DNA of 64,000 bases from Nemophila menziesii. Its lineage: Eukaryota > Streptophyta > Magnoliopsida > Boraginales > Hydrophyllaceae. The DNA lies in contig JARWIR010000018.1 of the NCBI GenBank assembly GCA_029959085.1, positions 248,001 through 312,000 on the forward strand. Reading direction: 5' to 3'. The position numbers and the translations under genes were made by a program. The number at the start of each line of letters is the position of its first letter. Within the stretch, counting starts at the first letter, position 1. This document shows, one piece after another, positions 1 to 64,000 of the stretch. The notes under the pieces are model-generated. The model searched no databases and had not been told where the DNA came from. It saw only the letters and a list, made by a program, of their open reading frames with translations.

Positions 1-478
1 ATTCTTTTCATAATATAGGGACCTGTAGTGCATTTTTTAAGATTAAACTCTGATTCTATAACTTTGCACTGCAGACAATTTTATCGATCCGCTCAAGAAC
101 CGATAATCTCTACTCAAATGACGACAAGGAATTATCTGAAGCGAAAAACCTCAGAGGTTAGTTTTTTTCTTTGAATTTTTGGGTTAAAATACCTCTGGCA
201 CGTGTACTTAACAATAAAAATGGATGGAATTGGATGTGGGGACTTACATTGTTGAATAACTAAAGTTTGAGAACCATTTGGGTAACTTTTAAACTTCAGG
301 TCTGATTCTATGAAGGAGTTCAGAATGTTCATGTGGTGATACTAGGAGCAATGTCATTTCGGGGAAAACACTTAATTAGGAGATAATCTTTGCAACAATA
401 ACTTGCTAATCATGGTAATCTACTTCACCTTCTTCTTCTTTAACTTGCTCTACCTTAACTTCCTATGTAATTTCATAG

Positions 479-742
479 TATGTTCAGCTTCAGCTTATGC
501 ATGTACAGTTCAACAAGGTTTAGCTCCAGGTTTAGGACTTGGTATTCTTTTGTTAAGTGTGTTTGGAACTTACGGACTTGCTATATGGTATGGATCTGTG
601 CTGGTAGTGTTATTAATGTCATTATAGCTGTAATGACTGGTGGAATGTAAGTGTTTGTTTATTTGCCTCCGATACCCTGAAACTTGCTAATTAACCATTT
701 TAATTGATTAATTCCAGGGCTACTAAAGCAACCCAGGGCTAG
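479..742 (+). pseudogene. ABCB-type (P-glycoprotein) transporter exon fragments, decayed
   Basis: The first exon-like block (479-646) follows an acceptor-like TTTCATAG. It encodes a stretch with VQQGLAPGLGLG, then FGTYGLAIWYGS, then, in another frame, VINVIIAVMTGG. This matches the transmembrane region of plant ABCB full transporters, where WYG is followed by a short loop and a VIN..I.AVMTGGM segment. The loop after WYGS (about ten residues in the family) is missing and the frame shifts there, so a small deletion is visible. A donor (GTAAGT) follows at 647 and an acceptor (TTCCAG) precedes 718. The next exon reads only a few residues before a TAG at about 740-742. Transporter function is impossible from this piece. 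It lies on the same strand as the POP4 fragment downstream, which fits gene capture by the Helitron whose 3' end is at 2963. Confidence 0.7.
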
Positions 743-1052
743 ATAATTGAAACTCAATTTACATCAGCAGATCATCAATTTATAGACTTATTAGATGTAC
801 ATTGCACATTGGTCTTTAAGTAATGCAAAATAGCCAAATATACACTGCTAAGGTTTAGTACAAACTGTGTGTGCACGTGATTTGTGTAGAGTTTGATGAT
901 CTCTGTTCGTGCGTTTGCGTGTGTGTTCATGTGTATTATGACAAACAAAGTGATTCTTATGATTGTATAAAGTATTTCTCAAACTGTCATTATTTACAAT
1001 TATACCCTCCTTGGGAGAATTAATTACTGACCTGTTTGAGTTTATTTTGCAG

Positions 1053-1480
1053 AGAAAACGAACTGCCTAAGTGTATTCTTAATGCAGATTTACACGGTGC
1101 ATTTATTATAGGTGAAGAAATATATAAATTAGTATTAATATAATATTTGATTGTGTTATGTTGAGTTAATTGTGTTTTTCTTGCATTTGTTGAATGCAAA
1201 GTAGATTCCTTAAATGGAGTTAATGGTTTAATGATTCGTGAAACTGCTGAGACATTTGGAATAATCACACAAGATAATAAGTTTAGAGGTAATGGATTTT
1301 TTTAAATTTCTATTTGCGTAATTTTATTCGTATTAACAATTAATTTGTTTTGATTTTTTTAATTAAATTTGTATTGTAGTTGTGGCGAAGAAACTTTCGG
1401 TTTTTATGCTTCACGTTGATTGCTGGAAGATTACATTGCATGGAGATAAACTTACATCAAGGACAATCATGTCTTCATGA
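1053..1480 (+). pseudogene. C-terminal exons of RNase P/MRP subunit POP4 (Rpp29), probably a pseudogene
   Basis: Three exon-like blocks can be read: 1053-1111 (ending in NADLHGAFII), 1187-1288 (VECKVDSLNGVNGLMIRETA, then a TFGIIT stretch) and 1380-1480 (VVAKKLSVFML, then WKITLHGDKLTSRT and a stop). This is the Sm-like C-terminal domain of Rpp29/POP4, the subunit that binds RNase P and MRP RNA. Phases join consistently across both introns (donors at 1112 and 1289, acceptor AG at 1378-1379). The acceptor of the middle block reads GCAT at 1183-1186 where GCAG is expected, so normal splicing is probably lost. The N-terminal exons are not present upstream, where an ABCB fragment sits instead. I therefore call a captured or decayed gene fragment, not a working gene. 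Recognition comes from the ETAETFGIIT and GDKL signatures. Confidence 0.72.
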
Positions 1481-2935
1481 TTTTGTTTAAAGATAACTTC
1501 TACAGTTTTGATAGTTTATGATTGACATTAATTATTTTTGAGTTTGATTAGATAATAGTACATTTTAATTTGATATAGGAATGTAGGGGAAACGTAAAAG
1601 TAGATATGTTAGACTATAAGTCTATCACATACATTATCTTTTATAGTCAGTAATAAGTATCAATCCATGGGATAATTGTATTCTTTCACACCCATGAAAA
1701 AAATTTGAACTAAAAAATAGTGAGGACTTAGATGAGCTATGGGAACAAAAAAAAGAATGTAGTAGAAACCTACTCGGACAACACACTCAAAAAAAAGGGA
1801 CAACAAATCATGGCATATCATTATATCAATACTAATATACTCCGTAGAAATGGAAGAGATCTCATCCGTAGAAATGGAACAGCATGTGAGGGAATTTATT
1901 TGATCGCATAATAAATCCACAATCGACCCCCACAAGCTTCCATCCGAAATAAGGGGAAACGCAAGCTCACAAATCACATTCCGTGTTTTTGTTTATAAAG
2001 AATAGTTAAAAGAGTAATGATTATACCACGTAAAATCATAACATTCAAGTATACCTATGATGTGGTATAAATTGATGGGGTATAAATTGTTAATCTATTT
2101 ATTTTCTTGATCTGAACTAATTTTTTCGAATAATTAGTTAATTACCACAAAGATATTGTCATCCGTCATAAATGCATTCACCTAAATTTAGTAATACAAC
2201 TTGGTAAAATTCATAGTTATATATGTAAGTATTAATTTTTTTCGAATAATTAGTTCATAGCTACATAGTTACAGTCTATTCTGTTTAATTATTTGATTTT
2301 GTGATATTAATCAAAACAATTTTATTTTTAGAATGGACTATATTACTTTTGCTGAATTTAGCTGAAGTTGCTACTTTTTGGAATACATATGGGTATATTT
2401 GCCTATTTTATATGACACTTGGAGGTATATTTGGCTATTATACATGAAGCGGATTTCAATAATGCAATCAATTATTTTATTTTTGATTATTTTTAATGTG
2501 ATATAATTGCTCCAATTTGGATACTTTCTGCAGTTGATTAGTAAAACACCTTTGATTTATCTGAACAAAGTGGGTGATGGATGTGTTGTATTGCGGCGGA
2601 ACTTAAAATAATGGAACCATGCTCTATGAGAAAAACATGTATTTTAAATTGTTTCTCATGTTAAATCTTTGAACAATTTTAAATTTATGGCTATATATTG
2701 GGGTTATTTTGCAGAATTGACATGACCATAGTTTTTCACACGAGACTTGAATCATTAATTCAATCCAATTTCAAATTTGATAGATTTAATGAGTTTCGAA
2801 GACCTGAATCAAAATAAAAAATTGTTTGTGCAATATGTATCCTACTTTTGTGTTTGGTTGAATATTTTTTAGTTTATTTTTATCTCAAGACTTGTTTATT
2901 ATGTTATTTTTATTTTTTTAATTTAATTTTTTTAA
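1481..2935. other. AT-rich non-coding stretch, interior of the putative Helitron
   Basis: No ORF with recognisable similarity is present; short ORFs on both strands have low-complexity composition. The stretch lies between the POP4 pseudogene and the Helitron-type 3' terminus. It becomes strongly T-rich from about 2860 just before the terminal hairpin. Confidence 0.5.
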
Positions 2936-2962
2936 GTGCCTTCAGGCACGGGTTCATACCTA

Positions 2963-2963
<1 letters not shown>
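2936..2963 (+). mobile_element. Helitron-like 3' terminus (hairpin plus CTAG)
   Basis: The sequence shows a short GC-rich palindrome, GTGCC-TTCA-GGCAC (2936-2949), then ten bases, then CTAG at 2960-2963, followed by T at 2964. Plant Helitrons end in a short hairpin about ten bases before CTRR and insert between A and T, so the arrangement fits a 3' end on the + strand. The element body would be upstream, containing the ABCB and POP4 fragments. No RepHel helicase is visible, so this would be a non-autonomous element. A 5' end beginning with TC could not be fixed with confidence; a TCTCTACT at about 106 is one candidate. Confidence 0.6.

Positions 2964-2998
<35 letters not shown>
2964..2998. 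repeat. (AT)n microsatellite at the left edge of the tandem array
   Basis: A run of about 30 bases of alternating TA/AT separates the Helitron terminus from the first array unit. A short (AT)n run also precedes the same unit motif near 54828-54840. Confidence 0.85.
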
Positions 2999-3000
<2 letters not shown>

Positions 3001-4683
3001 TTTGATATTTCATTCATTGATTATATTGAAAAATAAAAACAAAAACTCTTTATTTGTTGAGATATCAGTTTTTATGAGAAATAATAAAGTCTCTGGGAAA
3101 TGTATGACATGTATGCATAGATTCATTGGAAAGAAGTATACAAAAAATAAATAAATTTAACTTATTTAAAAATATAAAGATGTATATGAAGATAAGGTTA
3201 TATTGATAGGATGAGAACAAATGGTTATAATGTTGACTCAAACAATGAATTTATTAAGCATGAAAAGAAAAAAAGAAAATGACACTTTTTCGGTTTATGT
3301 TACCCTAGTTTTACATAATGTTAGGGTGATTAAGAATGAATAGAATGAGCGAGAGAAGGTTATTATACTGATTTTACCAAAATAAAGATCTCTTAGTTTA
3401 TTACTGATTTGGAGAAATGTCCAAACTTTTTAGAATAGTTTCCGAAATTGAAAGAAAATATATCGTACAAGTATTAATATATAATTATTTAGATAAAATT
3501 TACATCCAAGAATAGCCCCATAACCAATGTTGAAACTAATATCTCTTCTTGGCCATATATTACATTGCACGTAACTAATAGCCAAATATAATTTACATTT
3601 GATAACTTTATTAAAATTTATAAAAAGACAACTTGGTTAAATGTTATCTATGTTGGAGAACAACTAAGATAGTAAACGTGTATATTTAGGGAAATAACAA
3701 TAATATATGTGATAAAATATGTTTCTCAATCTTGGAACTATATAATTCATTTACAACGTACGACTAAGAAAAATTGTTTGTTGTTGTGGGTTTATCTTCG
3801 TGTTAGTTCATCATAATGTCAAGGAAGTACATCACATAAATACATTGACGTGCAGGTAACGATTGATTTTAGTCACATGGACAAACTATGGTCATCTACA
3901 AAAAATTAATTAAATCTTTTTCTAATAACTAGGAGATAATATAGACGGATAAAAAATTAACCTTAATATATCCTTTTGTTGAGTTTACTTTTTAAATTGT
4001 AACATTAAGATTATAAATAAAGTTATGACATTGAAAAGTATATAAAAATATATTTAAAGTAAAGATAGACACATATATGTACAGTCAAAGTTTATTATAC
4101 CACATTTATTTACTCAAATTTTGAAAAATAACTAGTCGATGTGTGGAAAATATAAAAATGATTTCATAACAATAAATTACCCAAATTCGGTAACACTGGC
4201 TAATTACTATAATGTTACATAAGTGAAATATTGTGCTTGATATATAACAATTGGAAAGAACTTTAGATTCACATATTGCCTATTTTTAAAACCCATAAAT
4301 CTTAACCAACAATTCTTTATTGAACAATTAAACCACTAAACCCTATAATATATAACCATTGAAAATACCTTTAGATTCACATATGAACCATTATCATTTA
4401 ATATATATATATAATAAATAATATATAACAACTACTAATTTCTATTATAATCAACCATTTGATTCATTTTTATAGCTCAAAAAGACTAAATCTTTTTAGT
4501 GTTCGTATATGTTTACTTTTTGTGTTACATATTTCTCGCAACATTATATTAAATCTATAAAGGTATAAATTATATGTATATCTAGATTTGTATTAATGAA
4601 TTTAGAAGTAGGAATATCAATTTACAGTTAATTAATATTTATAAATGGACTCAAGGCCATTATGAGTTTACTTCTTGTAACTA

Positions 4684-4705
4684 ATATATATATATATATA
4701 TATAT
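4684..4705. repeat. (AT)n microsatellite, U0 copy
   Basis: About 22 bases of alternating AT. It sits at the same place in the unit as the length-variable AT tracts of U1-U6. Confidence 0.85.
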
Positions 4706-5620
4706 GGTTGATTTTATTTTAACAACTCATACACATAATATATAATACATACAATCAGTAAAAATAAATTAACATGTGATACTATATGAAAAACTAATCC
4801 AACACACTTTTATATATTATTTTTATATAACTTAAGTTTTTTCAACGCTAAAAGTTAAAAATAAAACTGTTCTCTCTTATTAAGCTCCTCCAAAATTTAA
4901 TATAGTTTTTCTCTTTATTTATTTCCAAAAGAAAATCGAACTGTACTAATAGTACATAACTTATAATATGTTATGTTATTTTTTCTCCACTCATATTTTG
5001 AATAAGTAAGTAATGATTAAAAAAGTAGAAAAAAACCTACATGATATAACCCCATCATATTGTTTGGGTCATCAACAAATCATATACTTTATAATATTCG
5101 TCCATAGTTAAGATGGATAATTACTAACACATTACATGAAGTATTTCCAAAAATGTTATACCTCCCAAATTCTAAACAATACCAATTGACCTCCCTAGTT
5201 TAGTATACCCCGTCACGTAATGAAAATCCAGCAATACTACATGGATACTACAGTTGTACATGCAATACAAATGCACAATAAGCCAAAAAGAAATGGACAA
5301 GCACAAAACCACGGTCGATGAAAATAAATACAATATTGGATCCAACAATACATTCAATTTGGATCCTCCTTCTTCAATTTCATTTATGGTTGACAACAAC
5401 AAAAATCGAAACCTAACCTAATATATTGAAACATAAGGTTGATTTCTAATTATCTATCATTTAATTTATGGGGTATATGAAATATATTGAATGAGTGAAA
5501 TTTTTTGGAAAGAACAAAAACATTTATTTGTGTTTAGTTGTCGAAAATTTATTGTATCCACAAAATCTCTAATACCAAAATCACCAACCTTAACATGTCA
5601 GATTTTATAAACAGAGTAGA

Positions 5621-5704
5621 TTTGGAGTTTTGAGGTCTGGATGCACTATAACAGGGTTGCATGTGTGCATGTACTTCATACCCTTTGCCACATCGAGAGC
5701 CATT
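5621..5704 (-). pseudogene. Raf-like kinase catalytic-loop fragment (antisense), U0
   Basis: Read on the minus strand this encodes [15 protein letters not shown], then [13 protein letters not shown], a piece of the alpha-E helix and catalytic loop of CTR1/EDR1-type Raf-like kinases. The catalytic HRD is changed to HPD. No N-lobe, activation loop or C-lobe is adjacent, so it is a fragment of one exon. The family assignment rests on DVAKGM.YLHT.NP.IVHRDLK.PNLL, which is characteristic. Confidence 0.72.
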
Positions 5705-8700
5705 TTTATTCTTCTTTTTATATGGTTATTTTGATCAGACTAGCACATCGAGCGTACGTATATCATCAATACTATTTTTTTGTCAAAATATTTCATCAAT
5801 ACTATAAAATCGAACCAAAAATAAAACCAAAAAATAGGAATAAGTTAAAAAGAAAAGGACCAAAGCATAGTAATTTAAGCAGTGTAGGTTTACTTAAGTA
5901 TCTTCCCACTTTTACAAACTATATCAATCAAATAAACAATAGATATAGTAAAATTTAGATTGGTCAATTGAAAAATAAAAATTAAGCATGTAAGTTCAAT
6001 TACTAGACCAACAAAGAAAGATAAATCACGATAAAAATTTCTGAATATCCAACTGTAAAAGGAATAAGTGATGGTTCATTGTTAGACAAGTATTTCTGAA
6101 GGTAATTTCGACCATTATACATTTAATTACTATTAGTGAACAACACACTTTTATGTATAATTTGTATTTTCCTCTTTCTACTACATCAAGTAGAAAAGTC
6201 ATGGATACATAAGTATGTTTTATCATATTTTAAATTAATAAGTGTTTTCTTTTATCACTACTCGTACATCTTATTGAGTTGTATTATCTATCTCTTTTCA
6301 AAAGAAAATTAAATTTTAATAATAGTACACATATTATAGTTTTTCTATGTTACTCTTTCTCTATATGAAAGTTTAGAATAAATGAAAATAGTAGATAAAA
6401 TTTTACAAATTTAAAAAGTTGATATGATAAACTAAACCTCCAATGGAGCCAGAAATCAATAAATCATATTTTTTACATTATTTCAAACTCTAAATATAAT
6501 TTATATTTATGTCAAATAATAAATTAAATTAATTAATAAAAATATATTTTTAGTCTAAAACGTACCTTGTAGAAGAAATGTCATGACCTACGACCACTTG
6601 TGAAATTATTTTCCTGTACAAAATACTAGTAAATTAAGATCACAATATCACAAAAATATTATATTTTAAGATCTAAATTTTTTCAAATAATGTTATTTCT
6701 AAAAATTAAAATGTAAGAAAATAAATAAGATTGCATTCTAGTTATTAAAAGGTGTGCAGATTATACACAAAACTATTTGGTAATAAAAAAAAATATACAA
6801 TTAAAACAAATCATGTACCTCAAAGTAATATTATAGGTTGTAAATCTTAGATTTGGGTGTAGAAAAAACATAAGTAATATAACTATCTAAAAGAAAATAT
6901 AAATCTAGATGTACAAATGAGATGAAAAAATCAATTTCTTCTTTAATTTCACCTCTAGTAATCTAAATATCTCTTCAAACTTTTTCGTAGGTTTAATCAT
7001 AAAATTTTTGTATGAAAAAAATTATTTAATTTTTGAATATTGTAAAAAATAAATAGACTAGGTTTATGATTATATTATGGCTTGAGATAAATGAAGGCGT
7101 GATAAAATAAAAAACTAGGTCATAGAATTTTCCCTAAATATTATAATCTTTAGTTGTTTTATGGGCCGAGTCTATTAGTTTAAATACGTAAGAAAAATAA
7201 GACCATTATCATTGGGCCATATACGTATGTCTAAATTGTGGTTTTTAACTATTCAAATATGGAAAATTCTTCCTTCAAATATAGCTTTAAATTTAAAATA
7301 CTCTCGGGTTTTAAATTATTTATGTGTATATTTTATAAGATCTCTAATATTTTGCAAGTTGATAAAAAATATATAATTTAACGATTAACGAATTAAGTTG
7401 ATATAAATGTCTTAGTAGAACAAGGAAAAAATTAGTTCCTTTAGAATTTAGCTATCCATATATAAATTATTTTTCGTGTGGTTAGGTCCACAAACACATA
7501 CTATAGTATCTTGATATTATTTTATAATCCAGGCGATAGAACAATGATCAATATCACGTATATATGTATGATGAAAAACTAATCTTTTGAAGGTTTAATA
7601 TACTATTATTATAAAAATGTTATGATAATATGAGTACATAGAGACAATTCCTACATAATTAATTATAATTAATATTTATTAATCTAATCTTTATATTGGT
7701 AAAATTAACTATCCTCATTTTGATTTGCCTAAAAAATATAATAATTATCTTTGATACTTTAATCATTGACTATATTGAAAAATTAAAAGAAAAACTCCTT
7801 ATTTGTTGAGATATCGGTTTTATGAGAAATAATAAAGTCTTTGGGAAATGTATGACATGTTACGCATAGATTCATTGGAAAGAAGTGTACAAAAAATAAA
7901 TAAATTTAACTTATTTAAAAATATAAGGATGTATATGAAGATAAGGAGATATTGACAGGATGAGAACAAATGTTATACTGTTGACTCGGACGATGAATTT
8001 ATTAAGCAAGAAAAGAAAAAAAGAAAATGACACTTTTTCAGTTTATGTTATCCTAGTTTTACATAAGGTTAGGGTTATTAAGAATGAATGGAATGAGACA
8101 GAGAAGGTTATTAAAATGATTACAACAAAATAAAGATCTCTTAGTTTATAACAGATATGGAGAAATGACCAAATTGTTTAGAATAGTTTCCAAAATTGAA
8201 AGAGAAAATATCATACACGTATAGAATATATAATTGTTTAAATAAAATTTGCATCCAACAATAGCCCCATAATCAATGTTGAAACTAATATCTCTTCTTG
8301 GCCATCTATTACATTACACGTAACTAGTAGCCAAATATAATTTATATTTGATAAATTCATTAAAATTTTTAAAAGACAACTTGATTAAATGTTATCTATG
8401 TTGGAGAACAACAAATATAGTATATGTGTATAGTTGGGGAAATAACAATAATATTGTGATACAATAGGTTTCTAAATCGTGCAACTAGATAATTCATTTA
8501 CAACGTACGACTAAGAAAAATGTTATGTCCTTGTGGGTTTATCTTAGTGTTAGTTCATCATAATGTCAAGGAAGTACATCACATATATACATTGGTGTAC
8601 ATGTAAGGATTGATTATAGTCACATGGACAAACTATGGTAATCTACAAAAAATTAATTAAGATCTTTCTGTAATAACTAGGAGATAATATAGACGGATAA

Positions 8701-9439
8701 AAGAATAACCTTAATATATCCTTTTGTTGAGTTTACTTTTTAAATTGTAACATTAAGATTATAAATACAGTTAATACATTGAAAAGTATATAAAAGGACA
8801 TTTAAAGGAAAGATAGACACATATATGTACATACAAAGTTTATTATACAACATTTATTTACTCAAATATTGAAAAATATTTAGTTGATGTGTGGAAAAAT
8901 ATAAAAATGACTTCATAACAATAAATTACCCAAATTCGGCAAAACTGGCTAATCACAATAATGTTAAATAAGTGAAATATTGTGCTTGATATATAACCAT
9001 TGAAAACAACTTTAGATTCACATATTGCCTATTTTTAAAACCCATAAATCTTAACCAACAATTCTTTATTAAACCATTAAACCACAAAACCCTATAATAT
9101 ATAACCATTTAAAACACATTTAGATTCACATATTAACCACTATCGTTTAATATATATAAAAATAACATAAATAATATATAACTACTACTAATTTCTAACA
9201 TAATCAACCATTTAATTCATTTTTTAGGCTAAAAAAGACTAACTCTTGTTAGTGTTAGTATATGTATACTTTTTGTGTTACATAGTTTTTGCATCATTAT
9301 ATTAAATTTATCAAGGTATAATTTTAATGTATATCTAGATTTGTATAAATAAATTTAGAAGTAGGAATATTAATTTACAGTTAATTAATATTTATAAATG
9401 GACCAAAGACCATTACGATTTTACTTCTTGTAGCTTACA

Positions 9440-9444
<5 letters not shown>

Positions 9445-9496
<52 letters not shown>
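9445..9496. repeat. (AT)n microsatellite, U1 copy (about 52 bp)
   Basis: Longest of the homologous AT tracts. It follows TTACTTCTTGTAGCTTACAA, as in U2-U6. Confidence 0.9.
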
Positions 9497-9498
<2 letters not shown>

Positions 9499-10392
9499 AG
9501 GATGATTTTTTTTAACAACTCATACACATAATATATAATACATACAATAAAATAACATTTGATACTATATCAAAACCGATCCAACACACTTTTATATATT
9601 ATTTTTATATAATTTATGTTTTTTAAACGCTAAAAGTTAAAAATAAAAATGTTCTCTCTGATTAAGCTCCTCCTACATTTAATATTGTTTTTCTCTCTAT
9701 TTATTTTTAAAATAAAATCGAATTGTACTAATAGTATATAACTTATAATATTTTATGTTATTTTTTCTTCACCCATATTTTGAATAAATAATATTAGTAA
9801 GTAATGACTACAAAAGTAGAAAAAAACCCACATCATATACTCCCGTCATATCGTTTGGGTCATTAACAAATCATATACTTTAGTATATTCATTTCATAGT
9901 TAAGATGGATAATTACTAACACATTACATGAAGTATTTCCAAAAATGTTATACCTCCCAAATTCTAAACAATACCAATTGACCTCCCACGTTTAGTATAC
10001 CCCGTCAGGTAATGAAAATCCAACAATACTACATGGATCCTACAGTTGTACACGCAATACAAATGCACAATAAGCCAAAAAGAAATGGACAAGCACAAAA
10101 CCACGGTCCATGAAAATAAATACAATATTGGATCCAACAATACATTCAATTTGGATCCTCCTTCTTCAATTTCATTTATGTCTAACAACAATAAAAATTG
10201 AAACCTAACATAATATATTTAAACATAAGGCTGATTTTGAATTATCTACCATTACATTTATGGTGTATATGAAATTGATTGAATGAGTGAGAATTATTGA
10301 AAAAGAACAAAAATATTTATTTAGCGTAGTTGTTGAAGAACTATTGTATCTAACCAAAATTAGTAACCTTGACATGTCAGTGTTATAAACAA

Positions 10393-10472
10393 GTAAATTT
10401 GGAGTCTTGAGGTCTCGATGCACTATAACAGGGTTGCATGTGCGCTCGTACTTCATACCCTCTTGCAAATCG
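10393..10472 (-). pseudogene. Raf-like kinase catalytic-loop fragment, U1 segment A
   Basis: On the minus strand it reads EGMKYERTCNP, then [19 protein letters not shown] is intact, but the upstream ALDVAKG part is scrambled (a frame change near QEGMKY). It is the more decayed of the two kinase copies in the unit. Confidence 0.7.
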
Positions 10473-10754
10473 AGCGCAAATATATCATCAATACTATTTT
10501 TTTGTCAAAATATATAATCAATACTATAAAATCAAACAAAAAATAGGAATAAGTTAAAAAGAAAAGGACCAAAGCATAGTAATTTAAACAGTGTAGGTTT
10601 AATTAAGTATCTTCCCACTTTTACAAACTGTATCAATCAAATAAACAAAAGGTATATTAAAATCTAGATTGGTCAATAATAAAAAAAATCAAGTAAATAA
10701 GTTCAATTACTAGAATAACTAAGAAAGATAAATCATGATAAAATTTTCTGAATA

Positions 10755-10925
10755 TCATTATCAAACACCGTCAAATGGACAGTATCCCGTGAAGGATTGT
10801 TTCTTCCTTTTAAACATCTATGGTTGTTAAAATAGTAATCCACTATGCAACAAATTAAACAAAAATGAAATATTCCATACAATATGTTGTATCAGTGGCT
10901 TCTGTAGCAGATTTTTGAGGCATAA
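10755..10925. other. Block of about 170 bp present in segment A but absent from U0 and segment B
   Basis: The block runs from about ATTATCAAACACC to GCAGATTTTTGAGG. It recurs in segment A of U2-U6 and in U7 (around 50380-50545), but is missing from U0 (near 6050) and from all B segments. It is less AT-rich than its surroundings and in U6 (47099-47293) lies in an open frame of 64 codons. I do not recognise a protein. It may be another exon of the captured kinase gene or an unrelated fragment. Confidence 0.4.
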
Positions 10926-11540
10926 GTGATGGCTCATTGTTAGACAAGTATTTCTAAAGGTAATTTAGACCTTTATACATTTAATTCTTATTAGTGACCA
11001 ACACACTGTTCTGTATAATTTTTATTCTCCTCTTTCTACTACACCAAGTTGAAAAGACATGGATACATATGTATGTTTTATCATATTTTAAATTAAAAAG
11101 TATTCACTTTTACCACTACTCGTACATCTAATTGAGTTGTATTCTCTATTTCTTTTCAAAAAAATTAAATTCTACTAATAGTATACATATTACAGTTTTT
11201 CTATGTTACTCTTTCTCTGTATGAAAGTTTAGAATAAATAAAATATTAGATAATGGTTACAAATTTTTAAAATTCATATGATAATCTAAACCTCCTATGG
11301 AGTCCGAAATCAATAAATGATATTTTTAACATTATTCTTACATATTTTAAATTCTAAATATAATTTATATTTATGTCAGATTATAAATTTAATAAATTAC
11401 TAAAAGTATAAAAATATATTTTTAGTCTAAAACTAACCTTGTAGAAAAATGTCATGACCAACGACCCACTTGTAAAATCATATTCCTCTACAAAATACTA
11501 ATAAATTAAGAGCACAATTTCATCAAAATATTATGTTTTA

Positions 11541-11640
11541 TAAATGAGTAGATTTGAAGTCTTGAGGTCTCGATGCACTATAACAGGGTTGCATGTGTGT
11601 AGGTACTTCATACCCTTTGCCGCATCGAGAGCAGTTATTG
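11541..11640 (-). pseudogene. Raf-like kinase catalytic-loop fragment, U1 segment B
   Basis: On the minus strand it reads [17 protein letters not shown], then [16 protein letters not shown]. This is the better-preserved kinase copy of the unit, with HRD intact and V to A in DVAKG. It lies about 1.16 kb from the segment A copy in direct orientation and about 0.4 kb before the CMT fold-back. Confidence 0.75.
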
Positions 11641-12050
11641 TTCTTCTTTTTTATATGGTTGTTTTCACCGGGCTTGCACATCGAGCATACGTATATCATC
11701 AATACTATTTTCTGTCAAAATATATCATCAATACTATAAAATCAAACAAAACATAAAACCAAAAAATAGGAATAAGTTAAAAAGAAAAGGATCAAAGCGT
11801 AGTAATTTAAGCAGAGTAGGTTTACATGAGTATCATCCCACTTTTATAATTTGTATCAATCAAATAAACAAAAGATATAGTAAAATATAGATTGGTCAAT
11901 AATAAAAAAAATAATCAAGTAAATAAGTTCAATTACTAGACCATTATACATTTAATTCCTATTAGTGACCAACACACTCTTCTGTATAATTTTTATTCTC
12001 CTCTTTCTACTACACCAAGTCGAAAAGACATGGATACATATGTATGTTTT

Positions 12051-12975
12051 TGTGAAGCCATAAATAATAAAACAGTAATTACTGAAGGTAAAAATAAAGA
12101 TAAATAAAAGAGGTTAATGGATATTTACTCAGGATGTGGAGGTATGAGTACTGGTCTAGTACTTGGAGCTAACCGTGGTGGAGTTAAATTAATCAGGAAA
12201 TGGGCTATAGATTTAAACCCACAAGCATGCAAGAGTTTGAAACTAAACCATCCAGAAACACATGTTAGAAATAAATCAGCTGAAGATTTACTTGCGTTAC
12301 TGAAAGAATTGGAGAAGCTTTCGGAGTTGTTTAATCTAATTGGTGAAAAGGTGACTGAGGAGGAGGAAGCAAGATAAGAGGCAGGAGATAGTGAAGTATT
12401 TTTTTTGGGTGTTTTACAGATGAAGAAGCTCGAAAGAGATGGCCTCAACGGTACGAAAAGAAAAAGGGAAATAGTGACATCATTCAAGAAAAGAAGCACT
12501 ACTCTCAAGGCTTAGTGGACACAGAGACTTTCAATCTCCATGATAATGCTTTCGTGAAGGTAGGAAAAGGAAAAGACAAAGATTACTACATTTGTAATGT
12601 AGTGGAAATGTTCGAATCAGTAGATGACTATCTTTTCTGCACGGCTCAGTGGTACTACCGAGCAAAAGATACAGTCATTGATAAATGTGAAAATCACATA
12701 CATGAGAAATGTGTGTTTCTCTCTGAGGTAAAAGATGACAATCCATTGGATTGTCTCATCAAGAAGTTAAACATCGTTCATATACCTAATAACGTTGATT
12801 CAGAAAAGAAAGCTCAATTAATATCGGAATGTGACTTTTACTATGACAAGCTTTATTTACTACCGTACATTACATTTATGAATGTTCTACCCAATAACTT
12901 ATCCGAGAGTAATTAAACAAAACCAACTGTTTCATCTGAATGTGAAGCCATAAATATTAAAACAGAAATTACTCA
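12051..12975 (+). pseudogene. Chromomethylase (CMT3-type) fragments, forward arm of U1: motif I region then BAH domain
   Basis: Two pieces of a plant chromomethylase lie in permuted order. First comes the inter-domain linker (CEAINNKT) and methyltransferase motif [20 protein letters not shown] (from 12117), continuing through [20 protein letters not shown] and [15 protein letters not shown] to a stop at about 12377. Then, after a TTTTACAG acceptor-like site, the BAH region starts with EEARKRWPQRY and continues through DYYICNVVEMFES, TAQWYYRA and SEVKDDNPLDCL to YYDKLYLLPYITF (frame open from about 12417 to 12916). In real CMTs BAH comes before motif I, so the order is circularly permuted. The linker has an in-frame TAA before MDIYSG. 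The chromodomain, PCQ and ENV motifs and the target-recognition part are missing, so no methyltransferase activity is possible. The BAH part is the left arm of the hairpin. Confidence 0.85.
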
Positions 12976-13490
12976 TTTTCACCTTGAGTAATTTCTGTTT
13001 TATTAATTATGGCTTCACATTCAGATGAAACAGTTGATTTTGTTTAATTACTTTCGGATAAGTTATTAGGTAGAACATTCATAAATGTAATGTAGGGTAG
13101 TAAATAAAGCTTGTCATAGTAAAAGTCACATTCCGATATTAATTGAGCTTTCTTTTTTGAATCAATGTTATTAGGTATATGAATGATGTTTAGCTTCTTG
13201 ATGAGACAATCCAATGGATTATCATCTTTTACCTCTGAGAGAAACACACATTTCTCATGTATGTGATCTTCACATTTATCAATGACTGTATATTTTGCTC
13301 GGTAGTACCACTGAGCCGTGCAGAAAATATAGTCATCATAGTCATCTACTGATTCGAACATTTCTACTACATTACAATTGTAGTAATCTTCGTCTTTTCC
13401 TGCCTTCACAAAAGCATTATTAACTCCACCATGGTTAGCTCCAAGTACTATACCAGTTTTCATACCTCCACATCCTGAGTAAATATTCAT
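12117..13490. repeat. Long CMT inverted repeat (hairpin), U1
   Basis: The left arm 12542-12975 pairs with the right arm 12985-13418 (434 bp each). A 9-base loop (TTTTCACCT) is flanked by GAAATTACTCA and TGAGTAATTTC. A second, outer stem of about 72 bp pairs the motif I segments 12117-12188 and 13419-13490, leaving 12189-12541 as a one-sided bulge. By eye the arms differ at only a small fraction of positions. A transcript in either direction would fold into a long, near-perfect dsRNA. Plant inverted repeats of this type are established DCL-dependent siRNA sources; expression here is not shown by sequence. Confidence 0.88.
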
Positions 13491-13499
13491 TAACGTCAT
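12985..13499 (-). pseudogene. Chromomethylase fragment, inverted arm of U1 (motif I fused to BAH)
   Basis: On the minus strand a single 151-codon frame begins [13 protein letters not shown], runs through VLGANHGGVN and then directly into NAFVKAGKDEDYY and the BAH body to LLPYITFMNVLPNNL. Motif I is thus fused in frame to the middle of the BAH domain, an arrangement not found in real chromomethylases. BAH domains bind H3K9me2 in CMT3, but this piece lacks the N-terminal strands of the domain and any catalytic Cys. The variant KAGKDEDYY differs from KVGKGKDKDYY in the forward arm and equals the forward copy in U6, so the two arms derive from different CMT copies. Confidence 0.82.
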
Positions 13500-16400
13500 C
13501 TATTTATTTGATTTATAATATTTTAAATTAAAAAGTATTCTCTTTTACCACTATTTGCATATCTAATTGAGTTGTATTCTCTATTTCTTTTCAAAAGAAA
13601 ATTAAATTCTACTAATAGTACACATATGATAGTTTTTCTATGTTAAGCTTTCTCTGTATGAAAGTTTAGAATAAATGAAAACAGTAGATAATGGTTACGA
13701 ATTTAAAAAATTCATATGATAAACTAAACATCCTATAGAGTCGAAAATTAATAAATCATTTTTTTTACATTATTCTTACATATTTTAAACTCTAAATTTT
13801 ATTTATATTTATGTCAAATTGTAAATTTAATAAATTAATAAATGTATAAAAACATATTTTTAGTCTAAAGCTTACCTTGTAAAAGAAATGTCAAAACCAA
13901 TGACCACTTGTGAAATCACTTTCCTGTACAAAATGCTAATAAATTAAGATCACAATTTCATTAAAATATTATGTTTTAAGATCTAAATTGTTCCAAATAA
14001 TGTATTTTCTGAAAATTAATATATAACAAATAAAAAAGATTGCATTGTAGTTAATAAAAGGTGTGCAAATTATACACAAAAATATTAGGTAATACCAAAC
14101 AAATACAATTAATACAAATCAATTACCTGAAATTGATATTATAGGCTTTAAATCTTAGATTTGGGCTTAGAAAAAAACATAAATAATATAATTTTCTAAA
14201 AGAAATATAAATCTAGATCTACAAATGAGATGAAAAAATCAATTTTTTTTTTTAATTTCACCTCTAGTAATCTAAATATTTCTTCAAACTTTTTGTAGGT
14301 TTAATCACAAAATTGTTGAATGAAAAAAAATTATTCAATTTTTGGAGATTGTAAGAAATGAATAGACGAGGTGTATGATTATATTACGGCTTGAGATAAA
14401 TGAAAGCGTGATGAAATGAAAAACTAGGTCATAGAATTTTCTCTAAATATTATAATATTCTGTTATTTTATGGGCTGGGCCTATTAGTTTAAATATATAT
14501 ATAAAAATTAGACCATTTTCATTGGGCCATATACGTATGTATAAATTGTGGTTTTTTATTTATTCAAATATAATTTAAAATTTAAAATAGTCTCGTGTTT
14601 TAATTATTTATGTGTATTCAAGGTGCAGGCATGTGTGTATATTATATAAAATCCATAATATTTTGCAAGTTGAATAAAAATATTTAATTTAACGATATAA
14701 TTATTTTAGTAATTGTTAGCGAAGTAAGTTGATATAAATGTCTTAGTAAAACTAGGAAAAAATTAGTTCCTTTAGAATTTACCTATCCATATATAAGTTA
14801 TTTTCCGTGTGGTTGGAGCCTCAAACACATACTATAGTACCTTGATATAATTTTATAATCCAATAGAACAATGACCAATATCACGTATATATGTATGATG
14901 AAAAACTAATCTTTTGAAGGTTTAATATACTATTATTATAAAAATGTTATGATAATATGAGTACATGGAGACAATTCCTACATAATTAATTTTAATTAAT
15001 ATTTATTAATCTAATCTTTATATTGGTAAAATTATCTATCCTTATTATGATTTGCCTAAAAAATATAATATTTATCTTTTGATACTTTAATCATTGATTA
15101 TATTGAAAAATAAATAAATAAACTCCTTATTTGTTGAGATATCGGTTTTTATGAGAAATAATAAAGTGTTTGGGAAATGTATGACATGTTACGCATAGAT
15201 TCACTGGAAATAAGTGTATGAAAAATAAATAAATTTAACTTATTTAAAAATATAAGTATGTATATGAAGATAAGGAGATATTGACAGGATGAGAACAAAT
15301 GGTTATACTGTTGACTCGGACGATGAATTTATTAAGCAAGAAAAGAAAAAATGAAAATGACACTTTTTCAGTTTATATTATCCTAGTTTTACATAAGGTT
15401 AGGGTTATTAAGAATGAATAGAATGAGCTAGAGAAGGTTATTAAAAGGATTATAACAAAATAAAGATCTCTTAGTTTATAACTGATATGGAGAAATGACC
15501 AAATTGTTTAGAATAGTTTCCAAAATTGAAAGAGAAAATATCATACAAGTATAGAATATATAATTATTTAAATAAAATTTACATTCAACAATAGCCCCAT
15601 AATCAATGTTGAAACTAATATCTTTTCTTGGCCATCTATTACATTACACGTAACTAGTAGCCAAATATAATTTATATTTGATAAATTCATTAAAATTTGT
15701 TGAAAGACAACTTGATTAAATGTTATCTATGTTGGAGAACAACAAATATAGTATATGTGTATAGTTGGGGAAATAACAATAATATTGTGATACAATAGGT
15801 TTCTAAATCGTGCAACTAGATAATTCATTTACAACGTACGACTAAGAAAAATGTTATGTCCTTGTGGGTTTATCTTAGTGTTAGTTCATCATAATGTCAA
15901 GGATGTACATCACATATATACATTGGTGTACATGTAAGGATTGATTATAGTCACATGGACAAACTATGGTAATCTACCAAAAATTAATTAAGATCTTTCT
16001 GTAATAACTAGGAGATAATATAGACGGATAAAAAAATAACCTTAATATATCCTTTTGTTGAGTTTACTTTTTAAATTGTAACATTAAGATTATAAATACA
16101 GTTAATACATTGAAAAGTATATAAAAGGACATTTAAAGGAAAGATAGACACATATATGTACATACAAAGTTTATTATACAACATTTATTTACTCAAATAT
16201 TGAAAAATATTTAGTTGATGTGTGGAAAAATATAAAAATGACTTCATAACAATAAATTACCCAAATTCGGCAAAACTGGCTAATCACAATAATGTTAAAT
16301 AAGTGAAATATTGTGCTTGATATATAACCATTGAAAACAACTTTAGATTCACATATTGCCTATTTTTAAAACCCATAAATCTTAACCAACAATTCTTTAT

Positions 16401-16769
16401 TAAACCATTAAACCACAAAACCCTATATTTATAACCATTTAAAACACATTTAGAGTCACATATTAACCATTATCGTTTAATATATATAAAAATAACATAA
16501 ATAATATATAACTACTACTAATTTCTAACATAATCAACCATTTAATTCATTTTTTAGGCTCAAAAAGACTAACTCTTGTTAGTGTTAGTATATGTATACT
16601 TTTTGTGTTACATAGTTTTTGCATCATTATATTAAATTTATCAAGGTATAATTTTAATGTATATCTAGATTTGTATTAATAAATTTAGAAGTAGGAATAT
16701 TAATTTACAGTTAATTAATATTTATAAATGGACCAAAGGCCATTACGATTTTACTTCTTGTAGCTTACA

Positions 16770-16774
<5 letters not shown>

Positions 16775-16814
<40 letters not shown>
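16775..16814. repeat. (AT)n microsatellite, U2 copy (about 40 bp)
   Basis: Homologous to the tract at 9445-9496 but about 12 bases shorter. Confidence 0.9.
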
Positions 16815-16815
<1 letters not shown>

Positions 16816-17707
16816 CGATGATTTTTTTTAACAACTCATACACATAATATATAATACATACAATAAAATAACATTTGATACTATATCAAAACCAATCCAA
16901 CACACTTTTATATATTATTTTTATATAATTTATGTTTTTTAAACGCTAAAAGTTAAAAATAAAACTGTTCTATCTGATTAAGCTCCTCCTACATTTAATA
17001 TAGTTTTTCTCTCTATTTATTTTCAAAATAAAATCGAATTGTACTAATAGTATATAACTTATAATATTTTATGTTATTTTTTCTTCACCCATATTTTGAA
17101 TAAATAATATTAGTAATTAATGACTACAAAAGTAGAAAAAAACCCACATCATATACTCCCGTCATATCGTTTGGGTAATCAACAAATCATATACTTTAGT
17201 ATATTCAGTTCATAGTTAAGATGGATAATTATTAACACATTACATGAAGTATTTCCAAAAATGTTATACCTCCCAAATTCTAAACAATACCAATTGACCT
17301 CCCACGTTTAGTATACCCCGTCAGGTAATGAAAATCCAACAATACTACATGGATCCTACAGTTGTACACGCAATACAAATGCACAATAAGCCAAAAAAAA
17401 TGGACAAGCACAAAACCACGGTCGATGAAAATAAATACAATATTGGATCCAACAATACATTCAATTTGGATCCTACTTCTTTAATTTCATTTATGTCTGA
17501 CAACAATAAAAATTGAAACCTAACATAATATATTTAAACATAAGGCTGATTTTGAATTATCTACCATTACATTTATGGTGTATATGAAATTGATTGAATG
17601 AGTGAGAATTATTGAAAAAGAACAAAAATATTTATTTAGCGTAGTTGTTGAAGAACTATTGTATCTAACCAAAATTAGTAACCTTGACATGTCAGTGTTA
17701 TAAACAA

Positions 17708-17788
17708 GTAAATTTGGAGTCTTGAGGTCTCGATGCACTATAATGGGTTGCATGTGCGCTCGTACTTCATACCCTCTTGCAAATCGAG
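17708..17788 (-). pseudogene. Raf-like kinase catalytic-loop fragment, U2 segment A
   Basis: The minus strand reads [16 protein letters not shown] small deletion replaces CNPV upstream (the + strand reads CTATAATGGGTTG where U1 has CTATAACAGGGTTG). Confidence 0.68.
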
Positions 17789-18854
17789 CGCAAATATATC
17801 ATCAATACTATTTTTTTGTCAAAATATATAATCAATACTATAAAATCAAACAAAAAATAGGAATAAGTTAAAAAGAAAAGGACCAAAGCATAGTAATTTA
17901 AACAGTGTAGGTTTAATTAAGTATCTTCCCACTTTTACAAACTGTATCAATCAAATAAACAAAAGGTATATTAAAATCTAGATTGGTCAATAATAAAAAA
18001 AATCAAGTAAATAAGTTCAATTACTAGAATAACTAAGAAAGATAAATCATGATAAAATTTTCTGAATATCATTATCAAACACCGTCAAATGGACAGTATC
18101 CCGTGAAGGATTGTTTCTTCCTTTTAAACATCTATGGTTGTTAAAATAGTAATCCACTATGCAACAAATTAAACAAAAATGAAATATTCCATACAATATG
18201 TTGTATCAGTGGCTTCTGTAGCAGATTTTTGAGGCATAAGTGATGGCTCATTGTTAGACAAGTATTTCTAAAGGTAATTTAGACCTTTATACATTTAATT
18301 CTTATTAGTGACCAACACACTGTTCTGTATAATTTTTATTCTCCTCTTTCTACTACACCAAGTTGAAAAGACATGGATACATATGTATGTTTTATCATAT
18401 TTTAAATTAAAAAGTATTCACTTTTACCACTACTCGTACATCTAATTGAGTTGTATTCTCTATTTCTTTTCAAAAAAATTAAATTCTACTAATAGTATAC
18501 ATATTACAGTTTTTCTATGTTACTCTTTCTCTGTATGAAAGTTTAGAATAAATAAAATATTAGATAATGGTTACAAATTTTTAAAATTCATATGATAATC
18601 TAAACCTCCTATGGAGTCCGAAATCAATAAATGATATTTTTAACATTATTCTTACATATTTTAAATTCTAAATATAATTTATATTTATGTCAGATTATGA
18701 ATTTAATAAATTACTAAAAGTATAAAAATATATTTTTAGTCTAAAACTAACCTTGTAGAAAAATGTCATGACCAACGACCCACTTGTAAAATCATATTCC
18801 TCTACAAAATACTAATAAATTAAGAGCACAATTTCATCAAAATATTATGTTTTA

Positions 18855-18953
18855 TAAATGAGTAGATTTGAAGTCTTGAGGTCTCGATGCACTATAACAG
18901 GGTTGCATGTGTGTAGGTACTTCATACCCTTTGCCGCATCGAGAGCAGTTATT
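18855..18953 (-). pseudogene. Raf-like kinase catalytic-loop fragment, U2 segment B
   Basis: Same content as the U1 segment B copy ([13 protein letters not shown], then [13 protein letters not shown]). Confidence 0.72.
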
Positions 18954-19364
18954 GTCCTTCTTTTTTATATGGTTATTTTCACCTGGCTTGCATATCGAGC
19001 ATACGTATATCATCAATACTATTTTCTGTCAAAATATATCATCAATACTATAAAATCAAACAAAACATAAAACCAAAAAATAGGAATAAGTTAAAAAGAA
19101 AAGGATCAAAGCGTAGTAATTTAAGCAGAGTAGGTTTACATGAGTATCATCCCACTTTTATAATTTGTATCAATCAAATAAACAAAAGATATAGTAAAAT
19201 ATAGATTGGTCAATAATAAAAAAAATAATCAAGTAAATAAGTTCAATTACTAGACCATTATACATTTAATTCCTATTAGTGACCAACACACTCTTCTGTA
19301 TAATTTTTATTCTCCTCTTTCTACTACACCAAGTCGAAAAGACATGGATACATATGTATGTTTT

Positions 19365-20287
19365 TGTGAAGCCATAAATAATAAAACAGTAATTACTGAA
19401 GGTAAAAATGAAGATAAATAAAAGAGGTTAATGGATATTTACTCACGATGTGGAGGTATGAGTACTGGTCTAGTACTTGGAGCTAACCGTGGTGGAGTTA
19501 AATTAATCAGGAAATGGGCTATAGATTTAAACCCACAAGCATGCAAGAGTTTGAAACTAAACCATCCAGAAACACATGTTAGAAATAAATCAGCTGAAGA
19601 TTTACTTGCGTTACTGAAAGAATTGGAGAAGCTTTCGGAGTTGTTTAATCTAATTGGTGAAAAGGTGACTGAGGAGGAGGAAGCAAGATAAGAGGCAGGA
19701 GATAGTGAAGTATTTTTTTTGGGTGTATTACAGATGAAGAAGCTCGAAAGAGATGGCCTCAACGGTACGAAAAGAAAAAGGGAAATAGTGACATCATTCA
19801 AGCAAAGAAGCACTACTCTCAAGGCTTAGTGGACACAGAGACTTTCAATCTCCATGATAATGCTTTCGTGAAGGTAGGAAAAGGAAAAGACAAAGATTAC
19901 TACATTTGTAATGTAGTGGAAATGTTCGAATCAGTAGATGACTGTCTTTTCTGCACGGCTCAGTGGTACTACCGAGCAAAAGATACAGTCATTGATAAAT
20001 GTGAAAATCACATACATGAGAAATGTGTGTTTCTCTCTGAGGTAAAAGATGACAATCCATTGGATTGTCTCATCAAGAAGTTAAACATCGTTCATATACC
20101 TAATAACGTTGATTCAGAAAAGAAAGCTCAATTAATATCGGAATGTGACTTTTACTATGACAAGCTTTATTTACTACCGTACATTACATTTATGAATGTT
20201 CTACCCAATAACTTATCCGAGAGTAATTAAACAAAACCAACTGTTTTATCTGAATGTGAAGCCATAAATATTAAAACAGAAATTACT
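19365..20287 (+). pseudogene. Chromomethylase fragments, forward arm of U2
   Basis: Same permuted layout as U1. In motif I the conserved SGCGG reads SRCGG (a glycine of the cofactor loop changed to Arg at about 19446). The linker stop before MDIYS is present. In the BAH part DDY is DDC. The BAH frame is open to 20230. Confidence 0.83.
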
Positions 20288-20804
20288 CATTTTCACCTTC
20301 AGTAATTTCTGTTTTATTAATTATGGCTTCACATTCAGATGAAACAGTTGATTTTGTTTAATTACTTTCGGATAAGTTATTAGGTAGAACATTCATAAAT
20401 GTAATGTAGGGTAGTAAATAAAGCTTGTCATAGTAAAAGTCACATTCCGATATTAATTGAGCTTTCTTTTTTGAATCAATGTTATTAGGTATATGAATGA
20501 TGTTTAGCTTCTTGATGAGACAATCCAATGGATTATCATCTTTTACCTCTGAGAGAAACACACATTTCTCATGTATGTGATCTTCACATTTATCAATGAC
20601 TGTATATTTTGCTCGGTAGTACCACTGAGCCGTGCAGAAAAGATAGTCATCATAGTCATCTACTGATTCGAACATTTCTACTACATTACAATTGTAGTAA
20701 TCTTCGTCTTTTCCTGCCTTCACAAAAGCATTATTAACTCCACCATGGTTAGCTCCAAGTACTATACCAGTTTTCATACCTCCACATCCTGAGTAAATAT
20801 TCAT
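19431..20804. repeat. Long CMT inverted repeat (hairpin), U2
   Basis: Arms 19856-20287 and 20301-20732 with a loop of about 13 bases; outer motif I stem 19431-19502 with 20733-20804. The loop is slightly larger than in U1 because CTTCAG replaces CTTGAG at the inner edge. Confidence 0.87.
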
Positions 20805-20813
20805 TAACGTCAT
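20301..20813 (-). pseudogene. Chromomethylase fragment, inverted arm of U2
   Basis: Same 151-codon motif I-BAH fusion as in U1, open from MTLMNIYSG. It differs from U1 by single residues (DDYDDYL versus DDYDDYI). Confidence 0.8.
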
Positions 20814-23800
20814 CTATTTATTTGATTTATAATATTTTAAATTAAAAAGTATTCTCTTTTACCACTATTTGCATATCTAATTGAGTTGTATTCTCTATTT
20901 CTTTTCAAAAGAAAATTAAATTCTACTAATAGTACACATATGATAGTTTTTCTATGTTAAGCTTTCTCTGTATGAAAGTTTAGAATAAATGAAAACAGTA
21001 GATAATGGTTACGAATTTAAAAAATTCATATGATAAACTAAACTTCCTATAGAGTCGAAAATTAATAAATCATTTTTTTTACATTATTCTTACATATTTT
21101 AAACTCTAAATTTTATTTATATTTATGTCAAATTGTAAATTTAATAAATTAATAAATGTATAAAAACATATTTTTAGTCTAAAGCTTACCTTGTAGAAGA
21201 AATGTCAAAACCAATGACCACTTGTGAAATCACTTTCCTGTACAAAATGCTAATAAATTAAGATCACAATTTCATTAAAATATTATGTTTTAAGATCTAA
21301 ATTGTTCCAAATAATGTATTTTCTGAAAATTAATATATAACAAATAAAAAAGATTGCATTGTAGTTAATAAAAGGTGTGCAAATTATACACAAAAATATT
21401 AGGTAATACCAAACAAATACAATTAATACAAATCAATTACCTGAAATTGATATTATAGGCTTTAAATCTTAGATTTGGGCTTAGAAAAAAACATAAATAA
21501 TATAATTTTCTAAAAGAAATATAAATCTAGATCTACAAATGAGATGAAAAAATCAATTTTTTTTTAATTTCACCTCTAGTAATCTAAATATTTCTTCAAA
21601 CTTTTTGTAGGTTTAATCACAAAATTGTTGAATGAAAAAAAATTATTCAATTTTTGGAGATTGTAAGAAATGAATAGACGAGGTGTATGATTATATTACG
21701 GCTTGAGATAAATGAAAGCGTGATGAAATGAAAAACTAGGTCATAGAATTTTCTCTAAATATTATAATATTCTGTTATTTTATGGGCTGGGCCTATTAGT
21801 TTAAATATATATATAAAAATTAGACCATTTTCATTGGGCCATATACGTATGTATAAATTGTGGTTTTTTATTTATTCAAATATAATTTAAAATTTAAAAT
21901 AGTCTCGTGTTTTAATTATTTATGTGTATTCAAGGTGCAGGCATGTGTGTATATTATATAAAATCCATAATATTTTGCAAGTTGAATAAAAATATTTAAT
22001 TTAACGATATAATTATTTTAGTAATTGTTAGCGAAGTAAGTTGATATAAATGTCTTAGTAAAACTAGGAAAAAATTAGTTCCTTTAGAATTTAGCTATCC
22101 ATATATAAGTTATTTTCCGTGTGGTTGGAGCCTCAAACACATACTATAGTACCTTGATATAATTTTATAATCCAATAGAACAATGACCAATATCACGTAT
22201 ATATGTATGATGAAAAACTAATCTTTTGAAGGTTTAATATACTATTATTATAAAAATGTTATGATAATATGAGTACATGGAGACAATTCCTACATAATTA
22301 ATTTTAATTAATATTTATTAATCTAATCTTTATATTGGTAAAATTATCTATCCTTATTATGATTTGCCTAAAAAATATCATATTTATCTTTTGATACTTT
22401 AATCATTGATTATATTGAAAAATAAATAAATAAACTCCTTATTTGTTGAGATATCGGTTTTTATGAGAAATAATAAAGTGTTTGGGAAATGTATGACATG
22501 TTACGCATAGATTCATTGGAAAGAAGTGTATGAAAAATAAATAAATTTAACTTATTTAAAAATATAAGTATGTATATGAAGATAAGGAGATATTGACAGG
22601 ATGAGAACAAATGGTTATACTGTTGACTCGGACGATGAATTTATTAAGCAAGAAAAGAAAAAATGAAAATGACACTTTTTCAGTTTATATTATCCTAGTT
22701 TTACATAAGGTTAGGGTTATTAAGAATGAATAGAATGAGCTAGAGAAGGTTATTAAAATGATTATAACAAAATAAAGATCTCTTAGTTTATAACTGATAT
22801 GGAGAAATGACCAAATTGTTTAGAATAGTTTCCAAAATTGAAAGAGAAAATATCATACAAGTATAGAATATATAATTATTTAAATAAAATTTACATTCAA
22901 CAATAGCCCCATAATCAATGTTGAAACTAATATCTTTTCTTGGCCATCTATTACATTACACGTAACTAGTAGCCAAATATAATTTATATTTGATAAATTC
23001 ATTAAAATTTGTTGAAAGACAACTTGATTAAATGTTATCTATGTTGGAGAACAACAAATATAGTATATGTGTATAGTTGGGGAAATAACAATAATATTGT
23101 GATACAATAGGTTTCTAAATCGTGCAACTAGATAATTCATTTACAACGTACGACTAAGAAAACTGTTATGTCCTTGTGGGTTTATCTTAGTGTTAGTTCA
23201 TCATAATGTCAAGGAAGTACATCACATATATACATTGGTGTACATGTAAGGATTGATTATAGTCACATGGACAAACTATGGTAATCTACCAAAAATTAAT
23301 TAAGATCTTTCTGTAATAACTAGGAGATAATATAGACGGATAAAAAAATAACCTTAATATATCCTTTTGTTGAGTTTACTTTTTAAATTGTAACATTAAG
23401 ATTATAAATACAGTTAATACATTGAAAAGTATATAAAAGGACATTTAAAGGAAAGATAGACACATATATGTACATACAAAGTTTATTATACAACATTTAT
23501 TTACTCAAATATTGAAAAATATTTAGTTGATGTGTGGAAAAATATAAAAATGACTTCATAACAATAAATTACCCAAATTCGGCAAAACTGGCTAATCACA
23601 ATAATGTTAAATAAGTGAAATATTGTGCTTGATATATAACCATTGAAAACAACTTTAGATTCACATATTGCCTATTTTTAAAACCCATAAATCTTAACCA
23701 ACAATTCTTTATTAAACCATTAAACCACAAAACCCTATATTTATAACCATTTAAAACACATTTAGAGTCACATATTAACAATTATCGTTTAATATATATA

Positions 23801-24086
23801 AAAATAACATAAATAATATATAACTACTACTAATTTCTAACATAATCAACCATTTAATTCATTTTTTAGGCTCAAAAAGACTAACTCTTGTTAGTGTTAG
23901 TATATGTATACTTTTTGTGTTACATAGTTTTTGCATCATTATATTAAATTTATCAAGGTATAATTTTAATGTATATCTAGATTTGTATTAATAAATTTAG
24001 AAGTAGAAATATTAATTTACAGTTAATTAATATTTATAAATGGACCAAAGGCCATTACGATTTTACTTCTTGTAGCTTACAAATAT

Positions 24087-24104
24087 TATATATATATATA
24101 TATA
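24087..24104. repeat. (AT)n microsatellite, U3 copy (about 18 bp)
   Basis: Homologous AT tract, contracted relative to U1 and U2. Confidence 0.88.
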
Positions 24105-24998
24105 ACGATGATTTTTTTTAACAACTCATACACATAATATATAATACATACAATAAAATAACATTTGATACTATATCAAAACCAATCCAACACACTTTTA
24201 TATATTATTTTTATATAATTTATGTTTTTTAAACGCTAAAAGTTAAAAATAAAACTGTTCTATCTGATTAAGCTCCTCCTACATTTAATATAGTTTTTCT
24301 CTCTATTTATTTTCAAAATAAAATCGAATTGTACTAATAGTATATAACTTATAATATTTTATGTTATTTTTTCTTCACCCATATTTTGAATAAATAATAT
24401 TAGTAATTAATGACTACAAAAGTAGAAAAAAACCCACATCATATACTCCCGTCATATCGTTTGGGTCATCAACAAATCATATACTTTAGTATATTCAGTT
24501 CATAGTTAAGATGGATAATTACTAACACATTACATGAAGTATTTCCAAAAATGTTATACCTCCCAAATTCTAAACAATACACATTGACCTCCCACGTTTA
24601 GTATACCCCGTCAGGTAATGAAAATCCAACAATACTACATGGATCCTACAGTTGTACACGCAATACAAATGCACAATAAGCCAAAAAAAAATGGACAAGC
24701 ACAAAACCACGGTCGATGAAAATAAATACAATATTGGATCCAACAATACATTCAATTTGGATCCTACTTCTTTAATTTCATTTATGTCTGACAACAATAA
24801 AAATTGAAACCTAACATAATATATTTAAACATAAGGCTGATTTTGAATTATCTACCATTACATTTATGGTGTATATAAAATTGATTGAATGAGTGAGAAT
24901 TATTGAAAAAGAACAAAAATATTTATTTAGCGTAGTTGTTGAAGAACTATTGTATCTAACCAAAATTAGTAACCTTGACATGTCAGTGTTATAAACAA

Positions 24999-25078
24999 GT
25001 AAATTTGGAGTCTTGAGGTCTCGATGCACTATAACAGGGTTGCATGTGCGCTGGTACTTCATACCCTCTTGCAAATCG
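24999..25078 (-). pseudogene. Raf-like kinase catalytic-loop fragment, U3 segment A
   Basis: The minus strand reads EGMKYQRTCNP, then [13 protein letters not shown], the same decay as in U1 segment A. Confidence 0.7.
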
Positions 25079-26146
25079 AGCGCAAATATATCATCAATAC
25101 TATTTTTTTGTCAAAATATATAATCAATACTATAAAATCAAACAAAAAATAGGAATAAGTTAAAAAGAAAAGGACCAAAGCATAGTAATTTAAACAGTGT
25201 AGGTTTAATTAAGTATCTTCCCACTTTTACAAACTGTATCAATCAAATAAACAAAAGGTATATTAAAATCTAGATTGGTCAATAATAAAAAAAATCAAGT
25301 AAATAAGTTCAATTACTAGAATAACTAAGAAAGATAAATCATGATAAAATTTTCTGAATATCATTATCAAACACCATCAAATGGACAGTATCCCGTGAAG
25401 GATTGTTTCTTCCTTTTAAACATCTATGGTTGTTAAAATAGTAATCCACTATGCAACAAATTAAACAAAAATGAAATATTCCATACAATATGTTGTATCA
25501 GTGGCTTCTGTAGCAGATTTTTGAGGCATAAGTGATGGCTCATTGTTAGACAAGTATTTCTAAAGGTAATTTAGACCTTTATACATTTAATTCTTATTAG
25601 TGACCAACACACTGTTCTGTATAATTTTTATTCTCCTCTTTCTACTACACCAAGTTGAAAAGACATGGATACATATGTATGTTTTATCATATTTTAAATT
25701 AAAAAGTATTCACTTTTACCACTACTCGTACATCTAATTGAGTTGTATTCTCTATTTCTTTTCAAAAAAATTAAATTCTACTAATAGTATACATATTACA
25801 GTTTTTCTATGTTACTCTTTCTCTGTATGAAAGTTTAGAATAAATAAAATATTAGATAATGGTTACAAATTTTTAAAATTCATATGATAATCTAAACCTC
25901 CTATGGAGTCCGAAATCAATAAATGATATTTTTAACATTATTCTTACATATTTTAAATTCTAAATATAATTTATATTTATGTCAGATTATAAATTTAATA
26001 AATTACTAAAAGTATAAAAATATATTTTTAGTCTAAAACTAACCTTGTAGAAAAATGTCATGACCAACGACCCACTTGTAAAATCATATTCCTCTACAAA
26101 ATACTAATAAATTAAGAGCACAATTTCATCAAAATATTATGTTTTA

Positions 26147-26245
26147 TAAATGAGTAGATTTGAAGTCTTGAGGTCTCGATGCACTATAACAGGGTTGCAT
26201 GTGTGTAGGTACTTCATACCCTTTGCCGCATCGAGAGCAGTTATT
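26147..26245 (-). pseudogene. Raf-like kinase catalytic-loop fragment, U3 segment B
   Basis: Same as the U1 segment B copy, with HRD intact. Confidence 0.72.
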
Positions 26246-26656
26246 GTTCTTCTTTTTTATATGGTTATTTTCACCGGGCTTGCACATCGAGCATACGTAT
26301 ATCAACAATACTATTTTTTGTCAAAATATATCATCAATACTATAAAATCAAACAAAACATAAAACCAAAAAATAGGAATAAGTTAAAATGAAAAGGATCA
26401 AAGCGTAGTAATTTAAGCAGAGTAGGTTTACTTGAGTATCATCCCACTTTTATAATTTGTATCAATCAAATAAACAAAAGATATAGTAAAATATAGATTG
26501 GTCAATAATAAAAAAAATAATCAAGTAAATAAGTTCAATTACTAGACCATTATACATTTAATTCCTATTAGTGACCAACACACTCTTCTGTATAATTTTT
26601 ATTCTCCTCTTTCTACTACACCAAGTCGAAAAGACATGGATACATATGTATGTTTT

Positions 26657-27580
26657 TGTGAAGCCATAAATAATAAAACAGTAATTACTGAAGGTAAAAA
26701 TGAAGATAAAGAAAAGAGGTTAATGGATATTTACTAAGGATGTGGAGGTATGAGTACTGGTCTAGTACTTGGAGCTAACCGTGGTGGAGTTAAATTAATC
26801 AGGAAATGGGCTATAGATTTAAACCCACACGCATGCAAGAGTTTGAAACTAAACCATCCAGAAACACAGGTTAGAAATAAATCAGCTGAAGATTTACTTG
26901 CGTTACTGAAAGAATTGGAGAAGCTTTCGGAGTTGTTTAATCTAGTTAGTGAAAAGGTGACTGAGGAGGAGGAAGAAAAATAAGAGGCAGGAGATAGTGA
27001 AGTATTTTTTTTTGGGTGTTTTACAGATGAAGAAGCTCGAAAGAGATGGCCTCAACGGTACGAAAAGAAAAAGGGAAATAGTGACATCATTCAAGCAAAG
27101 AAGCACTACTCTCAAGGCTTAGTGGACACAGAGACTTTCAATCTCCATGATAATGCTTTCGTGAAGGTAGGAAAAGGAAAAGACAAAGATTACTACATTT
27201 GTAATGTAGTTGAAATGTTCGAATCAGTAGATGACTATCTTTTCTGCACGGCTCAGTGGTACTACCGAGCAAAAGATACAGTCATTGATAAATTTGAAAA
27301 TCACATACATGAGAAATGTGTGTTTCTCTCTGAGGTAAAAGATGACAATCCATTGGATTGTCTCATCAAGAAGTTAAACATCGTTCATATACCTAATAAC
27401 GTTGATTCAGAAAAGAAAGCTCAATTAATATCGGAATGTGACTTTTACTATGACAAGCTTTATTTACTACCGTACATTACATTTATGAATGTTCTACCCA
27501 ATAACTTATCCGAGAGTAATTAAACAAAATCAACTGTTTCATCTGAATGTGAAGCCATAACTATTAAAACAGAAATTACT
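26657..27580 (+). pseudogene. Chromomethylase fragments, forward arm of U3
   Basis: The linker is open here (GKNEDKEKRL), unlike U1 and U2. Motif I is interrupted by a stop: TACTCA is TACTAA just after MDIY (about 26732). Downstream it keeps [17 protein letters not shown], then [15 protein letters not shown]. The BAH part is open to 27523 with C to F in IDKFENH. Confidence 0.83.
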
Positions 27581-28097
27581 CATTTTCACCTTCAGTAATT
27601 TCTGTTTTATTAATTATGGCTTCACATTCAGATGAAACGGTTGATTTTGTTTAATTACTTTCGGATAAGTTATTGGGTAGAACATTCATAAATGTAATGT
27701 AGGGTAGTAAATAAAGCTTGTCATAGTAAAAGTCACATTCCGATATTAATTGAGCTTTCTTTTTTGAATCAACGTTATTAGGTATATGAATGATGTTTAG
27801 CTTCTTGATGAGACAATCCAATGGATTATCATCTTTTACCTCTGAGAGAAACACACATTTCTCATGTATGTGATCTTCACATTTATCAATGACTGTATCT
27901 TTTGCTCGGTAGTACCACTGAGCCGTGCAGAAAAGATAGTCATCATAGTCATCTACTGATTCGAACATTTCTACTACATTACAATTGTAGTAATCTTCGT
28001 CTTTTCCTGCCTTCACAAAAGCATTATTAACTACACCATGGTTAGCTCCAAGTACTATACCAGTTTTCATACCTCCACATCCTGAGTAAATATTCAT
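26723..28097. repeat. Long CMT inverted repeat (hairpin), U3
   Basis: Arms 27149-27580 and 27594-28025, loop 27581-27593; outer motif I stem 26723-26794 with 28026-28097. The right arm here shares with the left arm several positions that differ in U1 (for example the GGGTAG and AACGTTATT variants), so the arms look more alike than in U1. Confidence 0.87.
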
Positions 28098-28106
28098 TAA
28101 CGTCAT
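27594..28106 (-). pseudogene. Chromomethylase fragment, inverted arm of U3
   Basis: 151-codon motif I-BAH fusion with GVVNNAF in place of GGVNNAF and YRAKDTVIDK as in the forward arm. Confidence 0.8.
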
Positions 28107-31100
28107 CTATTTATTTGATTTATAATATTTTAAATTAAAAAGTATTCTCTTTTACCACTATTTGCATATCTAATTGAGTTGTATTCTCTATTTCTTTTCA
28201 AAAGAAAATTAAATTCTACTAATAGTACACATATGATAGTTTTTCTATGTTAAGCTTTCTCTGTATGAAAGTTTAGAATAAATGAAAACAGTAGATAATG
28301 GTTACGAATTTAAAAAATTCATATGATAAACTAAACTTCATATAGAGTCGAAAATTAATAAATCATTTTTTTTACATTATTCTTACATATTTTAAAATCT
28401 AAATTTTATTTATATTTATGTCAAATTGTAAATTTAATAAATTAATAAATGTATAAAAATATATTTTTAGTCTAAAACTTACCTTGTAGAAGAAATGTCA
28501 AAACCAATGACCACTTGTGAAATCACTTTCCTGTACAAAATGCTAATAAATTAAGATCACAATTTCATTAAAATATTATGTTTTAAGATCTAAATTGTTC
28601 CAAATAATGTATTTTCTGAAAATTAATATATAACAAATAAAAAAGATTGCATTGTAGTTAATAAAAGGTGTGCAAATTATACATAAAATATTAGGTAATA
28701 CCAAACAAATACAATTAATACAAATCAATTACCTTAAATTGATATTATAGGCTTTAAATCTTAGATTTGGGCTTAGAAAAAAACATAAATAATATAATTT
28801 TCTAAAAGAAATATAAATCTAGATCTACAAATGAGATGAAAAAATCAAATTTTTTTAATTTCACCTCTAGTAATCTAAATATTTCTTCAAACTTTTTGTA
28901 GGTTTAATCACAAAATTGTTGAATGAAAAAAAATTATTCAATTTTTGGAGATTGTAAGAAATGTATAGACGAGGTGTATGATTATATTACGGCTTGAGAT
29001 AAATGAAAGCGTGATGAAATGGAAAATTAGGTCATAGAATTTTCTCTAAATATTATAATATTCTGTTATTTTATGGGCTGGGCCTATTAGTTTATATATA
29101 TATATATAAATTAGACCATTTTCATTGGGCCATATACGTATGTATAAATTGTGGTTTTTTATTTATTCAAATATAATTTAAAATTTAAAATAGTCTCGTG
29201 TTTTAATTATTTATGTGTATTCAAGGTGCAGGCATGTGTGTATATTATATAAAATCCATAATATTTTGCAAGTTGAATAAAAATATTTAATTTAACGATA
29301 TAATTATTTTAGTATTTATTAGCGAAGTAAGTTGATATAAATGTCTTAGTAAAACTAGGAAAAAATTAGTTCCTTTAGAATTTAGCTATCCATATATAAG
29401 TTATTTTCCGTGTGGTTGGAGCCTCAAACACATACTATAGTACCTTGATATAATTTTATAATCCAATAGAACAATGACCAATATCACGTATATATGTATG
29501 ATGAAAAACTAATCTTTTGAAGGTTTAATATACTATTATTATAAAAATATTATGATAATATGAGTACATGGAGACAATTCCTACATAATTAATTTTAATT
29601 AATATTTATTAATCTAATCTTTATATTGGTAAAATTATCTATCCTTATTATTATTTGCCTAAAAAATATAATAATTATCTTTTGATACTTTAATCATTGA
29701 TTATATTGAAAAATAAATAAATAAACTCCTTATTTGTTGAGATATCGGTTTTTATGAGAAATAATAAAGTCTTTGGGAAATGTATGACATGTTACGCATA
29801 GATTCATTGGAAAGAAGTGTACGAAAAATAAATAAATTTAACTTATTTAAAAATATAAGTATGTATATGAAGATAAGGAGATATTGACAGGATGAGAACA
29901 AATGGTTATACTGTTGACTCGGACGATGAATTTATTAAGCAAGAAAAGAAAAAAAGAAAATGACACTTTTTCAGTTTATATTATCCTAGTTTTACATAAG
30001 GTTAGGGTTATTAAGAATGAATAGAATGAGCTAGAGAAGGTTATTAAAATGATTATAACAAAATAAAGATCTCTTAGTTTATAACTGATATGGAGAAATG
30101 ACCAAATTGTTTAGAATAGTTTCCAAAATTGAAAGAGAAAATATCATACAAGTATAGAATATATAATTATTTAAATAAAATTTACATTCAACAATAGCCC
30201 CATAATCAATGTTGAAACTAATATCTTTTCTTGGCAATCTATTACATTACACGTAACTAGTAGCCAAATATAATTTATATTTGATAAATTCATTAAAATT
30301 TGTTGAAAGACAACTTGATTAAATGTTATCTATGTTGGAGAACAACAAATATAGTATATGTGTATAGTTGGGGAAATAACAATAATATTGTGATACAATA
30401 GGTTTCTAAATCGTGCAACTAGATAATTCATTTACAACGTACGACTAAGAAAACTGTTATGTCCTTGTGGGTTTATCTTAGTGTTAGTTCATCATAATGT
30501 CAAGGAAGTACATCACATATATACATTGGTGTACATGTAAGGATTGATTATAGTCACATGGACAAACTATGGTAATCTACCAAAAATTAATTAAGATCTT
30601 TCTGTAATAACTAGGAGATAATATAGACGGATAAAAAAATAACCTTAATATATCCTTTTGTTGAGTTTACTTTTTAAATTGTAACATTAAGATTATAAAT
30701 ACAGTTAATACATTGAAAAGTATATAAAAGGACATTTAAAGGAAAGATAGACACATATATGTACATACAAAGTTTATTATACAACATTTATTTACTCAAA
30801 TATTGAAAAATATTTAGTTGATGTGTGGAAAAATATAAAAATGACTTCATAACAATAAATTACCCAAATTCGGCAAAACTGGCTAATCACAATAATGTTA
30901 AATAAGTGAAATATTGTGCTTGATATATAACCATTGAAAACAACTTTAGATTCACATATTGCCTATTTTTAAAACCCATAAATCTTAACCAACAATTCTT
31001 TATTAAACCATTAAACCACAAAACCCTATATTTATAACCATTTAAAACACATTTAGAGTCACATATTAACAATTATCGTTTAATATATATAAAAATAACA

Positions 31101-31377
31101 TAAATAATATATAACTACTACTAATTTCTAACATAATCAACCATTTAATTCATTTTTTAGGCTCAAAAAGACTAACTCTTGTTAGTGTTAGTATATGTAT
31201 ACTTTTTGTGTTACATAGTTTTTGCATCATTATATTAAATTTATCAAGGTATAATTTTAATGTATATCTAGATTTGTATTAATAAATTTAGAAGTAGAAA
31301 TATTAATTTACAGTTAATTAATATTTATAAATGGACCAAAGGCCATTACGATTTTACTTCTTGTAGCTTACAAATAT

Positions 31378-31393
31378 TATATATATATATATA
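31378..31393. repeat. (AT)n microsatellite, U4 copy (about 16 bp)
   Basis: Homologous AT tract; differs from U3 by one repeat despite near-identity of the units. Confidence 0.88.
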
Positions 31394-32287
31394 ACGATGA
31401 TTTTTTTTAACAACTCATACACATAATATATAATACATACAATAAAATAACATTTGATACTATATCAAAACCAATCCAACACACTTTTATATATTATTTT
31501 TATATAATTTATGTTTTTTAAACGCTAAAAGTTAAAAATAAAACTGTTCTATCTGATTAAGCTCCTCCTACATTTAATATAGTTTTTCTCTCTATTTATT
31601 TTCAAAATAAAATCGAATTGTACTAATAGTATATAACTTATAATATTTTATGTTATTTTTTCTTCACCCATATTTTGAATAAATAATATTAGTAATTAAT
31701 GACTACAAAAGTAGAAAAAAACCCACATCATATACTCCCGTCATATCGTTTGGGTCATCAACAAATCATATACTTTAGTATATTCAGTTCATAGTTAAGA
31801 TGGATAATTACTAACACATTACATGAAGTATTTCCAAAAATGTTATACCTCCCAAATTCTAAACAATACACATTGACCTCCCACGTTTAGTATACCCCGT
31901 CAGGTAATGAAAATCCAACAATACTACATGGATCCTACAGTTGTACACGCAATACAAATGCACAATAAGCCAAAAAAAAATGGACAAGCACAAAACCACG
32001 GTCGATGAAAATAAATACAATATTGGATCCAACAATACATTCAATTTGGATCCTACTTCTTTAATTTCATTTATGTCTGACAACAATAAAAATTGAAACC
32101 TAACATAATATATTTAAACATAAGGCTGATTTTGAATTATCTACCATTACATTTATGGTGTATATAAAATTGATTGAATGAGTGAGAATTATTGAAAAAG
32201 AACAAAAATATTTATTTAGCGTAGTTGTTGAAGAACTATTGTATCTAACCAAAATTAGTAACCTTGACATGTCAATGTTATAAACAA

Positions 32288-32367
32288 GTAAATTTGGAGT
32301 CTTGAGGTCTCGATGCACTATAACAGGGTTGCATGTGCGCTGGTACTTCATACCCTCTTGCAAATCG
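32288..32367 (-). pseudogene. Raf-like kinase catalytic-loop fragment, U4 segment A
   Basis: Same as U3 segment A (EGMKYQRTCNP, then [13 protein letters not shown]). Confidence 0.7.
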
Positions 32368-33435
32368 AGCGCAAATATATCATCAATACTATTTTTTTGT
32401 CAAAATATATAATCAATACTATAAAATCAAACAAAAAATAGGAATAAGTTAAAAAGAAAAGGACCAAAGCATAGTAATTTAAACAGTGTAGGTTTAATTA
32501 AGTATCTTCCCACTTTTACAAACTGTATCAATCAAATAAACAAAAGGTATATTAAAATCTAGATTGGTCAATAATAAAAAAAATCAAGTAAATAAGTTCA
32601 ATTACTAGAATAACTAAGAAAGATAAATCATGATAAAATTTTCTGAATATCATTATCAAACACCATCAAATGGACAGTATCCCGTGAAGGATTGTTTCTT
32701 CCTTTTAAACATCTATGGTTGTTAAAATAGTAATCCACTATGCAACAAATTAAACAAAAATGAAATATTCCATACAATATGTTGTATCAGTGGCTTCTGT
32801 AGCAGATTTTTGAGGCATAAGTGATGGCTCATTGTTAGACAAGTATTTCTAAAGGTAATTTAGACCTTTATACATTTAATTCTTATTAGTGACCAACACA
32901 CTGTTCTGTATAATTTTTATTCTCCTCTTTCTACTACACCAAGTTGAAAAGACATGGATACATATGTATGTTTTATCATATTTTAAATTAAAAAGTATTC
33001 ACTTTTACCACTACTCGTACATCTAATTGAGTTGTATTCTCTATTTCTTTTCAAAAAAATTAAATTCTACTAATAGTATACATATTACAGTTTTTCTATG
33101 TTACTCTTTCTCTGTATGAAAGTTTAGAATAAATAAAATATTAGATAATGGTTACAAATTTTTAAAATTCATATGATAATCTAAACCTCCTATGGAGTCC
33201 GAAATCAATAAATGATATTTTTAACATTATTCTTACATATTTTAAATTCTAAATATAATTTATATTTATGTCAGATTATAAATTTAATAAATTACTAAAA
33301 GTATAAAAATATATTTTTAGTCTAAAACTAACCTTGTAGAAAAATGTCATGACCAACGACCCACTTGTAAAATCATATTCCTCTACAAAATACTAATAAA
33401 TTAAGAGCACAATTTCATCAAAATATTATGTTTTA

Positions 33436-33534
33436 TAAATGAGTAGATTTGAAGTCTTGAGGTCTCGATGCACTATAACAGGGTTGCATGTGTGTAGGTA
33501 CTTCATACCCTTTGCCGCATCGAGAGCAGTTATT
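33436..33534 (-). pseudogene. Raf-like kinase catalytic-loop fragment, U4 segment B
   Basis: Same as U3 segment B. Confidence 0.72.
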
Positions 33535-33945
33535 GTTCTTCTTTTTTATATGGTTATTTTCACCGGGCTTGCACATCGAGCATACGTATATCAACAATAC
33601 TATTTTTTGTCAAAATATATCATCAATACTATAAAATCAAACAAAACATAAAACCAAAAAATAGGAATAAGTTAAAATGAAAAGGATCAAAGCGTAGTAA
33701 TTTAAGCAGAGTAGGTTTACTTGAGTATCATCCCACTTTTATAATTTGTATCAATCAAATAAACAAAAGATATAGTAAAATATAGATTGGTCAATAATAA
33801 AAAAAATAATCAAGTAAATAAGTTCAATTACTAGACCATTATACATTTAATTCCTATTAGTGACCAACACACTCTTCTGTATAATTTTTATTCTCCTCTT
33901 TCTACTACACCAAGTCGAAAAGACATGGATACATATGTATGTTTT

Positions 33946-34869
33946 TGTGAAGCCATAAATAATAAAACAGTAATTATTGAAGGTAAAAATGAAGATAAAG
34001 AAAAGAGGTTAATGGATATTTACTAAGGATGTGGAGGTATGAGTACTGGTCTAGTACTTGGAGCTAACCGTGGTGGAGTTAAATTAATCAGGAAATGGGC
34101 TATAGATTTAAACCCACACGCATGCAAGAGTTTGAAACTAAACCATCCAGAAACACAGGTTAGAAATAAATCAGCTGAAGATTTACTTGCGTTACTGAAA
34201 GAATTGGAGAAGCTTTCGGAGTTGTTTAATCTAGTTAGTGAAAAGGTGACTGAGGAGGAGGAAGAAAAATAAGAGGCAGGAGATAGTGAAGTATTTTTTT
34301 TTGGGTGTTTTACAGATGAAGAAGCTCGAAAGAGATGGCCTCAACGGTACGAAAAGAAAAAGGGAAATAGTGACATCATTCAAGCAAAGAAGCACTACTC
34401 TCAAGGCTTAGTGGACACAGAGACTTTCAATCTCCATGATAATGCTTTCGTGAAGGTAGGAAAAGGAAAAGACAAAGATTACTACATTTGTAATGTAGTT
34501 GAAATGTTCGAATCAGTAGATGACTATCTTTTCTGCACGGCTCAGTGGTACTACCGAGCAAAAGATACAGTCATTGATAAATTTGAAAATCACATACATG
34601 AGAAATGTGTGTTTCTCTCTGAGGTAAAAGATGACAATCCATTGGATTGTCTCATCAAGAAGTTAAACATCGTTCATATACCTAATAACGTTGATTCAGA
34701 AAAGAAAGCTCAATTAATATCGGAATGTGACTTTTACTATGACAAGCTTTATTTACTACCGTACATTACATTTATGAATGTTCTACCCAATAACTTATCC
34801 GAGAGTAATTAAACAAAATCAACTGTTTCATCTGAATGTGAAGCCATAACTATTAAAACAGAAATTACT
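33946..34869 (+). pseudogene. Chromomethylase fragments, forward arm of U4
   Basis: Carries the same TAA in motif I as U3 (about 34021) and the same KFENH change. The linker reads NKTVIIEGKNEDKEKRL and is open. The BAH frame is open to 34812. Confidence 0.83.
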
Positions 34870-35386
34870 CATTTTCACCTTCAGTAATTTCTGTTTTATT
34901 AATTATGGCTTCACATTCAGATGAAACGGTTGATTTTGTTTAATTACTTTCGGATAAGTTATTGGGTAGAACATTCATAAATGTAATGTAGGGTAGTAAA
35001 TAAAGCTTGTCATAGTAAAAGTCACATTCCGATATTAATTGAGCTTTCTTTTTTGAATCAACGTTATTAGGTATATGAATGATGTTTAGCTTCTTGATGA
35101 GACAATCCAATGGATTATCATCTTTTACCTCTGAGAGAAACACACATTTCTCATGTATGTGATCTTCACATTTATCAATGACTGTATCTTTTGCTCGGTA
35201 GTACCACTGAGCCGTGCAGAAAAGATAGTCATCATAGTCATCTACTGATTCGAACATTTCTACTACATTACAATTGTAGTAATCTTCGTCTTTTCCTGCC
35301 TTCACAAAAGCATTATTAACTACACCATGGTTAGCTCCAAGTACTATACCAGTTTTCATACCTCCACATCCTGAGTAAATATTCAT
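34012..35386. repeat. Long CMT inverted repeat (hairpin), U4
   Basis: Arms 34438-34869 and 34883-35314 with a 13-base loop; outer motif I stem 34012-34083 with 35315-35386. Confidence 0.87.
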
Positions 35387-35395
35387 TAACGTCAT
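34883..35395 (-). pseudogene. Chromomethylase fragment, inverted arm of U4
   Basis: 151-codon motif I-BAH fusion, same residues as U3 as far as I can see. Confidence 0.8.
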
Positions 35396-38300
35396 CTATT
35401 TATTTGATTTATAATATTTTAAATTAAAAAGTATTCTCTTTTACCACTATTTGCATATCTAATTGAGTTGTATTCTCTATTTCTTTTCAAAAGAAAATTA
35501 AATTCTACTAATAGTACACATATGATAGTTTTTCTATGTTAAGCTTTCTCTGTATGAAAGTTTAGAATAAATGAAAACAGTAGATAATGGTTACGAATTT
35601 AAAAAATTCATATGATAAACTAAACTTCATATAGAGTCGAAAATTAATAAACTATTTTTTTTACATTATTCTTACATATTTTAAAATCTAAATTTTATTT
35701 ATATTTATGTCAAATTGTAAATTTAATAAATTAATAAATGTATAAAAATATATTTTTAGTCTACAACTTACCTTGTAGAAGAAATGTCAAAACCAATGAC
35801 CACTTGTGAAATCACTTTCCTGTACAAAATGCTAATAAATTAAGATCACAATTTCATTAAAATATTATGTTTTAAGATCTAAATTGTTCCAAATAATGTA
35901 TTTTCTGAAAATTAATATATAACAAATAAAAAAGATTGCATTGTAGTTAATAAAAGGTGTGCAAATTATACATAAAATATTAGGTAATACCAAACAAATA
36001 CAATTAATACAAATCAATTACCTTAAATTGATATTATAGGCTTTAAATCTTAGATTTGGGCTTAGAAAAAAACATAAATAATATAATTTTCTAAAAGAAA
36101 TATAAATCTAGATCTACAAATGAGATGAAAAAATCAATTTTTTTTAATTTCACCTCTAGTAATCTAAATATTTCTTCAAACTTTTTGTAGGTTTAATCAC
36201 AAAATTGTTGAATGAAAAAAAATTATTCAATTTTTGGAGATTGTAAGAAATGTATAGACGAGGTGTATGATTATATTACGGCTTGAGATAAATGAAAGCG
36301 TGATGAAATGGAAAATTAGGTCATAGAATTTTCTCTAAATATTATAATATTCTGTTATTTTATGGGCTGGGCCTATTAGTTTATATATATATATAAAAAT
36401 TAGACCATTTTCATTGGGCCATATACGTATGTATAAATTGTGGTTTTTTATTTATTCAAATATAATTTAAAATTTAAAATAGTCTCGTGTTTTAATTATT
36501 TATGTGTATTCAAGGTGCAGGCATGTGTGTATATTATATAAAATCCATAATATTTTGCAAGTTGAATAAAAATATTTAATTTAACGATATAATTATTTTA
36601 GTATTTATTAGCGAAGTAAGTTGATATAAATGTCTTAGTAAAACTAGGAAAAAATTAGTTCCTTTAGAATTTAGCTATCCATATATAAGTTATTTTCCGT
36701 GTGGTTGGAGCCTCAAACACATACTATAGTACCTTGATATAATTTTATAATCCAATAGAACAATGACCAATATCACGTATATATGTATGATGAAAAACTA
36801 ATCTTTTGAAGGTTTAATATACTATTATTATAAAAATATTATGATAATATGAGTACATGGAGACAATTCCTACATAATTAATTTTAATTAATATTTATTA
36901 ATCTAATCTTTATATTGGTAAAATTATCTATCCTTATTATTATTTGCCTAAAAAATATAATAATTATCTTTTGATACTTTAATCATTGATTATATTGAAA
37001 AATAAATAAATAAACTCCTTATTTGTTGAGATATCGGTTTTTATGAGAAATAATAAAGTCTTTGGGAAATGTATGACATGTTACGCATAGATTCATTGGA
37101 AAGAAGTGTACGAAAAATAAATAAATTTAACTTATTTAAAAATATAAGTATGTATATGAAGATAAGGAGATATTGACAGGATGAGAACAAATGGTTATAC
37201 TGTTGACTCGGACGATGAATTTATTAAGCAAGAAAAGAAAAAAAGAAAATGACACTTTTTCAGTTTATATTATCCTAGTTTTACATAAGGTTAGGGTTAT
37301 TAAGAATGAATAGAATGAGCTAGAGAAGGTTATTAAAATGATTATAACAAAATAAAGATCTCTTAGTTTATAACTGATATGGAGAAATGACCAAATTGTT
37401 TAGAATAGTTTCCAAAATTGAAAGAGAAAATATCATACAAGTATAGAATATATAATTATTTAAATAAAATTTACATTCAACAATAGCCCCATAATCAATG
37501 TTGAAACTAATATCTTTTCTTGGCAATCTATTACATTACACGTAACTAGTAGCCAAATATAATTTATATTTGATAAATTCATTAAAATTTGTTGAAAGAC
37601 AACTTGATTAAATGTTATCTATGTTGGAGAACAACAAATATAGTATATGTGTATAGTTGGGGAAATAACAATAATATTGTGATACAATAGGTTTCTAAAT
37701 CGTGCAACTAGATAATTCATTTACAACGTACGACTAAGAAAAATGTTATGTCCTTGTGGGTTTATCTTAGTGTTAGTTCATCATAATGTCAAGGAAGTAC
37801 ATCACATATATACATTGGTGTACATGTAAGGATTGATTATAGTCACATGGGCAAACTATGGTAATCTACCAAAAATTAATTAAGATCTTTCTGTAATAAC
37901 TAGGAGATAATATAGACGGATAAAAAAATAACCTCAATATGTCCTTTTGTTGAGTTTACTTTTTAAATTGTAACATTAAGATTATAAATACAGTTAATAC
38001 ATTGAAAAGTATATAAAAGGACATTTAAAGGAAAGATAGACACATATATGTACATACAAAGTTTATTATACAACATTTATTTACTCAAATATTGAAAAAT
38101 ATTTAGTTGATGTATGGAAAAATATAAAAATGACTTCATAACAATAAATTACCCAAATTCGGCAAAACTGGCTAATCACAATAATGTTAAATAAGTGAAA
38201 TATTGTGCTTGATATATAACCATTGAAAACAACTTTAGATTCACATATTGCCTATTTTTAAAACCCATAAATCTTAACCAATAATTTTTTATTAAACCAT

Positions 38301-38668
38301 TAAACCACAAAACCCTATACTATATAACCATTTAAAACACATTTAGATTCACATATTAACCATTATCGTTTAATATATATATAAAAATAACATAAATAAT
38401 ATATAACTACTACTAATTTCTAACATAATCAACCATTTAATTCATTTTTAGGCTAAAAAAGACTAACTCTTGTTAGTGTTAGTATATGTATACTTTTTGT
38501 GTTACATAGTTTTTGCATCATTATATTAAATTTATCAAGGTATAATTTTAATGTATATCTAGATTTGTATTAATAAATTTAGAAGTAGGAATATTAATTT
38601 ACAGTTAATTAATATTTATAAATGGACCAAAGGCCATTACGATTTTACTTCTTGTAGCTTACAAATAT

Positions 38669-38682
38669 TATATATATATATA
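38669..38682. repeat. (AT)n microsatellite, U5 copy (about 14 bp)
   Basis: Shortest of the homologous tracts. Confidence 0.85.
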
Positions 38683-39577
38683 CAAGGATGATTTTTTTTA
38701 ACAACTCATACACATAATATATAATACATACAATAAAATAACATTTGATACTATATCAAAACCGATCCAACACACTTTTATATATTATTTTTATATAATT
38801 TATGTTTTTTAAACGCTAAAAGTTAAAAATAAAACTGTTCTCTCTGATTAAGCTCCTCCTACATTTAATAGAGTTTTTCTCTCTATTTATTTTCAAAATA
38901 AAATCGAATTGTACTAATAGTATATAACTTATAATATTTTATGTTATTTTTTCTTCACCTATATTTTGAATAAATAATATTAGTAAGTAATGACTACAAA
39001 AGTAGAAAAAAACCCACATCATATACTCCCGTCATATCGTTTGGGTCATCAACAAATCATATACTTTAGTATATTCATTTCATAGTTAAGATGGATAATT
39101 ACTAACACATTACATGAAGTATTTCCAAAAATGTTATACCTCCCACATTTAAACAATACCAATTGACCTCCCACGTTTAGTATACCCCGTCAGGTAATGG
39201 AAATCCAACAATACTACATGGATCGTAGAGTTGTACACGCAATACAAATGCACAATAAGCCAAAAAAAAATGGACAGCACAAAACCACGGTCGATGAAAA
39301 TAAATACAATATTGGATCCAACAATACATTCAATTTGGATCCTCCTTCTTCAATTTCATTTATGGCTGACAACAATAAAATTGAAACCTAACATAATATA
39401 TTTAAACATAAGGCTGATTTTGAATTATCTACCATTACATTTATGGGGTATATGAAATTGATGGAATGAGTGAGAATTATTGAAAAAGAACAAAAATATT
39501 TATTTAGCGTAGTTGTTGAAGAACTATTGTATCTAACCAAAATTAGTAACCTTGACATGTCAGTGTTTATAAACAAG

Positions 39578-39657
39578 TAATTTTGGAGTCTTGAGGTCTC
39601 GATGCACTATAACAGGGTTGCATGTGCGCTGGTACTTCATACCCTCTTGCAAATCGA
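39578..39657 (-). pseudogene. Raf-like kinase catalytic-loop fragment, U5 segment A
   Basis: The minus strand again encodes the HRDLK catalytic loop (VIVHRDLKT). Frame changes are visible just downstream (TGTTTATAAAC versus TGTTATAAAC on the + strand). Confidence 0.65.
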
Positions 39658-40713
39658 GCGCAAATATATCATCAACACTATTTTTTTGTCAAAATATATA
39701 ATCAATACTATAAAATCAAACAAAAAATAAACCAAAAAATAGGAATAAGTTAAAAAGAAAAGGACCAAAGCATAGTAATTTAAACAGTGTAGGTTTAATT
39801 ATGTATCTTCCCACTTTTACAAACTGTATCAATCAAATAAACAAAAGGTATATTAAAATCTAGATTGGTCAATAATAAAAAAAAATCAAGTAAATAAGTT
39901 CAATTACTAGACTAACTAAGAGAGATAAATCATGATAAAATTTTCTGAATATCATTATCAAACACCATCAAATGGACATGATCCCGTGAAGGATTGTTTC
40001 TTCCATTTAAACATCTATGGTTGTTAAAATAGTAATCCACTATGCAACAAATTAAACAAAAATGAAATGTTCCATACAATATGTTGTATCAGTGGATTCT
40101 GTAGCAGATTTTTGAGGCATAAGTGATGGCTCATTGTTAGACAAGTATTTCTAAAGGTAATTTAAACCTTTATACATTTAATTCTTATTAGTGACCAACA
40201 CACTGTTCTGTATAATTATTATTCTCCTCTTTCTACTACACCAAGTTGAAAAGACATGGATACATATGTATTTTTTATCATATTTTAAATTAAAAAGTAT
40301 TCACTTTTACCACTACTCTACATCTAATTGAGTTGTATTCTCTATTTCTTTTCAAAAAAATTAAATTCTACTAATAGTATACTCTTTCTCTGTATGAAAG
40401 TTTAGAATAAATAAAATATTAGATAATGGTTACAAATTTTTAAAATTCATATGATAATCTAAACCTCCTATGGAGTCCGAAATCAATAAATGATATTTTT
40501 AACATTATTCTTACATATTTTAAACTCTAAATATAATTTATATTTATGTCAAATTATAAATTTAATAAATTAATAAAAGTATAAAAATATATTTTTAGTC
40601 TAAAACTAACCTTGTAGAAAAATGTCATGACCAACAACCCACTTGTAAAATCATATTCCTCTACAAAATACTAATAAATTAAGATCACAATTTCATCAAA
40701 ATATTATGTTTTA

Positions 40714-40812
40714 TAAATGAGTAGATTTGAAGTCTTGAGGTCTCGATGCACTATAACAGGGTTCCATGTGTGTAGGTACTTCATACCCTTTGCCGCATCG
40801 AGAGCGGTTATT
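40714..40812 (-). pseudogene. Raf-like kinase catalytic-loop fragment, U5 segment B
   Basis: The minus strand reads [16 protein letters not shown], then [14 protein letters not shown] Cys is changed to Trp relative to the other copies. Confidence 0.7.
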
Positions 40813-41222
40813 GTTCTTCTTTTTTATATTATTATTTTTACCGGGCTTGCACATCGAGCATACGTATATCATCAATACTATTTTTTGTCAAAATATATCA
40901 TCAAAACTATAAAATCAAACAAAACATAAAACCAAAAAATAGGAATAAGTTAAAAAGAAAAGGATCAAAGCGTAGTAATTTAAGCAGAGTAGGTTTACTT
41001 GAGTATCATCCCACTTTTATAATTTGTATCAATCAAATAAACAAAAGATATAGTAAAATATAGATTGGTCAATAATAAAAAAATAATCAAGTAAATAAGT
41101 TCAATTACTAGTCCATTATACATTTAATTCCTATTAGTGACCAACACACTTTTTTGTATAATTTTTATTCTCCTCTTTCTACTACACCAAGTCGAAAAGA
41201 CATGGATACATATGTATATTTT

Positions 41223-42113
41223 TGTGAAGCCATAAATAATAAAACAGTAATTACTGAAGGTAAAAATGAAAATAAAGAAAAGAGGTTAATGGATATTTAC
41301 TTGGAGGTATGAGTACTGATCTAGTACTTGGAGCTAACCGTGGTGGAGTTAAATTAATCACGAAATGGGCTATAGATTTAAACCCACACGCATGCAAGAG
41401 TTTGAAACTAAACCATCCAGAAACACAGGTTAGAAATAAATCAGCTGAAGATTTACTTGCGTTACTGAAAGAATTGGAGAAGCTTTCGGAGTTGTTTAAT
41501 CTAATTGGTGAAAAGGTGACTGAGGAGGAGGAAGAAAAATAAGAGGCAGGAGATAGTGAAGTATTTTGTTTGGGTGTTTTACAGATGAAGAAGCTCGAAA
41601 GAGATGGCCTCAACGGTACGAAAAGAAAAAGGGAAATAGTGACATCATTCAAGCAAAGAAGCACTACTCTCAAGGCTTAGTGGACACAGAGACTTTCAAT
41701 CTCCATGATAATTCTTTCGTGAAGGTAGGAAAAGGAAAAGACAAATATTACTACATTTGTAATGTAGTGTAAATGTTCGAATCAGTAGATGACTATCTTT
41801 TCTGCACGGCTCAGTGGTACTACCGAGCAAAAGATACAGTCATTGATAAATGTGAAAATCACATACATGAGAAATGTGTGTTTCTCTCAGAGGTAAAAGA
41901 TGACAATCCATTGGATTGTCTCATCAAGAAGTTAAACATCGTTCATATACCTAATAACGTTGATTCAGAAAAGAAAGCTCAATTAATATCAGAATGTTAC
42001 TTTTACTATGACAAGCTTTATTTACTACCCTACATTACATTTATGAATGTTCTACCCAATAACTTATCCGAGAGTAATTAAACAAAATCAACTGTTTCAT
42101 CTGAATGTGAAGC
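41223..42113 (+). pseudogene. Chromomethylase fragments, forward arm of U5
   Basis: Motif I has lost seven bases (TTTACTTGGAGG where others have TTTACTCAGGATGTGGAGG), which removes SGCG and shifts the frame. The BAH part carries an in-frame TAA in place of the first Glu of VVEMF (about 41770-41772), splitting it into two frames. Otherwise the sequence follows U1-U4. This is the most damaged forward copy, yet complementarity with the inverted arm is retained. Confidence 0.82.
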
Positions 42114-42616
42114 GTAATTTTTGTTTTAATATTTATGGCTTCACATTCAGATGAAACAGTTGATTTTGTTTAATTACTCTCGGATAAGTTATTGGGTAGA
42201 ACATTCATAAATGTAATGTAGGGTAGTAAATAAAGCTTGTCATAGTAAAAGTCACATTCCGATATTAATTGAGCTTTCTTTTCTGAATCAACGTTATTAG
42301 GTATATGAACGATGTTTAGCTTCTTGATGAGACAATCCAATTGATTATCATCTTTTACCTCTGAGAGAAGCACACATTTCTCATGTATGTGATCTTCACA
42401 TTTATCAATGACTGTATCTTTTGCTCGGTAGTACCACTGAGCCGTGCTTAAAAGATAGTCATCATAGTCATCTACTGATTCGAACATTTCTACTACATTA
42501 CAATTGTAGTAATCTTCGTCTTTTCCTACCTTCACAAAAGCATTATTAACTCCACCATGGTTAGCTCCAAGTACTAGACCAGTTTTCATACCTCCACATC
42601 CTGAGTAAATATTCAT
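41289..42616. repeat. Long CMT inverted repeat (hairpin), U5
   Basis: Arms of about 407 bp, 41707-42113 and 42138-42544, with a 24-base loop. The loop-proximal part of the left linker is deleted. An outer stem pairs the motif I remnants near 41289-41353 with 42545-42616. At the loop-proximal end the arms match base for base over long runs, including CTCTCGGATAAG, where U1-U4 right arms have CTTTCGG. Confidence 0.86.
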
Positions 42617-42625
42617 TAACGTCAT
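42138..42625 (-). pseudogene. Chromomethylase fragment, inverted arm of U5
   Basis: 151-codon frame with [13 protein letters not shown] and FVKVGKDEDYY (Val as in forward arms, DEDYY as in inverted arms), a mixed haplotype. DNQLDCL replaces DNPLDCL, and LSTAQW replaces FCTAQW. Confidence 0.8.
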
Positions 42626-45600
42626 CTATTTAGTTGATTTATAATATTTAAATTAAAAAGTATTCTCTTTTACCACTATTTGCATATCTAATTGAGTTGT
42701 ATTCTCTATTTCTTTTCAAAGGAAAATTAAATTCTACTAATAGTACACATATGATAGTTTTTCTATGTTAAGCTTTCTCTGTATGAAAGTTTAGAATAAA
42801 TGAAAATAGTAGATAATGGTTACAAATTTAAAAAATTCATATGATAAACTAAACTTCCTATAGAGTCGAAAATTAATAAATCATATTTTTTACATTATTC
42901 TTACATATTTTAAACTCTAAATTTTATTTATATTTATGTCAAATTGTAAATTTAATAAATTAATAAATGTATAAAAACATATTTTTAGTCTAAAACTTAC
43001 CTTGTAGAAGAAATGTCAAAACCAACGACCACTTGTGAATTCATTTTCCTGTACAAAATGCTAATAAATTAAGATCACAATTTCATTAAAATATTATGTT
43101 TTAAGATCTAAATTGTTTCAAATAATGTATTTTCTAAAAATTAATATATAACAAATAAAAAATATTTCATTATAGTTAATAAAAAGTGTGCAAATTATAC
43201 ACAAAAATATTAGGTAATACCAAACAAATACAATTACCTGAAATTGATATTATAGGCTTTAAATCGTAGATTTGGACTTAGAAAAAAACATAAATAATAT
43301 AATTTTCTAAAAGAAATATAAATCTAGATCTACAAATGAGATGAAAAAATAATTTTTTTATTTTAATTTCACCTCTAGTAATCTAAATATTTCTTCAAAC
43401 TTTTTGTAGGTTTAATCACAAAATTGTTGAATGAAAAAAAATTATTCAATTTTTGGAGATTGTAAGAAATGAATAGACGAGGTGTATGAATATATTACGG
43501 CTTGAGATAAATGAAAGCGTGATGAAATGAAAAACTAGGTCATAGAATTTTCTCTAAATATTATAATATTCTGTTGTTTTATGGGCTGGGCCTATTAGTT
43601 TAAATATATATATAAAACTTAGACCATTTTCATTGGCCCATATACGTATGTATAATTTGTGGTTTTTTATCTATTCAAATATAATTTAAAATTTTAAAAT
43701 AGTCTCGTGTTTTAATTATTTATGTGTATTCAAGGTACAGGCATGTGTGTATATTTTATAAAATCCATAATATTTAATTTAACAATATAATTATTTTAGT
43801 ATTTGTTAGCGAAGTAAGTTGATATAAATGTCATAGTAAAACTAGGAAAAAATTAGTTCCTTTAGAATTTAGCTATACATATATAAGTTATTTTCCGTGT
43901 GGTTGGGTCCTCAAACACATACTATAGTATCTTGATATAATTTTATAATCCAATAGAACAATGACCAATATCACGTATATATGTATGATGAAAAACTAAT
44001 CTTTTAAAGGTTTAATATACTATTATTATAAAAATGTTATGATAATATGAGTACATGGAGACAATTCCTACATAATTAATTTTAATTAATATTTATTAAT
44101 CTAATCTTTATATTGGTAAAATTATCTATCGTTATTATGAGTTGACTAAAAAATATAATATTTATCTTTTGATACTTTAATCATTGATTATATTGAAAAA
44201 TAAATAAATAAACTCCTTATTTGTGAGATATCGGTTTTTATGAGAAATAATAAAGTCTTTGGGAAATGTATGACATGTTACGCATAGATTCATTGGAAAG
44301 AAGTGTACGAAAAATAAATAAATTTAACTTATTTAAAAATATAAGGATGTATATGAAGATAAGGAGATATTGACAGGATGAGAACAAATGGTTATACTGT
44401 TGACTCGGTCGATGAATTTATTAAGCAAGAAAAGAAAAAAAGAAAATGACACTTTTTCAGTTTATATTATCCTAGTTTTACATAAGGTTAGGGTTATTAA
44501 GAATCAATAGAATGAGCTAGAGAAGGTTATTAAAATAATTATAACAAAATAAAGATCTCTTAGTTTATTACTGATATGGAGAAATGACAAAATTGTTTAG
44601 AATAGTTTCCAAAATTGAAAGAGAAAATATCATACAAGTATAGAATATATAATTATTTAAATAAAATTTACATCCAACAATAGCCCCATAACCAATGTTG
44701 AAACTATTATCTCTTCAGGACCATCTATTACATTACACGTAACTAGTAGTCAAATATAATTAACATTTGATAAATTCATTAAAATTTATAAAAAGACAAC
44801 TTGATTAAATGTTATCTATGTTGGAGAACAACAAATATAGTATACGTGTATAGTTGGGGAAATAAAAATAATATTGTGATACAATATGTTTCTAAATCGT
44901 GCAACTAGATAATTCATTTACAACGTACGACTAAGAAAAATGTCGTGTCCTTGTGGGTTTATCTTAGTGTTAGTTCATCATAATGTCAAGGAAGTACATC
45001 ACATATATACATTGGCGTACAGGTAAGGATTGATTATAGTCACATGGACAAACTATGGTAATCTACCAAAAATTAATTAAGATCTTTCTGTAATAACTAG
45101 GAGATAATATGGACGGATAAAAAAATAACCTTAGTATATCCTTTTGCTGAGTTTACTTTTTAAATTGTAACATTAAGATTATAAATACAGTTAATACATT
45201 GAAAAGTATATAAAAAGACATTTAAAGGAAAGATATACACATATATGTACATACAAAGATTATTATACAACATTTATTTACTCAAATATTGAAAAATATT
45301 TAGTTGATGTGTGGAAAAATATAAAAATGACTTCATAACAATAAATTACCCAAATTTGGCAAAACGGGCTAATTACAATAATATTAAATAAGTGAAATAT
45401 TGTGCTTGATATATAACCATTGAAAACAACTTTAGATTCACATATTTCCTATTTTTAAAACCCATAAATCTTAACCAACAATTCTTTATTAAACCATTAA
45501 ACCACAAAACCCTATAATATATAACCATTAAAAACACCTTTAGATTCACATATTAACCATTATCGTTTAATATATATATATAAATAACATAAATAATATA

Positions 45601-45865
45601 TAACTACTAATAATTTCTAACGTAATCAACCATTTAATTCATTTTTAGGCTAAAAAAGACTAACTCTTGTTAGTGTTAGTATATGTATACTTTTTGTGTT
45701 ACATAGTTTTCGCACCATTATAGTAAATCAATCAAGGTATAATTTTAATGTATATCAAGATTTGTATTAATAAATTTAGAAGTAGGAATATTAATCTACA
45801 GTTAATTAATATTTATAAATGGACCAAAGACCATTACGATTTTACTTCTTGTAGCTTACAAATAT

Positions 45866-45886
45866 TATATATATATATATATATAT
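45866..45886. repeat. (AT)n microsatellite, U6 copy (about 21 bp)
   Basis: Homologous AT tract, followed by GCAT rather than ACGATG or ACAAGGATG. Confidence 0.85.
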
Positions 45887-46746
45887 GCATAAAAGGATGA
45901 TTTTCTTAACAACTCATAAACATAATATATAATACATATAATAAAATAACATGTGATACTATATGAAAACTAATCCAACACACTTTTATATATTATTTTT
46001 ATATAACTTATGTTTTTTAAACGCTAAAAGTTAAAAATAAAACTGTTCCCTCTTATTAAGCTCCTCCTAACTTTAGTATAATTTTTCTCTCTATTTATTT
46101 TCAAAATAAAATCGAATTGTACTAATAGTACATAACTTATAATATTTTATGTTATTTTTTCTTCACCCATATTTTGAATAAATAATATTAGTAAGTAATG
46201 ACTACAAAAGTAGAAAAAAACCCACATGATATACACCCATCATATCGTTTGGGTCATCAACAAATCATATACTTTATAATATTCGTTCATAGTTAAGATG
46301 GATAATTTCTAACACATTACATGAAGTATTTCCAAAAATGTTATACCTCCGAAATTCTAAATAATACCAATTGACCTCCCACGTTTAGTATACCCCGTCA
46401 CGTAATGAAAATCCAACAATAATACATGGATCCTACGTTGTACAAGCAATAAAAATGCACAATAAGCCAAAAAGACATGGACAAGGACAAAACCACGATC
46501 GAAGAAAATAAATATAATATTGGATCCAACAATACATTCAATTTGGATCCTCCTTCTTCAATTTCATTTATGGCTGACAACAATAAAAATTGAAACCTAA
46601 CATAATATATTTAAACATAAGGCTGATTTTGAATTATCTACCATTACATTTATGGGAACAAAAATGTTTATTTAGCGTAGTTGTTGAAGATCTATTGTAT
46701 CTAACCAAAATTAGTAACATTAACATGTCAGTTTTTATAAACGAGT

Positions 46747-46830
46747 AGATTTGGAGTCTTGAGGTCTCGATGCACTATAACAGGGATGCATGTGTGCAGG
46801 TACTTCATACCCTCTTGCAAATCGAGCGCA
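46747..46830 (-). pseudogene. Raf-like kinase catalytic-loop fragment, U6 segment A
   Basis: The minus strand reads [11 protein letters not shown], then [13 protein letters not shown]. It is closer to the functional consensus (KYLHT) than segment A copies in U1-U5. Confidence 0.7.
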
Positions 46831-47892
46831 AGTATATCATCAATTCTATTTTTTTGTCAAAATATATCATCAATACTATAAAATCAAATAAAAAATAAAC
46901 CAAAAAATAGGAATAAGTTAAAATAAAAAGGACCAAAGCATAGTAATTTAAACAGTGTAGGTTTAATTAAGTATCTTCCCACTTTTACAAACTATATCAA
47001 TCAAATAAACAAAAGGTATATTAAAATCTAGATTGGTCAATAATAAAAAAAATCAAGTAAATAAGTTCAATTACTAGACCAACTAAGAATGATAAATCAT
47101 GATAAAAAATTTAGAATACCATTATCAAACACCATCAAATGGACAAGATCCCGTGAAGGATTGTTTCTTCCTTTTAAACATCCATGGTTGTTTAAATAGT
47201 AATCCACTATGCAACAAATTGAACAAAAATGAAATGTTCCATAGGATATGTTGTATCAGTGGCTTCTGTAGCAGATTTTTGAGGAATAAGTGATGTCTCA
47301 TTGTTAGACAAGTATTTCTAAAGGTAATTTAGACCGTTATACATTTAATTCTTATTAGTGACCAACACACTTTTCTGTATAATTTTTATTCTCCTCTTTC
47401 TACTACACCAAGTTGAAAAGACATGGATACATATGTATGTTTTATCATAATTTAAATTAAAAACTATTGTCTTTTACCATTACTCGTACATCTAATTGAG
47501 TTGTATTCTCTATGTCTTTATAAAAAAAATCTACTAATAGTACACATATTATAGTTTTCCTATGTTACTCTTTCTCTGTATGAAAGTTTAGAATAAATGA
47601 AAATAGTAGATAATAGTTACAAATTTTTAAAATTCATATGATAATCTAAACCTCCTATGGAGTCCGAAATCAATAAATGATATTTTTTACATTATTCTTA
47701 CATATTTTAAAATCTAAATATAATTTATATTTATGTCAAATTATAAATTTAATAAATTAATAAAAGTATAAAAATATATTTTTAGTCTAAAACTAACCTT
47801 GTAGAAAAATGTCATGACCAACGACCACATGTAAAATCATTTTCCTCTACAAAATACTAATAAATTAAGATCACGATTTCATCAAAATATTA

Positions 47893-47997
47893 TGTTTTAT
47901 AAATGAGTAGATTTGAAGTCTTGAGGTCTCGATGCACTATAACAGAGTTGCATGTGTGCAGGTACTTCATACCCTTTGCCACATCGAGAGCGGTTTT
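47893..47997 (-). pseudogene. Raf-like kinase catalytic-loop fragment, U6 segment B (best preserved)
   Basis: The minus strand reads [17 protein letters not shown], then [17 protein letters not shown]. Residues upstream ([15 protein letters not shown]) are in the same open frame but do not resemble the kinase. DVAKG is intact, so U6 is nearest to the captured kinase exon. A complete kinase is absent. Confidence 0.76.
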
Positions 47998-48411
47998 TGT
48001 TCTTCTTTTTAATATGGTTATTTTCACCAGGCTTGCACATCGACGTATATCATCAATACTATTTTTGTCAAAATATATCATCAATAATATAAAATCAAAC
48101 AAAACATAAAACCAAAAAATAGGAATAAGTTAAAAAGAAAAGGATCAAAGCGTAGTAATTTAAGCAGAGTAGATTTACTTGAGTTTCATTCCACATTTAT
48201 AATTTGTATCAATGAAATAAACAAAAGATATAGTAAAATATAGATTGGTCAATAATAAAAAATAATCAAGTAAATAAGTTCAATTACTATACAATTATAC
48301 ATTTAATTCCTATTAGTGACCAACACACTTTTCTGTATAATTTTTATTCTCCTCTTTCTACTACACCAAGTCGAAAAGACATGGATACATATGTATGTTT
48401 TTGTGAAGCCA

Positions 48412-49351
48412 TAAATAATAAAACAGTAATTATTGAAGGTAAAAATGAAGATAAAGAAAAGAGGTTAATGGATATTTACTCAGGATGTGGAGGTATGAGT
48501 ACTGGTCTAGTACTTGGAGCTAACCGTGGTGGAGTTAAATTAATCGTGGAATGGTCTATAGATTTAAACCCACACGCATGCAAGAGTTTGAAACTAAACC
48601 ATCCAGAAACACAATGTTTGAAATAAACCAGATGAAGATTTACTTGCGTTACTGAAAGAATTGGAGAAGCTTTCAGAGTCGTTTAATCTAATTGGTGAAA
48701 AGGTGATTGAGGAGGAGAAAGAAGAAAAAGAGGAAGGAGATAGTAAAGTATTTGATTTGGGTGTTTTTCAGATGAAGAAGCTCGAAAGAGATGGCCTCAC
48801 CTGTACGAAAAGAAAAAGGAAAATAGTGACGTCATTCAAGCAAAGAAGCACTACTCTCAAGGCTTAGTGGACACAGAGACTTTCAATCTCCATAATAATG
48901 CTTTCGTGAAGGCAGGAAAAGACGAAGATTACTACATTTGTAATGTAGTGGAAATGTTCGAATCAGTAGAAAACAATCTTTTCTGCACGGCTCAGTGGTA
49001 CTACCGAGCAAAAGATACAGTCATTGAAAAATGTGAAAATCACATACATGAGAAATGTGTGTTTCTCTCAGAGGTAAAAGATGACAATACATTGGATTGT
49101 CTCATTAAGAAGCTAAACATCGTTCATATACCTAATAACGTTGATTCAGAAAAGAAAGCTCAATTAATATCGCAATGTGACTTTTACTATGACAAGCTTT
49201 ATTTACTACCCTACATTACATTTATGAATGTTCCACTCAATAACTTATCCGAGAATAATTAAACAAAATCTACTGTTTCATCTGAATGTGAAGCCATAAA
49301 TAATAAAACAGAAATTACTGAAGGTGAAAATGAAGATAAAGAAATGACGTT
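48412..49351 (+). pseudogene. Chromomethylase fragments of U6, unpaired (no inverted arm)
   Basis: The linker and motif I are in one open frame: CEAINNKTVIIEGKNEDKE, then [39 protein letters not shown] and PET; a frameshift follows at about 48613. The BAH part (48767-49262) has EEARKRWPHLYEKKK, FVKAGKDEDYYICN, TAQWYYRAKDTVIEK and LLPYITFMNVPL. After its stop the linker can be read again (SSECEAINNKTEITEGENED), ending at TLMDI. The natural order BAH-linker-motif I is therefore visible here at 48770-49350. With the earlier linker-motif I piece this amounts to a head-to-tail junction of two CMT copies. It is the closest copy to an intact chromomethylase in the window but still lacks all later catalytic motifs. 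Confidence 0.84.
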
Positions 49352-49981
49352 AATGGATATTTTTTCTCCACCCATATTTTAAATAAAAAATATTAGTAAG
49401 TAATGATTAAAAAAGTAGAAAAAAACCTACATGATATACTCCCATCATATCGTTTGGGTCATCAACAAATCATATATTTTATAATATTCGTCCATAGTTA
49501 AGATGGATAATTACTAACACATTACATGAAGTATTTCTAAAAAGGTTATACCTCCCAAATTCTAAACAATACCAATTTACCTCCTACGTTTAGTATACCC
49601 CGTCACGTAATGAAAATCCAACAATACTACATGGATCCTACACTTGTACACGCAATACAAATGCACAATAGGCCAAAACGAAATGGACAAGCAAAAAACC
49701 ACGGTCTATGAAAATAAATACAATATTGGATCCAACAATACATTCAATTTGGATCCTCCTTCTTCAGTTTTATTTATGGCTGACAACAATAAAAATCGAA
49801 ACCTAACATAATATATTGAAACATAAGGCTGATTTTGAATTATCTACCATTTAATTTATGGGGTATATGATATATAACAAAAACGTTTATTTGTGCTTAG
49901 TTCTCAAAAATCTATTGTATCCACAAAAGCTCTAATACCAAAATCACCAACCTTAACATGTCAGATTTTATAAACAGAGTA

Positions 49982-50072
49982 GATTTGGAGACTTGAGGTC
50001 TGGATGCACTATAACAGGGTTGCATGTGTGCAGGTACTTCATACCCTTTGCCACATCGAGAGCCATTTTTAT
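49982..50072 (-). pseudogene. Raf-like kinase catalytic-loop fragment, U7
   Basis: The minus strand reads [16 protein letters not shown], then [15 protein letters not shown] is changed to HPD, the same change as in U0, so it marks basal units. Confidence 0.72.
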
Positions 50073-50627
50073 TCTTATTTTTTATATGGTTATTTTGATC
50101 AGGCTAGCATTTTGTCAAAATGTATCATCAATACTATAAAATCTAACCAAAAATAAAACCAAAAAATAGGAATAAGTTAAAAAGAAAAGGACCAAAGCAT
50201 AGTAATTTAAGCAATGTAGGTTTACTTAAGTACCTTCCCACTTTTACAAACTATATCTATCAAATAAACAAAAGATATAGTAAAATCTAGATTGGTCAAT
50301 AAAAAAATAAAATTTAAGTAAATAAGTTCAATTACTAGACTAACAAAGAAAGATAAATCAAGATAAAATTCTCTGAATACCATTGTCAAACACCGTCAAA
50401 TGGACAAGATCCTGTGAAAGATTGTTTCTTCTTTTTAAACTTCTATGGTTGTTTAAATAGTAATCCACTTTGCAAAAAATTGAACAAAAACGAAATGTTC
50501 CATCGATATTTTGTATCAGTGGCTGTTGTAGCAGATATTTGATCCAACTGTAAAAGTCATAAGTGACGGTTCATTGATAGACAAGTATTTCTGAAGGTAA
50601 TTTCGACCATTATACATTTAATTACTG

Positions 50628-50845
50628 TTATTGAACAACACACTTTTCTGCATAATTTTTATTCTCCTCTTTCTACTACACCAAGTAGAAAAGACATGGA
50701 TGCATATGTATGTTTTATAATATTTTAAATTAATAAGTTTTTTCTTTTACCAATACTCGTACATCTAATTGAGTTGTATTCTCTATTTCTTTCAAAAGAA
50801 AATCAAATTTTACTAATAGTACACATATTATATTTTTTTATGTTA
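50628..50845. repeat. 218-bp flanking duplication, left copy
   Basis: The segment from TTATTGAACAACACACTT to TTTATGTTA recurs on the other side of the retrotransposon fragment at 53259-53476 in the same orientation. It is array-unit sequence, far longer than the 5-bp target duplication of a Ty3/gypsy element. Confidence 0.85.
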
Positions 50846-50850
50846 ATCAT

Positions 50851-51450
50851 GAAGTAAAATCAATCCTAGAGAAGACTGTTGGTCCTACTAGAAAAGATTG
50901 GTCAATGTAGTTAGACGACGCGTTGTGGGCCTATCGTACTGCGTTCAAAACTCCAGTTGGTGCATCTCCGTATCGTATGGTGTATGGTAAGGCTTGTCAC
51001 TTACCTCTTGAGTTTGAAATGGGTGCCTATTGGGCAATTGCGCAGTTGAACTTAGATCCTGCCTTAGCCGGAGAGAATCGTATGATAAAGCTTAACGAAC
51101 TTCATGAATTCCGATTGAATGCTTATGAAAATGCTAAACTCTACAAAGAAAACACTAAGAAATGGCATGACAATCGGATTCGTGTGAAAAACTTTAAAGT
51201 GGGTCAAAAGGTGTTGAAATATAACTCAAAGTTCAACAATTATCTGGGTAAGTTAAGGTCTATGTGGTCGGGTCCATACATTGTGACCAAGGTTACACCT
51301 CATGGGGCGATATAAATAGAACATCCACTAGAGAACCGCACCTTCATGGTGAACGGTCATCGTTTAAAGATATACCATGGAGGTAAAGATACCAACCGCT
51401 TGGAAGATCCACATCCCGGGGAGGTCATGTATCTCCTCGAAGTTCCGTAG
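50851..51450 (+). pseudogene. Integrase C-terminal part of Ty3/gypsy polyprotein, broken
   Basis: The frame reads SILEKTVGPTRKDWS, stop (50908-50910), LDDALWAYRTAFKTPVGASP, YRMVYGKACHLPLEFE, HEFRLNAYENAKLYKE, KWHDNRI, FKVGQKVLKYNSKF and WSGPYIVTKVTPHGAI, then stop (51313-51315). It continues with NRTFMVNGHRLKIYHGG to TAG at 51448-51450. These are hallmarks of the end of the integrase core and the C-terminal domain of plant Athila/Tat-type elements, which integrate cDNA into chromosomes. The catalytic D,D,35-E triad lies upstream and is missing. Two in-frame stops make it inactive. Confidence 0.88.
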
Positions 51451-52597
51451 AACTGTGAGGTAACCCGTCGAACTTAACGACCTTAAACAAAAGACAATTC
51501 ATTGTATATTAGTTTTAGTTTTTAATTTTTGTAGTATAAATTAGTTTGATTTCCATAAATTTAGTGTTTATTAATAAGAAATGAGGAAGGGTAGTTTTTT
51601 TTTGATGATTTTAGGGGTAAAAAGGTCATGAGTTTGGGGTCGAAAAGACAAAAATAGAAGAAAAATGGGTGGTGTTCCAGGGGCAAAACTGGGAACCCGT
51701 TTGCGACGCTGTAACCCACCCATGAGCAAGCAAGAGGTGGCTTCTTAATTCGCGAAGTCGACGCAAACCGGGGTCCTGGTTTTGCACAAACTGGGTACCC
51801 GGTTTTGAAAGCTGGAAATTTCGAATTCTCTGACCCAGCGTTTTGGGACAAGCCATTCGCTGCGTCACCATCTGCGTGTCCACCTGCGCCGTTGACGTAA
51901 ACCGGGAACCCGGTTTCTGCAAAACGGGGAACTCGGTATCCGAGCTGTGATTTTCTGAGTTTTCTGACCCAGCGTTTTGGTGTCAGCCCTTCGCTGCGTC
52001 TCCACTCTCGCCGTCAACACGAATCGGGGCCCTGGTTTTGCACAAACCGGGTACACGGTCTCGAGAGGTGAATTTTCTGACCCAACGTTTTGGGGTCCAG
52101 CCAATTATTGCGTCTGAGGTAAAAAAAAAATTCCGATTATGTAATTTTCGCGCCGACAAAGCGACGCGAAACTAGGAACCCGGTTTTCGCAAACCGGGAA
52201 CCCGGTTTCCTCAGTGATGAGGCGGTTTTTTCCCTTTTGACTTAGGTTTATCAGCCTTTTCTGCAAGGTTTTACCAAAAATGGTCCCATAACCTTCCCAC
52301 CTCCGAAAATCATCATCAAAACCTATAAAAACCATCAAATCCTACCCTCTTTCATCACATTAACATAAAATCAACTCACCTCCTCTCCAAAATATCATCA
52401 AATCCTTAGTTTTTCACCAAGATTGTTCTTCACCCAATCCTTAAATTAAACCCAATTCTTGCTTCTCCCACACAAATTAACCATTACCCATCTCATATTC
52501 CATCTTAATCTTCAATTCCTAAACCTCGAAACCTCAAAGTTCTAAGCTTTTCTCTAGCTTCTCACTATTTGAAGTTTTGAGTTTGGGGTGGAAAGAG
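51451..52597. repeat. Non-coding retrotransposon region with AACCCGGTTT palindromes and repeats of about 120 bp
   Basis: CTGACCCAGCGTTTTGG or a close variant occurs at about 51831, 51964 and 52077, giving a period of about 115-130 bases. Between them are pairs of the near-palindrome AAACCGGGAACCCGGTTT and variants (about 51755-51800, 51898-51945, 52020-52060, 52165-52215). GC content is visibly higher than anywhere else in the window. The stretch ends in a C-rich leader-like region (52330-52560) before the next ORF. Confidence 0.75.
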
Positions 52598-53258
52598 ATG
52601 ACTAACAGAACCGGTGATTTTCGAAGAACTGCTCCTAGAAGAAGCACCACCATTGGTGGTACTGAAGAACAAGCTATTGAGATTCCTGATCCGCGTCCCA
52701 AACGCAAGACTGAAGAGGTTAAGCTTGCTCCCAAGAGAAAAGAAATTACAGGTCAGACTAACCCAAAAAATAGAAGATTAATTGATGAACCAGATAGTGA
52801 GGAAGAACATGAAGATACGATTGAAAAAGAAATTGAGGAAGAGAGCAAACAAGAAGTTCCAGAAGTACGAGTTCAACAGAAACCCCCGCGAAGAAAGATG
52901 TGTGCTCACAAGCCAAAGAGGGTTTACACTTCTTGGAATGATCAGGTTCGTGATAGAATTGAATTTTTGAAATTTGGTGAGGAGATGACTTTCCTAGGGG
53001 TATTATGAGTAGTGCTTTCAAAGAGTATGTTGTTTCTTGTGACAAGTTTGGTTGGAAAGAATTGAGAAAAAGGAAGCTTGAGTTTATTCCTACCTTGGTG
53101 CGGGAATTTTTTGAAGGTTTAGCTATTTCCCGTGAAGTATTTGAAATCCGCAAAAAGGAAGTTCCTTTTTCTATTAAACTTATTCGAAAATCGTTGAAAT
53201 TACCCAACTTTACTGGATTATGTCCGTTGCAAGAATCCCTTAATGATCCTTTTTTAGA
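52598..53258 (+). pseudogene. Post-pol ORF of Athila-like element (plant transposon protein), frameshifted and truncated
   Basis: The start ATG at 52598 opens a charged N-terminal region (MTNRTGDFRRTAPRRSTT; PKRKTEE; SEEEHEDTIEKEIEEE) that ends with a stop at 53008. The similarity continues one frame over from 53005 (MSSAFKEYVVSCDKFGWKEL; FIPTLVREFFEGL; IKLIRKSLKLPN), so there is a frameshift near 53000. The second part has the W..L....LEFIP.LVREFF pattern of the 'putative plant transposon protein' domain in ORFs of Athila-type and related elements. The frame runs into array sequence at about 53259, where the element is cut. Its biochemical role is not established. Confidence 0.62.
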
Positions 53259-54838
53259 TTATTGAACAACACACTTTTCTGTATAATTTTTATTCTCCTT
53301 TTTCTACTACACCAAGTAGAAAAGACATGGATGCATATGTATGTTTTATAATATTTTAAATTAATAAGTATTTTCTTTTACCACTACTTGTACATCTAAT
53401 TGAGTTGTATTCTCTATTTCTTCCAAAAGAAAAATAAATTCTACTAATAGTACACATATTATAGTTTTTAATGTTACTCTCTCTCTGTATGAAAGTTTAG
53501 AATAAATGAAAATAGTAGATAAAAAATTACAAATTTAAAAAATTGATATGATAAACTAAACCTCCAATGGAGTCGGAATTCAATAAATCATATTTTTTAC
53601 ATTATTCTTACATATTTTAAACTCTAAATATAATTTATATTTATGTCAAATTATAAATAAAATTATTTAATAAAAGTATAAAAATATATTTTCAGTCTAA
53701 AACTTACCTTGTAGAAGAAATGACATGACCAACGACCACTTGTGAAATCATTTTCCTGTACGAATACTAATAAATTAAGATCACAATATCATCAAAATAT
53801 TATGTTTTAAGATCTAAATTTTTTCAAATAATGTAATTTCTAAAAATTAATATGTAAGACAAATAAATAAGATTGCATTCTAGTTATTAAAAGGTGTGCA
53901 GATTATACACAAAACTATTAGGTAATACAAAAAAAATACAGTCAAAAGAAATCACATACCTGAAAGTGATATTATAGGTTGTAAATCTTAGATTTGGGCG
54001 TAGAAAAAACCATAAATAATATAATTATCTAAAAGAAAATATAAATCTAGATGTACAAATGAGATGAAAAAAATTAATTTCTTCTTTAATTTCACCTCTA
54101 GTAATCTAAATATCTCTTCAATTTTTGAAGATTGTAAGAAATGAATAGACTAGGTGTATGATTATATTACGGCTTGACATAAATGAAGGCGTGATAAAAT
54201 GAAAAACCTGGTCATAGAATTTTCCTTAAATATTATAATCTTTTGTTGTTTTATGGGCCGAGCCTTTTAGTTGAAATACATAAGAAAAATTAGACCATTT
54301 TCATTGGGCCAGATACATATGTCTAAAGTGTGGTTTTTTATCTATTCAAATATAATTTTTAATATAAAATACTCTCGTGTTTTAATTTATTTATGTGTAA
54401 ATTTTATAAGATCTCTAATATTTTGCAAGTTGATTAAAAAATATAAAATTTAAGGATATAATTATTTTAGTATTTGTAAACGGATTACGTTGATATAAAT
54501 ATCTTAGTAGAACTAGGAAAAATTAGTTCCTTTAGAATTTAGCTATCCATATATATGTTATTTTCCTTGTGGTTGGGTCCTCAAACACATACTATAGTAT
54601 CTTGATATTATTTTATAAAACAGATGAGAGAACAATGACCAATATCACGTATATATGTATGATAAAAAATAATCTTATCGAAGTTTAATATACTATTATT
54701 TTAAAAATGTTACGATAATATGAGTATGGAGACAATTCTTACATAATTAATTTTAAATAATATTTATTAATCTAATCTTAATATTGGTAAAATTAACTAT
54801 CCTTACTATGATTTGCCTACAAAATATAATATATATAT
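53259..54838. repeat. Array unit U7, basal type, right part after the retrotransposon
   Basis: Resumes with the right copy of the 218-bp duplication (53259-53476). It then runs as basal-type sequence equivalent to about 6110-7746 of U0, with a small deletion near 54120. No coding sequence is seen. Confidence 0.82.
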
Positions 54839-55871
54839 ATCTTTTGATATTTCATTCATTGATTATATTGAAAAACAAAAAGAAAAACTCTTTATTTGTT
54901 GAGATATCAGTTTTTATGAGAAATAATAAAGTCTCTGGGAAATGTATAACATGTATGCATAGATTCATTGGAAAGAAGTATACGAAAAATAAATAAATTT
55001 AACTTATTTAAAAATATAAAGATGTATATGAAGATAAGGTTATATTGATAGGAAGAGAACAAATGGTTATAATGTTGACTCAAACAATGAATTTATTAAG
55101 CATGAAAAGAAAAAAAGAAAATGACACTTTTTCTGTTTATGTTACCCTAGTTTTACATAATGTTAGGGTGATTAAGAATGAATAGAATGAGCGAGAGAAG
55201 GTATATTATAATGATTGTACCAAAATAAAGATCTCTTAGTTTATTATTGATATGGAGAAATGACCAAACTTTTTAGAATAGTTTCTAAAATTGAAAGAAA
55301 AAATATCGTACAAGTATAGAATATAAATTATTTAGATAAAATTTACATCCAATAATATCCCCATAACCAATGTTGAAACTAATATCTCTTCTTGGCCATC
55401 TATTACATTGCACGTAACTAGTAGCCAAATATAATTTACATTTGATAAATTTATTAAAATTTATAAAAAGACAACTTGGTTAAATGTTATCTATGTTGGA
55501 GAACAACAAAGATAGTAAACGTGTATATTTAGAGAAATAACAATAATATATGTGATAAAATAGGTTTCTCAATCTTGGAACTATATAATTCATTTACAAC
55601 GTACGACTAAGAAAAATGGTTTGTTGTTGTGGGTTTATCTTAGTGTTAGTTCATCATAATGTCAAGGAAGTACATCACATAAATACAATAGCGTGCAGGT
55701 AACGATTGATTCATCTACAAAAAATTAATTAAATTCTTTTGTAATAACTAGGAGATAATATAGACGGATAAAAAAAATTAACCTTAATATATCCTTTTGT
55801 TGAGTTTACTTTATAAATTGTAACATTAAGATTAGAAAAACTATTATTACATTGAAAAGTATATAAAAATA
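54839..55871. repeat. Array unit U8, basal type, truncated right end of the array
   Basis: Closely matches 2997-4045 of U0 (ATTTCATTCATTGATTATATTG, GTCTCTGGGAAATG). It stops at GTATATAAAAATATA, where unrelated sequence with AAGCTTTTTCGCC begins. Non-coding. Confidence 0.85.
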
Positions 55872-55878
55872 TACTATT

Positions 55879-57300
55879 AAAGCTTTTTCGCCACCAACCA
55901 AAGAAATATACATGTATACACCGATAAACTAATATAAAAGTGAGAAGATAAAGTGTTGATCTATACAAATTTGTTATCATCTGAAGCGATTCGGTATATG
56001 CAGAGTACAACTTTAATAATTTGTTATGAATAAATATGGATTATACAAAAAAGAGATGTAAAAAAGGAAAATATAGGATCAAACAAAATCAAAGTACAAT
56101 ACTGAAAGCGAATAAAGGGTTTCGATCTCCTTTATTAGGGGATACTTAGGTGATAGATCACCAAGGGAAAATCATATTCTTTAACTTCTTGATGAAGGAG
56201 AATTTGGGTATAACACAGTGATCCAAATATCAACAAACATTATTCAAATGTTTCCAATACGCATGAAATATAATAGTCGACTCTAAATCCTCCCAAATGT
56301 TATAATACACCTATGTTTAGTTGGAACAATGGGAATATCGAGCCTTATGATAAGCTTAAGCCCATATGGTCATCATTTATGGAGAGGAAAATTATTAACT
56401 TAGAACATAAAATACACAAACATTATAATTAATAAATAGTGTGCCGCACATGGCAATAAATAATCAAGTTAAATTACAAATTCACTTAACCCTACTAACT
56501 CTTTAGCTATGATCCCCTACGTCACTTAGCCATGACATATAGAAACAAGAGAGAGTGTAAATCCAAACCAGAAAGAACAAAAATACATCAAACTAAACTA
56601 AATACTCTAGAAAAATGAATAATTTTTTTTTATTAATAATAGAAAATTGTTATTTCTTATGAAATGCCAATATCTCCTTCTCTAACTTAATGTTGTATTA
56701 AGGGCTGGAAACCTAAATTTTACCAATATATCAAGTAATATAAAAAAATAACACGGTAAAAAAAATCAAAAAGGTCACAAAAATTTGTAAGAACACTATA
56801 TTATTCAGACACATCAATGTAGGTCAAATTACATAAATCGTGCTGATAAAATTTTGGATAAGATATAGAAAAGGTTTGTAATAATTTTATGAATTTTTAT
56901 ATTTTATAGGTAAGAATACAAGAGAGTTCAAGATTACGTATAAATTCCTCCATATGCGCATCCATATAATATAATTTATCGGGTAATATTTAGTTAGTAA
57001 TATAGTCTTAGTAGTGCGAAAAAGCTATAGAAAAGTCACATGTTTAATGTCAATATTCCATACCTCGGGCAAACGAAATTATCTCAATTATGTTGTTTTT
57101 AATGATCATAATTATATCCTTAAACTCGTGCACTCTATTTACAAAACATTGTAAATTGGAATATGACACATTGTTGAAAGGTAGTCCATCTGTACAATTG
57201 CTAAAAAATTTAATGTCTATTGAGATGTTCATGGTATGAGGTGTTTTTCAGTCTATTTGGGGATAATAATCATCTGTTCCTAAGTTTTTATTAAGGAGTG
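55879..57300. repeat. Direct repeat D1 (left copy), at least 1.42 kb
   Basis: From AAGCTTTTTCGCCACC to TTTTTATTAAGGAGT this matches 62579-64000 in the same orientation with scattered substitutions and small indels. The second copy runs off the window, so the true length is unknown. It has no LTR-like TG...CA ends at the visible boundary and no recognised ORF. It may be the edge of a locus-scale tandem duplication of about 6.7 kb. Confidence 0.9.
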
Positions 57301-57360
57301 ATGCATCTATTCCTTGCTGCTTCCAAAATGAAAGTGATGAAGTGAGGGCCTCTCATTCAG

Positions 57361-57462
57361 ATACAATCAAAGAATGATCAACTGATCTCTGAGGGTGAAG
57401 TAGGTTTTGCGAAGAGGAGCTTGCGTGAGAGGTGGCTAAGAAATGAAATGTTCAGTTAGAAA
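57361..57462 (+). pseudogene. Possible exon fragment, unrecognised
   Basis: An open stretch reads NDQLISEGEVGFAKRSL, then RERWLRNEMFS and a stop. Just before it, in a neighbouring frame, is CCFQNESDEVRASHSDTIKE. Composition is coding-like compared with the AT-rich surroundings, and the two halves are offset by one frame. I do not recognise the protein. Proximity to the EMF1-like gene suggests it could be a remnant of a previous copy of that locus. Confidence 0.3.
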
Positions 57463-58339
57463 TTTAAATACATAAGATAAGGGTATTTTATGAAAATATT
57501 ATGTCCAAAACCAGTATTATTGCTTGTTATGTGTTCTCGAGGAAGTTATACGAAGACGTGTGTCAGCAAGCGTTACTGCCCCATGATTGTCAAAAGGAGG
57601 GTTGGATATATTTTGCGTATTCTCCAAATGAAAGATCGACATCATTACTTTCTGTCTTAATTAATTTCTGAATTCTTTCGGTTCCCAAGAACAATTATCC
57701 TAATAAAGACCACACATTTATGTGATCTAGCAGTGTTTATTCAAACTACTAATGATAAATGCCTGTAATACTTCTTTGATATCTTGACTAATTAACTCTC
57801 ACTTCCTTGTCTATCCTATTGTTACAAGATGAAGATTTTTGTTCATTAAACCTTTCTTTATCTTAGGCTTACAATATTTTGGTAACTTATGGAAAGAGCC
57901 TCTTTCCAGTCAATATATATATATATATATATATTCATTACTCCGATCGTCTTCACTTTTTTCTGTTTTACGATATAGACTAATTGATCTTGACAAGGTA
58001 TACATTTGTTTAATGGGTTTTTTATATAGAACTTTTTGAAGTCCCTTGTTGGTCGAGGATACCTCTCCTTAAAAATCCCTTTGACCCAACCTTGTCAACA
58101 ATCCATTTCTTGTACACCTTTTTGTCTAATACCTTCGTACTCTTTAACAAACATAATAACTCTCGAGTTACTATACTGCGTTTCTTTGACCTGTTGAAGG
58201 CTTCATTTTCTCAAGATAGTAACAAGTGATCCCGAGAACTGTATTTATAATCTGTCAAAACTATCTTGCTTTTTACATATGGTGCATTACAGTTATATTA
58301 TGTTTTACATATATACAGAGTGTTGTGATTGGTGTCTTT
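57463..58339. other. Intergenic stretch without recognised features
   Basis: AT-rich and non-coding on both strands as far as I can see. It includes a short (AT)n run at about 57915-57934. Confidence 0.5.
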
Positions 58340-58640
58340 CACTACTGCAGAACGGGCATTTACCCACGACAAGATTACCGACGACATGTAGTTCGTCGGT
58401 GATGATACAAATTTACCGATGACACATGTTTACCGACGAAATACGTCGTCGTTAAATTACTGATGACAAACATTCGTAGGTAATAAAGGAAAACTTCGTC
58501 TCCATTTGTTTTTTTATTTTTAATTTTTTGTTGTTTGAAACGTCGTCGCAAAATATAGCGACATCAATATCTTGTCGGTAAAATGAAATATACCGACGGA
58601 TGAGTTTATTTACCGACAACACGTTACTCATTGGTAAAAA
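58340..58640. mobile_element. CACTA (En/Spm-type) transposon terminus with subterminal repeats
   Basis: Begins CACTACTGCAGAACGGGCAT, the typical start of plant CACTA terminal inverted repeats. It is followed by at least seven copies of a TTACCGACGA / CGTCGGTAA-like motif in both orientations up to about 58640, as in CACTA subterminal regions that bind the transposase. No matching right end (GTTCTGCAGTAGTG) was found to 64000 and no transposase is visible. It is a solo end or a deleted element lying upstream of the EMF1-like gene. Confidence 0.75.
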
Positions 58641-59390
58641 AGAAAGGTATTTATTGAGGACAGCCTTGTTTTCATCACAAAAAACCCCCAAAACCCCATT
58701 TTCCCCAATTTTCTCCCAAAAACCTTAATCAAATTCATTCAAATTTTTTCCAATTCATCTTGCACTATTTACAAGTTCATAATCAAAGTGGGTCATACTC
58801 AATACACAATTCCTTTAAGAAATCCAAAGAATTTCCTTGAGCATATAAAATGGAAATTTCCTTTTTTTGTATCTTACTCACTTTCATACGAAAATACATT
58901 TGGAATACGTTGGAAGGTTTCCTCAACATCCTAAGTTTTAGCTTCAAGTATGTCCTTCCTCTTTTCCCTTTTCCCATGTATCTTCTTTTGTTATATATTT
59001 ATATTAAATATACCCTATTTGTCTCCGCAATAGTTATCCTCTTGAATTCCTACTTGCGAGGGTCTAGTATGCAAAATCTTTAAACTATCTTCAGAAGAAA
59101 GTCACGTAATGTTCGCTTATAGGTTTAAGATGGTCGAGTAATCCTTAGGGCTTATCACCAATAAAGTATAAAAAAATCAACCCCCACATACACTATATTG
59201 TTTGCTAGTGTTTATCTACACAATGCCTAATGAATAATGTTTATTAAGAAATGAGGTAAATTTTTCCGTTAGAGGGTCGTATATTTTGGCTCATATTTTT
59301 TTGCTCTAGATAAATCTGGACCTACTTTCTACTTGTAGTTTATAATATACATATATAAATATAGTACACACCTAAAAAGTAATTACTTTC
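58641..59390. other. Non-coding stretch between the CACTA end and the EMF1-like leader
   Basis: Starts with a C-rich tract (about 58685-58730, runs of CCCCAAAA) like a transposon leader, then AT-rich sequence. The small ORFs on either strand show no family signature. The right border of the CACTA element may lie here but is not recognisable. Confidence 0.4.
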
Positions 59391-60920
59391 TCACTCTATT
59401 ATTTCCTCCCTCTTTCATATTTTACACCTAAATTAGGTTTTCTTATATACTAATCACACCAATTCTTCTAGCCCCGAATTTTTATTATCATAAAGAAATT
59501 GTGGATCTTGCTTCATTTATAATTCATATATTATACAATATCTTTAGTTGTATCCAACAAAAAACAATTAGTTTGTGTTTAATCAACGAGGTTTTAATCT
59601 GATACTTCGATCAAAAAACAAAGGTTTGTATTGTATTTGATGTTTCTTTTTTTCATTTACTTTGTATTTATGCACAAATATATGTATAAATTTATTTTTA
59701 AATTTGTTTTACAATTAATGTCTCCCACTTTTTACTTTTATTTAATATATGTTGGAATGATATTAAATGACAATCTTGATACATCTTTTTGAATTCTTTT
59801 GTGTATATTGCTGGTAATAATTATTACATATACAAATGCTTAAATATATGTAAAAACCTCAATATTTTGTTGTTGAATTAATGTGAAATATTAACCTTTA
59901 TTGTATGATTTTCGTTGTAGACTTTAATTTGGTTGAGTTTTGAATTTGAATAGCTATGTGATGTAAGTATTTGTTATCTTACACTATTGATAATTCATAT
60001 TATTTTACACGTCAAAAATCCTCCTTTTTCTTTAACTTATTTCCAATTCTATTACCTTTGGTTGTTTGGGTGTTTCTGTATATATTTGTTATTCATACAA
60101 TACTGCTAATTTAATTGTATGTGAATAGTTACCCTTATCATATTGGTATAGATTGATAACATAATTATGTATGTCATGTCAGTAAATGACATTTTATTTA
60201 ATTTATTTTATTTGAACAAATTAGTTAAATTTGCTTGAGGCAGTTTTGGTTCTAGTTTGTGAAACACCTTACTCTTTCATTGGATTTCAGGAGCCGTGTA
60301 ATGGAAATATTATTAGTTTTATTGTATATTTTTGTCCCAGATTTTGCAAAGGTTGGCCATGTAATGATTACATGTATGCTTCAGATTTACGTCATTTAAT
60401 TTGAAGCTTAAAAATAAAATCAACGTTCTATTTTCATTTCTTTATTTCAAATTTATCATACACTTACAAATTTACTCCATGTGTTTCTAAATAAATGTCC
60501 ATTTAACTATTTAAATAGTTTTAAATATATAAAGATAAAATTTCTGTTACAATTATGTTATATAAGTATCTTGATATTGTAAATACGTGTTGTAACATAA
60601 ATTTTAATATTTTAATATAGATAGTAGCCTAAATTTTTTAATAATAATTTATTTAAAGGACATTTATTTAATAACAAAGTGAGCATATTGGTCTTGTTAG
60701 GCTTAAGTGTACCTTTCAATGCATGTCTTTTGAAATATTAAAATCAACCTAAATAAATGAATAAAATTTATTTATTATTACTTATCTATTGATTTTCCAT
60801 TACTTAATCTCAAGCTTGATAAAAAGACCAACAAGCTATTATATGTTTGGTTTTCATACTCAATTTTTTCTATAAAACTATAAATTTATATTTAACATTA
60901 AATTCTTCTGACCTTTAGAT
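59391..60920 (+). promoter_or_regulatory. Probable promoter-proximal and 5' leader region of the EMF1-like gene
   Basis: A pyrimidine-rich, leader-like tract (59391-59480, TTTCCTCCCTC) and a possible donor (AAAGGTTTGTATTG, about 59620) precede the gene. A short candidate leader exon lies near 59920-59963, between TTGTAG and GTAAGT. An acceptor-like CTTTAG precedes the first ATG at 60918. Introns in the 5' leader would explain the 1.5 kb gap, but only transcripts could fix them. No coding sequence is seen. Confidence 0.35.
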
Positions 60921-61979
60921 ATGGACAACAAGATTAAAACCGGAAGATGTCAACATTTCACTATTCGGTAAGATTAATTTTATTTATCCATTTTATCATT
61001 TTTTATCACGAATATAGTTAAATCTTTTTCTCATATATGTTTTGTGGTTGTTATTCATTAGTTAATGTTTTTTTCTTGTAATGTATAATTAATTTGTCGC
61101 CATCTATGTATGGTTCATATTTATTTTCTCTAATACTTCATAGTATGCTGAAGTTGATGCAATTGTATAATGTAATGAGTATAATTGAATAAGTCTACAA
61201 GTAGTATAATCAATATATAAAAATATTAGCAGTGTCAGATTAAATTAGATTGGACTTTTTATGAAGTTTTAAGGATTTGAACGTTTTAGTTGAGTATCCA
61301 GTATATAAGTGGGCTACTTAGATATTTAACATTAAATTTGGCAGGCTTTAAAATATTAAATTGTTTCATAATAGTATATATCTTGGACTACCATATGAAA
61401 TAAAAATCAATTATTTTATGTGATACACTACTTAAAATTTTATAGAAATATTCTTCATTTTAATGTAGTGGATATGTAGCCGAGATGAGACACAATAATC
61501 CAAAGTTTGATGAATTGTTTGGGCAACTTCCTCTGCTCAGTGCTCCTAGGCATGGATATTGGCGCTGTGAAATGGAGGGTGGGGCAAGATGTAGGCTCAA
61601 TGAAGCATCCGAAAGTTCATTTGGTGAAGCTGCAATAACCCAACATGAGACGCAGCCGAATGGTAAATTGATAGTTGGTGATAAGGAAGATGTGGTGTCA
61701 AGGGGTTCAGAAAAAAATTCATCTTCATTCAGGCATGCTGTCAAATACCATCGGATAAAAAATCCCCTGAAAAAAAGGAAGATGTCAAATCCTCTAAGCT
61801 TAAAAATGAGGGATGCCAATGCCACCAAAAAGGAATGTCTGGATACATTGTGCTTAGAGAGACAAAATATATTAAGTGGTTCTCCTAATTTAGAGGAGGA
61901 ATCGTCTTATGGATCTAATGATAACAATAAAGAAGATGTTACAACTGTTAGTAGTTATTTAAGTGATGCTTCAACCTAA
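60921..61979 (+). CDS. Short EMBRYONIC FLOWER 1-like protein, two coding exons
   Basis: Exon 1 (60921-60967) starts at ATG and encodes MDNKIKTGRCQHFTI. Donor GTAAGA is at 60968 and the acceptor AG at 61467-61468. Exon 2 (61469-61979) joins in phase to give RGYVAEMRHNNPKF, then LPLLSAPRHGYWRCE, and ends in a stop after SSYLSDAST, about 185 residues in all. The C..HF.IRGYVAE.R block followed by LP.LS.P....WRC matches the N-terminus of EMF1, a plant Polycomb-associated protein that represses flowering and seed genes in the nucleus. A basic stretch (NPLKKRKMSNPL) could be a nuclear signal. Family members are roughly 700-1200 residues or more, so this is a truncated paralogue or decayed copy, although both exons are open. 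The Cys of the usual CWPF segment is absent. It sits inside the duplicated 6.7-kb locus, downstream of a CACTA end. Confidence 0.65.
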
Positions 61980-62578
61980 AGTATTAGTGTTTGAATATGT
62001 TTGTTATCATTTTACGTATTAATTACTTTTTCTTTTAAATTGTTAGGTTAATATTCGCGGAGCTCAATGTTTGTATTATCATTTTTAGGTTCATCAAAAT
62101 TTAAAAATTTGTATTAACATTTATTTTATCGTCAATTTATGAAATCCCATAACTACTTATGATACATTCCTAGTCACTATGTAAGCAATACAGATGCATT
62201 GAACTCATATATTATTATGGCTAAATTAAAGACATAAAATACGTTCATGTTAATGTCAATAATATTAATCATTATATGAATTCTATCTACTCTGACACTT
62301 TCAATCAGAGGTGCGAGATATGAATTATTGGTGTAGATTGTTTAATTATGCGATAATTACTGGATTTGATTAAAGAATATGTAAATTTGAAGACATAATC
62401 AGATTCATCGGATGCTAAAAACGAAGTTATACTGCGGTAAATCAATTTATTTGGCAGATGTGTGAGGCTACAAATCTTGTAGTTATATGTAGTAGTTAAT
62501 AAAGAGTATAAGTCGAGGAAACTTTAGGTTTTATTCATTTCTATATTGTGGTAAGATTGTTGATTATACGCAACACGA
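61980..62578. other. 3' flank of the EMF1-like gene
   Basis: AT-rich and non-coding. It probably contains the 3' untranslated region, with several AATAAA-like and ATAAAA signals but none decisive. It ends at the start of repeat D2. Confidence 0.4.
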
Positions 62579-64000
62579 TAAGCTTTTTCGCCACCAACCA
62601 AAGAAATATACATGTATACACCGTTAAATTAATATAAAATTGAGAAGATCAAGTGTTGATCTATACAAATTTGTTATCATCTGAAGCGATTCGGTATATG
62701 CAGAGTACAACTTTAATAATTTGTTATAGATAAATATGGATTATACAAAAAAGAGAGATGTAAAAAAGGAAAATATAGGATCAAACAAAATCAAAGTACA
62801 ATACTGAAAGCGAATAAAGGGTTTCGATCTCCTTTATTAGGGGATACTTAGGTGATAGATCACCAAGGGAAAATCATATTCTTTAACTTCTTGATGAAGG
62901 AGAATTTGGGTATAACACAGTGATCCAAATATCAACAAACATTATTCAAATGTTTCCAATACGCATGAAATATAATAGTAGACTCTAAATCCTCCCAAAT
63001 GTTATCATACACCTATGTTTAGTTGGAACAATTGGAGTATCGAGCCTTAGGATAAGCTTAAGCCCATATGTCATCATTTATGTAGAGGAAAATTATTAAC
63101 TTAGAACATAAAATACACAAACATTATAATTAATAAATAGTGTGCCGCACATGGAAATAAATAATCAAGTTAAATTATAAATTCACTTAAGCCCTACTAA
63201 CTCTTTAGCTATGATCCCCTACGACACTTAGCCATGACATATAGAAACAACATAGAGTGTAAATCCAAACCAGGAAGAACAAAAATACATCAAACTAAAC
63301 TAAATACTCTAGAAAAATGAATAATTTTTTTTATTAATAATAGAAAATTGTTATTTCTTATGAAATGCCAATATCTCCTTTTCTAACATAATGTTGTATT
63401 AAGGGCTGGAAACCTAAATATTACCAATATATCAAGTAATATAAAAAAATAACACGGTAAAAAAAATCAAAAGGGTCACCAAAATTAGTAAGAACACTAT
63501 ATTATTCAGACACATCAATGTAGGTCAAATTTCATAAATCTTGCTGATAAAATTTTGGATAAGATATAGAAAAGGTTTGTAATAATTTTATGAATTTTTA
63601 TATTTTATAGGTAAGAATACAAGAGAGTTCAAGATTACGTATAAATTCCTCCATATGCGCATCCATATAATATAATTTATCGGGTAATATTTAGTTGGTA
63701 ATATAGTCGTAGTAGTGCGAAAAAGCTATAGAAAAGTCACATGTTTAATGTCAATATTCTAAACCTCGGGCAAACTAAATTATCTCAATTATGTTGTTTT
63801 TAATGATCATAATTATATCCTTAAACTCGTGCACTCTATTTACAAAAATGTGTAAATTGGAATAACCCACATGATTGAAAGGTAGTCCATATGTACAATT
63901 GCTACAAAATTTAATGTCTATTGAGATGTTCATGGTATGAGGTATTTTTCAGTCTATTTGGGGATAATAATCATCTGTTCCTAAGTTTTTATTAAGGAGT
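62579..64000. repeat. Direct repeat D2 (right copy), continues past the window
   Basis: Matches 55879-57300 almost base for base. Differences are scattered (for example CCGTTAAATTAA versus CCGATAAACTAA) and there are a few 1-2 base indels. The copy is still matching at base 64000. Confidence 0.9.

Follow-up and report, generated by a model that had tools for sequence, protein, structure and literature searches.

An array of chromomethylase hairpins

The 64-kb stretch of DNA analysed here (the window) contains one tandem array in which five of six units of about 7.3 kb carry a long hairpin made of chromomethylase (CMT) sequence. We favour, at a probability of roughly 0.6, the reading that this is a pseudogene hairpin array that arose as a by-product: a CMT3-type mRNA fragment would have been captured, made palindromic and copied with the array in a near-neutral manner. 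Judged by its anatomy, the array is a plausible natural hpRNA locus, and such a locus would probably be a by-product. The sequence-only reading had described five tandem long hairpins of chromomethylase sequence, and that description holds, as BLAST, the inverted-repeat search and folding concur on the hairpins, and Pfam, PDB and protein matches identify CMT.

Self-BLAST delimits the array at 2981-55873, where a truncated copy of the basic repeat E (E0) is followed by units U1-U5 with hairpins, by U6 with a single CMT piece, and then by interrupted E copies; truncated or interrupted E copies lie on both sides of the units. The units start at 6216 (U1), 13509 (U2), 20823 (U3), 28116 (U4), 35405 (U5) and 42635 (U6), and U6 (42635-49319), in which the CMT piece occurs once and unpaired, is an addition to the five units described earlier. 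In U1, the AT-rich repeat E (6216-11073; 4.86 kb, 24% GC, in a window that is itself AT-rich at 27% GC) is followed by e (11074-12050), a 977-bp deletion derivative that consists only of the two ends of E and lies directly 5' of the CMT hairpin, and then by the 1.46-kb CMT block (12051-13508). E-to-E junctions without CMT are also present, e.g., at 6216, 11074 and 50711.

No Pfam family was found in the E of U1 (six frames, E-values up to 0.1), hence no known transposition gene there. No Rfam family reached the gathering score for E, no tRNA was found as its origin, and none of the three candidate Helitron-like ends in the window lies inside it. A Helitron-like 3' end is located at 2935-2963, just outside the array. 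The repeated block 55880-57299/62580-64000 was considered as an LTR pair and rejected, as its ends are unlike LTR ends; it was used only as an additional comparison of C/T contexts, which was uninformative.

Geometry and folding of the hairpins

The inner arms, built from BAH domain sequence, measure 406-436 nt in the five units according to BLAST, the inverted-repeat search (arms at most 6 kb apart) and folding, and enclose loops of 9-24 nt, in good agreement with the 407-434 bp and 9-24 nt claimed before. BLAST, the repeat search and folding all place the arms of U1 at 12543-12975 (left, + strand) and 12985-13420 (right, inverted, - strand). The repeat search and folding locate the left (+) and right (-) inner arms at 19857-20287 and 20301-20734 in U2, at 27150-27580 and 27594-28027 in U3, at 34439-34869 and 34883-35316 in U4, and at 41708-42113 and 42138-42546 in U5, where the left arm has a stop in the BAH frame and the loop is 15 nt by folding. 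Gap-free cores of 326-353 nt are 95-97% complementary, and over the whole inner arm the left and right copies differ at 16-25 of 398-429 compared sites.

An outer stem is formed by motif I sequence, in U1 by 12100-12187 (+) and 13420-13507 (-), as detected by BLAST and the repeat search. Its derivation from motif I had been recognised before, whereas the length then given, about 72 bp, needs correction to 88-99 bp in U1-U4 (86-91% complementary); in U5 the stem is shorter or poorer depending on the method, namely 51 nt at 92% or 83-90 nt at 81%. Folding places a bulge of 356-357 nt, in the left arm only, between the inner and outer stems.

Folding in silico, which the sequence-only reading had proposed as a check, gave minimum free energies of -804 to -869 kcal/mol for U1-U5, with 461-501 main-stem pairs per unit, against a mean of -308 kcal/mol (sd 11) for 12 mononucleotide shuffles of U1, the unit used for this control. 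Among the 25 longest of 340 inverted repeats, 24 are CMT sequence. The hairpins are real and beyond chance. All five units possess the long near-perfect foldback expected of an endogenous inverted-repeat siRNA (hpRNA) locus and, as had been claimed, the structure is of a kind that produces siRNAs in plants according to the available text of two studies (PMC13213937, PMC1790633).

Identity of the arms

The BAH domain scored over the Pfam curated cut-off in all three BAH pieces scanned. The PDB matches (9mvy, 7ubu and 4fsx; E-value 7e-31) are labelled DNA (cytosine-5)-methyltransferase 1, and we take them to be maize chromomethylase. The protein search returned 126 matches, and those among the 120 listed are mostly named CMT or cytosine-5 methyltransferase. 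In a FastTree phylogeny of 56 rows, whose 55 proteins were hand-picked from the 120 listed, the U6 piece groups on a long branch with CMT3 of Lithospermum erythrorhizon (Boraginaceae) with a support of 0.94, which makes it probable that the host plant is an asterid. The best identity among the listed CMT proteins is 52-57% over most of the piece, and motif I alone reaches up to 79% identity to Lithospermum; three protein searches yielded no close relative of the piece. By their BAH domain and CMT-type motif I, the arms are chromomethylase of the CMT3 clade. A complete CMT with chromodomain and catalytic motifs is absent from the window, where tblastn of four full-length CMTs (E-values up to 1e-3) recovered only BAH and motif I pieces.

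The single-copy unit and the order of events

The CMT piece of U6 (48402-49360, + strand) comprises motif I, BAH and the beginning of another motif I, lacks an inverted arm, and shows no better folding than its 20 shuffled versions (z +0.72). Because it continues, in the order natural to CMTs, past the point where the hairpins have their loop, U6 is not a collapsed hairpin. The domain order of the array is permuted, with motif I ahead of BAH, whereas the PDB alignments show that CMTs have BAH ahead of motif I. Linker and motif I start occur identically at the beginning and at the end of the U6 piece, as a head-to-tail joining of the fragment before or at its capture would be expected to leave them. 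BAH, linker and motif I align with Forsythia CMT3 with no insertion longer than 2 aa, and the piece is uninterrupted where CMT genes, by exon counts from other species, usually have introns; judged by these counts, it is probably a pseudogene fragment derived from a spliced mRNA. A putative intron remnant before BAH (boundary TTTTACAG/ATGAAG) was dropped because the stretch aligns as coding with other CMT3s.

U6 and all ten arms have a stop after the BAH stretch in common, which makes it probable that the piece had already become a pseudogene when the hairpin arose. Each arm differs from U6 at 21-26 of 409-429 sites, a divergence close to that between left and right arms, which indicates that the formation of the palindrome and the split from U6 are of similar age. 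The amplification is younger than both, since E differs by only 0.4-1.5% among U2-U5. The E of U1 differs from that of U2-U5 by 4.3-4.7%, and its first 1.5 kb apparently derives from another copy. The occurrence of single-copy U6 beside hairpin units and CMT-free junctions suggests the order empty, single, hairpin, amplified.

From the sequence we infer an mRNA origin, an order of events, a copying mechanism, near-neutral change and dicing as follows. A spliced fragment of a CMT3-type mRNA, extending from BAH to motif I, would have been joined in permuted order and would have entered the AT-rich tandem repeat of about 4.9 kb as a pseudogene. In one unit, it would have become an imperfect palindrome, one arm of which also lost 356 nt, and this hairpin-bearing unit would then have multiplied in head-to-tail orientation along with the remainder of the array, unequal crossing-over being the simplest mechanism. 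If a polymerase reads through, each unit would yield a long dsRNA, from which Dicer-like enzymes would produce a mixture of siRNAs; the available text of PMC1790633 describes large new foldbacks that, with a functional promoter nearby, give rise to mixed populations of siRNA-like molecules. The predicted siRNAs would act mainly in cis on the array, an action in cis being likelier than one in trans since the arm sequences have apparently diverged from every functional CMT3. This drift amounts to about 10% at the nucleotide level, a rough estimate from relaxed constraint rather than a computed value. It is quite improbable that the summed siRNAs of the five copies lower CMT3 and thereby loosen the silencing of the satellite-like array and other repeats.

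Could the hairpins silence the host CMT3?

The alternative that fares best, while still unlikely, is an active natural siRNA locus whose hairpins would be transcribed and diced into siRNAs that lower the host CMT3 in trans, again as an unselected by-product. The long near-perfect stems would suit such a function, as would the perfect runs of 61-115 nt and the 90-179 21-mers (of 489-517 right-arm windows) that the two arms of each unit share, and a precedent exists in the VIM4-VIM2 inverted repeat of Arabidopsis Cvi-0, which, according to the available text, yields siRNAs lowering VIM1 expression (PMC13213937).

This alternative is weakened by the drift of the array ancestor, whose protein (assembled by hand from the copies) already departs at 9 of the 52 positions at which at least 95% of 55 CMT proteins agree, compared with 5 for the most divergent of the 55; in this count the 55 proteins define the conserved set, which favours them, gaps are taken as losses, and no protein was left out in turn. 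A first conservation set, in which each protein was left out in turn and from which 17 of the 55 (CMT2, CMT1-like and some fast-evolving proteins) were omitted, gave a loss of 12 of 75 positions for the array ancestor and of 8 of 79 for the worst protein, that of Lithospermum; against it the losses of nine proteins that are distant or of CMT2 type, at 10-15 of 75, are on par with that of the array, so this set alone is no proof of decay. A nucleotide divergence of the roughly estimated size would, moreover, leave few perfect 21-mers.

Could the right arm encode a protein?

A small BAH protein made from the right arm and competing with CMT3 for its chromatin mark is, in our view, very unlikely. 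The candidate is an ORF of 151 aa, located in U1 at 13047-13499 (- strand), in which the start of motif I is fused in frame to BAH; it is intact in all five units, and its BAH domain barely passes the Pfam cut-off (31.3 vs 30.8 bits). The earlier view that frames are broken while pairing persists applies to motif I, whose frame is broken in three of the five left arms and, further on, in U6; it does not apply to the inner arms, since the BAH frame is open in nine of ten, with the sole stop in the left arm of U5.

The Ka/Ks values between left and right arms are low in the three units compared, 0.24 (U1), 0.22 (U3) and 0.45 (U5), and 8 of the 17 left-right changes in U1 are synonymous (p 0.023, kappa 2); between the arms and U6, Ka/Ks is 0.54-0.93. 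The left-right synonymous excess, which counts against a purely near-neutral history, would fit arm ancestors that parted while coding, or a weak protein constraint on one arm. For the BAH stretch as a whole, 11 of 40 reconstructed changes are synonymous, with 22.6% (about 9) expected (p 0.28, kappa 2), and when all hairpin branches are pooled the figure is 10 of 29 (p 0.10 at kappa 2, 0.035 at kappa 1). By branch, with changes within the array counted as distinct states per column and not as events, synonymous and non-synonymous changes number 1 and 10 on the U6 stem, 1 and 1 on the left stem, 3 and 2 on the right stem, and 4 and 6 among left arms. Among right arms they number 2 and 10, which argues against a protein from this arm. 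So does the position of the ORF in an inverted repeat, as any transcript of it would form a foldback. The ORF had no match in the protein search, a weak argument as the search also missed the CMT relatives found with the left-arm ORF.

Are the hairpins kept by selection?

The sequence-only reading had offered the hairpins as a captured weapon against CHG methylation, which the repeat family would retain since reduced CHG methylation aids its own spread. A conceptual precedent is miR820 and DRM2 in rice (available text of PMC3459959), and the hairpin units are those multiplied in the window, five against one single-copy unit. Nevertheless, we hold this explanation to be highly unlikely: five tandem copies do not need selection, the E of U1 lacks any Pfam family and hence a known transposition gene, and the arms show no consistent constraint relative to their flanks. 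Among the ten pairs that U1-U5 form, divergence of the arms is higher than that of the flanking E in five and lower in five; four of the latter include U1, and without U1 the arms are the more diverged in five of six pairs. Matched changes of the arms, whether compensatory or converted, are also missing, as 12 columns vary among left arms and 13 among right arms, and none of 398 varies in both; the power of this comparison is low, 0.4 such columns being expected by chance, so that only frequent conversion or compensation would be revealed.

A footprint of the methylation type persists as well. Relative to CHH, the per-site frequency of C/T transitions in four unit pairs among U1-U5 is 1.1-2.5-fold at CG and 1.2-2.7-fold at CHG, all from small counts; for the outlying copies E0 and E8 the factors are 3.4 and 2.7 (CG) and 1.4 and 2.4 (CHG). 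This excess points to an array that has probably been methylated, gives no indication that it is exempt from CHG methylation, and speaks against a loss of methylation as the mark of an active weapon. CWG has an observed/expected ratio of 1.16-1.20 in the CMT piece and of 1.04 in the upstream flank, but is depleted in E, where the ratio is 0.52-0.67 for three stretches and 0.85 for E7. The contrast with E may mean that the CMT piece was a late arrival; coding composition could also account for it.

Of the signs of selection on protein or pairing that were examined, namely arm-specific conservation, co-change and synonymous excess, the only one to stand out was the synonymous excess between left and right arms. 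Selective retention of the hairpins has thus left no clear trace, and their youth alone is enough to account for the pairing of the arms. Palindromes are a known class of artefact; yet fold-back chimeric reads in sequencing or assembly are a negligible explanation here, given that an artefact should copy one strand exactly, whereas 4-6% of sites differ between the two arms of a unit, six of these differences are common to all five units, one arm has lost 356 nt, and further changes are specific to single units.

Relation to known systems

Among the matches listed, in open-licence papers and in titles and starts of abstracts, no earlier description of CMT hairpins or arrays was found. The comparisons below follow the available text of the studies cited. 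Like VIM4-VIM2, one of its closest parallels, the array has inverted copies of a gene of the DNA methylation pathway, a potential long dsRNA stem and an origin by structural variation (PMC13213937). VIM4-VIM2, however, pairs two genes that have read-through transcripts and are 100% identical across the first exon and intron, and its siRNAs and trans effects are demonstrated (PMC13213937), whereas the array consists of pseudogene pieces in a tandem repeat, with 4-6% arm divergence, and is known from its sequence. With miR820 of rice CACTA elements it has in common a foldback that matches a DNA methyltransferase gene within a multicopy repeat (PMC3459959). miR820 is a defined miRNA with a confirmed effect on OsDRM2, and it co-evolved with its target (PMC3459959); the array, in contrast, has a long hairpin, no known transposon genes and no co-change seen between its arms.

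The array also resembles young MIRNA or siRNA foldbacks that arose by inverted duplication of coding genes, in having a large near-perfect foldback such as is described for the early stage of heterogeneous siRNAs (PMC1790633). It differs from them in its five tandem copies, in a source that is a permuted, apparently spliced pseudogene fragment, and in the sequence-level nature of what is known about it. In Arabidopsis, miR823 addresses the same target family: this one miRNA adjusts CMT3 in the embryo (PMC8352596).

Inverted repeats of methylation genes can alter the methylome, as VIM4-VIM2 illustrates (PMC13213937). Because the array unites the empty, the single-copy and the hairpin stage, it is a good place to watch the birth and copying of such loci.

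Flanks of the Array

The upstream edge of the tandem array lies about 18 bp beyond a Helitron-like 3' end at 2935-2963, which consists of a GC-rich hairpin, 10 nt, CTAG and T. Further upstream, a weak match to RNase P/MRP p29 (about 1189-1284, forward strand; E-value 0.0011, below the cut-off) is perhaps an exon of a POP4-type gene. Downstream of the array, a direct repeat of 1.42 kb is present in two copies (55880-57299 and 62580-64000) of 96.7% identity, the ends of which are not LTR-like, and none of the 12 C/T transitions between the copies falls at CG or CHG.

Sequences within the Array

The chromomethylase-derived hairpins of units U1-U5 carry 46 changes, including 14 C:G to A:T transversions versus 10 C:G to T:A transitions, a surplus of transversions that seems unusual among plant repeats.

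The interrupted copies of E, the AT-rich basic repeat, downstream of U6 contain a GC-richer insertion (50849-53257; 42% GC) with a weak match to Transposase_32 (E-value 0.025). A Pfam search with its ORF at 50911-51312 gave no match; by its motif, we take this ORF to resemble a Ty3/gypsy integrase end.

On the reverse strand of E, a fragment at 10208-10504 is similar to the catalytic loop found in CTR1/Raf-like kinases (E-value 5e-5 for the match to CTR1 in the PDB), and a kinase-like fragment also occurs on that strand in a downstream copy (about 50000-50100; Pkinase, E-value 5e-4, below the curated cut-off). Since E carries this kinase-like fragment, it has apparently acquired several pieces of host genes rather than a single one.
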